Position numbers and translations under genes: made by a program | In this document: piece after piece, positions 1-64,000 of the stretch | How positions within the stretch are numbered: the first letter of the stretch is position 1 | Layout of the letters: every line of letters begins with the position of its first letter | Assembly (NCBI GenBank): GCA_030685235.1 | Contig: MU839122.1 | Coordinates: 267,538 to 331,537, forward strand | Origin: Copromyces sp. CBS 386.78 | Taxonomy: Eukaryota > Ascomycota > Sordariomycetes > Sordariales > Sordariaceae | DNA length: 64,000 bases | Reading direction: 5' to 3' | The notes under the pieces: model-generated | Database searches by the model: none | What the model was told of the DNA's origin: nothing | What the model saw: the letters and a program-made list of their open reading frames with translations, nothing else

Positions 1-1419
1 AACACCAGCAACACCAACACCAACACCAACACCAACACCAAAAGGCAACTCGCCCTCCTAGAAGCCCAACAGCGCCAGCAATCAGTAGAAGCGATGGTTA
101 TGAGCATCGACTACGTTCGCAAGGCGTCTGTACTTGGACGGATCGGGCGGGAACTGCCTGCTTACGGTGCTGTAGCTGATACCATTGATAACATGTCTGA
201 GACGGGGGAAGAGCAGATAATGACGACTCGAGGACCGATCATTGCTGTTGAGGGGCCGAATAAGGATTTGTTGCGGGTTGTTGGAAAGGCGGTGGAGAGG
301 GCATTGGTCAAGTTGGGGGATTGTGAAGTTCGAGCTTGGGTTGGCGAGGGGGATACTTGGGAACGGGAACGGGAACGGGAACGGGAAGGGGGAAGTGGAC
401 AAGGTACCTCTAAGGGGGGGAAGGTAAAGGATGGTGGTGAGAAAGAAGGGAAAGGGGTCACGGTGAAATGTAGCGAGGATGTGGAAATGGGCGACGATAC
501 CGTCATGGCACGCGGCGGCGGTCCATCATCGCCAGCCGAATCCAAATCCAAATCCAGATCCAAATCCAACAACGACAACGACAACGGAAAAGACGGCTCC
601 TCTTCCTCTTCCCCAAAACCTTCCCTTTCCTCCTCCACAACCAAAAACAAAAACAAAAACAAAAACAAAAACCCCTTCCCACGTTACCTCGACCTCATGC
701 TCTCCTGGCATCACAAAGCTTCGGAACTAACCAAATTCGTCACCACGCCGTATTTCTCTCCCTCCTCCTCCTCCTCCTCTTCCTCTTCCCCTTGCCGCTC
801 GGGATCTTCAACTCCAACTCCATTACCACCTTCCTCTCAACACCCACACCCTTCCAGACACCCCTCCCCCTCCCACTCACCCTCACCCCCACCCTCAATC
901 CCTGCCCCTGGCCGCCAAAAACTGCCCAAACTGCCCAAACTGCCCATCGCCCTCCTCCCCCTCGGCTACTCCCTCACTTACTCGGACCGCTTCGCCTGCA
1001 CCATTCCCATCGCCGACGCCTACGCCCCCGTGGACCACTGGCAGTGGATGGCGACCCTTTGGCGAGGGATTGTGGTGCCGGATCTGACGGTGTATGTGAA
1101 GCCCATTACCATTACATCGGAGAGGATGGAGGGATGGGCCCCGGCCCCGGTGGGAGTGGAAGTTAAGGGGGGGAGGTTGATTGTTGTTAGGGTTGTTGTT
1201 CCGTCTGGACATCACATGGAGGAGGCAACCGAGTTGGGTGGTGAGACGGAAAAACAGTTGGCGTTGGAGGTGGGGGAGTGGATTCGGGGTGGACCGTTTG
1301 GAGTGCTGGGGCGGGGAGGGGTGGCGATGGGGGAGAGGGAGACGATGGCGCAGGTTGGGTATGGATATGGATATGGATATGAAAGGGGGCATGATGGATA
1401 TGGTGGTGAGGGTTGGTGA
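1..1419 (+). CDS. 3' part of an unrecognised low-complexity fungal protein
   Basis: The frame is open from the first base of the window, so the 5' end lies outside; the stop is TGA at 1417. The visible 472 residues begin with an Asn-Thr repeat coded by an AACACC microsatellite, then a plausible folded stretch (from MSIDYVRKASVLGRIG to about the segment VVGKAVERALVKLGDCEVRAW). Next come Arg-Glu, Ser-Lys, Asn-Asp and Lys-Asn tracts built on hexanucleotide repeats, a Ser/Pro-rich linker, and a second ordered segment containing PLGYSLTYSDRFACTIPIAD and DHWQWMATLWRGIVVPDLTV. The C-terminus has Tyr-Gly repeats from a GGATAT microsatellite. I do not recognise the family. The two ordered segments, separated by low-complexity spacers, suggest a real but fast-evolving protein. 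Upstream exons cannot be judged. Confidence 0.7.
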   Translation, partial: NTSNTNTNTNTNTKRQLALLEAQQRQQSVEAMVMSIDYVRKASVLGRIGRELPAYGAVADTIDNMSETGEEQIMTTRGPIIAVEGPNKDLLRVVGKAVERALVKLGDCEVRAWVGEGDTWEREREREREGGSGQGTSKGGKVKDGGEKEGKGVTVKCSEDVEMGDDTVMARGGGPSSPAESKSKSRSKSNNDNDNGKDGSSSSSPKPSLSSSTTKNKNKNKNKNPFPRYLDLMLSWHHKASELTKFVTTPYFSPSSSSSSSSSPCRSGSSTPTPLPPSSQHPHPSRHPSPSHSPSPPPSIPAPGRQKLPKLPKLPIALLPLGYSLTYSDRFACTIPIADAYAPVDHWQWMATLWRGIVVPDLTVYVKPITITSERMEGWAPAPVGVEVKGGRLIVVRVVVPSGHHMEEATELGGETEKQLALEVGEWIRGGPFGVLGRGGVAMGERETMAQVGYGYGYGYERGHDGYGGEGW

Positions 1420-2064
1420 TGAGGGTGAAAGTCAGAAAGAAAAAAGCGAAGCGGGAAGTGAAAAGGTTTAGATGGTCGGTGGCTGGATGACGACTGGAGG
1501 GTGCGCAAGTGGGTTGCGAAGGTGCTGGATAGAAATTTAAAATAAACTGGAAAATCAGGTAGACCATATAATGCTCAATCTCTTGGGACGTTCAACTTAT
1601 CCGCCATTTTCATGTCACGGCTTTTGTCGTCGAGTGTCTTGAGAGTGTTTTGCGTTGTTGGTGGAAGGCAAATGAATTGCTTCAGGCCGGCACCGTACAC
1701 AGAGCGCTGTTATTAGTGATGGCGGGTTTCGGTTCTGTTGGCCTAACAAACCTAAGCTAGCGGTGCTTGTAGGCCAAATGTGTTAGTGATCCATGCGCTG
1801 TATACCAGGTCACACTCCAACAATGTTAGTGTCAGATTCTGACCACTGCGCTAAACACCCAAAAATTGGAGCTCCATCGAGTGATGGATTAGTGCCAGAT
1901 CTGTACCCCCTATATTCTGACAGTTAGTTCGCCTAGCGGCTACCGCTACTACCTAGAGGTATGAATCCTTGATAACAAAGGCACCGGCCCAAGCCACACC
2001 CGCGCGAACCTGTAAGCTTCATCAGCACCCCCCCATTGAAGACCTCTGATCCATCTCATCAATC
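1420..2064. other. Intergenic: 3' UTR of the first gene and promoter of the nucleoside hydrolase gene
   Basis: No coding frame of any length or RNA gene was seen. The sequence is of mixed composition with no clear tandem repeats. The last ~100 bases, CA/CT-rich before the ATG at 2065, look like a fungal 5' leader. Confidence 0.5.
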
Positions 2065-3280
2065 ATGACACGACTCCCTTTAGCCCTCGGCTCAGCGGAC
2101 TTGGCCCTCTCCCAAGACCATAACCAGAAACCGAAAAAGAACCTCATCATCGACACCGACCTCTTTAGTGACGTCGAGTAGGTTTCTCCCTCCCTTTCCT
2201 TTCCTCTCTGTCACTCCAACTAACAAACATCATAACAGCGACGCTGGCGCCCTCCTCCTGGCATCCACCTCACCCCACATCAACCTCCTCGGCGTCCTCA
2301 TCAACAAACCCTCCACCTACTCCGTCCTCGCCGCCTCCGCCATCGTGTCTTACTACAAGAAGGCCATCCCCATCGGCGTGTTCCGCCATCCCACCAGCGA
2401 CGGCACCGTGATACCCCTTCCCAATTCCTCCTTTCTCGACGTGGTCTACTGGCACCTAGGCGAGTTTGCTTCCAAAATCGCCTTCCGCTTCGGCTCCCCT
2501 TCTTCGCCTGATTACGTCAAATGCGAAGGGCCAAGCATCCCGTGGGGCCAAGCGGAAGATGCCTGGTCGGCCGTCTCGCTCTACCGAAAGCTGCTCAGCG
2601 GCGCGGATGACTCGAGCGTCACCATCGCTTCCATAGGCTTTCTCGATAACCTGTCCCTTCTTCTCGACTCTGGACCTGATTCCTTTTCGCCCTTGACGGG
2701 GCGACAGTTGATCTTGCGGAAGGTGGCAGAGCTGGTGGTCATGGGCGGGCGGTACCCCGAGGGAAAAAGCTGGAACTTCTTTGGCTCCGACCCTGATATA
2801 CCGCATCGCAACGGCGGGAACGGGCTAGGACTGGGGCCGAGGGGGACGGCGAATGTCATTAATCACTGGCCTACTCCACAGAGAGATGGGTGGAAAGGGA
2901 GAGTGGTGTATGTCGGGGATGAAGTGGGCGGGAACGTCTTGACGGGCGCCGGGTTGGTCAGGGAAGGGCCCAAGGGCGATCCGGTCGGGAGAGCGTATGG
3001 GTATTATGCCTATGGAGAGGCAAGACCGAGCTGGGATCCGGTGGCGGTGTTGTACGCCATGGATGGATTGGGGGAGCTGTTCAAGTATGATGAAGAGTAC
3101 GGGTATGGAAGGAACTGGGTGGATGAGAGGGACGGGTCGAATCGGTGGGTGTGGGATGAGGAGACCAAGAATCAGTTTGTGCTGGCGTTGAAGGCCGATG
3201 ACGAGACGGTTGCGAGCGAGATTGATCACTTGTTTTTGGAGGGAGCGAGGAGTGCGGCCAACCACAGACAGACCACTTGA
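2065..3280 (+). CDS. Inosine/uridine-preferring nucleoside hydrolase family protein
   Basis: Two exons, 2065-2177 and 2239-3280, give 384 residues. The 61-nt intron has donor GTAGGT, branch CTAAC at 2220 and acceptor ACAG. Splicing joins GA to C and restores the family's N-terminal calcium-binding signature, read here as DTDLFSDVDDAGALL. Later landmarks are the ordered segment around VTIASIGFLDNLSLLL, the VVMGGRYPEG strand, and the C-terminal RPSWDPVAVLYA segment carrying the last metal-binding Asp. Family members cleave the N-glycosidic bond of ribonucleosides to ribose and base in purine/pyrimidine salvage; the exact substrate here is unknown. Length is slightly above the usual 310-350 residues. 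The first 26 residues are not a convincing signal peptide, so cytosolic location is likely. The start was chosen because it is the only ATG preceding the DTD motif in frame. Confidence 0.88.
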
Positions 3281-3691
3281 TCGAACCCAGTGCTGGCTTC
3301 CCCGGAGGCAGTTCCCCCTTTGCGACTGTGCCTTCCATGGCCAAGATCAGCCCCAGGCAGGCAAAGATTCGGAACCGCGACTCCCATCGGCATCATGCAA
3401 GTGATCCGCCCCTGTCTACCTATGTATTCTCCACCTAATCCCTTTTCTTGTTTCTTTGTCTTCTCTCTTCAGTTCTGCCGTCTTTGCATTTATTCTCCCT
3501 CGCCTATTGCCTTGACCTTCATACGCCTGATCTTTCTTGCATTGTCTTGGACATTCTACGCCCATCCTCATCACCACGTTAGCTTTCCAACCATTCCTTG
3601 AATTCACCGGCTTCTTCCAGGTAAGATAACCCCCTAACCTTGCAACTCTGTCGGGAATACCACTAACAATTCTGCAGGACAATTCTCAGAA
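3281..3691 (+). other. Intergenic plus 5' leader with an intron (3621-3677)
   Basis: A pyrimidine-rich leader precedes the 2EXR gene. It holds a well-formed 57-nt intron just before the coding start: donor GTAAGA at 3621, branch ACTAAC at 3662 and acceptor GCAG ending at 3677. This intron would lie in the 5' UTR, 14 bases before the ATG at 3692. A functional spliced leader argues that the downstream gene is, or recently was, expressed. Confidence 0.55.
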
Positions 3692-4888
3692 ATGACCACC
3701 CCAACCGAGTTTCACCCCTTTAATCGGCTCCCCTTTGAGCTGAGAGACCAGATCTGGAAGCTCCTCCTCCGACCGCTTGATCGCCCGGGAGCTCACTTCT
3801 TGTACGTCAAGGAACGAAAAAAGAAAGAAAAAGACGCCGGCAAGTTCCAACAATACGATGTCTGCATCACGCCCCTGCGCATGATGTCCCCATATTGGCT
3901 TCACACGTGTGTCGGCGACACGCCCAAGCGGAACCGGTCAATGTTCATGGTCGACAGCGCACTCTGGACAGCCTGCAAGGAGTCACGCGAGCTCATGGAG
4001 AAGGTGTTCCGACCAAAGGTGACCAAGCAATCTACCACGGCCTTTTTCGTTTCGTCCAGTTTGCCATATTCCCCATGTTCCAGTTCGGAGAATGCCTATT
4101 CCAGTTCGGAAACTGCCTCTTCCACCTTGGAAACTGCATCTTCCAGTTCGGAAAATGCCATGACCGTTGTTAAGTCCCGTCATTTCACCGTCTTCCAGAA
4201 TCAGGACCTCTTCATCTACCGAACCCTAAACTGGACATGGTGGCCAGGTTGCTGGTCCAGAGTTGTCAAAGACGGTGACGGTGACCCGCGGGTTTACTTG
4301 AAAAAGCTGGGCCATTCCCAAACACACGTGGCCATCGAGTAGGACGCGGCCTTTCGTGACCCGGGGTACGACATGGCATCGGTTCTCGGCAGCGCCACAG
4401 TGAATCGGGGTTCCATCGTCGGAGGCCGAATCTGGTTCATCGAATACAGCCTCCGGCCGAAGCCCAAGATGGTGATCATTCCCCGTCAACACGTGTTTTA
4501 TGACAATATCGGGGGCCGCTATGTGGAGGTGTGCACGTTCCACAACAAGTTCGACAAGAACAGAGGCCACAGAAACACGGAGATGACGTTCGATGACATT
4601 GCATCGTACAATACTTTGAACCCGGCCGGTGAATTTCCCAAGTTGTACGAGTTTGTCCGGCAAGACATATCGTCGAGAATCTGGGATGATTGGTGCTCGC
4701 AGAACCGCGGCATGGGGTCGTGGCTTCATAACGACCAAAGGGAGTACGCAAAGTTGGGGATTCTCGCCTATTTACCGCCTGGGTCACCCGATCACGATTA
4801 CGACCCGGTTCGCGATGCCCGGAAACTAAAAATACGCCATTACGGGAACGCTACAACGTTAAAACATCATTGGGTCACGCACATATGA
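3692..4888 (+). CDS. 2EXR-domain protein interrupted by one in-frame UAG (codon 217)
   Basis: The N-terminus FHPFNRLPFELRDQIWKLLL is the hallmark of the fungal 2EXR family, F-box-like proteins of unknown function that are numerous in Pezizomycotina. The frame runs 216 codons to TAG at 4340-4342, then stays open in the same frame for 181 codons to TGA at 4886. The part after the stop contains further family-like segments (RIWFIEYSLRPKP, FPKLYEFVRQDISSRIWDDW). The stop follows VAIE, a place where family members typically carry an aromatic residue. Residues 130-157 are a four-copy 7-residue Ser/Glu repeat that looks like a recent minisatellite expansion. Stop-terminated product: 216 residues; read-through product: 398. 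Candidate explanations are a nonsense allele, UAG-to-UGG mRNA editing or read-through. Skipping the stop by splicing looks unlikely, because no GTRNGT donor and branch site flank it. Confidence 0.7.
4078..4161 (+). repeat. In-frame minisatellite, four 21-bp units
   Basis: Units of the type TTCCAGTTCGGAGAATGCC plus two bases start at 4078, 4099, 4120 and 4141. They encode SSSENAY, SSSETAS, STLETAS and SSSENAM. The 21-bp length keeps the 2EXR reading frame. Confidence 0.85.
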
Positions 4889-5475
4889 AGACAGTAACCC
4901 ATTATGAAGGTTCTCAAAGATTGATTTGTGGACAAGAGTACAGCTAGGCAAGGCTCACGAGAAGAACAGAAGGAAGCGGAACTGGTCCAACACAGAACAC
5001 ATTATCATTCGTCTCTTACACTAAGCGTCAGCTGTACCATTCAGTTTTTCATGTAATTATAATTTACCCAGCAGTCCAATAGGTCAGGTAACTTGCAATA
5101 TACTACAAGCGCATGCAAATAGGTTTTCTCTCTCTTTGTCTCCCCCACACCCACACACACAAAAGCATACTATAAAAAGGGTGAATCAAAGAGGAGAAAA
5201 AGGAAAACGCGGCGAAAGGCCCCCAAGTGCATGTACTAACTGACTGCAATTGAAATCGGCCCAGGATAGGACTACTAACCGGCCGGCCGGCTAGTAAACT
5301 AAGTAAGTAATACACGAGCGGGGGGAAGGATAAGTAAGGTACAAGTGACGCTATTGCTTCTTCTTCTTCGCCCTTGGCGTTTCTTGTTATAGATTGAGTT
5401 CTCTTCTTTTATAAAGTACCTAAATACTGAGGTTGTGATAGCGGCAGACGGTATATGTACTAATTGTAGTATACT
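4889..5475. other. Intergenic, no gene seen
   Basis: Mixed sequence after the 2EXR gene. It contains a short GGCCGGCCGGC palindromic run near 5280 and an AAGTAAGTAA stretch. No coding frame or RNA gene is supported. Confidence 0.5.
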
Positions 5476-5572
5476 GTGTGGTATTATGGGGTATTATGTG
5501 GTACTATGTGGTATATGTGGTACTATGTGGTACTATGTGGTACTATGTGGTACTATGTGGTACTATGTGGTA
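5474..5572. repeat. Tandem repeat of a ~10-bp unit (GTACTATGTG)
   Basis: About nine units, the last five nearly perfect and the first ones degenerate (GTATTATGGG, GTATATGTG). The array abuts the polypurine tract on its right. Confidence 0.9.
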
Positions 5573-5573
5573 A

Positions 5574-6230
5574 ATTAGTATTAGGAGAAAGAAGGAGGAG
5601 AAGAGAAGGAGGGGAAAAGAAGGAGGGGAAAAGAAGGAGGAGAAAAGAAGGAGGAGAAGAGATGAGGGAGAAGAGAGGTGGGAGAAAAAAAGGTAGGATA
5701 AGAGAAAGCGGTGAAGAGAAGCGGGAGAAAATAGAGTAAGAGAAAAGAAACGAGAAAAAAAAAATAAGAGAAAAGAAAGTAGGAGAAAAGAAGCGGGAGA
5801 AAAAAAGCGGGAGAAAAGAAGCGAGAAAAAAAAGCAAAGGAAAAAAAACGAGGAAGAAAAGAAAAAAAAAGTAGGAGAAAAGAAGCGGGAGAAAGGAAAG
5901 CGGGAAAAAAGAAGGAAGAAAAATAAGGCAAGATGTCACAGGTTCCTGGTTGTTGTGCCTAGGTGTGCTCAAACCGTGACATGGCTATATAAGCGTGCAT
6001 TCAATGTTCTGTCTAGCGAACAGAACATTGTTCCATCTTTTGGTGGTTTGGCGGTTCTGGGCATTGCACGCCCTAGTCCCGTGACACAAGAGAAGAAAAG
6101 CGGGAGAAGAAAAGCAGGAGAAAAAAAGTAGGAAAAAAGAAGCGGAAGGAAAGAAGTGGGAGAAAAGAAGCGGGAGAAAATAAAGCGGGAGATAATAAGG
6201 CAGGAGAAAAGAAAGCAGAAACTGAAAGAC
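5574..6230. repeat. Polypurine tract (GAGAAAAGAAG-type), split by a small insertion
   Basis: From about 5580 to 5933 and from 6087 to about 6225 the + strand is almost all A and G, in loosely repeating units such as GGAGAAAAGAAG. Pyrimidine interruptions are mostly single T or C bases. The long Phe/Ser/Leu-rich open frames on the minus strand are a by-product of this composition and are not genes. The tract is interrupted by the element at 5934-6086. Confidence 0.85.
5934..6086. mobile_element. Solo-LTR-like element, 153 bp, with 5-bp target duplication
   Basis: The element starts TGTCAC and ends GTGACA, so it has the TG...CA termini and short inverted ends of an LTR. It is flanked by the direct repeat CAAGA (5929-5933 and 6087-6091), the 5-bp target-site duplication expected for retrovirus-type integrases. 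It interrupts an otherwise continuous polypurine tract, so the boundaries are clear. A TATATAA box lies near 5985. It also holds a perfect 10-bp inverted repeat, CAATGTTCTG / CAGAACATTG, at 6002-6011 and 6021-6030. At 153 bp it is small for an LTR, in the range of TRIM elements. A short DNA transposon is the alternative. Confidence 0.65.
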
Positions 6231-6280
6231 ATCATAGTATATCACGCTTTAAAAGAAGCACATGTTAATATAACTACTTG

Positions 6281-6477
6281 TTCCTTAACTCCCAGACTAA
6301 ATCTTTGCGAAGCCGCCGCATTTTGAATGGGTCGATGTAAGCTTCTAACTACCTACTAACACCGACTAGTCTCTGATTGATTCCTTAACTCCTGAATCTC
6401 TACGAAGCCGCCGCATTTTGCATGGTTCGATGTAAGCTTCTACTATAACTACCAACACCGTTACGGTCTCTGATTGA
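6281..6477. repeat. Diverged tandem duplication of a ~100-bp unit
   Basis: Unit 1 (6281-6380) and unit 2 (6381-6477) both start TTCCTTAACTCC, share GAAGCCGCCGCATTTTG and GATGTAAGCTTCTA, and end CTCTGATTGA. They differ by scattered substitutions and small indels, so the duplication is not recent. Confidence 0.85.
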
Positions 6478-6922
6478 TTCAAGTTGCCACTGGAGGAGGG
6501 TACCATATGGATACCTTAGGAGGATTACTCAATATGATTGATAGATAGTGTTTGTAGGTTTCCATAGAAGCTTCCAAGTCTCAGTCAGGCTTTCAGTCCT
6601 TCTCTCTCTTACGGTAGTCTAGGTAATAGCGGGAGACTTGGGCAACCCATACCTCTAATCCTTCCTCTTAAACGATACGATAAAGTTACCGCTCCTAGCG
6701 GCTCAATCTATCTTCTCCCCTCCCTCCACACTATCTTGGTAAAATCACCCACCGTCCACTCCAACTAAACCCCTTCTTTCAAAATATGTACACTACTTTC
6801 ACCAACTACCTCCCTCCCGCCCTCCCCTTGGGAGCTCCCCGTCCAGCTCTCGCCCTCTTAGGGTTTCCCGCCTTCTTCTTCTTATCATCCGCCGGTAAAA
6901 TCCCGGTAGGCTGAGATAAGCC
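6478..6922. other. Intergenic: 3' flank of TAF4
   Basis: No coding frame supported. The segment nearest the TAF4 stop is probably its 3' UTR. Confidence 0.5.
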
Positions 6923-9410
6923 CTACTTAACCTCATCCACCTTTGTCCTCGGCGGCTCATCAAGCCTGGTATACGCCTCCTGAATAGCCCTGACTTCAAT
7001 CCGATCCATCTCCAGCGCCGCCAAGTAATCCCTCAGCTGTATGTTTTTCCCTTGGTCCGCATTCTCTCTCCACATGCCTAGTCGACTCTTTTGGTTCTCC
7101 GATGTCAACTGCTGCGCTTTGTTATCCGCCACCGCTCCTCCTGCCCCTGCGCCACCTTTACCAGCGGGCGTAGAAAGACCATCGCCGCCTAAAGCAGACG
7201 TGCGGGGCGTACTAGCACCTGAACCGCCGCCGCCTCCGCCACCGCCACCGGCGCCGGCGTTCATCCATGAGTAGGACTTGCCCTTTTTGCGACCGAAGCC
7301 GCCCATGATGGCGTTGAGGGTCTGGTTGGCTGAGGCGGTGGACGAGGCTTCGGCTAGCTTGGCGGCTGCGGCGCCTCGCTTCAGCTCCTTCTTGGAGAGA
7401 AGCTTGCCGTCCGCGTCGGCGGTTGTGGGAGTGCCGGGCGCGACGGAGCCGGCGCGGGAACCGGTGCCACCGGCTGCTGTGTCGGGATTTTGACGCTTTT
7501 GGCGTTTGCGGAGACGGGCTTCTTCGAGATTGCGGTCGGCGCGGGCGGTTTCGCGCAGGGCGGTGGTGAGGTTGTGCTTGTTGATGTTGGGGTCGCCGAG
7601 TTTGGCAGCGTCGTAGGAGCCTGTGTAATGCAGTTAGTAGAGTTTTTGGTTTGGGGAAAAGGGAGAAAATCCGTACGCTTCAGGGGGTTCGGCTGAGGAC
7701 CGACGCCAGCGGCGGCTTCCATGCCTTCTTGAATGGCAGCATTAAGCCCCGTCTTCAAAGGCACGGCCACATCAGCCCACACCGCCGGGACCTCTCCACG
7801 GGAAGTCGTCTGGCGGTTAATCGCAATGGTATGCGCAGACTCAATTATCTGCCGGATCCTGTGCTTTGTAGCAATGGACAGCAGGGCTATCTGGTCACTC
7901 AGATATGAATCATGCGGGATCCAGGTGTCGTAGACAGCAACCAGAGCACCACCTTCACCCGTCTTTGTGCTCACCGTGACTTTGGGCTGCATTGACGAAG
8001 GGTCATTGGCTGGTTTGCTCTTGTTGACTGCACTGCCGCCCTTGAGCTCGCTGTTGAGCTCCAGCCCGTACTCCTTGGCAATCTTTTGGGCCTTCCAGTG
8101 CAGCGCGGGCACCTCCAAGAAAGGCGTTTTCATTTCGTTTGCCCTCGTCAGGGCCAACCGATGTGCCGCTTCATCCCAAGCTTTCTTTGCCAACTCCTTC
8201 TCAAACTCCTCCTGGCTCTTGCCGTCCAGAGGTTGCGAGGGCTGGTTGGCCCATCCGGCGCCGTAAAAAGAAGCCTTGCTTCCCGGTGGATTCGCGGGCA
8301 AACCGGTCCTCGCGTCCTGGGAGAAAGATCCGGCATAGTAGTCCGCCAAGGCCTGCTCTTCAGCACGCAAATCAACACCGGTACCAGCCAAAGAGTCCGT
8401 AACATCATATTCAGTTTCCTTTACCGGTCGCTCAACAGGCTTCTGAGGGGGGCCCATAGCACCACCGGCGGGGGTCGTCGGAGCTGGTGGTGGTGGTGGT
8501 GGGCCGATAGGTGCCATAGTAGCCGTCGTATACTGCTGGTTCTGCGTATTCTGGGCGGCCTGGGCCCCCATGGCATGGAGCTGCTGAGGAGTCGAGGGCC
8601 CATGGGCAGACAAATTAGGCGGAGCTAATGATGGCGTTGCCAAGCCAGGTGTCACTGGCCCAGGTGTTGTTGAAGCGGGTTGGACTGGAGGCATGGATAG
8701 CCTACTCTCAGGCATCTGCAAGCCCGCGCCGTGTGAAACAGTAGGACCTGGTCCAGGAGTAGTTGCCGGGGTCGGACCCGGAGAAGGCACAGCCAAGGGT
8801 GTGGATGGCTGAGAAAGGTTTCCGTTTGTGAGGGACTGGTTGTATTGCTGGGCACCGGGCGATTGTGTCGTCGTGAACTTGGGGCTGGCAGCTGGCGGTG
8901 TCGGGGCGGCGGTCGACTGGGGGGTAGTGGCGTAGTTCTGAGGCACGTAAGGCGAGCCCGGCTGAGAGGCAGGACCGGTGCCGGCCTGTGGGCGCTGGTG
9001 GTTCGGCGACATGGAGAATTGGGCTTGAGTGGTGGGCGCCGGGGAGGGTGTGTGCTGGGGACGAGCAAACTGCTGTTGCTGGTGCACTATCTGAGGTTGT
9101 TGCAACTGGGCCTGGGGATGCTGGAGTTGTGGATGATGTTGCTGTTGCTGTTGTTGCGGCTGCTGGATATGCTGCTGAGCATGTTGAGGCTGTTGAGTGT
9201 GTTGCTGCTGTGTTTGAGCTTGTGGGTGCCCTTGCTGATGAATCTGCTGCTGGACACGTTGTTGCTGCAGCTGCTGCGGCTGCTGCTGCTGCTGCGCCGG
9301 CGGTTGTGTCTGTTGTGGGGCATGCTGCTGTTGCAGTTGTTGTTGTTGTTGTTGTTGTTGCAACTGCTGAGGAGGCTGACGAGGCTGAACGTGTTGCTGA
9401 GGTTGGGCGC

Positions 9411-9441
<31 letters not shown>

Positions 9442-9606
9442 TTGTTGCTGAGCATGGGCTTGGGCTTGGGCTTGTTGTTGGGCGAGCATCTGGGCACGTT
9501 GTTGCTGGAGCTGGAACTGTTGCAACTGCGGCGTGACCTGTGGTGGTTGCCCCGCCTGTGGTTGCTGCAACTGAGGCATCTGAGGCTGTTGCGGCGGTTG
9601 CGCCAT
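6923..9606 (-). CDS. TAF4: TFIID subunit TAF4
   Basis: Two exons on the minus strand, 9606-7677 and 7620-6923, give 875 residues. The 56-nt intron has donor GTACGG, branch CTAAC and acceptor ACAG. The start ATG encodes MAQPPQQPQ; the frame is open further upstream but shows no better start. Residues ~1-130 are glutamine-rich (long CAG/CAA runs), and ~130-390 are Pro/Ala/Thr/Ser-rich. From ~405 comes the TAF4 C-terminal domain, with EEQALADYYAGSFSQD, the helical EFEKELAKKAWDEAAHRLAL segment, and SDQIALLSIATKHRIRQIIE, the histone-fold-associated helix that contacts TAF12. After a Gly/Ala linker it closes with the conserved SRLGMWRENADQGK and RDYLAALEMD segments. TAF4 is a core scaffold of TFIID in RNA polymerase II initiation. 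It is divergently oriented to YSH1, sharing about 800 bp of upstream DNA. Confidence 0.9.
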
Positions 9607-10407
9607 GGTCAAGGTGCCCTCGGGGTGGACAGGCGCAAACAAGTCGACGTGTACAAAAACCGTCGAGCAGCTATTCGGCTCAAAGCGAGGCTGGGCTCCC
9701 TGTCCTGCCTCTACGCCTTGTGTCTTCTCCCATGCGTCGGTCGCTCGTGTCAATCGGTCGGTCGATGTATTTTCTCGCTCGCAGTAGTATCGTCGCGGCC
9801 GGCGGTTGATTGTCGCTATTAATTCGCGCGGGGTGGGGGCGACGGTAGGAAGGTGGTGAATCGTATTGTTGGGTGGGTGACTGACTGAGGAAGGTCGAGG
9901 TGTCTTTGACAATGACGAACAATAAAACGAATCGACCAGTTGCTGTCGCTGCCAGCAACAAGCAGCGGCACGAGCTCCACTGAAGGTCGCGTCTGGAGAG
10001 TGAACGGCCCAGTCACGTGTGACCTTGGCAATTACAGTGGGGCTTCTGGCCCTTGACGGGGATTGAAAAGGCTCCCGGCAGGCAACAGCCGCCAACTTCA
10101 ACTCGACCTCACTTCATTGAACAACGACTTGCCATCTGCATCCACATCGCATTCAACCACCATCAACAACACCACATCAAAGCGCCATTCTTATTCACGT
10201 CGCGCGTTCAAAGACCTGTTTGGCTTCTACCATCCAACGAATTATTTTGATTGTCGTGTCTTAATCGCATCAAACCACGCCGCGCCGCCATCCCAACAAT
10301 CACAAATCAGCTGCTTGGAAAGTCGCAAGTATACAGGGCGGCGGTTGGAAAGACAGGGTTCACGCGTGGAATAAACGAAGCAAAGGGACACCGTATACAA
10401 CCAAGCC
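9607..10407. promoter_or_regulatory. Shared divergent promoter region of TAF4 and YSH1
   Basis: About 800 bp between two divergent starts. A GTCACGTG at 10012-10019 matches the Cbf1/E-box consensus (RTCACRTG). The TAF4 side is open in the TAF4 frame but has no conserved content and is read here as 5' UTR. The YSH1 side is CA-rich, as in fungal leaders. Binding is not shown. Confidence 0.4.
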
Positions 10408-13400
10408 ATGGCTTCCAAGCGCAAGGCGTCGGCCATGGCGACGGAGCCAGAGGAGCCCGTTGACCCAGCTGATGAGCTCATGTTCCTCAATCTTGGAGGC
10501 GGCAACGAAGTCGGCCGATCATGTCACATTATCCAGTACAAGGGGAAAACTGTCATGGTGCGCAAACCAACCAACTTTCACTGAAGAACATGGGCTGACC
10601 TATCCATCATCCGGGTTGTAGCTTGATGCTGGCCAACATCCTGCATATGACGGCCTAGCAGCCCTGCCATTCTTTGATGACTTTGATCTCAGCACAGTCG
10701 ATGTTCTTTTAATCAGCCAGTAAGCCCACCCACCCCCTTTTCCCCTTTTGCCATGACATACATCCATATGTATGTACGAGAGACAGTGCCGCAGTGTTTG
10801 GCTTGGGACAAGATGGGTTGATGATGATGGAGCTGGGCTCTGGATATACGACATCGCCAGTAACCACACACAGCCAGTTACAGAGAGCTTCCTGCCATGT
10901 CACGTTGCTCTCTGTTATTTGTGGTTCTTGTCCACTTGGCAGCATTGTACTGTCCATCATATACATGTACTCAGGAAATGAAAATACAAAGAAATATGTC
11001 ACCATGGCCCGCCTCCTCTCCTCCTTCTCCCCTCCCATTCTTGTCTGCCACTTGCTGCGCTGCATGATCGCTGTGAAGCACACTGTCCTTGTCCATAGTT
11101 GCCTACCTTGTCCGGACCTCACCCGAGACTGACTACTACTCATCATCTAGTTTCCATATCGACCATGCGGCCTCATTACCATATGTCTTGGCCAAGACCA
11201 ACTTCCGAGGCCGTGTCTTCATGACACATGCCACCAAGGCCATCTACAAATGGCTTATTCAAGATAGTGTCCGTGTCGGCAACACATCGTCGAACCCCAC
11301 CACATCGCTCGTCTACACCGAGGAGGACCATCTCAAGACCTTTCCCATGATCGAGGCCATCGACTACAACACTACCCACACCATCTCCTCGATCCGCATC
11401 ACACCATACCCAGCCGGCCACGTTCTCGGCGCCGCCATGTTCCTGATCGAGATTGCCGGCCTCAACATCTTCTTCACCGGCGACTACTCGCGCGAAGAAG
11501 ACAGGCATCTTATCTCGGCCCAAGTTCCCAGGGGCGTCAAGATCGACGTGCTCATTACCGAGTCCACGTACGGCATCGCCTCTCACATCCCCCGCGTAGA
11601 GCGTGAACAGGCTCTCCTCAAGTCCATCACCGGCATCCTCAACCGGGGCGGCCGCGTGCTCATGCCCGTCTTCGCCCTCGGGCGCGCCCAGGAGCTCCTC
11701 CTTATCCTGGACGAGTACTGGGGCAAGCACGCCGAATACCAGAAATACCCCATCTACTACGCCTCCAACCTGGCGCGCAAGTGCATGCTGGTCTACCAGA
11801 CGTACGTCGGCTCCATGAACGACAACATCAAGCGCCTGTTCCGCGAGCGCCTGGCCGAGTCCGAGTCCTCGGGCGACGGCGCCGGCAAGGGCGGGCCCTG
11901 GGACTTTCAGTTCATCCGCTCGCTCAAGAGCATCGACCGCTTCGAGGACGTCGGCGGCTGCGTCATGCTTGCCTCGCCCGGCATGCTTCAAAACGGCGTC
12001 AGCCGCGAGCTGCTGGAGCGGTGGGCGCCGAGCGAGAAGAACGGCGTTATTATTACTGGTTACTCGGTCGAGGGCACCATGGCCAAGAACATTATGCAAG
12101 AGCCCGAGACGATCCAGGCCGTCATGTCGCGCAACATTGCCGGTGCCCGTCGCGGCCCCGGCGGTGGCGGTGGTGGTGGTGATGCCGAGAAGGTCATGAT
12201 CCCGCGCCGCTGCACCGTGCAGGAGTTCTCCTTTGCCGCGCACGTCGACGGCGTGGAGAACAGGGAGTTCATTGAGGAAGTCGCCGCCCCGGTCGTCATC
12301 CTTGTTCACGGAGAAGTGCACAACATGATGCGTCTCAAGTCCAAGCTTCTTTCTCTCAACGCAAACAAGGAACACAAAGTCAAGGTGTTCAGTCCCAAGA
12401 ACTGCGAGGAGCTTCGCATCCCTTTCAAGACGGACAAGGTCGCCAAAGTGGTGGGCAAGTTGGCGGCCATCCCGCCGGCGCTTAATAAAGAGGCCAAGAA
12501 CGGCCATGACGGCCCTCTTCCCTCTTCTTCTTCTGAACCTCAGCTTATCACGGGTGTTTTGGTCCAAAACGACTTTAAGATGTCGCTGATGGCCCCCGAG
12601 GATCTGAGAGAATACGCTGGCCTGACGACCACCACCATCGCGTGCAAGCAGCGTCTGCGATTGAGCGCCGCGGGTATCGACCTTATCAAATGGGGTCTGG
12701 AAAGCACTTTCGGCGGTATTGAGGAACTTTTCGAAGCCAAGACGAAGCGCGAGGTCATCGTTAACGTTAAAAGCGAGAACGGCGGCGATACCAAGATGGA
12801 GGAAGCCGATGAGGAACTGCCCCATGGTGATGATGTGGTGGCTGCTTACCTTGTCATGGGATGCGTTACCGTCCGCTACCGTGCTAACGGCGAGGTTGAG
12901 CTGGAGTGGGAAGGCAATATGCTTAACGATGGCATTGCTGACTCGGTGATGGCGGTTTTGCTTGGTATTGAGAGTAGTCCTGCTGCTGTGAAGCGTACGT
13001 TTCCCTTTTTCCTTTTCTTTTCCTCTTCCCTTTCCTTCCCCTCTTTCCTCTTCCCTTTCCTTCCCCCCTTTCCCCTCCCTTCCCCTTTCCCGCCTCCTTC
13101 TTCAACCCCATTAACATACTAACTGTCACATAAACAGGCTCGGCCTCCAAAAACCCTCATTCTCACTCTCACTCCCTCCCCGCCAAAAACCCTCACGCCC
13201 ACCTAACCCCCACCGACCGTCTCGACCGTCTCCTCATGTTCCTCGAAGCCCAGTTCGGCTCCGACCACGTCTCTCCTATTGCCGACCCCAAGCTCCCCCC
13301 TCCTCCCCAGTCCCCTCCCGCCACCAAATCCAAATCCATGTCCCCCAAATCCACCTCGGAAGAAGCAGACGCCTCAATGGACGTCTCGGAAGACGAAGAC

Positions 13401-13622
13401 GAAGACGAGCAGCAGCTCACGGCACGCAAGCAAGCTGAAGTGGCGAGACTACACAAAATGGGCATCCCCGTCCCGGGAGTGCAGATCAAGTTGGATGAGA
13501 AGATGGAGGCCAAGGTGTGGTTGGAGGATTTGGAGGTGGAGAGCTCGAATAAGATTTTTAGGGAGAGGGTTAGGGCGGTGGTGGAAAGGGCGGTGGAGGT
13601 TGTGGCGCCGCTTTGGGGGTGA
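10408..13622 (+). CDS. YSH1: Pre-mRNA 3'-end endonuclease Ysh1/CPSF73
   Basis: Four exons: 10408-10557, 10622-10719, 11151-12994 and 13138-13622, giving 858 residues. The protein starts with a basic leader and [16 protein letters not shown], the first strand pair of the metallo-beta-lactamase fold. The metal-binding motif is H83-F-H85-I-D87-H88, followed by [11 protein letters not shown] and a beta-CASP region with [23 protein letters not shown] and the conserved [10 protein letters not shown]. The C-terminal third resembles the CPSF73-100_C domain. Ysh1 cuts pre-mRNA at the poly(A) site within CPF/CPSF, in the nucleus. Intron 2 is 431 nt, long for this window, and splits the HxHxDH motif between the first His and the following Phe. 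Intron 3 is 143 nt and pyrimidine-rich. Correct splicing of intron 2 is therefore essential to make the active site. Confidence 0.93.
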
Positions 13623-15203
13623 TAGGAGGGAGGCGAATCTGAGGGTGAGATGGAGGAGAGAGGAGAGAGAGGAAAGGGGAGGGAGGAAAGGGGAGGGAGG
13701 GAGAGGAAAGGGGAGAGAGGAAAGGGGAGGGAGGAGATGGGGATGTGGGAAAGAATGACTGACTGACTGGCGAAAGGGGATTGAATCGACAAACAATACG
13801 ATAACATGTGTTTTTTTTTCTCTCTCTGGGATTCTGCGTGGTTTGTCATCAGTTGCATTGCATCCGTTACTATCTATCTATCTATGTACTCTTTGCTACT
13901 TGGGCGTTTCTATATCTAGATTTAGGCAGGCACAAATCCCATCATGGTTTTCCCTTTAGGTACCTTAGGTGGTGCGGTGGTTGACTGCAAGCATCCGGCC
14001 GTTGGTATTATCAGTCTACTTAGTCGGGCACCGTCACTATCGGCAGGAGCGATTGAGTATTCATGGCTTCAGTTCCACTTGAGTCGCAACGGCTTAACGC
14101 GGTTCGGAAACCACGGGTGGCGGGCAGTCGTCACCGACCCATTTCTTTCAGTTCCTTTTTCCGTTTTTGGAGGGGCAGTTAGGTTCAGCCGCCTTGAGTC
14201 CTCGCCGACAACTCGTTACAGTACGGGTCAGTACTTTACACCTTGGTATACTTACTCTTATGACGCATCCAACTACCGTAAGCATGGGTGATACACCTTC
14301 AGAGCTGAACGTTACCTAGGCAGTTGTTTCAACCTAAGAAGGGAGAATGCCGAAAAGACTCTGGCCAACATATTTTCCGAACCGAATTTACTCCGATCCC
14401 TATCGCACGCAGTCTTGTAACGAACGGCCTTTAGGTTTCCAACCATAACGAGCCCCTATCGGATTGTCGTTGTTGGGTTTATTTTTTACGACCAATTTGC
14501 TCGTCAAACCCCCATTCAATTCGTCTCATCACATTCTAGTTCCAGTTCCCGTCGCTTTGTCTTGATTTGCAGAAAGCCTGTTGATGCTATGCTGCTCATA
14601 TCCATCTTCTTCCCACTTGCCGCTGTCCCCCCCCCAGTTATCACCGATTCCGACATTGTCGGCACTTCCCCCAGCTCGGAATGGTGTCAGTACAGTCAAA
14701 GAAACTGAATGTCTTGGTAGGTACGGCTCCTAACAAGCATAAAAATGTATGTTTGTTGCAGTGATGATGCGACCGAACGGGTAAAGGCATGAACAGTTAA
14801 CAACCAGCGCCCCTAGACCTCTTCGCACCACCCTTCGGCCTCTTCTCCCAATCAGCTAGAAATCCAGAGAGGGGGGGGGGGGGCTATATTAAGCTATGGA
14901 TGCACACTTGTCACTGCAGTTCTACGGAGCCTTTGGAAAGGTCGTGCTTTCCTCCTTGATCTCCAGCTCGCTACATTTCCTTTGAAGCGAAGGAGGAAGG
15001 AATGTTGAATGGTCGGTCGTCTATGCCTCTTTTCTCCTACTTGGTTGTCCCTGGAAGACGCCTTATCAAAACACCGTGGCCACCCAATCACGCAGTTACA
15101 TCAACTACTAGTCTGTATTCTCACGACAAACATCATCACAACAGTATTCACCACTTTATTCATTCCCATTTATTTCATCACCCAATACCGAACCGCCGTC
15201 AAG
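13623..15203. other. Intergenic, about 1.6 kb, no gene seen
   Basis: A G/A-rich stretch lies just after the YSH1 stop (13640-13740, GGGAGGGAGGAAAGG-type). A run of 14 G lies at 14870-14883. No coding frame with support and no RNA gene was recognised. The last ~80 bases are probably the leader of the next gene. Confidence 0.5.
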
Positions 15204-17139
15204 ATGGACAGCTTCAGCAAATGGTACCGCCCGCATTATTCACCAGATGTAGTTCCCGACCGCCTTCACAAGACTTTGTTCCACCACCCTCAGCCCATGA
15301 TCCGAGGCAAAGATGGCGCCCCCGTCACTGCTAGACTCATCGTCCCACCTCGGACCAAAGCGGTCTCGGGCGCGCTGGTCGACTATGCCGCCGTTGTTGC
15401 CGTCACCCCGCGACCAGACCCGCGGTTCTAGGGGACCACGGCAGTGCACATGAAGATGGTGCTGGTCCAAGAAGACGAAGAACAGCAAAAGGAGGAGAGG
15501 AAGCGACAGGAGGAGGGGGTGATGCAGTCGATAGAGAAGGTGGATGAAGACGGCAATGTGGTACACCGCATGGATGGCAGAAATAACTACCTGGATGAAC
15601 AAGGTAAAACATCAACGAGATAGATACTCTCGATCAAATTGTTCTCAGGCCTGACTAACCTTCTCATAGGCAATATCATGTCGCGTGACGCGCTTGTCCA
15701 TCCATTTTATGGGGACCGACTAGATCTCCAACAAGAGACCTCGCACCCAAAGCGATACATGCCCACTACTCGCAACGCCAAGATTGAGGCAAACACCGAA
15801 TTCGGCGCCTTCACAACCGTGGGAGTGTCTGACCCAGCTACGGACAACAAAGACAACGTCAAGCACCAAGACGAAGACATTGCCATGGATGAAGAAATCA
15901 CCATCGAAGAGAACAAAGATAGCTACACCGACATTGCCGCCGCCATCGACGCCAAGACGAAATGGATCCCCATCCCTCTCGACAAGCAGGTGATTGAAGA
16001 CGTCAGCTCCTCGGAATATGGTCGTCTAGGCATGGACCCAAAGACATTGTACTTTGTGTTTCAAAACGTGCGGTTCCCGTGCAAGCACGGAAAATACCGA
16101 GTCCTATTCGACGTGGTGGTGAACGAGTACCGGGACGGCCAAGATAACAGGTTCCCGCCCTTGCATCTGTGGCCGATGGGGACATATCCCGGTGACTGTG
16201 AGGAGATGAAAAGGATGTATAATGGTAGCTATAAAGCTGGCGTGTTGGAGTTTGGGCACAATGTGCACGTGACGTGTTCAACTTATTGGACAAGGGTTTG
16301 TGCCGTTGACTATTTGGGTGAGTACATACCTACTTCTTACCTGCCTTGTCTTGGTATTTTGGTCAAGGGCAAGACTTGACTTGGGCGTTTTTGTTGAATA
16401 AACCCCCCCGATCACTTCCTGATCTTTTGGATTGAACTGTCCTATGGGTTGGATTTTTCTTTTGCTGACGTTGATTTTGTGCAAAACAGACCCGGTACAA
16501 TACGAGGTGGTTGAAACGATTGTCAAGACTAGGCAACTTTACACTGAGAAGCTGTGGCACGTGGAGAGGGCATCATGGTTGGCGGCGCGCCAGAAAGAGC
16601 ATCAAGCCCAATGTCCCATCCAAGTCCTCCCAGCCCATGCCCAGTGCGAAACTCAAGCCCAAACCCAGGCCAACAACAGTCAAGCCTTTGCCCAGGTTGT
16701 CCCATCTCATACCGAGGCCCGAAGACAACCGCGAATCCAACCACATCATATTCAAGCGCATAGCCCAGCGCAAATCCAGGCCCAGGCCCAGACTCAGGCC
16801 CATACCCAGGCTGAAGCTCAACCCCACGCCCAGCAGGGCCACATTCAAGCCCCCCAGGCCCAGAACCAGTCGGAAATCTCAGCACATACCCAGGGCAAAA
16901 TTCCAGCTCGCACCCAGGGCAAAATCTATCTGCACAACTACCCCCAAAACCTCAATCCCCATGTCCAACCTCTAGTCGAAAAAGGCAAAATCTATGCGAA
17001 CAACTGTCCCCCATCCCTCCAACCACAAGTTGAAGAATATGATCCCGCCCAAGGATGGGCGGGACGCGAACGGTACTCATCAGGTGTTCAATCATCTCCG
17101 TCTGATACTGAGGCCCAGGATTCATGCCACGAGGAATAG
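15204..17139 (+). CDS. Velvet-like protein, paralogue 1, with an in-frame UAG at codon 76
   Basis: Exons 15204-15603, 15670-16317 and 16490-17139; introns of 66 and 172 nt with standard signals. The ATG has a good context (TCAAGATGG). Reading through TAG at 15429-15431 gives 565 residues; stopping gives 75. The frame upstream of the TAG aligns with the paralogue at 20900: ARLIVPPRTK with AQLLVDFPRK, and TPRPDPRF-stop-G with YPKPDPAIYG, so the stop replaces a Tyr. The second exon holds LYFVFQNVRFPCKHGKYRVLF, which resembles the velvet-domain core (aromatic strand, then FPDLSVR-type and EGRYRL-type strands). The last intron has the same phase and place in both paralogues. The C-terminal 200 residues are a Gln/Ala/His-rich repeat tail. 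Velvet proteins are fungal regulators of development and secondary metabolism; membership here is inferred from pattern and is not certain. A shorter product starting at the ATG at 15450 is possible. Confidence 0.6.
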
Positions 17140-18282
17140 AGAAAGGGGCGTTCGTTGCCCGGCTGGCTTGCTTGCTTGCTTGCTTGGACTGTGTGTGGTT
17201 AAAGGGAATTAAATGAAAGGCCGGTATGAGCCGCTGGGAGCGAGGTGATTATATCAGCGGAAGGGTCAATATTTTGGGACTGGAGGTAAGCCGTTGTCTG
17301 GCTGGGGTTGTTTGTCATTTTTTCTGCCTCAGGCGGCTTGGGGGGGGATTTGTTTCACTTGCCACTAGGCCGATGATGGTTGAAGGCAGGATTTTGTGGT
17401 GTGGGCAATTGACAACATGCATGAAAGGGGGAGAGTCTAGACGATGAAGTGGAAGTGTTAACAAGCAAGCGTATTGAAGTAGGTCTATTGGACGGACAAA
17501 GCGGGATAGTACTTACAGACAGATGAATTGATTTTGTTCTTGTTCTTGGAGGAGAAAGCCAGCCATCTTACTGACTGACCGTCAGTGCTCATGCCGGCCG
17601 GACGTCATGCAATGAACCGTGATTACATGCTAGGACCGCCCCCGTCCGGGCAGGTCTCCAAACGCTCGTTGCGGAAGGACGGGATAGCGGAAAGGACGGG
17701 AGAGCGTTTGCAGACGTCCGTCAGCCGTCATTTAGGTTGGGGTTGTTGGTCGTCCATTCTATCCAAGGTACCTCAAGAAGGGGTAGACTAAGGAGTGATG
17801 GTGTGGACGGGAGCTTTTGCTGAGCGCTTAGAAGTCGGGTGTAAAACTTTGGGTCTTTGTAGGTAGGGTTGGAAAAGCGTTCAATATATCATCATACTTT
17901 CAGACTTTAGTTGTACCTTTATTGAATAGCACGAACGGCTCGAACGTAGTACTTAACTGAAAAGTGGGATGGATGGACGCTGGAAGTCTAGAACCAACGA
18001 GACGTTTGGTTTGGTTTGGAGCCCGTTGCCAACCTTCCGCTCGGTGTTGTGGGCGAGAAGGAAAAAAAGAAGAAGGAGAAGTTCTCGTAGGATTGGATGA
18101 TAATTAAAATCGGAACAACAGACTATATCATATAATTAAGGTAATAATAGAAGAGTGGATTGCGTGTGGCCTTGTGGCTAATTGGTAGACTAGATCAATG
18201 TAACCTACCTTTTGTCGCTTTTGTCGTGATGCTTTGCTTCAAGGGGGTTTAAGGGGGTTTTAGTCTAATATCATTACTACTT
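17140..18282. other. Intergenic with a degenerate dispersed repeat
   Basis: No supported gene. An inverted pair AAACGCTC/GAGCGTTT occurs near 17659 and 17700. The stretch 17970-18100 is related to 18467-18580 and 20046-20150: all share GGATGGA/TGCTG, CCAACG and, further on, a GGCGAGAAGGA...AGAAGT block. Confidence 0.5.
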
Positions 18283-18415
18283 ACTTACTGTACATATATA
18301 GCTCTAGCGCATATCATTACTACTGTACATACTTCTAACGCATACCTATCATTACTACTGTACATACATACCTCTAGCGCATATCATTACTACTGTACAT
18401 ACCTCAGCGCAAGTT
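18283..18415. repeat. Imperfect tandem repeat, ~40-bp unit
   Basis: Units contain CATATCATTACTACTGTACAT followed by ACCTCTAGCG or variants. About three and a half copies, with small insertions between them. Confidence 0.8.
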
Positions 18416-18683
18416 GTTGGCATAGTATAGTATGGTTTTGAACAACGGAAAAATACTTTCAACTCAACTTGAACGGATGCTGAACGGATGCTGAACCAAC
18501 GTAATGATACGTAACAATACGTTTGGAGTAGGCACATTACAGCATTCCTCCCCTACGTCAGCGAGCGAGTAGGTGGGAGAAGTATTTATAGATACCGTAG
18601 CGGGAAAACCTACCGGAGAATAGGCCTTCTAAAGCTTAATAAGGTATAGAAGTCTTATTACCTTAATAAGCCCTGTTGATTTA

Positions 18684-19242
18684 AGAGTAACCCTACCCGC
18701 ACGCACCCTAAAACCTATTAGTACGTAGTCCCCACTAGAAAGTAGGCCTTGCAGCTGGATGATACCTGATATTGTAAACCCCGTTTTTGCTTACTAAATT
18801 TCGATATTTCAATGCGTTGAAACATTGCACTAATCTTCGCACTTTCAAACCTGCACCTTTACAGGGCATAACGCATTTGCACAACGCATTTGCACAACGC
18901 ATTTGCACAGCGCATTTGTACAGTACGTTTGCATATACCTCTCGTAAATACCACCTCTTTAATCTACCCAACGGAGGTGCAGCGGGCACCTATCGAGATA
19001 TCGTCTGAGCGGTCAATTTACAGCAGATTGCACTAAACACCATGGGTTCATTACGAGATTTGAGTAATTTGGAGTGGTCTGGTAATAGTATTATCTGGGT
19101 CATATAGCTGGGCGATTCAAATGGTAATGACCATTGAAAACAGTAAGTTTTACCGCTAAAACACGAGAATTTACATAATAGCTGACATTTCCCCACACTA
19201 CGTGTCAGTAGGTTTTAGGGTGCGTGCGGGTAAGGTTACTCT
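18684..19242. mobile_element. 559-bp TIR element (MITE-like) with 6-bp target duplication
   Basis: The terminal inverted repeats are 45 bp, 18684-18728 and 19198-19242, beginning AGAGTAACC, with 40 of 45 positions matching by eye. Flanking GATTTA occurs directly at both ends (18678-18683 and 19243-19248). Removing the element restores two tandem copies of an 18-bp sequence of the type TTAATAAGCCCTGTTGAT, which supports precise insertion. No transposase is coded inside. The interior has five 13-bp units of the type ACGCATTTGCACA at 18871-18935. The superfamily is not clear from a 6-bp duplication. Confidence 0.75.
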
Positions 19243-19440
19243 GATTTAATAAGCCTTGTTGAACGAGGAAGGTACTTGATTGGCTAATTTGCATTTATCC
19301 AAATGCCCGCTATAGACGGTCGCTAAAAGTGCCCTATCTTTGAACCCTATCTTTAAGATTTTTTCCAAGTTCCAAAGTTCCTTCCCCAAAGGAGATTACC
19401 CTATATTAAAAGCAGGAACGAAGCCCACTATTAATCAATT

Positions 19441-19521
19441 GGGCCAGTGGCTCAATAGTTCTTATCATCGCTCTCATCCTTATAATCGCCAGTTCGATTC
19501 CAACTAGTAACAGCTTTTTTT
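19441..19521 (+). pseudogene. Degenerate tRNA-like sequence
   Basis: GTGGCTCAATAGT resembles a pol III A box, AGTTCGATTCC resembles a B box about 40 bases on, and a run of seven T follows like a pol III terminator. The acceptor, D and T stems do not pair well, so this is at best a decayed tRNA gene or tRNA-derived element. Confidence 0.3.
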
Positions 19522-19526
19522 CTATC

Positions 19527-19684
19527 GCGCGAAAAGTTTCGCGCACGGAAGTATGAATACCCTCATCCGGACTTTGAAGTCAAAGTCCCGCTTAGGTACC
19601 CCAACTACCAAAAAGACTACTATAACGACCACTAACTAAAGACCCCTATAAGAGCCTTCCAGAAGGTCTTATAGGGGTCTTTAG
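19527..19684. repeat. Cluster of three perfect inverted repeats
   Basis: Three hairpin-capable sequences lie in series. GCGCGAAA/TTTCGCGC (19527-19544) has a 2-base loop. GGACTTTGA/TCAAAGTCC (19569-19588) has a 2-base loop. The third has an 18-bp arm CTAAAGACCCCTATAAGA at 19636-19653 and its exact complement at 19667-19684, and its loop adds a further 5-bp CCTTC/GAAGG stem. They follow the tRNA-like sequence directly. Confidence 0.85.
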
Positions 19685-20204
19685 CTTTTGCTATTTTATA
19701 CCCAAATCTAACCAATCAGGAGCTTCGCTCAGCCAACAAGGCCTAGAAATCCAACATGCCTTGTTGTATAAGTATGCAACAAATATGCACCAGGGCATGT
19801 TGCGCTCCCTATATTCCCGCTGCGGTAGCTATCTATGCTTGGTGATAAATGAAATCGCGAAGTAAGTGACCTGCTGACTGACTGACTGTAGAATCGGGAA
19901 CGGTACAAAGTCTAAGTCTAGAGTGTGACCGATTGCTAGAGGTACCACTAGGTTTATCGCGTTGAAGACGGGAGGGTTTAACTTAACTTATCAACAACAC
20001 ATAGCGGGAGTTGTTAACAGGCACAGGTTCGATTGAGGTATTTGGGCGGATGGATGCTGAACGGATACCTTAGGTACTAAACCAACGAACGACACGTCTG
20101 AAGCTGTTGCCAGCTTTCTCCTCTATATCGGCGAAAAGGAGAAGTTTCGTATAACGATCAAAGGTAAATAAAAGGAAAAAGAAAGGGCCGTGAACAAACT
20201 GCAC

Positions 20205-20785
20205 AGCACAGATTACTATTTACCAACACAACAGGAGGACCTCGCCTGGAAGTATAAAAACGATTACAGTGAAGATAGCCATTAACAATGGTTGATTGTG
20301 AAGCAGCCGCTGAGATCCTCCCATGCCGGCGCGAAGAGAAGGGTTCATGAAATGATGAAACAAATCGAGAACTAACCATCAAATTACCAACGCGAGGAGG
20401 ATGGAATAACGTGTAAAAATGATTCTAGTAAAGATGGCCGATGGTTGATCGTGAGGCAGCCGCTGAGTTCCCCTGTGTCGGCGCGAAGAGAAGCATCCAG
20501 ATAACGATGAAAGAAATCGAGAACTAACCACCAGAGTCTAAATAACCAACACAAGGACATTTAAGTAAAGTGTAAAAACCTTTCCAGCTAAGATAGCCAA
20601 TGGTGGATCTCGAAGCAGTGATCAAGTTCCTGTATTCTGGCGCAAAGAGAGATGGTTCATATAGGAAATAAAAGAAATCGAGAACTAACCATCAGAGTCC
20701 AAATAACCAACACGAAGAAGTTGAAGTGAAGTGTAAAAACCCTTCGAGTGAACATAGGCCATTGCGGATCTCCAAAAGCGTATAT
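20205..20785. repeat. Four diverged direct repeats of ~155 bp upstream of velvet-like gene 2
   Basis: Anchors CGAGAACTAACCA occur near 20366, 20519 and 20679. Each unit also has an ACCAACAC/G-like box, GTAAAAAC, GATAGCCAATGG-like, GCAGCCGCTGAG-like and GGCGCGAAGAGA-like blocks in the same order. The first unit starts near 20205 and the last is truncated at about 20785, some 115 bp before the ATG. The array fills the proximal promoter of the next gene. Confidence 0.8.
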
Positions 20786-20899
20786 ATCTGGGTTTCGAAC
20801 GCCTGTTCTAGTCAGATTCATCATCCTAAGATCACTTACCTTCATCATACTGCCCACATAAGAAACTCCCACGAGACCACACCAACAAACCTAACAACC

Positions 20900-22207
20900 A
20901 TGTCTGAGTTTGAGTCTGAATATGAGTATCAGGACTCTGACATCTCGATGAGGGATTCTTCGGATACTCCAATGAGAGATTATTCTTCCATCTCGGGTTC
21001 AGCGCAATCCATCTCGGGTTCAGAGCAATTACGCAATGACCCGGGCCCTTCGAACCCAAGACGACGCGACCTCGAGATGGACATGTCAGATTCAGAAAAG
21101 TCCACCTCCACCACCTCCACCGCCGAGCGCCCTCTCCATGAGAAAGAATCCGCAGATGACCTATCCGAGCGCATAGCACAAGCCAAACCGGACCTTGCCA
21201 GATGGTATTCCGGCTGGGAAGAATCGCACCCAGCCACATGGTGCCGAGAGCCTAACCCTATCTACGGCGCTGAAGTTCGCGGGATTCGCAGCCATGTCAA
21301 AGCCCAGCTCCTCGTTGACTTCCCCCGGAAGATCTGTCTGAACGAGAACGTCCCAGCCGATGACGGCTGTCTGGTTCGAGTCTATCCAAAGCCGGACCCG
21401 GCCATATATGGCGAAGCCGTGTTCATCCAAGTCCGCGTGTACCCTGCAGAGGAAGACACCGCTCAGCGCGAAACTCCTCGCGTACCCGATCATACCATCC
21501 AGCCAATCAGGTTTGAGAGAAAGGGATTGGTGTGTGCTACTTACGACAGGAAGACGTTTGAGGAGGACCCGCATGCCGTGTATTTTTTGCTGGACCAACT
21601 TGTCTTCCCAAAAGAGGGCAAGTTCAGGTATGACATTGATGTGGGGATTGAGGATACGAACGAGTTGGAGCCAATGGGCTTGAGTTGGGTGAAGAAGAAT
21701 CGGTGGTTGGGGCAGTTGAAAGTGACTGGGAAATTTGAGGTTATTGCAAACTACAAGGGGAAGGTTAAGGAAAAGAATAGGTGTAAGTGGTCCTGCCTCG
21801 TTTCATTCGGTCGTGCTAACCCTAACCAACCAACAGCTACGGACCAAATCATGCTCATCGAGAAGATCCTGGCCCGGCCGTTGATGAATGCGGACGACGA
21901 GATCATTCCCCGCGAACTCGAAAAGAACAAGCATGTCCGGCCGGAGCGCGTTCCCGATCCACGCATATGGAAAACCAAGGACGAGGCGAAGTCGGATTCG
22001 ACCGAAACACCGGCCGTGCCGGCTGACTGGACTTTGGATCCGCCTGCTGTGCGGGAGCTCTGGGAAAGCAGACTGAAAAAAATGGAAAACATGACCGGAT
22101 CTCAACGCCAGCAAGTCTTGCAGGATATAGCGAAACAAGCATTGAAGGTTATGTATCCAGGAGTAGTGCCTAGTGGAAAGGGGACGGAAGGGGACGGGAG
22201 CGACTAA
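20900..22207 (+). CDS. Velvet-like protein, paralogue 2
   Basis: Exons 20900-21782 and 21837-22207 give 417 residues. The 54-nt intron (donor GTAAGT, acceptor ACAG) keeps the frame if retained, so an 18-residue-longer isoform is possible. After an acidic Ser/Asp/Glu leader (1-90) comes a folded region: AQLLVDFPRKICL, LVRVYPKPDPAIYGEAVFIQVRV, then FERKGLVCATYDRKTF and VYFLLDQLVFPKEGKFRYDI. This last segment resembles the velvet-domain core, followed by GKFEVIANYKGK and a short amphipathic helix after the intron. The same order, and the same phase-1 intron before the final helix, occur in the gene at 15204, so the two are paralogues. Velvet assignment is by pattern only. A role in development would fit the family but is not shown. 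The ~155-bp direct repeats end just upstream. Confidence 0.72.
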   Translation: MSEFESEYEYQDSDISMRDSSDTPMRDYSSISGSAQSISGSEQLRNDPGPSNPRRRDLEMDMSDSEKSTSTTSTAERPLHEKESADDLSERIAQAKPDLARWYSGWEESHPATWCREPNPIYGAEVRGIRSHVKAQLLVDFPRKICLNENVPADDGCLVRVYPKPDPAIYGEAVFIQVRVYPAEEDTAQRETPRVPDHTIQPIRFERKGLVCATYDRKTFEEDPHAVYFLLDQLVFPKEGKFRYDIDVGIEDTNELEPMGLSWVKKNRWLGQLKVTGKFEVIANYKGKVKEKNRCKWSCLVSFGRANPNQPTATDQIMLIEKILARPLMNADDEIIPRELEKNKHVRPERVPDPRIWKTKDEAKSDSTETPAVPADWTLDPPAVRELWESRLKKMENMTGSQRQQVLQDIAKQALKVMYPGVVPSGKGTEGDGSD

Positions 22208-25134
22208 GTGAGAAGGCACAGGCAAGTGAAGGGAACAAGAAGGATTGTAGAAGACTTGGATAGTATGGGGTGGACTTGGGCAAGATAGGGCCAGCAGGAC
22301 TGGCTGGGTAGTGCACGGCAGTTATCTCTTTCCCTGGACTTCGCGGGGATCGAGGGAACTTGAAGCCTGCCTACCTACCCTCAGAAGATTAACTAGTTAT
22401 ATTATTGCATTTCTGGCTTGAACCATAATGTTGGCAAACGTATGTAAAAGGGTCAGAATCGATTGACGAAGTGAAACACAAGGAGCCAAACCAAAAGAAG
22501 AGGAACAAAGGAAGGTGGGCAGAAAGACTGGAGAATACCGTAACCTTTGAAGGGTGTGAGTCTGGCGAATCCCAAAACAGTGGGAGCGTGACACGGGTAG
22601 AAAAGTCCAACAACTTCCGCCTTTCGACTCGATCGTGCCAACATCGCCGAATACGAGCCTCACAGAAAGCACCGCGGGGGTTTCCGTTGCTCGTTCGTAT
22701 GTGGTCATCGCGAAAGCTTCATCCCATGAGTTGGTAGTCGCCTCAAGGGTCGCCTCAAAGAAGTCGATAGCGCACGGGTGGTTGGTCTGCGCAGTAATCG
22801 CCGAGCCGTGCCAACACTCTGGTTGCCCAATTTTGGCAGGTTAAAGATGGAAGGGAACAAGGTTGGAAAGAAAATTTGCAAAAGTGGACGCAAAGAAGGA
22901 AAAGAAAAAAAGGAAGTTGAAAGCACCAAGAAGCAAGAACGAAAGTTAGATGAGAGTGACGTAGACGAAATGGAACTGATGAAGATGAAACTCGGGAAGG
23001 TACGACTGACGTTGAAAGAAGCTCGTCTCACGTGCTTCACGTGTTGTTTGGTCTTCCGGGGTCTTGGCGCTGCTTGCTGCTAGTATCTCTACAGTGCACC
23101 AAACACAGCGCGGAACACCTCATCTGCCGAACAGCGCCGGGCAGCCAGGACGACAATACGATTGTCGTTCATGCGGCAGAGAGTCGAGATGGTAAGGTTC
23201 ACGAGAATGGAACTTCGCCCGTGATGATCATGGCGTCAAAGTATGAGGTCTTTTAGGGATTAGAGTGGTTGGGATTTAGATGATAGGGCGTACCTTCGTG
23301 CAATAATAGATGTCGCCTTAACAGTTCCATAGGTATTCAATAGTTGCCATGGGTGACCGTCAGATAGCCAAACAACAGTTCTCATTCCCATGGACGCTCA
23401 AACATCTTAACACTCGCCAAATACTCTCTCAAGTTGAGTTGACCTCAACTGTTTGATAAACGCATCTTCGAAACGAAAAGCTAAAAACTAAAAGCAGAAC
23501 TGACTTTCTTTCTCATCAAAAAGGTCGGGTGCCACGCAAATACTACCTAGGTACCAAGCACGCTGGCTGGTGTCGAATCCAATCCACCATCAATTTTCTC
23601 ACGAACCCCCTTCACATGGTGGACGATGCTGCACGGGTAAATAAACTCTTATTCTTTTCGTTTCTCACGTCCATCCATTTGCCAAAAAGTTGTGCCGGTT
23701 AAGCTCAATTCCCAGGACCGGCAAGATTCCGATATCGCCTTAAGAGTTCACGTACCGCCATTCTAGTTTATAATTATCTGATACCCTACAAGTAACATCC
23801 ACCATTCCCCAAAACACAAACCAGATACCCTAACGACGCTCTAAAAACACGTCACGTCACTTCCCATTGCCGCGAATTTGTCTGTCCAAGATAGCAAGTT
23901 CATGAATGGGCTTTCGAGTTTCGAGTTTCATTCCATTATCCTCAATTTGTTTTACCCTTCAGGTTCTCCCGGCTCCTCTTTCTACCCAGTACCCTCTCTA
24001 GTCTCTACAAGCTACCTACCTTACCACTAGGCAGCCGGGGCACCCACCCGCGGCATTTCAGCTTTTGTTCGATAAGGTAGGCAGGGGCCAGAGAAAGAAA
24101 GTTGGAGAGAGAATTAATTCCACTGTAGACTGCAGTGGTAACGGTCATGCTTTGCTTTGGTTTGGGGTTTTCGGAGAATATAGAACTAGAGGTTCCCTTC
24201 CAATTAAGGTAGGCAAGTTGCCGGCCGACGGATGAGAGAGTGCTTACCTTAAATAGTACCTTACCTGGAGGAAGCCTTTGGAGGGCTAGGGTCAAACAAA
24301 CACCTGGCGGGGACTCGGTTTAAAAAGGAGTCGGGTGATGGTCGCCTGAAATCGTCTTAAATGTGTATGCGGGTGAATTTATGTACCTATGTTTGGGTGT
24401 CTATTGCCGGGCAAGGAAACTTGTGTAGATAGAATTGGTGCGATAACCTGGACTGGACCGTTCATGATTACGATATCACGCGACTTAACAGATTACCCCG
24501 TAACGGTCCTGGGATGATGTTAGTGTCATTTAATGCAGGTACACTTCAAAAAGTTCAAATGCATATTCTAGAAACTTGTCCAAAGACCCGACAGAGACCA
24601 AAGAAAGGACTGACATCATTCATCTCATTCATTCATTCAACCCTCTCCCGTCCTCTCAACACATCCTATTTTTGTTCCTTAAAACCATAATCTAATCCAT
24701 AATCCATACCAAATTCATAAACCATGCCATGCCATGCCATGCCCGTCATGAACTGAGAAGCCCCTCGAAGTAAACCAGCTATAATACCAACCAACACAAA
24801 AAAAAGGAAACCATACACCGTATTCTAAACCATACCAGTACCAGAAAACCCGTTGCTATGCACACATAACTCCTTGCTCGCAATCGAAACCAGAACACAA
24901 AAAACCAACCAACCAACCAGTCAACCCAGAACCATAAACTTTTTCGTTCGTTCGTAATCATGACATGACAGATTCATGCTTCTCATAATCGCATGCTCGC
25001 TCGCTCGCTTTTCCATCATCAAAAAGCATCAAACATCAAGTGACCAGACCAGACCAGACCCAACCAGACAATTATCAGATCGGACCAAGCTAGCCCAGAA
25101 CAGAAACCAGAGCTAAAAAGCTCATCCAGCAAAG
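22208..25134. other. Gene-free stretch of 2.9 kb
   Basis: I see no convincing gene. A Lys/Glu-rich frame (22778-23083) lacks conserved content. CATGC tandem units lie at 24723-24742 and GCTCGCTCGCTCGC near 24995. The last few hundred bases are the 3' flank of the Cdc11-type gene. Confidence 0.5.
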
Positions 25135-28100
25135 CTAGCTATCCTCAGCCAACCACCTCTCCTCTCTCTCCCTCTGTATCTGCCTCACTCTCTCTTCCCT
25201 TTCTCTCTGTCCCATCCCACTCGCACGTGGCGGCGGACACCCGTTCACACCATGGCCACCACCACCCAACATCCCGCCATTAGCATTGATGTCTACTTCT
25301 CTCAACACCCCATTTCCTCCATTGGCCCCATTGACACGACCCCTTCCACTTCCATTCAGCGGACTTCCGTTTTGCAGTAGTACATCCTGCTGCTGCTGAC
25401 CCTGGCCATTATTAACCCGTCCAGCAATAACAGGCGACATACTCATACTCTGCCGTCTCCCATTTTGCGGCCCATTAGAACCAGGACCCTCAGCATCACT
25501 ACCCACCACCGTCGTAGGACTTCCAAACCCAAACCCGACAGCCGATCCAAACGAGCTGGTGGCACCTGTGGGAAGACGGGGCATTCCGGGTACATTTGGC
25601 ACCACCCCCGACGACGACAAATTAGAGGTATTTGTATTTGTGGGGGCAGCAAGAGCTGGAGCTGGAGCTGGAGCTGGAGCGGGAGCCACTGCTGGAGTCT
25701 GTTGACCTCCAGCTGGTAGGGAGAAGAAGACCCCCCTAGCCACCAGAGCTTTCCAGACTTCGTCTCTAAGGGAAAGAACATGGTCGCGATCGAACGGTAG
25801 CCCATCCACCCTTTTGAGTCTCGCACACTTCTCAGCCAGCAAGTGATCGTAGACTCGGCGCCGCATCTTGGTCTGCAAATCCAGTCTCGACGAGTAGGCT
25901 TTATCGGAAGCGGGGGTTTGCGAGGGGAGAGTCCACTGGTCCTTATTCTCGTGGTTATCTTCTTCTTCCTCTGCATTGTTGTTGTTTTCGCCATTGCCGC
26001 CCTTGCTGTTGTTGCCGTTTTCACCTTTCCCGTTTGTGACGCCCTTGGCACCGCCGTGGCCCTTGACTTTGTTACTGCCACCACCAGCAGCGCTGCCCTT
26101 GCAAAGTTCCTGAACAGGAGAATAAAACCCCATCACCAGCCCATTCCCCCGCAAATCCACAGCGGTGAGACAAGAAAAATTGGTGAGGACTTGAACCAAC
26201 GAACTGAGATCCCTAATCCGATTCCCAGAAACAAACAACCTTTTGAGCCGGGGGACATGTCTCAACGGCGACAGATCCTCCAGCGCATTCATGTTGAGGT
26301 TCAGCACCCTTAGGTTAGGCATCATCTGCCCCACATCCACGGGCAGTTTGGTCAAACCGCAGTTGGCTAACTCAAGAAGTTGCAGGTTGAGCAGGTCGAT
26401 ACGAGGGTTAAAGCCGCTTTCTTCCATGCCCTTTGGACTAGTGGTGGTGCCTCCTAGGTAGTTGCCTGACAGAAAGAGCTTGCGGACTTCGTAGGCCCGA
26501 GACAAGAGGTGGTCGAGGTCGAGAGGTTCGGGACCTTGTTGTTCGCGCAGGGAGAGCGAGTCGAGGTGGCGGGCGCGGGAGAAGCCGTGGATGCGGACGA
26601 GGCGGTTGCGGTCGGCGTGGAGGAGGCGGAGATGGGGGAGGTGGTGGATGGAGAGGTGAGACAGCGAGTTGTCGTTGAGGTGGAGGTACCTGAGCGACGA
26701 CACGGCCTGTCCGTGCTCAGAAACCGGGGAGTCGGGTCCAGAAGTAAGCGCGGCCGGCGAACCAACCTCGAACACCTCGATCTGGTTTCCTTCCAGATTC
26801 AGCGAACTCAAAACCGGCAGCTGATCCAGATTGACCACCCGCTTGATTCGGTTCCCCCTCAGATCCAACTCGGTAAGATGCACCAACCTCGCTCCATCAA
26901 AGTCCACCTCCTCAATGCAATTCCCTCTCGCCCTCAACACCTGCAACCCATCATGGAACTTGATACCCTCCAAGCTCTCCAGACGGTTATTATCCACCCT
27001 CAACTCCCTCAAATGCACCAACTGCTTGAACGGATTCAAGCTCGTCAAGCGGTTGTTCGAAATGTCCACATATTGCAGGTTAATCAAGTGTCCCCACGCC
27101 GTCAAACTCGACAGCTGGTTGTTGGTCATCTTGAGGAACCGAGTAGTGGACGGAGCGCCGGTGAGGTTCCTAATCTCGTTGTGGCTGGCGTCGAGGGACT
27201 CGAGACGGCCGCAGAACTCGTCGAGGGCGTGGAGCGATTCGAGACGCTTGTGCGCGAGGCAGAGGTTGCGCATGTCTTCCCAGTAGGGCTCGAAGGGCTC
27301 GACTTCGGTGAGCTTGGCCACGAGGTCGCGGGTGGACATGGACATGGAGCGGCCGCGGGAGTGGCGGTCGCCTGTCACAAGATGGTGATTGCCAATAACA
27401 TAACTTGCTTCGAGGGCCAGTGATGACTCGTCCGGGGCATGGATGGTAAAGTCCGCAAGAGGACTAAGGGAGAAGGTGCCGACATACTGGCCGATGATGT
27501 GAGCCGGGTCGGTGCCGGACATGGAGCATGGTCTCAGATGGTGAGCGGGTGTTGTCACAAGGAAAGAGATGCTGTTATGGTGTTGCTCTTCGGGTTCCTC
27601 TTGGTTGTTGACCATTGATGTTTCAGCAGCAACAATGCTAAGTTCCATACCCTGAGGCTGCGGTGATAACAAGGACGGCTGATCATGACCAAGGAATCGG
27701 AGGCTGTTCTTATTAGCATTGCTGGACTCTTCATCATGCTCGTCAATCCTCGAAACTGGTCTTGCCATGTACGTCTGGCCTTGGACAGACAAGTGTCGCT
27801 GGGGACCTCGCGAACGGCTACGTGACCTAGACGCAGAACCAGACGCGACTTCGTTCCTGAGCTTGGAGGCGGAGATGGAAACGGCCCTGCGGCCTCGGGG
27901 GGGTTGCGGTTGCTGAGGTTGCTGCTGTTGCTGCTGTTTGGTGTAACCTCTCGGCGGCAGAGGTGGCAGGCTACGCTTGTTATTGCGCTGCTGCTTATTG
28001 CCCTCCCCACCAGTTAGTCCTAGCGCACTCGGAGGGTCGGCATCCGAGTCAACGTCGTCGGCTACGTCCTGGATGTCCTGGATGATAGACGCAATGGGAG

Positions 28101-29863
28101 ATGAGAAACTGATCGTGACATGTCTGCGCCGGGCTGCTTGTGGAGTATTGCTTACTCGGTCCTCGTGAATCCCAATTTCATGTTCGACATCATTGACACC
28201 TGTGCTTGTACGTGTGCCCGTGTTTTGTGACTGCAACGGGGGCTTTGCGTCGCGCTGTTGGTCGGTTTTGGTTGGCTTGTTTTTCTTGCCAGGGTTCGAC
28301 GTGTCAGAGTCCCTGCAACTCCCGGTTGGCTGCCACTGCGGTTCCGAGTTAAGGAAATCGTCATCGCCAAAAGGTGCCGCGACGTCCGATGGTTGGTCCA
28401 AGTCGACATCATCCTGCTCGTGTTCGTCGTGCTCCTGCCCCCGTTGGTTGGTCGTAAGCCGCAACTTTTCCAATTCCTCCGTGATGTCCACAGTGAGATC
28501 AGGAATGTCAGCGAACGGGTCATCTTCGCTCACCTCCGAGGCAATGAAACTGTTTTGCCTACTGCCCATAAACCCGTTGGATGGCCGCTTCCTGACCCAG
28601 ACATTTCGTTCCCTGTCCAGCACCATGTTGCCGACTCGGTCTGGAATAAGATGCAGTACACTTTCCGGCGCAATGGTCTTTCTAGTATCGGAGCCCTTGG
28701 ACGAAGTGGTATGAGATGACCGTCCCGTGTAGTTATCAGACTCCGACTGGGTATGCCTTCCATCCTCAACGTTCTCATGAGACAGCTTAGTCTTAAGCGC
28801 TGGGTTCCAAGAGATGCGAATGTTTGGCGGATCACTGATAACTCCGTCTTCCCTAAAGTCAGGCAAGACGGGTCCGCCCTTCTTGCCTGCATGATGCTTT
28901 TCATCCTGACGTACATTACCAAACCCTTGCCGATGCAGCGCAGCCGAACGGAGAGACGAGCCCATGATGTCACCCATATCACTTGCTTCCTCATACTGCT
29001 TTAGACGCTCTGCAAGGACGGGATCTTCCTGCTTGGTTGACATGCGCGTCAAGGGCGGGCGTCCTTCGCGGCTGGGCGGACGCAGGAACGATTCCTGGGT
29101 GGACTCCTCGTAGGAGCTCTCCCCATCCGCATCGTGGCGAGAATCATATTCATCCGACTCCTCAACACTAGTAAGACCACTGGCGGCGTTCTTGCGAATC
29201 ATGGCCATGATCTTGTTGGCTTCGATAAGAAAATCCTCCGTTTTGATGGAAGGTTTGCGATCAGTGTTCATTGTCGATCCTGGTGCGCCATGTTTCTTGG
29301 GTGTCCGACCCTTAGAAGACGCCTTGGAGGACGGCCTAGTAGGACGACTGGATGCTTTTGTGATGAGCACCGTCAGGGGCGGCCTTCCCTTCTTACCCTC
29401 CTTCTGAAGAGACGATCTCTGGAGAGGTGTCGGCGTGCGTGGTCTGGGCACATCTTTCCCCGAGGGTGTCTCAGGCGCAACCGGCTCGCGACGTTTTTCG
29501 GCATGCACTTCCTTGCGCCGCTTCTCAATAGTAGCCTGTATCTGTTGGTATGACAACTTGATGGACTGCGTTTCCGGAGAGGGAGAGAGATCTTCCAGTC
29601 CAAATTCGATGTCCGACTCATGCAGAGTCCTACGTCGTTTAGGGGTCGGATCCTTTGAAGGAGAAGTGCGCGGCCGCTTAAACTCGGGGGCGGGTTCTGT
29701 TCTTCGCTTGCTGGGGGTGGCAAACGTAGCGGGAATATGTGTGAAAGCATGGCGTTTCTTATGCGCCGAGCTAAAACCCGTCTTGGAATGGCGTTTCGAC
29801 GGACAAGAGTCAAGGGGCTTTTGGCGCTTCCTACGCACCGAAGAATTACTTGCATTAGTGCCT

Positions 29864-29896
<33 letters not shown>

Positions 29897-31977
29897 GCGT
29901 CTGCCTCAGAGCGCGAGAACGGACGGCTGAAGTCAAAGACGGGGATCCGGGGTCCTGGGAGAGAATCGTCATTTGGACCCTGGTTTTCCTTGTCACCCTC
30001 AACACCGGATGCACCAACCGACTGGTACGAGAATTCGTCCTGAAACTCGTATCCGTCCAAAACCCCAGCTCCGAACTGGTTCACCGCAACGGAGGCCTTG
30101 CGTTGGCCGGTCTCATGTCCTCGACGGGTGTGGGTCTTGGGTGGTGATAGATAGCCTGCAGAGTCCATGTAGGAAATATGTACTGGAGACTCATCTCCAG
30201 TTTGCTGTCCCGAAGAGGCCTGTTCGCCCGGTGTGTCGTTATGATATTGACTTAGCCGTCTTTGCAGGATCTCGCTGGTGAAGGTATCGTAGGGCTGGAA
30301 GAGCTTCAAAGGGCTGCCTGCTCCTTGCTGTGAAGATGACGCGCGCTTCGTAGCTGCGCGAAGACTGGGGATTCGGGGAAATGCAGGTCTGCTGCGGGGA
30401 GAAATCTCGTCAGATATGTTGCCAGATACTTGTGCAGGAACGTGCTCGTAATCATCCCAATGCTCGACCTTGACAGAGGGGAAGCGCTTGGGGGTGCTAG
30501 CTTGAAGAGACTCCTCCGGATTGAGCTCCGAAATATCGTTCAAGGCTGAGCTCAACATGTGGTTCTGGAATGATCCGTCGGCAGATCGGCCACCTCTTCT
30601 GACATTGATGTAGCTTCCCAGCTTTTCGTAGTCTTTCGACGTGTTGTTGGTGTCGCCTGCCTTGTTATCACTCCTTGACGATCCCCCAGTCTCGGCAGCC
30701 TCAGCTTTGCTCTTTCCAGACTCGCTCTTCCCAGAGACACTACCTCCGGAATCGCTCCTGCCGGTACGGGCCATGCGCAACTGATTCTTCCTAAGAGTCT
30801 CGAGGCGGTGGCGGAGCTCGTCCGGGGATATTTCTGGCACAAAACTCGAGTTACCCTCGCCGGCGTCATCCATGATGAGCAGTATCGGACTGAAATCCTC
30901 ATTGCGCAAGACGCTCTGGCCGCTTGCCTGACGCGACCCAGCGCTGAGGTTTCCGAGATGGGAAGAGGCCGAGGTGGATGGCGTTCGCGACCGCACCTTG
31001 GGATAGGTGTGTTGCTGGGTAGTAGAGGCACGAAAACTCGATTCGGATCCTTGACTGGGGTCAGTGGAATCGGTAGCCCGTCTATACCGTATTTCTGGTA
31101 TGTTGCGCCGTTGTTGTTCTTGCTGTTCCGCTTCGACTTCCTCCTCTGGCTCCTTAGGAATTCGGGGAAGCGATTGGAGAGACTCTTCGACGTGTATCTC
31201 GACGGTTGAAGGGTCCCGCTCTCTGCCTAGCAAGGGCGGGCTCGAAGGTAACGTAATTTCGACATGGGACTCGGCTTGCGACTCGGCTTGCGACTCGTAC
31301 TGGGATTCCAGACCTCGGCCGTTTCGCGCATTCGCATTCGCATTCGCATTGGTGTCCGCCATATTCGAATTCGAAGTAGCTTGAGGTGGTGGTGGTGGCT
31401 TGAAGATGGATTCGAGGATTGCGCCAGCCGAAGTAAACAGGTCGGGTGCTTCGCCATAGTCGAGTTCTCGGTATACCAAACGTCTCTTCCACTCTGGAGT
31501 GTCCTGCTTTTTTCCAGGCGAACCATGCACTTGGTTGCGATTAACAGTGTTGTGGATGACGGAGCCGCCAGACTGCAGGGATTCGGCTATGGAGACGGTG
31601 CGACTGCGGGCGTCAATGGCTCGTTGGCGGTCGCGAACTCTATCGCTGAGGGACTTGGTCGAGCCACGGCGCGATGCAGCGTTGGAGGCGGTATTGCTAT
31701 TGACGCGATCATCATGAAGGATGCTGTTGTTGGCACTCGTTCGATTCGAATTCGGTCTAGGGATTCGACTCGGAGGGGTCTTTGGGGGTTTCCTGCTTTG
31801 GGAGGTCGAGGAGGCTGCTTGGGATACGGCGGTGTTGGGTCGAGACATGGATTGCGACTGCGACTGTGACGGCTGATGGCTATCCAACTTGTTTGCAAAC
31901 TGTGACGCGTTGGAAGCTATCGAACCAGGCTGCGAGGGCCAGTCCTCCGAGAGGGAGTCGAGCCAAGCATGCCCCAT
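25135..31977 (-). CDS. Cdc11/Nud1-type septation-initiation-network scaffold with leucine-rich repeats
   Basis: A single 2280-residue open frame with no visible intron. The start at 31977 gives MGHAWLDSLSEDWPSQPGS, a short conserved motif found at the N-terminus of fungal Cdc11/Nud1 proteins; the frame continues upstream without conserved content. Residues ~20-1540 are disordered, Ser/Glu/Lys-rich and rich in S/T-P sites. They contain an Asp run (from GTC/GTCGTC repeats near 29870) and a poly-Gln/Pro patch. Residues ~1560-1955 hold leucine-rich repeats of the LxxLDLxxNxI type (RLESLDASHNEI, LQYVDISNNRL, LRELRVDNNRL, LTELDLRGNRI, LRVLNLNMNAL). A low-complexity linker and a conserved helical part (RRRVYDHLLAEKCARLKRVDG) follow. 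Cdc11/Nud1 anchors SIN/MEN kinases at the spindle pole body to trigger septation and cytokinesis; the Aspergillus equivalent is SepK. Assignment rests on the N-terminal motif, LRR position and size. Confidence 0.82.
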
Positions 31978-33841
31978 CCTGGGCAAATTGTCGGATGGTC
32001 GGATGCCAGTTTGTGACCAAATCCTGGAAATGGAAACGGGGGAAAACGAAACGGGTTGCCGAACACAAGACGAGTTGGGAAAGTTGCGTGGGTGCGCAAT
32101 CGGCGGAGTGCTTGCGAGTGGTGTGTGCGGGCGCAATCGCAATCACACTCTCGGTAGGTGTGGTGTAAAATGTGGACTGTGACAACGCTGCTCTGGAGCC
32201 TGTGATGGGGACTGGAGACTGGATGGAAACGCGGCGGGCGTTGGGTGGATTCCAGAGGGAAAATGGTGGATGGTCGGGAGGAGAAGCCGGGATGATGCCT
32301 CTTGACCCAGAATATTGTTTGTTTGTTTAAAAAATTGGCGGGGTACGTATCTCGATCTCTTTTTTCAACTTGTCGATTTGCTCTTTGGTTTGTTTGGTTG
32401 GGCTGTTAGAAATAGGTTTTGTTTGTTAACCAAGTACAGCAGCCGTAGTGCTCCGTTTGCAGAAAAGGTTCATGTTGGGACGTTGGAGATTGGGCGACGA
32501 GAGCGGGGCGCGGCAAAAGGTTATGTTGTGACCTGTACGATACACTTTGATGTTGTTGTGATGGTTTAGATTCCTTACCTCTAATTCTTTGAAAAAGAGT
32601 AAAGATATGCAAGGGTAAGACACGGCTAGTGGAAAAGGCCCGGTTTGTATGGATGGCAATCGATGGTTGAATATGCTAATGTTTGGCTAGCAAAGTTGTT
32701 GTTGTTGCAAGTCAAAAGGTACTTTTGTTTTGTAACAACGTGGAGTTTAAAGACATGGAAAGATAATTCTATTGGGCGGCCCATTAACGCGGCCTCCCTC
32801 TCTATAAAGAAGGAACATAATCAAAGTGGCTGATGACTTGCAAGGGAAGTGGAAGGCTGGTTGGGTGGTGGTTGACGTTACTTACTCTGTTCCTGCCTCA
32901 TCTACCAGTCTTTAACAACATGCGATGAACTGCTGTTGCCGGGCGCTGTGCTCCAGGTCTGCATACGTAGAGTATTTTCTTGTTTCTTTTCAACGATACT
33001 ACAATCCAATGGCAATCAGTCTCTGCCTTGTACTTTCTTCAATTTTACACGGCAGGGACTGGGCTTGGGGTTCCTGTCGAGACTCCCGTCTTTTGAGGCC
33101 CTGTCACCGTATCTTATCAGCACTACTCCCGGCCACTCCCTTGTGTTCTTCAGTGAGACGTTGCCAACGCCAAAGGGCTCCGCGTCTTTCTGGTAAACAG
33201 CGGCCAGAGCCGTGATTGGCTGCTTGAAACATCCATTTTCACCTTCATCAAGCACGAACCAGCCGAGACAGAGCAAATGATCTGCGCAGGGCGGTCCGCG
33301 AATGCCCCGCTCTCCACAAGTCCACAGCAGTTAAAGAGCTTGCAGCCTCATCAGCCATGTCACATGACTTGGCGAACCCTCTTTAATTGGTTTTGCGCCA
33401 ACACCACACCAAGAGCACCGAAAAAGAAAAGTTGACGCGATCCACTAACATAACCCTGACGCTGCTTGTTCGTTAGCGGTTGCAGGCCGATTGCAAGTCG
33501 CCAAGGTAACCCGATCAATCCAATTGCACCGTCCAGACCAAAGAAAAAGCAACGAATACAGACAACAGCAAACTGCCTTCAGTCACGTCTTTTCTTTTTC
33601 GTAATCCAATAAATCTGTTTGTACCAAGTTGCTATTGACATCCTCGACCAGCCAGAGTGCACTCGACACCTCGACCGGCGATGCGCTCACTCTGCGCTCA
33701 GAACGACGACGAACCGGAATGAATGCCATCGGCGATTGTTAGCGAATGTTAGACCACGATTGCCGTACTTCGATCGATGTCACAATCACAACTGGACCTG
33801 TCGATTAATAGTAGCCAACGGGCCGTTCGAATTTGGACAAA
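31978..33841. promoter_or_regulatory. Divergent intergenic region of 1.9 kb
   Basis: Lies between divergent starts at 31977 and 33842. GTCACATG at 33359-33366 matches the Cbf1-type RTCACRTG consensus. ATTGGC (reverse CCAAT) occurs near 33214 and CCAAT near 33517. No coding frame is supported. Confidence 0.4.
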
Positions 33842-36800
33842 ATGAAGCGCCGTTCGCACCTTGTCCACGGCTGGCTTACCGAAGCCCTTTCCGACGAGCC
33901 TGTCTATTCCGAAGCCCTCCACACGTCCCAAGATGTCTTATACTCCGGTTCCGAAGATGAAGCCTACAACTCTCCGACCGAGCGACGAGAACGCTACGAG
34001 GACAAGGGCCAACGCTTTCTCCAAGGCAAGCCACTGTTGCTGCTATCTGCGTCGCTAAGAGGCCCTTTTACCAAGGAGAGTGGTTGGAAGAACCCATGGC
34101 GATCAAATACCAACAGAAAGAGAAGGCTTGAAAGTCAGGCTGTTCGGTCTACTCCAGCTCGCACCGATGAATCTGTGGTGATAGCAGCTACACCAACGAT
34201 TCTAGAGAGCGCAGTGCGTGGCACCAAAGAGCAGTCGCACGTCCACGAGGAAGCCAGTTCGAGGTCCATTACTCCCGCTACACCCCACCGATATCTGGAC
34301 GACGAAACCCTATACGAGATCAAGGCGTGGCAAAAGACGGTCGCAAATCAACCAGGTCTGGATGATCCATTTGATGAGACCTACGAATCGAGTTCGCCGG
34401 ATACTTTGAGTAGCTTAGAAGTCGAGATAACACCAAGGACGCATGTGTCTCGATCGTTCATTGTGTCATCGTCGGCTGTTGCAGAGGAGGCTGCCGAGGA
34501 GGATCCAGTGGAGCATAACGACGAAGACATCGCCGAGCAGGATGAAGAGGTCAACCGAGAATACAGTGAAGAGGCGGAAGCAGGATTCATCAACGTCGAC
34601 CAAGATGATGATTCGTCGCTCACGGATTTGGACGAAGAGCAAATCCAGGAGCAATTTGGAGAACTAAACAAGGATTATGAGGCAGAGGAGGACGATGAGA
34701 ATGAGGATGAGGACTATCACACGGCAGAGGACGAGGAGGACAAAGATCAAGAACAAGACACCGAGAGCCAACGAATATCGACAAGTCTACCTCTTCAGCC
34801 TCCATCTGACTACGAAAGTCCTACAAAATGCCCTGTAGCATCACAACCTCTTCCCCAGCGGCAGGGAAAGCTAGATTTAAGACCCAGGGAAGAGTTGGAA
34901 TTTCTACCGCTCGATACCATCGACTTGTCACCGGCTGCCGTCAAGATATATCAAGAGTCGCTTCGGGGCAGTACTTGCTACACTCCCTCGTGGCGGGCAC
35001 AAGAACGGAGGAAACAGGGCAATCTTCTGCCGGGACTTGTTGGTGCGCCTCTACCAGGAGATAATGCCGCCCAGAGCCCCTCAAGTCGGCCAGGCCGCAG
35101 CGTCCATGCGCCGGCATCTGACCGCATCTCGCATAACCAAAGAAGACCAAATGAAAATGGATCGGTCGTTGAGCGCGAGCACATTTTGGTGGACAATCAG
35201 CCGTCCGAGACAAAGGATTCACCCAACGAGCCGTCCGATTTGCCTGCCCATCACCAACAGATTACTGTAGCACAGCCGAAATCCCCTCAACGCATTACTT
35301 CCACGAGCGACCTCCCTCAACTAAATACTGCTGGCACCCACGCAGTTCCCGATATGATAGAGGGAGAACAGAAGAGCCATACTACCGACCCAACATCGCC
35401 CTCGTCAGCCGAGATATCAAGTCCTGCTACGTCTTTCGACGAGGAGGAAGAGGAGGAACCCATCCAAGAGCCTGCCGAAAACGTGAGAAAACTTCTCTGG
35501 CCCAAAGCCCAGCGACGATCAAGTACCCAAGAACCGACGCCCCATATGGCCCTTGGTATACCGTCAGCAACAGCGAGTTTTGCCCAAGCAGAGTCGAGGC
35601 CTTCGCAACATAGTTGTGTTTCCGAATCACTAGAACGTCATGAAGGACAGGGGAGTCTAGAATACTTCACAATCAATCAGCACCCTGAGAATGACAGAGA
35701 GACAACGACGGCCGAGGACAATGGTCTTGACTCGCAATCACCAAGTCGCTTTTTACAATCACAACCACAATCGGCACCAGAGGCTACAGTATCCGAAGAG
35801 AGCATTTACGATGATACGATCAACCAAGTGCGGCTCGAATGGCCAGCTGAGGCTAGCAGCCTCCCTCGCCAATCCCATGTTCAGGTCCAGAACTCCTTAG
35901 CTATGGCGAGCATAGAAGAACCATTGGTAACGGAACATGACAAACCATCGCAACACATTATACCCGAACAAGCGAAGAGAAGTGTCAATGTTATGGATCT
36001 TGGGCATATAACAAAGTCGACCTCCCGCAACGCAACACCGCTGCAGCCATCTCCGGGTTTACAGGAGCCCTTCGCTCAACCCCTAAACATACCGGTCCTC
36101 GTACAACCACGCTCATCCGTTACCCCTGAGGCGCCAGTGATTCCGGAACCAAGCCGGACACGACTCTCGATCATGGCCAGCCAAGCCCTCGCTCAAGCCG
36201 TTCAGCCAGTTATGCAGCAAAGCCCATGGGCAAAGGGTGACTCGCAAATAACCGCCCTCGCTGCTCCAGCACCGGAACCGCGATCCTTCAACTCCGACTC
36301 ATCACCATTATCTTCGCCTGCTTCGAGCTCTTGCTTCGTGGACATGGAGAAGCCGGTGCTTCCTGATAGCATCACTCAAACAGAAGGAGACACAGCGGTG
36401 CCGCCAGCCCAAGCTGAAACACCCCAAGCCCAACCATCTAAACCGCCCTCAACGCCGGAAACTCAGCGATCGAGTCTCCCCACGCCAGAGTTTACCATGT
36501 CTATCAAGTCCTTTAAGCATTTCATGACACCCTCGCCCAAGCGACCAGCAAAACGTGCGCGGTTATCACTAGGAGATGGTCGTTTGCCAGATACCCAGGC
36601 TTTGGAGGATGCGGTGGTTACGAACCCGTGGGATTCGAGTCGTCTCGATGCTGGTACCATGGCCGGAACTGCGATGGCGACGGTTCCCAGCAGGAAGAAG
36701 AAACGTGTATCGTGGGCTCCTGTACCTGGTGAAGCGGACTACGTGGATGCTGATATGGATGTGGACATGGATGTCGATATGGAGGATCCCGACCAGCCCT

Positions 36801-37738
36801 ACTCGGTTACCAGAATGACGAGTCACGGACCGCCAAGGTCGATTCTCGCGGCGTCTACACCCAACCACAGAGGCATCCCGAAACGAGCAGCTTCTCCACC
36901 GCCAAGCATCTCAATGCCAAGCGTCGATTCATTACCAAAGGAAAGCCAAAAGTTTGGGAAACACTTTGCCGCCGTCTCTGGTCGGAGACGGCTTGCCCCT
37001 AGGCCTGTTAGTGCTGGGTATAGAGGTGATGAGAAGGAGGGGGAGAGCCTGATGCTTCGAGATGTTAGTGGCAATGCTCGAAGCACAGGGACGTCCCGAC
37101 TGGCAGCTACCTCCAAGCGCCTTGTACCAAGCGAGTCCCAGCAGACTTGTGGAAGTCCGGCTGTGGATGGCATGGCGAATGGTTTTGTGCAGGCTGATTG
37201 GCAGGTTGAGAATCTGAACTTCAACGTCAACCACCATCAACAACTGGCGCAGGCTGATAGCCGTATGACGATATGGAGAGACCAAACATACCCAGTCCCA
37301 AACCAACAGAAAGACCATCAAACAGGCATGGACGACGCCTTCCGCCTCCCCACTCTCCCCGGCTTCGACTCTCAACCTCAGTCCCAGTTCCAAGAAACGG
37401 ACGAAGTCACAGAAGTGTTGGATAACCTGGATGATTTCATCGATAGCTGGGATATCGACCAAGAGCTGGCTGAAGCAAGGGGTGAGAAGAGCAAGAGGAA
37501 GACACAGGCGCAACCGTGGAAATTCGGTCTGGGTCAGGGGCTGAGCTCGGGGTTGGGGTTGGGGTTGGGCAATGGGCGAAATCTTTGGGATTCACCCAGT
37601 TCAAGAACTAGCCCACAACAGAGCGCGCTGAAGCGGAAACGGACTGCTCATGGTGATGGGGAGGAAGATGGGGGGAACACAGGTGGTGGTGGTGGTGGTG
37701 GTATATATGATCCTGGGGTTTGGGATCGGATTGTTTAG
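33842..37738 (+). CDS. Large disordered nuclear-looking protein of unknown function
   Basis: A single open frame of 1298 residues from the ATG at 33842 (MKRRSHLVHGWLTEAL), which is the first true ATG in the frame. The N-terminal 100 residues, including PLLLLSASLRGPFTKES and KNPWRS, look the most conserved. Residues ~230-330 are strongly acidic (D/E runs). A middle segment has LRKLLWPKAQRR-like basic patches. Near residue 885 is MSIKSFKHFMTPSPKRPAKR, a basic motif with an S/T-P site typical of CDK-regulated nuclear proteins. Near residue 952 is KKKRVSWAPVPGE, where KRVSW matches the RVxF/W docking motif for protein phosphatase 1. This is followed by an Asp-Met-Asp-Val repeat. The C-terminus has an acidic helix (EVTEVLDNLDDFIDSWDID) and a poly-Gly run. 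I do not recognise the family; a chromatin or mitotic role would be a guess. Confidence 0.8.
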   Translation: MKRRSHLVHGWLTEALSDEPVYSEALHTSQDVLYSGSEDEAYNSPTERRERYEDKGQRFLQGKPLLLLSASLRGPFTKESGWKNPWRSNTNRKRRLESQAVRSTPARTDESVVIAATPTILESAVRGTKEQSHVHEEASSRSITPATPHRYLDDETLYEIKAWQKTVANQPGLDDPFDETYESSSPDTLSSLEVEITPRTHVSRSFIVSSSAVAEEAAEEDPVEHNDEDIAEQDEEVNREYSEEAEAGFINVDQDDDSSLTDLDEEQIQEQFGELNKDYEAEEDDENEDEDYHTAEDEEDKDQEQDTESQRISTSLPLQPPSDYESPTKCPVASQPLPQRQGKLDLRPREELEFLPLDTIDLSPAAVKIYQESLRGSTCYTPSWRAQERRKQGNLLPGLVGAPLPGDNAAQSPSSRPGRSVHAPASDRISHNQRRPNENGSVVEREHILVDNQPSETKDSPNEPSDLPAHHQQITVAQPKSPQRITSTSDLPQLNTAGTHAVPDMIEGEQKSHTTDPTSPSSAEISSPATSFDEEEEEEPIQEPAENVRKLLWPKAQRRSSTQEPTPHMALGIPSATASFAQAESRPSQHSCVSESLERHEGQGSLEYFTINQHPENDRETTTAEDNGLDSQSPSRFLQSQPQSAPEATVSEESIYDDTINQVRLEWPAEASSLPRQSHVQVQNSLAMASIEEPLVTEHDKPSQHIIPEQAKRSVNVMDLGHITKSTSRNATPLQPSPGLQEPFAQPLNIPVLVQPRSSVTPEAPVIPEPSRTRLSIMASQALAQAVQPVMQQSPWAKGDSQITALAAPAPEPRSFNSDSSPLSSPASSSCFVDMEKPVLPDSITQTEGDTAVPPAQAETPQAQPSKPPSTPETQRSSLPTPEFTMSIKSFKHFMTPSPKRPAKRARLSLGDGRLPDTQALEDAVVTNPWDSSRLDAGTMAGTAMATVPSRKKKRVSWAPVPGEADYVDADMDVDMDVDMEDPDQPYSVTRMTSHGPPRSILAASTPNHRGIPKRAASPPPSISMPSVDSLPKESQKFGKHFAAVSGRRRLAPRPVSAGYRGDEKEGESLMLRDVSGNARSTGTSRLAATSKRLVPSESQQTCGSPAVDGMANGFVQADWQVENLNFNVNHHQQLAQADSRMTIWRDQTYPVPNQQKDHQTGMDDAFRLPTLPGFDSQPQSQFQETDEVTEVLDNLDDFIDSWDIDQELAEARGEKSKRKTQAQPWKFGLGQGLSSGLGLGLGNGRNLWDSPSSRTSPQQSALKRKRTAHGDGEEDGGNTGGGGGGGIYDPGVWDRIV

Positions 37739-39067
37739 TTGGCTAATTGGATGGGGGTGGCATACAAAACGGATAAGCAGCATCGTGGATGGGATGACGG
37801 GTGGTTTTTTAAGGGGTAAGCTTTCATAATGAGTGAGTGCTATCATCCAGCGTTGGCTTTCATTGCATAATTGCATGGGATACGGGACGGGACATGAGGC
37901 ATAGGGCATATGGCATAGGGCATAGAGCTTTTGGTTAGGCTGGATAGATACACTGGAGCATGATGGGAAGGAAATACATTATGGGGCAAAGACTATAGTT
38001 ACATGTGCTAATCGAATACTTGAACCTCAACCATTGATACTCAACTTGATCATTCTCGGTCGTCCGAGAAAGGGGCAGGCAGGGAAAGTCGGTTGCTTAC
38101 GTAGCGCAACTCTGAAATACCGAAAAAAGGTACGTACCACAACACTGCAGTCAGTCTTCTTTGGACCCGCCGTTAGTGCACTCATCCCGTTCGGGTAGTC
38201 CGGGTGCGGCGCCTTTGCACTTGACCCTATCAGCTGGCCTAACAAGACCGCCCAAGAGGCGCTGCGGAAACCCGGTTCATATGAATGACGGAATCAAGGC
38301 TTGCTTTCCCGTCTGGACATTCCGCAGCATTCCAGCGAGGAACAACTCCGGTTTATCACTTCGGTTTTTGAGATACTTTGATTTTACACCTCGACTTGGA
38401 CTACCTAGCTGTACGTAGATTCATTCCTCTTTGCCTAACAACCACCTCCACTGTTCCTGAAACCCCTTGTACAACCCGGTCGTCGCGCGCGCAAGACAAC
38501 ATCGGACCCTTCCCGTCGCTACCTTCAATTCAATACGCACTTGCAACTTGATCGATTCATTCTCCTCGGATGGCCAGGCAGATTTCGCATCTTTCCATCG
38601 TCATCGTCCACGAGTCGCTCAGCCTCTCGACAAACCCTTAAAATCGATCGTCGGACTCACGACCAAGATACCGCCCTGACGAACGGAACTGAACCCTACT
38701 GACCCGCCGACTTGCGTCGTTAGTTAGGTTAGGTTGGACTGGATTGGATCTTGCCAACTGTCTAGAACTAAGCTTCTAGCTTTCTCTAGCTTTCTCTAGC
38801 TTCTTTAACCCGCCGAGCGAGCGGCCGATCGAACCGCAACGACTTGCCTACCCCGGCCGGACCCCTCATAACAAGCGGCTTTGCTATCCCCTCGACGACT
38901 TCTAAAAAGAACAACATCGCGAAGCGGATTAGATACGCCGCCGCCGCCTGCTGTTCGCCCCGTCGACCTCATCGAGTGAATTCAAGTCTTGGGCTCACAC
39001 CGCCGACACCTACACCACCAAACACCCTCACACGCTCTCCCAGACGAAAGAAAACAAACACAAAAAA
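37739..39067. other. Intergenic: 3' flank and ATG27 upstream region
   Basis: No gene seen. GGCATAGGGCATA units lie near 37900, and CTAGCTTTCT repeats at 38773-38800. The 300 bases before 39068 are C/A-rich, like a long 5' leader. Confidence 0.5.
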
Positions 39068-40346
39068 ATGCGCACCCCAACAACCTCCCTAGCCGGCGCC
39101 GCCGTCTTGCTTCTTGCCGGCAGCCTTCCCTCGACAATCACAGCCACTGCCGCCTCACCAGCCGAAGTACTGCACTGCAAGGAGATTGTCGTGGACGGAC
39201 ACAAGTACAACTTTGGCGAGCTGGGCGGGCCCCACACGGTGGTGACGAACGAGTACGACCCGCCTGCTTACTACAACTATACGTACACGCTGGATATCTG
39301 TGCGCCGCTGAAGAGGAAGGGGGATGTGAAGAAGGAGGAACAGTGTGGGGCGGATGCTCGAGGTATGTTGTCTCTGTCTCTGTGTCTGTGTCTGTGTCTC
39401 GACCGCGAGGGAAAGGAACGAACCGAGTGGGAAGATATCAAGTAGAAAACAGGGAAAGATATGCTGACAAAATCCATGAAACGAATATAGTCTGCAGACT
39501 CAAACACCACTACTCCCCCTCGGACAAGAAATCCACCTTTGAGACAGCCACCACCCTCGCCGGCGGCTCCTCGTTCCACTACGAAGCCTCCAAGCTCGAT
39601 TCCTCCTCCGACGATCACAAGGACGGGGGCGTGAAACTCACCTTGACGGGGTACAAGCACCAAGCGCGACAGCAAAAGGTGGTGATCAACTTCGTCTGCA
39701 ACAAGACGCTTACCGGAACCGAGGGAGAGATAGAAGGAGAGGACCAATACGAGAAGCCCAAGCTTTTTGCTACTACAAGAGATGATGAAAAGAAAGAGGA
39801 GGAGGGAGATGACGGCTACCCCGAGACGCAAAAGAAGGCAGAGGGCGAGAAGGCGCAGGCGCTCCTGTGGAATGGGTATAAGCACGTTAGCGAGGATGTG
39901 GATTTGCTCGAGTTGACGTGGTACACCAAGTTTGCTTGTTTGGATGATGCTACTGGGGACAAGCCGAAGGATGGAGACAAGGACAAGGACAAGGACGGCG
40001 GCAACAAGGGCGGAAATAATGGCGAAGAGGATATCAACAAGAGTTGGGGGTTCTTTACTTGGTTGGTTGTTCTGTGAGTCATGCCATGCCCCCTTTTCCC
40101 TTCATCTTGCTATGCAAACAAAACGCAAGCTAACACACACACCCCAAAAGCCTCTTCCTAGCCATCGCCGCCTACATCATCTTCGGCTCCTGGCTCAACT
40201 ACAACCGGTACGGCGCGCGTGGTTGGGACCTCCTGCCGCATGGCGACACCATCCGCGACATCCCTTATCTGCTCAAGGACTGGACGAGACGGGCGTTGAA
40301 TAGCGTGCAGAGCAGTGGGAGTCGCGGAGGGTATTCGGCTGTTTAG
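39068..40346 (+). CDS. ATG27: Autophagy-related protein 27, type I membrane protein
   Basis: Exons 39068-39362, 39491-40073 and 40151-40346 give 357 residues; introns of 128 and 77 nt. Residues 1-29 form a signal peptide (TSLAGAAVLLLAGSL core). The luminal domain has six cysteines, in LHCKE, LDICAP, EEQCGA, VCRLKHH, NFVCNK and KFACLDD. This matches the mannose-6-phosphate-receptor-like fold of Atg27. An acidic/Lys-rich linker precedes one transmembrane helix (WGFFTWLVVLLFLAIAAYII, ~residues 283-305) followed by GSWLNYNRYGARGWDLLPHG, the typical cytosolic start. The C-terminus is YSAV, the tyrosine sorting signal of yeast Atg27. Atg27 traffics among Golgi, endosome and vacuole and supports Atg9 movement in autophagy. 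The stop is UAG and the frame stays open for 35 acidic codons beyond it, but the YSAV end argues that this is the real terminus. Confidence 0.92.
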
Positions 40347-41422
40347 GAGGACCCGGCGGTTGACGAGGGTCACGATGGTGTGGAGGTGGAGAGTTGGGAT
40401 GGGGACTGGGGAGCTGGTGATGAGGAAGAGGGGGTTTATGAGAGGTTGCGGTAGCGGTTGGGGGATAGTGAGAAGGGGGAGAGGGTACGCCACAGCACTG
40501 GTGCTACTGCTACTGCTGTAGGCTGTAAGCTGTCAGGGTGCACGACGATGCAGGGCAGGGCACGGCACAAAAGGATTGCTGTTAAAAGACTTTTTCTCTC
40601 ATACAAGTACGTACGTTAGGGATACATGTTCAGGATTGGCGTTTGGGAAATGGATAATCGATCGCCTGGTAAACATGGCTTGTGCTGGACAGGACCTCTG
40701 TAGTGCTTCACTCAGGTGCGAGTAAATTGAGTTATGATATGAATTCTCGTTTGATTCTTCAGAGTCCGGCCGGGTACCTGGTGACTTGATTCTTTGCTTG
40801 AGCACCCCGGAAAGTGGAGGCTACCTTGGCTACCTAGACCTAGTTTCTAAACAACCCCGTGGGGTTCTTTGCCGTGGCGTCCGGTTGCCGAACGTCAGCC
40901 GGCGGACCACGTATCAGTATCACATGTCAGGCCAACGTTCAAGATCCGTTGTAAGGACTTGCTGTTGTTTTTGAAAAGCCTTTAATACCAACGAGGGGAT
41001 TCCATCTGCCAAGTCCGGCCGATCTGCCTGCCTGCCGGTACTGCTGTATACATAGTAAGTTTAGTAATCTGAATGCGCCACTCAATCGTGCATCAAAGAC
41101 AAGCCGAGGTACACGGCTTTGTACACCCACCTACACACAACTGAAACGACGACCGATCGACCTACTGATGCGTCTGTCTCAGTCTCACATACAGACAGTT
41201 TCTCTCCAAGACATCAACATCTACATTGACATTCACCCAGAAGACGCATATCAACACATTGGTCTTCAATAATCTAGCGACTATCAAGCATCAGCCGTCC
41301 AAACAAATAAACATCTGCCGCCAAGGTTCTCTCGTCCGAGCCTTACGGTCCAGTCTCACCACCACCTCGTCATCACAACAACACCAAAAACCCGACACCG
41401 CCATCAAAACAAACCACCAAAA
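40347..41422. other. Intergenic, about 1.1 kb
   Basis: No gene seen. The frame after the ATG27 stop is acidic for 35 codons, then hits another TAG. The part before 41423 is CA-rich and probably the leader of the next gene. Confidence 0.5.
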
Positions 41423-42292
41423 ATGGCCGCGGCCATCGAACAAAAAACCCTCTTCACCCTCCCCATCGCCCCCTCCGGCTCCCAACCCGGCGGCCACCTA
41501 ACCTGCTCCACCCCCCTTCTCCCCTCCTCCTCATCCTCCACGGAGCCCTCCTCCCCCTCAAAAATCTACATCCTCACCCTCGCCTCCCCGCCCGACAACC
41601 GCCTAACCGACACCTTATGCACCGCCCTCCTCCTCGCCCTCGACATCATCGAGTTCCGCTACCCCCCAGGCGTAGTAATAACCACCTCCTCCCTCCCCAA
41701 GTTCTTCTCCAACGGCCTCGACCTGCAATCCGCCCTTTCGTCACCCACCTTCCTCCCCACCAAACTCTACGCTTTATTCCGTCGCTACCTAACCTACCCA
41801 ATGCCCACCATCGCCCTGCTAAACGGCCACGCCTTCGCCGGCGGCCTCATGCTAGCCATGCACATGGACTACCGGGTCATGAACGCCCATCGGGGCTTTG
41901 CTTGTGTAAACGAGCTTGATTTCGGGGTTCCGCTGAAGGCGGCCATGAGCGCTATTTTCCGCGCCAAGTGCGTCCCGCAGACGTATAGAAGGTTGGTGCT
42001 GGAGGCGCATCGGTTCGGGGGGGAGGAGGCGAAGGAGGCCGGGGTGGTGGATTTGACAGGCGGGCTGGACGAGACGCTGGGGTTTGTGGCGGAGAGGAAA
42101 CTGACGGACAAGTGCAAGAGTGGGATTTATGGGCTGTTGAAGGGGGAGATGTATCGGGAGATGGTGGAGGGGTATTTAAGCTGCGAGGGACATGAGAGGG
42201 AGGAGGAGAGGGTGAGGAGGGTGGGGGAGGAGGAGGGGAGGAGGAGGGAGGTGGGGGAGAAGAGGGTGGCGGGGGTGGTGAGTAAGCTTTGA
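41423..42292 (+). CDS. Peroxisomal enoyl-CoA hydratase/isomerase (crotonase family), PTS1 end SKL
   Basis: An intronless frame of 289 residues. It has the crotonase pattern: KIYILTLASPPDNRLTD, then SLPKFFSNGLDL as the first oxyanion-hole segment, and TIALLNGHAFAGGLMLAMHM as the second. ACVNELDFGVPL follows, where Glu is in the position of the catalytic acid/base of delta3-delta2-enoyl-CoA isomerases of the ECI type. The C-terminus is Ser-Lys-Leu, a canonical peroxisomal targeting signal type 1. The protein is therefore likely to act in peroxisomal beta-oxidation of unsaturated fatty acids. Hydratase activity cannot be excluded. The last ~50 residues are Glu/Arg-rich, encoded by a GGAGG-type purine stretch. 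ATG context AAAAATGGC is good. Confidence 0.85.
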   Translation: MAAAIEQKTLFTLPIAPSGSQPGGHLTCSTPLLPSSSSSTEPSSPSKIYILTLASPPDNRLTDTLCTALLLALDIIEFRYPPGVVITTSSLPKFFSNGLDLQSALSSPTFLPTKLYALFRRYLTYPMPTIALLNGHAFAGGLMLAMHMDYRVMNAHRGFACVNELDFGVPLKAAMSAIFRAKCVPQTYRRLVLEAHRFGGEEAKEAGVVDLTGGLDETLGFVAERKLTDKCKSGIYGLLKGEMYREMVEGYLSCEGHEREEERVRRVGEEEGRRREVGEKRVAGVVSKL

Positions 42293-43006
42293 GTTGAATT
42301 GAGTGAGGGATTGGGTAAGAAAGAGAGGGGAAGTGAGGAACTTTGTTGATGGAGGAAGGGAAGAAAGTGTGTTGCGTTGGTGGTCAAAATGGAGGGCGGT
42401 CGGTGGTGGGCTGGCTACTAAATAATTGGAGGGATGGCATGGCATGGCATGGAAAGTGTTCTTGGAGGTTGTCAGCGTAAAGAGAAAACATAAATGTGTT
42501 TGGGATAACGGCACTAAAAATTTCAAATGCTTGGCTATACTTACTTGTAAACGTAACTGATGCAAATACTCTGGGATCTTGCAACAATTTGGTGATATCA
42601 GCCACGCAGCTCAAGACAAGAAAGACGAAACGTTACGTGCCATTCTGAAAGGGGGAACATCAAACGTAAACAAATACTTGAAGATATCCAGTGCATCAGT
42701 GGCTCATGGGAATAAAAGAGCTACATGGTATAATATTCTGTCATCTGTTCTGTTCTGTTCTGCTCTGGTCGAGACTGTCCTTCCTTATCCATAAAAATAA
42801 CAGGACGTGACGGACAACCACTACGCATCATCTGACAACAATAAACAACAATACCTAGATAATTCAAAAGACCCAACAACACCATACACCTTTGTCAATA
42901 CCAAAAACACACTCCCATAACAACAATTCACAAAAACAACTTGACATCATCATACTCTTTCTCCTTCATTACTCACTCCACTCTCTCACCCATGTACAAA
43001 ACACCC
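42293..43006. other. Convergent intergenic region
   Basis: Lies between two convergent genes and holds their 3' flanks. A GGCAT repeat (four units) is at 42433-42451. No gene seen. Confidence 0.5.
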
Positions 43007-46000
43007 CTAATTCGAAACATAACCTTCATCCTCCGCATACTCCTCCATAATCTCCCTCTCAATCTCCTCATCTACCTTTTTCCAAGTCCCCATGCCCAAT
43101 TCCCTCCTAACATCCCTCTGGATCCTCAAGAAATACCTCCTCAAGCTCCTCAGACCTCTCAAAAACCCATTATCCGGCTCCTCCGGAAACTGCGGCGGAC
43201 ACGGTTTTCCCTCGATGCCATTCGCCCTCAAGTCTTCAGCCGTGACGCAGTTGGCAAAATCCGCCATTTTGAAGTCGATTTCGTGCTTGTCCTTTCTCTT
43301 TTTCCTTTGCCCCCCGTTACCGTGAGAAAAGGCGTTGCCATTGTGGGTGCGCTGTTTGCTGGCCATAAATGTGGCGTCATCGTTATCTGTCGCGAAATCG
43401 GTCGAGTAGTAGTCTTCCAACGCCGTGTCGTATTCCGAGTGCGTGGTTGTGGCAGGGGTGGGGGGTGTAGGAGGAGGCAGAGGTTCGCCATCGTAGAACA
43501 TTAGGAGGGAAGCAGCGTAGAAGCGGTACCCCTTGAGACGACGGATGATGACTTCCAGCTCCGACAGCTTGTGCAGCACCGTGGGGATGTGTCGCAGGAT
43601 CGAGGCGCGGTCGACGCCGTCGTAGAGGAAACGCGTCAAGGCGTCTTGGAACTCTTGTCCGGCTTTGAGGTCGCGGCCGTAGTACTTGTCTTTGAACACG
43701 TACGACTGCGTGGCCACGTCCCAGACCTGCAGGCCGCAGACGCGCACGCCGAGCTCGCGCGAGGTGGTCTTGGCGCATTTGCCTTGTTGGGACTTTTGCT
43801 TCTTGGGGGAGGCTTCGACGCCGTATTGGCGCGTGCCCATCTTGAGGTCCATGATGCAGGGACGCTTCATGCCTGCGGTCAGGTCTTCGAGTAGCAAGAA
43901 GTACTCGACGCGGGAATCGGTTTGTGTTTGGGCTTCTTTGGGGTTGATGGGCCGGGGGATCTTGGCAATTTCTTCGTGGATTTCGTCGTCGTCGTCGTCG
44001 GCGATGGCATTCTCATCGTTGACACCGTTGGTGCCATTGGTGCCATTGTGAAAAGTGTCCAAAGGCCCAATGGACTCCTTTGCAGCAGCGAAATCTTGTT
44101 CGTCGACAGAGTCGACCTCAAACACAGACTCCTCGTTATCAGCCTTGTAAGCAGCCGAGTCAGCCTCCTCAAAGTAGTGCAGGTCACCGCGCGCATCCTG
44201 AACGTCCTTCGGCTTCCTCCTCAACCCGGTTCCCGAGTACCGACGCTTCTTCACCGGCTGAGCGGGCGACGCATCCTTCAGGATCTCTGGCTCAGGAGCA
44301 CTAGTCCCCGTCACGTCCTGAGGCCCGTCGTCTTCCACTCCTTCCTCCCTGAAGCTGCGCGGTCTGGCGGTGGCCAGGTTCTCCTCGCTTCGCACTAGGT
44401 GGCTGGGCTTGAGGCGCGACTCCTCACCGGCACTGCTGGCCCGCGGCTTGGCATCTTGAGCGACTTCCAGGTTCGGATCTGACTCGGTATGGCGGAGAAC
44501 TGGCTGCAGACTTAATCGAGAGAAGGGTCTTTGGTGACCCTTCTTGTGACGGTGAACAGCAATGGGCTGCTTGAGGAAGGCGTCATTGAACACCTTGTTG
44601 CGCAGTCGCTTGTTCACCATGGTGGCTCCCCAGCTGTTAGCATGCCGGTCCTCCAGCCTTGGCCGCAACATGTGGCTGGGGTTCTCAGCATGATATTGTC
44701 CGTTGGGAGTCCTACCCCCATGGACAGAGGCCGAGGCACTCCGGAAACGAGTGAAGGAGCTTGACGATGCCAATGCTGGCTGGATCAGGCTCCGTGGGAG
44801 AATGTGCTGATTATCAACAAAGGTGACAGTAGGGATCTGACCCGCTGGTTGCTGCATCGACTGGCTGATGATGCGCTGCTCTGGCTGTGCCGGCTGGGCA
44901 CCGTTTGTTAGCGCTGTTTCGGTCCCTTTAGCACCGGAGCTAGCTTCATTTTGACCGGCTGCAGGGGCTTCCAGTGCAGCAGCCGCCTCATCTCTCTTGT
45001 GCACCGATCTTCGTCGAGGCTTCTTCTGGAACGTGACGTTCAAGACACCAATATATCTGCAATAACAACAACGTTAGTCTTGGATCCCATACGGATGGAT
45101 ATTCATGATACATGTGGACAACATACCTTGGCAGAAAAGCCAACAAGTCGCGGTGATATTGCTCAATTTTTTCATAGAATTCATTCTCTCGGTTGTTCAA
45201 CTGCTTACAGACGGCCCGCCGAGAAAAGCGCCAGAGGGTGGTGTGCCCTCCGACTTGGTGTTTGTAAGGGATCAGTTCAATTGCATCTAGGGGCTGGTCT
45301 TTGGTTTCCCCTTGGTGGTCATGGACAGTCTCTTCGGGATGTAAGTGATGGGGAGAAGGATGCGCAGCAATGGACAAGGACGGCTTTGATTGTGGTGCAA
45401 GGACACCAGTTTCACTCTCGTCCGCAACGGCAGGTTCATTGACTTTGCCAGTGTCTATCTGAGAACCTACAAAAGGAACAGTAGCAGCAGCGCTGTCGGC
45501 AGGCTTAGCAAGCCGATGGGTTTTTTCAATGTCAGGACACTCGTCTAGACATTCAACTTCAGGCTCACCGGCTTTCACAAGCCAGGGATGGAAATCTTCA
45601 GCTCTCGAGTGTGTTCTTGACGGAAGCACGCTTCGGGAAGAAGCCGCGCCAGGCACGTCGGAGTGCTCCTCAGCCTCCTCGGGGCATTGATGTGGTAGGA
45701 ACACGGCCGACGAAATCTTTTCCTCCCCAGACTCTTCGCCATCTTCCGTATGCGATCCACCGTCAATGCTAGCATCGGATTTGCGCCGCGGCTCCGGCTT
45801 GCGATCCAATGACGGAGACCTTTTGCCAGACTCTGTTCCAAAATCTTGGACTGCAATCGTATGCTCGCGACCCGGAGCAGCAGGAGGCTGCTGCTGCTGC
45901 TTTACCTGGGCTGGCTCCTCGACCGGCTTGGCTAAGAAATAATCTTCAGCGGTTTTATCGCCGGCCGGGGATACTGGAGTAAGCAAGGCAACAGAGCGAG

Positions 46001-47081
46001 CCTGGGCTGGTTCGTCAGCTTCGGGTAACTGTGTGTCCTCTGATGCAGATGCGGGCACAGTAGTAGTCCGTGACTTTCCTTCAGCCTCTGTCTCGGTCTC
46101 CTCGGCCGTTTCGGCGGTCGAAGGGAGCCTGTCTTTCTTGGTATCCCTCTTCTTGGACTTTTCGTCGGGCAGACCCTCTTTGAAGAAGCGCAGACTGTGG
46201 CTGGCCTTGCGGCTGCGGGCATTGGGCTCGACGCCGGCCAGGACCTCGGTAATGGACTTTTCAACCATGCCGTCCTGGTCATCCGTCAGCTCTCCCACGC
46301 CGATGGACCATGCCTTTTCGGGAACCGTCTGGGCTCGTTGATCCTTGCGCAGCCTGGGGATAGCGTTGTCACCGTTGTCAGCGGCTCCGTCATGGTTGCT
46401 CAGAGCGGTAGGGGATTCTGAGAGCTTGGTGAAGACGACAGGATGGCTGCTATCAGCACTATCTGTGAAGTCGGTCCGTTCTAGGGACCTTCCTCGGCCC
46501 TTGTTCTTTGTAAGGTATTCGCGGTGGCCCTTGAGCATGGAGTTGACCTGACGCAGATCGAGCTCGATGACGCCACCCAACGGAGGGCCCGTCATGGTGG
46601 CGGTGGCAGTCATGGACGGCATGGTGTGTGTCTTGTGGAAGTTGGAGTTGCGAGGGGAGCCGGCTTTCGGGGTCAAGGCGTTGTCTTCTTCTTCGTCTTG
46701 GAAAGCAGGCTGCTGTTCATAACGGTGTTCTTGTGGTGGTGGTCGATGGTCGTTATCGTGCTGTTGCTGCTGTCTGGTATGATTTTCAGACGGAACGGCG
46801 GACGGAGGATGAGACTCGACGACTTGAGGTCGAGGTTGAGTAGGAGTGTTATCAGCTGGTTGTTGCTGGGGGGTGTAGGGGTTGTTATGATTTGTGCCAC
46901 GAGCTGTAGCAAAAGCCTGGGTCAGCAAGGAAGCGCCAGGACCGGAGTGGTGTCTCTGGAGATAAGCAGCAGGGCCGCGGTGGTATTTAATCTGGTCTGC
47001 AGCTTGTCTTGCGGCATGTGTAACGGTATGATCTGAAGTATCTGCGACAAGGGTGGTGGGAGTGGGGACGGCGGCAGCAGG

Positions 47082-47112
<31 letters not shown>

Positions 47113-47360
47113 GGCGGATGTCCGGGCTGATGTTCGTCGTCGTCTTCTGGGGGTGTTGGGGGACCCGGGGACAGGGACGGCGAGGAAGACACGACGATGT
47201 GATGTTTCTGGTCTTCTGGGGGGTCGACCAGGGGGAATTTATGAGATGAGAGTTGGGAGTCTATGATGGAAGATGAAGGATCTTGACCAGCAACCCGAGC
47301 AGGGCTCACCGAAGCAGCGGGAGCGGCATGATAATTGTTGGTCGAATGCAGGTTCGACAT
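43007..47360 (-). CDS. KCS1: Inositol hexakisphosphate kinase Kcs1
   Basis: Exons on the minus strand, 47360-45127 and 45056-43007, give 1427 residues. The 70-nt intron has donor GTATGT, branch CTAAC and acceptor GCAG. The start encodes MSNLHSTNNYHA. The first ~700 residues are disordered, with a poly-Ala run and Glu/Ser-rich parts. Residues ~690-745 have the conserved VGGHTTLWRFSRRAVCKQLN that begins the IPK fold, with the intron right after LLAFLPRY. The catalytic half carries PCIMDLKMGTRQYG near residue 1150, the PxxxDxKxG signature of inositol polyphosphate kinases, plus YFLLLEDLTAGM, ASLLMFYDGE and DFKMADFANC. Kcs1 makes the pyrophosphate 5-IP7 from IP6 and acts in phosphate sensing. The two kinase segments are separated by ~350 low-complexity residues, as in yeast Kcs1. 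Confidence 0.93.
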
Positions 47361-50338
47361 GGGGAGGACATCTGGCGGTTGCGCAGACACAGGAATTGAC
47401 GGGCGTTTTTGGGGTTGGCGGTCGATCTGTTGTCAATTGTGGTGGTGGTGGTGATGATGATGTCGGTGTTGTGTGTTTTGGGGGATGTTTTTGGTGGCAG
47501 CGGTAGGGAATCCGAGATCCCTCTAAACTGAACAGTAGACGGACAGTGGAAAGAGGACCGTGTGAGTGGAGACAGTGCGTATTAGGAAACGCCAATGCTG
47601 TCCAATGCCGCCGCCCCGCTTTCGATTCTCGTCTTTTTCGCTCTTGGCTTCGGCCGTTCGCCAATGGCTTTGCGAACACTACCAGCCAGGTACGTACCTC
47701 GTTAACAATTACTGGTGAAATGAAAATGGTGATGGACATCAGGAACCCGACAGGAATGGAGGATATGCGCAATGGATGGTGTAATGCCCCATGTTTTACG
47801 CGCAGTGGCCAAAATGTCAACGGTGCAGGTGATGCGTGCACTGATCATTGGAATGGGGTTTCCAGGGGCATGAAGGAGCCAGCACTACGTGTAACAACGG
47901 GTGGCGGTTTCTCAACATGTCTCTGACCAAAAATGTACCTTTGTTATACTGTCACTTGAACAATTCAAGGTTTTTGTTAGTGTCAACAAGGGAGAAAACC
48001 TCTTGGAAATGTCGCGGTCCCGTCCCCATGGCGATCCCAGATCAGGTGGCCCAGAGATCATGCCCTCTGGCCCTAAAGGTACCCAGGAGTACGTACCTTT
48101 TCACCTTACCCCGGATTGCACATCTCGATTTTAATCTTCTTTTAGACTCGTGCTGGACTCCATCCGATACACTTCCTCTCCACCATTATCCCTTCTTCGG
48201 TCCACGTTGTCAACCCTATATCGCTTATTTACAGCCATTGCATGCAGAGCATCAGACAACTATAGCCGAGTCAAAGTATCACGTTCCCTCGATCTGATGG
48301 TTGACAGGTTCGTCCCGCTCCGCGAACCTCTTCTCATTGGCTTTTCCCAATTCATGGCCTTTCACCCGTTTTAATCCCTTGGATATGATTGCCCAGCCCG
48401 CCGGTCCCTATCTTATGCATCTCACCAATTCCGCATCTCGATGACGACCCGCTATGTACGTCCGTACGTCTGCTATAATGCTCCCGGACTCCGGCACGGC
48501 GCATGGTTTCCATGTCTTCCAGGTTTCCTTCCTTGACGGGACTGACAGGAGCCCGACATCGCATCTGGGCAGAAATTGAAGACTCGAGGCTGTTATCGCG
48601 GGCGGCAATCATGTTATCCCCGGCGCAAATCATGCGCCTTCCTTCCTTCTGTGCAACACACCTTGTTCGCTTACCGATAGTGACCGGTCAACGGCAGGTC
48701 CAGTCTCCGACACAAAGCGGGGATCTCATGACATGCCATCGTGCCAATGTCGTACATACCTTAGGGCATATACCTCCCTCATGATTCAGGAACAAATAAC
48801 ACCAACAGACGAACCCAACTCCTCTCGACGGCCTCTCCGGTTCGTCACTCTGAAAGTCTGGGGTTTGAACTCGGCTCGGTACAGCCGGCTCGAGACAATC
48901 TGAAACCAACCCCCTAAAGATACAATACTGTATCAGTTTGGTTTAGTTGTTCGAGACTTTTGGCTCCTCTTACAATGACACTCACAGTCCCAGAATCCCA
49001 TGCCAAGCAAATGGACACAACACCAACCAATCAAAAGAAAACGTGCTTTCAAACTGACCGCTCCCTGGAAACCGTCAACATCCCGGCCGCTCGGAACCAC
49101 GTTCACCACTGAACCGTCCACTAACAGCCCCCATTCAGTTGGGCCCATTTGGTTCCATTTAATCGGACATTTGCCAGACTCCACACCAGACGACATGCGG
49201 TCCACCAGCAAGCAGCAACTTCAGCAAACCACCATTCCAAGCCCTGTTCTCAACACTCGCAAAAGACATCGTGATCTCATCAAGATTTCCCCAAGATGTC
49301 CCAAGATTGGCCAGACCACAGCAGAGCAGTTTCCCAGGTTCGGCGCTCTCGTCCGTGCCTAGACTTCTAGATCAATGCCCACTCCGCTCTTAAACACGTG
49401 CCCCACGCCTCTGGACTTGGAAGTTATCCAGATCGGCGGACAGCGGCATGCCGGCATTTGCAATTGTCTAATTCTTAGGTATGGGCCAAGCAGGCCGAGC
49501 CAGTCAATTGTTCAAGGCCAGAAAAAAAGTTAAACAATTACCAATGGCTTCACCACGCCTTGTCACAAATTACAAACGAGAAAACTGCACAGGAATGCAG
49601 CCCTGGATCCTGGGGATATTGACTGGCTAGTCGTCAAGGTGGTGAATGAAGGCTGTGTGTGGGACAGTGTCCATTCAGCGTCATACATATACACGCAGTC
49701 GAAACTCGAAAGAGGATAGGCAACTACCAAGCAAAAACCCTGCTGTCGATCATTATCGCCCAAGGAGAAGGTTACGTACACCACTACTCTCACATTTAAT
49801 AATGCGCCGTCATTCCGCCTTGGGCCAGAACACTCAGGGGAAACATGGAAACAAAAAAACAGGGCAAGTAAAAGGAGTCGAAGTCGAGTGCGTGGCTTTT
49901 GGAAGGGTTGTTACAGGCCCGCTAACACCCCTCTCAAGAGCACGTCACTAGCGGCATGTCCTTATCCGTACAAGTTATGATATTCTAAATTCGCTGACAT
50001 CCTTCCTTCAACAAGGCCCAACGAGCACCCGACCGGCCGGTAGGTTGTAGTACCGACTACCGACCCCCTTTTCCCCCCTTTTCTTTAAAAAAAAAAAACC
50101 ACCACGAGTCTAGATAGGACTCCACGAGCCCACAAGTAAAGCCCACGACATACACGACATACATGCTGTGCATAATCGGAAACATCAAGAAGCAGTCAAG
50201 TCAGCCAGCCAGCCAAACCAGCCAGCCAGCCAGCCCTGCTAAGGCTTAGGCCTCCGGCTTGTATATCCGTCGTATGTAGTGGCATGTTCTGTGCCCTTTT
50301 CGTCTTCTATTCTATCCGCCCTGACCTGACCTAGCCTC

Positions 50339-50401
<63 letters not shown>

Positions 50402-51003
50402 CTATCAATTAAATCATCAAGTCAACATAGAAGGATGGCCTTATGTTCATGTTCTAATACGATTATCGTAGCAGGCACACACAGCCGTGTCTAACCTAAC
50501 CGACTCACCCCACTCCACTCGTACTGAATGAAGCTTCCGTATCTGGATTGCGCTGCATATCGGGCTAAGGTTTTCCACCAACAAACGGAACTGTAATGAT
50601 GCATTACCTAATCTATCTCCCTCGGCCCTTCCTTTCTTACTTAGAGGTACATACATACAGAAAAGGATGAGGCTGCATACCTAGGTAGCTAAATACGTGA
50701 TGTTGATGTAAATGTAAATGGGAGGCCTCCAACTTGAACTCTTTTGACTACCTATTCGTGCCTGTTGTCTCTGTGGCTGGCTGGCTGTCTCTGTGCCTCC
50801 TCTCCTGTGTCTGGCTCTCGCAAACCTTACATAACACCTCTCATACTCCAGGATATCTCGCCGAGGTTTTGACGTTACGGGTGGGTGGAGCGGTGAGATT
50901 GCCCGCCAAGAGATGTAATGGTTATTCGTAACGGATATTAGGTAAGGCCTTATACATAAGAAGGGAATTATTGACATAAGACTGCTGTAGTTCGTTCGTG
51001 TCT
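47361..51003. other. Gene-free stretch upstream of KCS1
   Basis: GGT/GAT trinucleotide runs lie at 47440-47465, and CCAGC tandem units near 50195-50235. A run of 12 A is near 50088. Several short open frames have no conserved content. I see no RNA gene. Confidence 0.5.
50338..50399. repeat. CT dinucleotide microsatellite
   Basis: About 60 bp of nearly uninterrupted CT, with two early TTT interruptions. Confidence 0.95.
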
Positions 51004-51592
51004 CGAAAAGGTTAGTTGGCTAGTCTAGAAATGATGCGTGGCTAGTCCCCCCCACTTTTACAGCACGTGCAACCGCCCAGCCCAGCCGCGCCAACCGTAT
51101 ACATCGCTTACGTGCGCGCACACCACCAAATCTACGTCGCTCTTTTACGTGAAGCTATTCACAGTTATCAATCTTATTAATTATCTACTGTTGGGAAGGC
51201 TGATGCTCGAGTCGGAGTTGAGGCCATTTTGGCTGGGGATTCTAATCAAGTCCCGTCAGTACTGATTCAAAAGCGCGACCGCGATTTGCAGGCGGGAGAA
51301 AGTTTGGCGATACAACACAACACAGCGTGCTCGATAATACTCGACTAAACAACAAGAAAAACAACGAGATAATCGCTCAAAACAATTGCGCAACACTAGA
51401 GTAGGTCTCGCAATAGCTTCACTCAATTGCGCATACGACTAACGATCGCTATAACAAACTACGCGACGCCAGTGAGGGTTGGTGCACGATGTGCTGGTCG
51501 GCTGGGCTGGGCGGCTGGCTGGGCTTACTCAGCTGTAAAAGTGGGGGGGACTAGCCACGCATCATTTCTAGACTAGCCAACTAACCTTTTCG
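51004..51592. mobile_element. 589-bp MULE-like element with perfect 61-bp TIRs and 9-bp target duplication
   Basis: The left arm 51004-51064 starts CGAAAAGGTTAGTTGGCTAG and is the exact reverse complement of 51532-51592, including a run of seven C against seven G. Weaker inverted similarity (GCCCAGCCCAGCCG) continues inward. TTCGTGTCT flanks both ends directly (50995-51003 and 51593-51601). A 9-bp duplication with long TIRs is typical of Mutator-like elements. There is no transposase frame inside, so it is non-autonomous. Identical arms suggest a recent insertion or a young family. Confidence 0.85.
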
Positions 51593-51601
51593 TTCGTGTC
51601 T

Positions 51602-52286
51602 AGACTAACATTTGGTGCTGGAAACTTCCCCCTGTGTAGTTGGGTAACTGGTAACAGCAGAGAGAGTGAGTACCATGGAAGGGAAGGTCTCTTGATATGG
51701 GTAGACTAGACTAAAGGATGGTTATCTTGCAATGGATAAGGTAGATGTACTCGTACATGTTCCTAGCACTGACTTGCAATGGTAATGTTCCCACGAACGA
51801 GCGGTTCTCCTACCCTCTGACTCTGTAATGTAATGCGCAGGCCTTCAAGTTGTGTAAAGAGGTGTTCAACTACATTGAATTGCTTCAGTTCTCTTTGCGA
51901 AGCATTTACTACCATCTACACTAGACTAGATAAGCAATTGATGAAGTGACTATGGTAGGTAAATAGACTGTGGCTGAACTCATCGAATTCATCAATCTAT
52001 GTACCCTCTAGCTATGTCCTCCCTTGGACCCTGAGAAAATGAGGCTTTGATAGTAACAAAATACCTGAAACAAGATGAAAACTTTTTGATAACCTAGAAC
52101 CACCTCTAAATGGGTATGTATGTACTCAAACAACCATGACCAACTATAATGCCACTTATTCACCTATTCATCCCCTCCCCCAGACCCCGACAACCGACTT
52201 AACCAGCTTCCCTTTCTAGGCCTCGTTGTCTGCTGCTGCCCGGGAAACCGGTGACTTTTCGGAGTCGATGGAGCAGAAAGGATATC
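51602..52286. other. Intergenic: 3' flank of eIF2B gamma
   Basis: No gene seen. Many short GTACT/CTAGACTA motifs but no clear repeat. Confidence 0.5.
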
Positions 52287-54241
52287 CTATTCCTCCGCCG
52301 ACTCATCATCCTCCTCATCCACGTCGTCATCGTCGTTGCCGCCCTGATTGTCCTCGTCATTGTCGTCATCGGAACCCTTGAGGTCTTCTTCAGTGGCCTC
52401 GAGACCGGAGGAGGACATGAATTTTTCGTTCTTTGTTTCCGCTGTTTTTTTTTATCACACACGTTAGTATCTGGAAAAAAAGAAAGGGAAGGGGTAAGTA
52501 AGGGGGGAGAAAAACAAGGATGACATACTCCTAGCCTCAACCAACAAATTCTCCTGCACCTCACACTCCGTCAACGTGCAGCCCTCTCCAACCTCACTTC
52601 TCTTGCCCAAGATACACTTGGTAAGCTTACAGTTCTTGCCCACCACCACGCCGTTCATCAGCAGACACTGGCTCAGCCTGGCGCCCTCGCCAATCTGGCA
52701 GTTAGCACCAATAACACACTCCTTGATGCTCGTCTTCTCCTGGACCGTCACGTTGTCCGCCACCAGCGAGTCCGCCTTGGTGATGGTCGTGCGCGGCTTG
52801 ACGCCCTCCGGGTAGGCGACCTTGCGCATGTGCGCGAAGGGGGAAGCCGCCTCGGCGGACCCAACTTCTTCGATCGAGGGCAGCTTGGCGAGTTGCAGGG
52901 AGATTTGAAGCAGGAGCTGGGCGGTGTCGACGCGGCGGATCAGAGGAGACGAAGACTCGGTGGCGGAGGAGGAGGAAGGGTGGATGTAGGCGAGCATGGG
53001 CGGGATGGCGGTGCTCTCATTGGCTTCGGCCTCGTGGAGAGGGGTCTCCTCGGGTCCGGGCTTGTCGCCGGCGCGGATGACGGGGCGGACGGGGCCTTCG
53101 AGTTTGGTGGTGCCCGAGGCGGAGACTGCGTCGTGGATCTGCGAGCCGGTGGGCGGGTGGACGGTGGAGGAGGAGTCCTTGGGGGTGTGGGAACCGACGG
53201 GGGAGGTCTTGCCGTCGGTGTTGGGCGCGGTGGTGGAAGTCTGGCCGAGGATGGTGTCGAGACCGAGCTTGGTGGAGAGACCCTTTTGCCAGCCGGCCTT
53301 GGCCCACCAACCCAACACGTCCTCGCCGATGGTCTCCAAGCGGTCGTTCTCCTTGACAAAGTCCATGATCCAGTGCGGGAAGATGTAGATGTGGGCGTCG
53401 CGGTGGGTGGTCAGCATGCGCACACGGGGGTGTTTTTTGAGAAGGGCATGGCGCGTGGGGAAGCCCTTCTGCTCGTCGAGGAGATCCTTCAACGAATCGG
53501 TAGGTGTCGAGTAGACGACCTTGGAGATGTGGGGGAATAGGGAGCCCTTGGGGGGCGAGACCGAGGACGATGGTAAAGGAACGGTGGCCAGGAAATCGGT
53601 CTCCTCGCCCTTGATGGGAGTGGCAGTCTTGGTCTGATACCATACACCGAGACCACCGCTGCGCTTGAGAGGACCGTTCTCAGACCGTGTGTCGTCAAGG
53701 AGGTCTGTAAGGCTGGCAGACTTGACCATCCATGCTTGAAGGAGCTTGTCGGCGCCAAGCTCGCATACCAAGTCGCAGGGGAGAACGAGGAAGTCGGAGG
53801 TTACTGTTGATTGGACTTCTGGGAGACGGAGGATCTCTGCTGTACCGGTGTTCTGGTCGAGGTCCTTGGGCGCTAGGAGGTCGGGCCTGGGGTATGGTAG
53901 GCTGGTGAGGAAGGGGTTTGTGTTGAGGGCCGTCTGGATGGCTTCCTGGGCCGTGGGCGGGCAGATGAGGGTGATGTCTAGTTAAAGTTAGTATATGTGA
54001 GAGTTACATGTGATATCCAATCTCACTCAACACCATGACCTCGACCAAGACGTGACCTACTTGTGATGCCTGCGCGGTAGCAAAAGTCGAGAGGATACCA
54101 GACCATGGGCCTGTTGGCAATTGGTAGGAGAGCCTTGGGGTTCTCATCTGGGTTGGCGGTGAAAGTGGGAAAGGAGCTGCCGGGACCGCAAAGGATCAAG
54201 GCCTGGAGGCCCGGAGTCGCGATAGTTACAGCGTGGGGCAT
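52287..54241 (-). CDS. GCD1: Translation initiation factor eIF2B gamma subunit
   Basis: Exons on the minus strand, 54241-54061, 53977-52529 and 52441-52287, give 594 residues; introns of 83 and 87 nt with CTAAC branch sites. The N-terminal nucleotidyltransferase-like domain has LQALILCGPGSSFPTFTANP and PKALLPIANRPMVWYPLDFC, then DFLVLPCDLV. A Ser/Thr/Pro-rich insert follows. The C-terminus is a left-handed beta-helix of hexapeptide repeats (ADNVTVQEKTSIKECVIGAN through GEGCTLTECEVQENLLV), then an acidic Asp/Glu tail made in the last exon. The gamma subunit belongs to the catalytic subcomplex of eIF2B, the GDP/GTP exchange factor for eIF2 in the cytosol. The start MPHAVTIATPG is the only good ATG. 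The gene is divergent to PEX22. Confidence 0.92.
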
Positions 54242-55162
54242 CTTGAGCACCTTTTTAAGAGGAACTGCTTGTCGACGTCGATATTGTTTTGCGCAAAGTG
54301 GTGACACCGATATTCTGATGTCGGGTATCTAGGTAGGTAGATTGACCAAGAAACAACGGCGCTGTGGGGTATAGAAGCGCGTACGGGTGTTGTTTCTTTA
54401 TGGTCGATTTTTGGTAATGTTCGAATATCGATTTCTTGACTCACAATCGCAAAGTCTCAATTGAATGAAAGTGAAAGCGCTCACTGATGAATGGAGGGGC
54501 ATGATGGGGTGGCTCGTGCGCTCTTACAGTTCAGACACTCCCTGATCTACGCTGCCAGTACGAATACGGTCAAGTGCGCTGGTGACGGCTTGGCGGACAT
54601 GGCGTTTGGAATCTGAAATTGAGTGGACGGTCACAACTGCCACTGGTGGCTCTCTTTTTCCACTAAAGTCCGGGCAGCTCTTGGACTTGGCTGACCAACC
54701 ACCAGTCTCGGTTGACTTTGCGGCGTCATGAGGTCCTCGTCTTCTGTGAAAAGGGACATCCACGACTGTGCAGCTGAAGAGGCATCCACTTCCCCAGGAC
54801 CCCAGCTCGCCCAGTCAACAACCGACCCCTACCTCTCCCCACGCGATAGACTCCGCCCTATGGTCTGTCAGTGGGCCGCTATTCGGTAACTACTACCAGT
54901 AGCGACCAGCCACAACATTTCCATCTTTGTGCGGCTACACCTTCTCCTCACCTGTCGCAAACATCCTCGGTCTGTCTTCATCATCATCATCTTCTTCTTC
55001 TTCTTCGACTGGAAGCGCATCTGCGACTTGAGACGAAAAGACGAAAGCGCGAGGGTTCCCGATACCCGACAGCTCGACAAGTCGACACCGCTCGCGACAT
55101 TGCCATGAAAGCGTCCATCTAAAAAGAACAAGAACATCGTCGCCACTTGGATCGCTGTCACC
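54242..55162. promoter_or_regulatory. Divergent promoter region of GCD1 and PEX22
   Basis: About 920 bp between divergent starts. A CAT/CTT run lies at 54982-55005. No coding frame with support; the right half is likely PEX22 leader. Confidence 0.4.
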
Positions 55163-56570
55163 ATGTCCGACAATAGACGCCGTAATGGCGCTCTAGGTAC
55201 ATGGGTGCCGTTGGTTGTGACGGCCGCCGTTGCTACCGTCAGTGTCGCAGCATGGATCTGGAGCCAGCGCAAGGACCAGAGCGAGCAACACGAGACCAAC
55301 TCGACCTTCCAGGACCTCGACTATGAGAACGCCGACTACGGCGACAACCCGCCCTACGGAGCCTCGGGCGAAGGCCGCCTCAAGCCGCCAGCCCCTTCTC
55401 CCAACGCCCAAGCACAACAACAGGCCGAAGGAGGAGCATGGGGCCTCCGGCGCACCCCGAGTCCGGCCGACTTCTTCAACAGCGCGAAGCGACAGGTCGC
55501 CGCCGGCGTGACTGCAGCGGGCGCGGCTGTGGGTACCGCCCTTTCCGCCATCCGCGAGGAAGACAGCCTGAGGAGCGAGTTTGCTGACGACGAGACGTGG
55601 TCCGACCCGGATGCGAAAAAACAGGTTGAGAATGCTACTACTTCCAGAAACGATACTCCCCTTGTTCAACCTACCACCATTACTGCCCCGGTTACCGCTC
55701 CCGCTACTGCTACTACTACGACTACTGCCGCCTCCAACAAGAACCAACGCCGGAAGAAGGTTGCCATTATTGTCTCGGCCGATAACCACGTGGCAGCCGG
55801 CGATGAGGAGCACCATGAGCATGCTGTAAGTCCTCGTCTAGACCGAAACCATTGTCAAGTTACTAACAACCGGGTACTACCTACTCCAGTCCATCCTCTC
55901 GCACATCCCGCGCAACATCGACCCCTCCCTGACCAAGCTCTACATCCTGATCTACGCTCCTCAGCTCAAGGACAACAAGTCCGAAGAGTCTTCCAAGCCT
56001 CCCTCGCTAAGCTCTTCCTTTTCCAACATCGAAGCCGAGACTCCCGCCGAGAGCAAGGACAAGGACCCTCTGTAAGTCCCCAAGTCTTTTTCACTTTTGT
56101 TTTGTTTTGTTTTGTTTTGTTCATAACTCACACCATATTCCAGGGCCAACTCGGCCTACACCTCCCTCTACAACCAAGCAACCGCCCTCGTCTCCAAGCC
56201 GTCTCACATCCTGACCTTCTCGACCCCCGCCGGCCACTCGCACATCTTGCGTCACATCCAGCCCGAAATCATCTACCTCCAGGAATCGCTGGCCGGCCCC
56301 GATGGCAGCGTGATCACTTCCCTCCAGACGTGGTTGAGGCACGACATTGTGTTGGTGGTTGGCGCTGAGCAGGGAGATGGTGGTCTTGCTGATTCGGATT
56401 CTGAGGATGATGATACCGAGAAGAACGGCGAGAAGGAGAAGAAGGATGGAAAAGTCTTGTGGTGGCAGAAGGAAGAGCGGGTGGGACGGGGGAGGGGAGT
56501 TGTTGTGGTGGATGTTAGGGCGGGCAAGTTGGGTGATGATTGGGTTAGGAGGGTTCAGGGACAGGAGTAA
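55163..56570 (+). CDS. PEX22: Peroxisomal membrane protein Pex22-like
   Basis: Exons 55163-55825, 55890-56071 and 56144-56570 give 423 residues; introns of 64 and 72 nt. One N-terminal transmembrane helix (residues ~13-31, WVPLVVTAAVATVSVAAWIW) is followed by a basic SQRKDQ, then a disordered linker to ~195. KKVAIIVSADNHVA, SILSHIPRNIDPSLTKLYILIYAP, PSHILTFSTPAGHSHILRHIQPEIIYLQE and TWLRHDIVLVVG form the Rossmann-like cytosolic domain of fungal Pex22-like proteins. Pex22 anchors the ubiquitin-conjugating enzyme Pex4 at the peroxisome for Pex5 recycling. An acidic/Lys insert (SDSEDDDTEKNGEK) lies near the end. The ending VVVVDVRAGKLGDDWVRRVQ fits the last strand and helix. Confidence 0.78.
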
Positions 56571-57552
56571 GTGGGATGGAAAGTGTGAGTGATGATATCC
56601 TTGTTTTGTTGTTGTTATTGTTGTTGTATACCACTCTGCTATTTGGGTATGATCGGACATGACAGAAGCGGGCCAGTGTTTCTTTGGTTTGGGTAGTTAG
56701 CTAGATATCTCAGTGATGAACTGATGATGTACAAACGGGTATGGAGTCAGCATCTGAAATCCAGCATTGACCTCGACAAAAAACGGTGCAAGATGGAAAA
56801 TCATACATGCATTCATTTTCTTGGGTACCCAGTGGTTCTCCTGAATTCCTGAAGCCTTGTGCAGTTCAGTGACATGTACCTCTAGGTAGGTTCATGCAAG
56901 AAAGGGGTGAGGGATAGGGTTACAGCCGGAGCTGTCTTCCTCAGCACATGACATGGAAATGAGTCGATTCTGCACCTGCAGCTTCCACTTTTCGGGATGC
57001 CAGGCCGCCTGAAAAGTTTCAAGTTTTCTTCAATACGGTAAGATATGAAATATTTCCAAGCACCTTGAGTTTCGGCTCTTTCTTCCTTGATTAATCCTGC
57101 CAGCTGGAGGCTTGCGGGAACCGGTGTCATCAAGAACTTGAACCTTTACCTTATGTTCGGTAATCAGATATCGTCGTCGGTTTCAAATTATTGTCACTGA
57201 CAGTTTCCGTTCTTAACTTTCTTTAAGGGACTCCGGAAGCCCTCGCCTACAGACATCACCTATCTCGTTGTCGATATTCGCAACAAGTGCGAACGGAACT
57301 CCCGTCGTGCTCGAAGGGGAACAAAGCAGAGCAGACAGAACAGCTACCTCTACAGCGTATCACTACAGTGAGATATGCCCTACAGTAGTACCTACTATCA
57401 CTATTAGCACCACCCACTACAAGAAAGGTATCCCTTTGACACACAGGGGTAAGCGCCAACACCCGGCCTTCACCAAGAACAGCCCAGTGGCAGCCATTCA
57501 TCGTCAATCAGATCTTGTCTTTTCTTTTTATCAATTCCATCGGTTAGTCCAA

Positions 57553-57586
<34 letters not shown>

Positions 57587-57859
57587 GTCACTACCGCACA
57601 TGTCAACAACAACTCGGAATCGCTACCATCCCCTCCGCCGGAGACGTCCTCATTGACAAGCAAGCTCCGACATGCTCGGCTGCTGACGTCCGACAGTCCC
57701 AGTTACTCCATCCAGAAACGTTGGATCAAGGTTGTCACCTTTGAACATCCGATACCCACCCGACCGCATGACCGCCGACCGATCGCCTTCCAAAGGAGGA
57801 CACAACAAGAGTCGGACATTTACTCTACCTACGAGGTCGCCCCTGGCGCACCAGACGGG
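56571..57859. other. Intergenic and SPT20 leader
   Basis: A CAT/ATC trinucleotide run is at 57556-57582. The frame upstream of the SPT20 ATG is open for 69 codons but lacks any ATG, so it is treated as leader. No other gene seen. Confidence 0.5.
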
Positions 57860-59500
57860 ATGCCAAACACCACCAGCACAATGGGCCCCGCTACTGCCAT
57901 CAGCGCGTCGCCTCAGATGTCGCAACCCCAACCGCCGCCGCCGCCAGCCGCGTCCAAGATCAAGCGTCCTATTCCCCCGGGAATCCAGACCAACGGCATC
58001 AACACAGCCTCGCCCAACTCTGCCTCCCCTCTCATGTCCGCCAAACGCGCCCCATCTGCCGCTCGTCAGCCGTCAAATCCCCCCGGCGCAAATAATAATA
58101 CAATGGCCAATGGCTCCCCTGCTCGACCACCCCCTCCCAACCGCCCTCGCAATCGGGCCCCGTCTGCCCATGGCCCCGTTCCCGGAACCGCTCAACGTCC
58201 TCCGCCTTCCGCTGCCTACTTGGACACACCGTCTCTCTCTGTCCCCAACGTCCCAATATCCGACAGGGACTTTCTAAAAAAGCATGCCGGGAACCGACCT
58301 TCCATCATCATACACCTCCACCAAACACATTGGCGCTTCGATCAACAAGAAACCGTGTCCAGCTACAAGTCACCCCTTGGCCTGGCTCTTCTCCCCCACA
58401 TCAGGAGTCGAACAATTCCTCACGATTTGCTTCCATACCTCCATCAAGAAGGCGTTTCCTTCTACGACGGTTGCTTGATCGTCCAAGTCCACAGCTATGG
58501 GACCGTCACTCCGCCCAAGGGGCCAGCAAAGGAAAAAGTTCCGGCCTCGAATGACCAGTCCATCCACAGGTGGTCTTCCTACGTTACCCCCTCGCCATAC
58601 GCCCCATACCCCAAGGAGGCCCTCCAGGAGCACCAGGGCGCCCAGCCCAACGGACTCACCAAGCAGGAAGATACAAAGGGCGATGACAAGGAGAATGTTC
58701 CAACCCAGAATGGCCAGGCCGACGGCAAAAGCAATCAAGAGGTGGCTAAGCGCAAGGTCGTGACCATTGTGCTACGTCCCACGCCAGAGAGTCTGGCTGT
58801 AGATCTGACATTGGGGATTAGCAACCCTATGGCCAAGGTTATGGGGATTCCGCCGACTCCCAGCACCGCTGCACCGCCGGTACAGACGCCCATGGGGCCG
58901 CCCAGCAGGAAAAGAAAGGCGGACCAGATCGAGTTGGACCCCAGGAACCTTGTGGCCGCCGAGGCCCAGATCTTGCTAAGCACCCTACCGCCTCTCGACT
59001 TGGAACCCACAAGAGACCCGGAGCAGCTCATTGCAAGGCTCGAGCAGCAAACAATGGCAGATCCAGCCCATTCGTATGCCCCACCAGAACCCAAGCGACG
59101 CAAGAAGACGGACGCCGAGCTGGCAGAAGAAGACGCCCACGCCAGGCAGATGGAGCAGTACATGCTTGCGTGCGACGAGAGCAGGTCCAACAGGGCTGCT
59201 GGCGCTCCGGGTGCTGGTCGTGGGTCGGATGGTACTGGTCAAGCCACTGGTTCAGGTTTCGAGCCGCGGTTCAATCAGTTCCAGCTTCTCGAAGAGATCA
59301 AGGCTCGGGTGGAACAGGAGAAGGCTGAGAAGGAAGTCCAGGAGGCCGAGCAACGGCGGATCTTGCAAGTGAAGCAACGGGAGCAGGCTCAGTTGGCAGC
59401 TCAAGCGCAGGCAGCGAAGCAACAAGCTCAAGCACAGTTGGCCGCTCAAGCTCAGGCGGATCAGCAGCAGCAGCAGCAACAACAACAACAACAACAACAA

Positions 59501-59536
<36 letters not shown>

Positions 59537-61483
59537 CAACAGGCCTTGCTCATGCAACAACAAAAGTTGGAGATGGACCGTCTCAACAAGGAGAATCAGA
59601 GGAAAATGGCTATGGCTCAGGCACAACAGCAACAGAAACAGGCGCAGCTTCAGCAACAAGCTCAGCAGCAAGCCCAAGCCCAGGCTCAGGCTCAGGCTCA
59701 AGCCCAGGCTCAGGCTCAGCAACAGGCCCAACAGCAAGCCCAACAGCAGGCTCAACAACAACAGCAGCAACAGCAACAACCGACGTCGATGGGCACACCA
59801 CATACTATGCCTGCTACAATGCAGAATAGCCCTAACATGGCTAACACCATGCCTAATGGAGTAGCGAGATTTCCCCAGGTATCCCAAGGCCAAGTCTCAT
59901 CACCCATTATCCGCCAGAATACGCCACAGACGGCATCGTCCCCCATGGTTAACAGCGTGGCTATGCAAGCTTCCAACTCCAACATGGGCGGGAGCCCAGC
60001 CCGGCCTCCATCCGTGGCTCAGAGCCATGGTCCGATGTCCGTTCCCATGGCCGCCAGTATGTCTGCTAGAGGCAGTCAACAGAGCCACGCAGCCGGAACG
60101 CCTAGGATGCCCAGCGTCACCCCTAACATGGTCCACGCAACGCCCATGAGCCGTCCTTCGGTCGTCCCAACACCACGCCTGACCCAGGCCAGCCCACCAC
60201 CTGGAATGATGACGAACCAGCAAGTCGGCCAGGGCATCATGATGAACGGCCCAACGGGAATGCCCCAGATGAACGGTATTCCAGTTCCACCAAACCTGAA
60301 TCCTCAACAGGCTGCTCAATACGTTGCTGCTCAACAGCGAATGGTGCAGCAACGAATGATCCAAGGACATGGCAACCCTATGATGGCCGGGCAGATGACA
60401 CAAGCCCAGCTACAACAGCGGATTGCTCAGCAACATATGATGGCTGCTCGTCAGCAGCAGCAACAGCAGCCGCATATGATGGCTCCTGGGACTCGGGATC
60501 TCGCTGCGCAGTACTCTGCCACGCTGGCTAACCTACAACAGCAGCAACAGCAGCAACAGCAGCAGCAATACATGGGTCAGTTGCAAGGACAGATGCGCGC
60601 GGGTATGGTCGGCCAACCAGGCCAGGCGGGAATGATAAATATGGCTGGTCTAAACCCTCAACAAGTAGCCATGATGCAACAACAGATCGCCATGCGACAG
60701 CAACAACAGCATCAAATGGCTCAACAACTCCAACATCAGCAGCAAGCCGGACAACAAGGTCAACCCGGCGTTTCCACTCCCGGCCAACTTGTCTCGGCTC
60801 CCGGCCAACCCGGCATGCCCGGCCAAGTTGGTGTTCCCCGGCCCAATTCCGGAATGGCGGGAATAAGCCAGCAGCAATTGGCCGCCTTCTCCATGAACCC
60901 AGCGGTGATGCAGCAGATCAACAACGTGACGAACTCGCTGTACTCCAAGAGGCTGCCTGGGTTTGCCGAGAAATGGGGAGGTCAACCCAACAACATCCCG
61001 CCAGACCAGATGCAATTGTTTAAGAGCCAGTGTCAGTCGCATGCTAAGACCCTTGTAATCCAGAACTACATGAAGGCACAACAACAGAACGCGGCGAATG
61101 CGCAGATGGCAGGACAGATGGCAGGACAGGGAGGACAAGGTGGTGGACACGGCGGTCAGATGACCCAGCAGCAAATGCAGCAGGCAATGGCTCAACAAAT
61201 GAACGGTGGTGGCGGCCAGATGGGCGGCCAGGGTCAGGGAGGGATGCAGGGACAGATGGGTGGTGGTGGTAACATAAACGGTATGGTGGCTGCTGGGCAG
61301 ATGAACGGTATGGCCGGCCAAATGGCCGCTCAACAAATGGGGGGTATGAATCCTATGGCTTTGCAGCAGTTGCAACAGCAGATGCAGTTGCAGATGGCTG
61401 CTGCTCAGCAACAACAACAGCAGCAGCAGCAACAACAGCAGGGTCAACAGCAGGGGATGATGGGTAATCAGCAGGGAATGTAG
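57860..61483 (+). CDS. SPT20: SAGA complex subunit Spt20
   Basis: 1207 residues with no visible intron, to TAG at 61481. Residues 1-125 are Pro/Ser/Asn-rich. The Spt20 domain runs from ~125 to ~410: RDFLKKHAGNRPSIIIHLHQ, then FDQQETVSSYKSPLGLALLP, HDLLPYLHQEGVSFYDGCLI and VQVHSYG, and after an insert VTIVLRPTPESLAVDLTL and LDPRNLVAAEAQILLSTLPP. A coiled, Gln/Ala/Glu-rich helix (~470-560) contains almost 30 consecutive Gln. The rest is Gln/Met/Gly/Pro-rich, with one conserved-looking island (NNVTNSLYSKRLPGFAEKWG). Spt20 keeps SAGA intact and recruits it to RNA polymerase II promoters. The start is the first ATG of the frame (MPNTTSTMGP). The frame continues past the stop, see 61484-62257. Confidence 0.9.
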
Positions 61484-62257
61484 GACGTTCCACCGACTGA
61501 CGTAGACGTTCCTGGAGTTGATGTAAATGAAGACGAAGATGAGGGTGGTGGTGGGTATGGGGAAGGGGGTGAGGAGCATGAGGCTCAAGTGCAGGAAGGC
61601 CAGCAAGAGCAGGTACTGGAGCAAGGCCATCGACAAGAAGGCCAGCAACAAGGTCAGCAGCAAGGCCAGGAAGAGCAGGGAAAGATACTGCAAGAGCAGG
61701 AGACGGTTATAGCTCAGCAACAGGACCAACAGGAAGAACAGGGAATGTAGAATGGCCTGGTTCCCGTTGAGATGCATGAGGACATCAGAAGGGAGCAGCA
61801 GCAGGAAGAGAAAGCCGCTCAAGCTGAATCTCAAGCTCAAGCTCAAGCTGAACCTCGGGCCGAAGTTGAAGCTCAAGCCGAATCACCCGAGACAAGACGC
61901 AAAAGGCTTACTCTAGAGCGCCACAAGATATGGCGTCAGAATCGCAAAGCTCAGCAGCAGCAGAAGAACGAGCAGGCTGCTCTAGCTGAACTCCAAGCCA
62001 GAACTGAAGCTCAAGCTCAGGACGAACCTCGGGTCGAAGCTGAAGCTCAAGCCGAATCATCCGAGACAAGACACAGAAGGCTTAATCGAGAACGCATGAG
62101 GATACGGCGTCAGAATCTCAAAGATCAGCAGCAGCAGAGGAACGAGCAGGCTGTTCCAGCCGAACTCCAAGCCAGAACTGAAGCTCAAGCTGGGGACGAA
62201 CCTCAGGACGAACCTCAATCTCAAGACCAAGCTGAACCTCAAGCTGAAATCTCATGA
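61484..62257 (+). CDS. Possible C-terminal extension of SPT20 beyond two UAG codons
   Basis: In the same frame as SPT20, 88 codons follow the first TAG up to a second TAG at 61748. Another 168 codons run to TGA at 62255. Both UAGs follow Gln-Gly-Met. The first piece is Val/Asp/Gly then Gln/Glu-rich. The second contains two ~55-residue repeats, each with an AEAQAES, an ETR(R/H)-basic block, QQQ(K/R)NEQA and ELQARTEAQA. The copies differ by conservative changes and no frameshift, which indicates selection on this frame. It could be a stop-suppressed or edited SPT20 tail, a decayed former end of SPT20 (CAG to TAG in a Gln-rich context), or a separate small gene starting at the ATG at 61772. Confidence 0.5.
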
Positions 62258-63905
62258 AGCCAAGGACGAACTATGACCCTGCCATTCGAATTGGAGGTAT
62301 TGCAAATAGAGGAGGAAGGAGGGAGGCGAAAACTCGGAAGAAGCAGAAGAAGAAGAAGAAGTGACATGGACATGGACAAGGCTTCTGATAGCGATGTTGT
62401 TGTAACATGTCTAGATATTATTATCCCCCATTGCATGCATGCATGTTTTGCATGTTTCTTAGTTCTTAGTTCTATTATATACCCTGGCAGGGCAGTAAAT
62501 GGATGGGATGGGGTTGGTTGCTTTTGGAGAAATGACCAGGGAATAGGTAGGAACCGTTCGGGACACATCAGGAAATGATGAAGAAAAGGGATAGGATAGG
62601 ATAGGATAGGATAGGATAAGCTATTATTATCGGTGTTGTTACACCAAGTTCTTCTTTTTACACTCACTCAGTTGAGGTATCCAACGTTTTTATGGTTTCT
62701 GGTTTCTGGTTTCTGGTTTCTGGTTTCTGGTTTCTGGTTTTGCAAAAAAAAACCGCTTGGTTGCATCATTGCTCCATCATTGCTTCCGTGTTTTCAAGTA
62801 AGGTATGTTTCAAGAGCATTCATACCTCTCTCTCTCTGCATGAGGAGGTTAGTCTAGGCAGGCAGCGGTATGTCTGCCTCCCTTAGCTTACCTATATAAC
62901 ATAACATACTGTACCCGCCCGGATGAACGAATTAACAACTGAAAGATCAGACAAACACAGCTTAGCTTAATATGACAACTCAACTCCCAATAAAACGGGA
63001 AATAAAGTGTGTGTGTATGTAGTTATCAAATCGCTAAAAGTACCTAATCCCAACCACAAATAAGGTATGTAACATACCTACCACGCGCCAGGCCACAGAA
63101 AATGACAAAGTGGAAGGAAGGCTTGTCGTTCCGTTCGGTGCTAGGTAGACTTGGTTGACTTGGTTAGTTAGGACGAGTGCACACTGGACTTGAATGGATA
63201 GCCGAGTTCCAACCAAGTCTAACAGACAGGTTAGTCTACTGAGAGTTTGAGTTTGGAAATAAGGCACAGTAGAGGTAGGTAGTCTTGATGAACTGAATTA
63301 TTGATTGAGTGGTGGGTTTAGGGCCTGAATGACAGTTGATCGCCCAATCGCTCGATAAATACCAAAGAAGACGACCGCGAAGGGTGTATATATGTATGTG
63401 TATATATATATAGCGCAGACACTCACTCCCCTGACAGACTCCTCACCCGCGCGCGCGATACGTAGGTAGGTAGGTAGGTAGGTACGTACGTACGTACGTA
63501 GGTAATCGAATAATCATAGTGAAACGAATCGAAAGTGAAGAGAACTAAAGTCCACTAGAGCTTGAACGTTTTTATTTATTTATTTGTTAGGTTGATGCAT
63601 TCCCAGAGACGAGGCCCGCCCAGAGAAGGAACAATGAATGAATAGGAGGGGGGACACTTGGACTGTACTATCAACTCTTGAACCATGAATGAGCATATCA
63701 TGTACCTATCCCCATCATGCCCCCCAACCCCCCAGTGCCTCCAATCAGCCTCACACAATAAATAACCAACCCAAAGAGGCACGCACGCATACCACAGATG
63801 GGTTTCCGCCGCCCTGCCCCAAGCAGCTTCAGTTGGTTTTCAAAGGCAGCTAGCTACCTAGCTCTACTCAAAAACTGTCCCTCTCTCCGCCATTACATTA
63901 CTTTG
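62258..63905. other. Microsatellite-rich intergenic end of the window
   Basis: Contains GGATA units at 62591-62618 and six perfect GGTTTCT units at 62694-62735. TATATA and CGCG runs lie near 63395-63460, and GGTA then CGTA tetranucleotide runs at 63464-63502. No gene seen. Confidence 0.6.
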
Positions 63906-64000
63906 CTACCTACCTACCTACCTACCTACCTACCTACCTACCTACCTACCTACCTACCTACCTACCTACCTACCTACCTACCTACCTACCTACCTACCTA
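63906..64000. repeat. CTAC tetranucleotide microsatellite, continuing past the window
   Basis: At least 23 perfect CTAC units, reaching the last base of the window. Confidence 0.95.

Follow-up and report, generated by a model that had tools for sequence, protein, structure and literature searches.

Four in-frame UAG codons as candidate sites of sexual-stage A-to-I mRNA editing in a Copromyces genome

A-to-I mRNA editing has been reported in Neurospora and Sordaria, which belong to the same family as Copromyces (excerpts of PMC5381528 and PMC6794485), and single editing sites are often not kept between species (PMC5381528, in excerpt). For a conserved premature stop that is edited in Fusarium, excerpts of PMC11169179 list three annotation artefacts, among them a small spurious intron and a downstream start. 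Stop-loss editing, in which the edited codon is a gene's ordinary stop, is described in partial accounts for hundreds of genes in F. graminearum and N. crassa; excerpts of PMC6794485 give peptide evidence for 15 genes of S. macrospora, with long tails such as the 131 residues on white collar 1, and a review counts chromatin-related genes among those with stop-loss editing (PMC7306014). Our literature search, which did not extend to the genome-wide N. crassa tables of PNAS 2017, returned no report joining SPT20, RNA editing and Neurospora, none joining 2EXR and RNA editing, and no RNA editing report for Copromyces among the best matches; papers naming Copromyces or Pseudoneurospora included none on editing, judged by title. 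The phenomenon is already known, and the sites described here are new.

The window, a 64,000-nucleotide stretch from Copromyces sp. CBS 386.78 (Sordariaceae), contains four UAG codons on the forward strand (4340-4342, 15429-15431, 61481-61483 and 61748-61750), which a first-pass annotation had put forward as candidate editing sites. Sequence checks and codon counts bore out their positions and the open frames on either side, and all four adenosines have U at -1, the preference that had been claimed, and G at +1. The four codons fall into two classes. Those at 4340 and 15429 interrupt a gene internally, as had been proposed; the description does not hold for 61481, which is the normal stop of SPT20, with 61748 lying downstream of it. 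We consider it somewhat probable, from features of the DNA, that sexual-stage A-to-I editing undoes the UAGs in a 2EXR-family gene and a 'velvet-like' gene, and that the same activity may act at SPT20. Such editing appears to be the best explanation for the internal pair, the SPT20 codons are weaker candidates, and our order of likelihood is 15429, 4340, 61481, 61748.

Each A had been drawn by hand in a hairpin loop, a position that A-to-I editing prefers and does not require. The placement proved dependent on the length folded: the minimum-energy fold places the A in a hairpin loop at all four sites at +/-15 nt, at three of four at +/-20 and again at +/-30 nt, and at two of four at +/-50 nt. 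At +/-30 nt the hairpin-loop probability is at least 0.985 for three of the four sites, against a background of 6.3% of 1159 TAGs. The site at 4340 combines U at -1 with a hairpin (probability 0.99 at +/-30 nt and 0.75 at +/-50 nt). The hairpin at 15429 forms only at +/-15 and +/-20 nt, and with a probability of 0.12 at +/-30 nt its A does not sit in a loop at that length, while the hairpin at 61748 appears at +/-15 and +/-30 nt only and is absent at +/-20 and +/-50 nt.

The observation that only UAG, and neither UAA nor UGA, occurs in this way depends on how stops are counted. UAG statistics over all fetched loci are biased because many loci had been picked for TAG, and we relied instead on 114 kb of contiguous sequence, scanned on both strands for stops with at least 70 open codons before and at least 55 after. 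The 164 hits comprise 85 TGA, 32 TAA and 47 TAG, so UAG does not stand out by plain open-frame counts. A stricter scan of the same 114 kb (at least 150 open codons before, at least 55 after) gave 4 TAG, 6 TGA and 3 TAA, and therefore no UAG excess without a coding filter. When coding scores were required to pass on both sides, four of the 164 hits were left, namely 4340, 61481, 61748 and a lone TGA that sits inside a canonical-looking intron; apart from that TGA the claim stands after filtering. The UAG at 15429 falls below the upstream coding threshold (0.024 versus 0.055).

At the SPT20 end the features are as follows.

57860-61483, forward strand: frame of SPT20, a SAGA subunit, opening at its first in-frame ATG and closed by the canonical UAG, 1207 codons (PF12090, E 2.8e-32)
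61475-61491, forward strand: 7-bp hairpin with the A of the UAG in its loop (probability 1.00 at all four folding sizes)
61481-61483, forward strand: canonical SPT20 UAG stop, stop-loss candidate, A at 61482 (open extension, hairpin)
61484-61747, forward strand: first in-frame extension, 88 codons, Q/E-rich (open frame)
61748-61750, forward strand: second UAG, A at 61749, with the same 12-nt context as at 61481, CAGGGAATGTAG (read in the sequence)
61751-62257, forward strand: second in-frame extension, 168 codons, ending in TGA (open frame)
61850-62197, forward strand: two tandem 174-nt (58-codon) repeats inside the second extension (comparison of the copies)

The SPT20 frame belongs to PF12090 (112.3 bits, cut-off 27.1). 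Because its first UAG is the canonical stop, this gene could show at most stop-loss editing, and 61481 has the makings of such a site: a canonical UAG, a hairpin and an in-frame extension. Both 61481 and 61748 are plausible stop-loss editing candidates on these features. We give about even chances to the alternative that 61481 is an ordinary stop followed by a 3′ UTR that owes its open frame to CAG/CAA-like repeats. Codon bias in the extensions is weak (GC3 0.47 and 0.42 versus 0.62 in the core), the repeat copies differ at 4, 14 and 3 sites by codon position, mostly at position 2, with 2 synonymous and 16 nonsynonymous codon changes, and the opposite strand, too, has an open frame, of 408 codons; these points favour the alternative. 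Against it, the two extensions together hold 1 stop where shuffles average 7.8, a number as low in 0.15% of 2000 shuffles (P 0.0015), the hairpin at 61481 is stable at every fold size tried, and Sordaria has stop-loss editing with long tails and peptides (PMC6794485, in excerpt). Codon bias and repeat divergence gave no sign of protein-level constraint on the extension; for SPT20 the editing proposal keeps a good hairpin and lacks a protein signal. A search with the C-terminal region, a query rich in Q repeats, found no relatives among 7987 candidate proteins. The SEP region has at least 76 matches, the best at 44%, and none of the matches listed is labelled Neurospora or Sordaria; the C-terminal motif is usefully placed in one of the 76 listed relatives (P0006, 67 residues before the end).

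The 2EXR gene is interrupted within a single exon.

3692-4888, forward strand: 2EXR-family gene, single exon, UAG at codon 217, open on both sides (PF20150, E 4.7e-10 for the part before the UAG)
4340-4342, forward strand: in-frame UAG, candidate premature-stop-correction site, A at 4341 (open frames, hairpin)
4343-4885, forward strand: part of the gene after the UAG, 181 codons (coding score, resemblance to a paralog tail)

Membership of the family is clear (40.9 bits, PF20150 cut-off 24.8). From the ATG at 3692 the frame runs 216 codons to the UAG and 181 beyond it, so that the UAG lies in an exon with the gene intact on either side, the homology of the tail being weak. In frame, the tail has a coding score of 0.10, versus scores below zero in the five other frames, and stops are as few in 0.3% of 2000 dinucleotide shuffles. 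It resembles the tail of a paralog on contig C22 in frame +2 (score 54, reached by none of 500 shuffles), a weak likeness that is absent from tblastn at E <= 1 and lies in a different frame from the C22 2EXR domain; a search at E <= 1e-3 of the genome outside this locus found no match to the tail.

We think it unlikely that the internal stops are chance nonsense alleles, or mark young pseudogenes, in two genes that would be fast-evolving and dispensable. Among the genome's 29 2EXR matches, six contain a stop, and inspection of all six showed that four have a decayed appearance, several stops of mixed kinds lying within the match or close to it (C4:25405, C59, C229 and C183); the 2EXR family therefore does decay in the Copromyces genome. 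Both interrupted genes in the window, on the other hand, have a single stop each, no frameshift and coding-like sequence beyond it, and the stop at 15429 is probably common to another genus. RIP was rejected as the origin of the stops, as its indices are not raised: TpA/ApT is 0.48 in the 2EXR gene and 0.53 in the 'velvet-like' gene, low by the usual thresholds. The remaining two stop-bearing 2EXR matches differ from the decayed four. At C22:116296 a lone TAG separates 144 open codons from another 169, and the tail goes on in other frames only. At C46:17009 a TAG occupies a position where six of seven LPxELR..IW motif matches carry TGG, followed by 336 open codons and with no in-frame ATG upstream. 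Neither has a convincing hairpin; at +/-30 nt the A of C22 is in no hairpin and that of C46 lies beside the stem end.

The 'velvet-like' gene and its paralog are laid out below.

15204-15603, forward strand: exon 1 of the 'velvet-like' gene, containing the UAG (frame, deposited protein P0079)
15378-15431, forward strand: 54-nt stretch (GTCGAC...TTCTAG), an "intron" in the deposited model, judged exon (P0079/P0080 gap, gene 2 homology)
15429-15431, forward strand: in-frame UAG, candidate premature-stop-correction site, A at 15430 (aligned to a Tyr of gene 2)
15670-16317, forward strand: exon 2 (matches P0079; phase-1 GT-AG introns on either side)
16490-17139, forward strand: exon 3 (matches P0079)
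20900-22207, forward strand: gene 2, a paralog of the 'velvet-like' gene that has diverged and has no interruption (BLASTP segments, shuffle tests)

The name could not be upheld: P0079, P0080 and gene 2 have no Pfam match, the gene is not among the genome's nine matches to PF11754 (velvet), and profile comparison with velvet offers weak support (60% probability across 73 columns). The AlphaFold model of P0079 has a mean pLDDT of 29.5.

In exon 1 the UAG at 15429 takes the place of codon 76; the frame stays open beyond it up to a GT-AG intron placed at 15604-15669, and the gene is intact on either side. Stops are as few as in the stretch after it in 5.1% of 2000 dinucleotide shuffles. The deposited proteins of Copromyces (P0079) and Pseudoneurospora (P0080) are both missing precisely the 18 codons of which the UAG is the last, and they agree at 51 of the 58 residues that precede this gap and at 53 of the 58 that follow it. 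Because the Pseudoneurospora protein model leaves out the same stretch, the stop is probably common to that genus. In a Neurospora sp. relative (P0082) the start lies downstream, within exon 2. Gene 2 aligns with the 'velvet-like' gene in two BLASTP segments (E 5e-4 and 7e-4). Read through the UAG, which pairs with a Tyr of gene 2, exon 1 scores 59 against gene 2, a value as high in 1 of 2000 shuffles; without the 18 codons it scores 33, matched by 999 of 2000. Because these codons carry the exon-1 homology, we judge from the alignments that 15378-15431 is exon and the deposited intron spurious.

The deposited reading, in which a genuine 54-nt intron ends at this UAG and editing is unneeded, seems to us quite unlikely. 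Two deposited models have this intron, and TAG can serve as a 3′ splice site, which would favour UAG among apparent interruptions. Yet whatever homology to gene 2 is detectable in exon 1 sits entirely within it, it starts with GTCGAC (the motif check for 5′ splice sites missed both accepted introns of this gene), and its last 60 nt lack CTRAC, a branch-point motif found in both accepted introns and missing from the 60 nt ahead of each of the four UAGs. Were ribosomes simply to read through an unedited UAG, the products would be identical, but this is highly improbable, as the codons that follow (GAC, GGG, GAC and AAU at 4340, 15429, 61481 and 61748) fit neither CARYYA nor CUA, the contexts that promote readthrough. 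Editing fared best at 15429 and 4340: the spurious shared intron speaks for it at 15429, and at both sites homology through or beyond the UAG, the lack of a branch-point motif nearby and the lack of a RIP signature do so.

If editing occurs, a Tad2-Tad3 deaminase with its cofactor Ame1 would act on A after U, preferably in a hairpin loop, and would recode UAG to UGG (Trp). Unedited mRNAs would give truncated proteins only, of 216 residues (2EXR) and 75 residues ('velvet-like'). At SPT20 a fraction of transcripts would be edited at the canonical UAG and so gain a tail of 89 residues (Trp and the 88 that follow), and those edited at the second UAG would gain another 169. That the adenosines are edited is our inference, as are the sexual stage, the enzyme, any function of the products and the presence of the same UAG in Pseudoneurospora. 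The Ame1 (DUF726) family is present at three places in the genome, the TAG inside the match on C16 looking like an intron end, and PF00383, the deaminase family sought for Tad2 and Tad3, has seven matches. As a positive control we sought a PUK1/STK-21 orthologue with a UAG, and identified none among 141 Pkinase matches, 13 of which carry a TAG; in the seven of these inspected, the TAGs look by eye like intron sequence or intron ends.

Should the proposal be right, fungal sexual-stage mRNA editing would extend to one more genus, and DNA together with deposited gene models would be enough to find edited stops, the sign to search for being short introns that keep the frame, have an in-frame TAG as their last three letters and are common to related genomes. 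Some public gene models would then be missing real coding sequence, and editing of SPT20 would tie the process to a transcription coactivator. A bolder picture, which we regard as decidedly unlikely, has SPT20 carrying two serial editing-gated tails, with fruiting-body proteins of about 1207, 1296 and 1465 residues, counted from the first in-frame ATG, coexisting in proportions that editing sets, and rapidly evolving families, 2EXR among them, serving as a reservoir of recurring UAG-gated members (the window gene, C22 and C46) that make sexual-only proteins.

Among described systems, the conserved premature-stop site of CHE1 in Fusarium graminearum is like 15429 in the kinds of annotation error it attracts across related species (PMC11169179, in excerpt) and in its conserved UAG, conservation at 15429 being probable and deduced from two protein models; it differs in that the CHE1 product is a zinc-finger protein and its editing takes place in hyphae. 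The internal sites as a pair resemble PUK1-like premature-stop correction in Sordariomycetes, as portrayed in excerpts of PMC4817773, PMC11169179, PMC7306014 and PMC11156358, in having a single UAG within a gene that is whole apart from it, a U at -1 and a preference for hairpins, and also in automatic models with a spurious small intron or a downstream start (PMC11169179). They differ in that the Copromyces sites are known from DNA alone, with editing inferred, in the genes concerned, one for a 2EXR protein and one for a 'velvet-like' protein limited to Sordariaceae, and in that 15429 lies outside a hairpin at +/-30 nt. SPT20 departs from known stop-loss editing in its two serial UAGs in the same 12-nt context and in a tail with no sign of selection, and agrees with it in the canonical UAG at 61481, the strong hairpin and the open extension that follows.

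All four UAGs proposed as candidate editing sites, at 4340 (2EXR gene), 15429 ('velvet-like' gene), 61481 and 61748 (SPT20 and its extension), were confirmed to be in frame. Against dinucleotide shuffles (2000 each), stops were scarce in the 2EXR tail (P = 0.003) and in the SPT20 extensions (P = 0.0015), with P = 0.051 for the stretch after 15429. The first-pass annotation had also noted that all four stops are UAG and none UAA or UGA, a pattern that depends on a coding filter. Across both strands of 114 kb of contiguous DNA, 164 in-frame stops were preceded by 70 or more open codons and followed by 55 or more (85 TGA, 32 TAA and 47 TAG); by open frames alone, then, UAG is not in excess. When a coding-like codon score, above that of all other frames, was demanded both before and after the stop, four of the 164 remained: the UAGs at 4340, 61481 and 61748, the last two not being independent, and one TGA. 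This TGA, located 47 kb upstream of the window, is accompanied by the motifs GTGAGT and TACTAAC and so likely sits in an intron of a gene that, judged from its translation, looks like a fatty-acid hydroxylase. The site at 15429 passed downstream and failed narrowly upstream (score 0.024, threshold 0.055). Elsewhere in the window, three overlapping long frames (678, 800 and 200 aa) lie in a row on the minus strand at 43007–47841, reflecting either several exons or a frameshift.

Copromyces is a dung fungus of the Sordariaceae, the family that includes Neurospora and Sordaria, and its genome has family-level matches to DUF726 proteins (Ame1 family) in three places and to the deaminase fold in seven. 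Sexual-stage A-to-I mRNA editing is established in Sordariaceae (PMC11156358, PMC5381528); the type of event is already known, and we found no report of it for the genus Copromyces. When folded with 30 nt on either side, the size used in Fusarium work (PMC4817773, PMC9600606), three of the four sites placed the UAG A in a hairpin loop with a probability of at least 0.985, compared with 73 of 1159 window TAGs (6.3%); at least three such sites would arise by chance with P of about 0.001, if independent. With minimum-energy folds alone, three of four compares with a 31% background (P = 0.09). The hairpin loop drawn by hand folding for each A is borne out for three sites at ±30 nt but not for 15429 (0.12, and 0.00 at ±50 nt); when the fold is widened to ±50 nt, the hairpin persists at 4340 (0.75) and 61481 (1.00) only. 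Since about 62% of Fusarium edited sites are reported within predicted hairpin loops (PMC4817773), a site that misses one may still be edited. A purine at +3, favoured at editing sites (PMC11156358), is found at all four sites and at 51% of window TAGs.

A strong hairpin is at the end of SPT20:

61475–61491, + strand: perfect 7-bp hairpin with the A of the 61481 UAG in its loop (probability 1.00 at all four folding sizes)

A first helix of at least 7 bp surrounds 2.2% of the 1159 window TAGs. If the loop is drawn with 7 nt (GUAGGAC), the A becomes its third base, after U, and the loop may be likened to a tRNA anticodon loop, in which A34 after U33 is the normal Tad2-Tad3 substrate. The frames beyond both SPT20 UAGs are open as described, but 61481 is the canonical stop of the PF12090 gene rather than an interruption: SPT20 ends at 61483, followed by 88 open codons, the second UAG, 168 further codons and a TGA. 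Both UAGs lie in the same 12-base context, CAGGGAATGTAG, which is unique to these two sites on the plus strand of the window. GC3 drops from 0.62 in the core to 0.47 in the first extension and 0.42 in the second, synonymous bias in the extensions is slightly negative, and two in-frame 58-codon tandem repeats (174-nt, 61850–62197) differ at 4, 14 and 3 sites at codon positions 1, 2 and 3, with 2 synonymous versus 16 nonsynonymous codon changes; by these measures the tail looks like an open UTR or unconstrained protein. Of the 21 repeat differences, 14 fall at second codon positions. Stop-loss editing at 61481 is plausible, and the site is a good candidate for it, with a tail that shows no sign of selection; we give its editing in perithecia an even chance. 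The case for 61748 is weak, and its editing there seems rather unlikely.

The 2EXR gene has 216 open codons before its UAG and 181 after, the latter with a coding score of 0.10 in frame and -0.08 to -0.35 in other frames (5–95% ranges: known coding chunks 0.02–0.34, off-frame chunks -0.40 to 0.06). A paralog on contig C22 matches the N-terminal part (E = 3e-22) and farther downstream contains a tail-like stretch (IWLIDYRLR...VWYGGDGCRFVEI versus IWFIEYSLR...VFYDNIGGRYVEV) scoring 54, a value that none of 500 shuffles reached (maximum 49). Another resembling stretch, in a different frame, has a score of 49, which shuffles do match (maximum 51). The first stretch was not among tblastn matches at E <= 1, and searching the genome with the tail at E <= 1e-3 returned the gene itself only. 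The tail probably belongs to the family architecture. Downstream of the gene, 5500–6250 is a long purine-rich stretch with GGAGAAAAGAAG-like repeats.

Stops fall inside six of the 29 2EXR matches in the genome, and four of these six look decayed. At C22:116296, a lone in-frame TAG lies in the conserved CK-ESR motif (CKESR), with 144 open codons before and 169 after, the tail continuing in other frames only. On contig C46, the TAG at 17009 occupies a site that is TGG in six of seven LPxELR..IW matches (LPWELR) and TGA or TAA in none of the seven; 336 open codons follow, and with no in-frame ATG before the TAG the gene is possibly broken. These cases hint that UAG-gated 2EXR members recur, three genes being too few for a statistic. 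With good genomic support, 4340 is a candidate for premature-stop correction, and we lean towards its being edited in perithecia.

The 'velvet-like' gene, also with good genomic support as a candidate for premature-stop correction, carries its UAG at codon 76:

15204–15603, 15670–16317 and 16490–17139, + strand: 'velvet-like' gene, three exons with phase-1 introns
20900–22207, + strand: gene 2, a diverged, uninterrupted paralog 3.8 kb away (two segments, E = 5e-4 and 7e-4)

Its name is weak, with no PF11754 match in Pfam and a probability of 60%, over 73 columns, in a profile comparison with the genome's own velvet proteins. The deposited Copromyces protein (P0079) and that of Pseudoneurospora amorphoporcata (P0080) are 88% identical across 99% of the query, and both run directly from ...SGAL to G.TAVHMK. 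They agree in 51 of 58 residues on the N-terminal side of this gap and in 53 of 58 on the C-terminal side; in both models an intron, GTCGAC...TTCTAG, excises VDYAAVVAVTPRPDPRF plus the stop. Because a sense codon would give the Pseudoneurospora model no cause for this, we infer that the UAG is present there too. The 54-nt intron (15378–15431) that hides the UAG in the models of two genera is probably spurious: the gene's two accepted introns each contain a CTRAC, but the 60 nt preceding the UAG do not. Read through, exon 1 scores 59 against gene 2, a value reached by 1 of 2000 shuffles (mean 34.1, s.d. 5.0); removing the 18 codons lowers the score to 33, which 999 of 2000 shuffles reach. For exon 2 the score is 58 (3 of 2000). 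The UAG stands opposite a tyrosine (PRPDPRF-UAG-GTTAV versus PKPDPAIYGEAV). A relative from Neurospora sp. IMI 360204 (P0082) starts within exon 2. Editing of 15429 in perithecia is, in our judgement, likely.

Introns that hide stops in this way could be screened for in public genomes as pointers to edited stops. For the conserved edited stop of Fusarium CHE1, two of the three annotation errors reported in PMC11169179 are a spurious small intron and a downstream start, and the 'velvet-like' models appear to show both. The first mis-annotation of PUK1 likewise arose via spurious introns (PMC7306014, PMC4817773), much as the 'velvet-like' stop seems to have been hidden by one.
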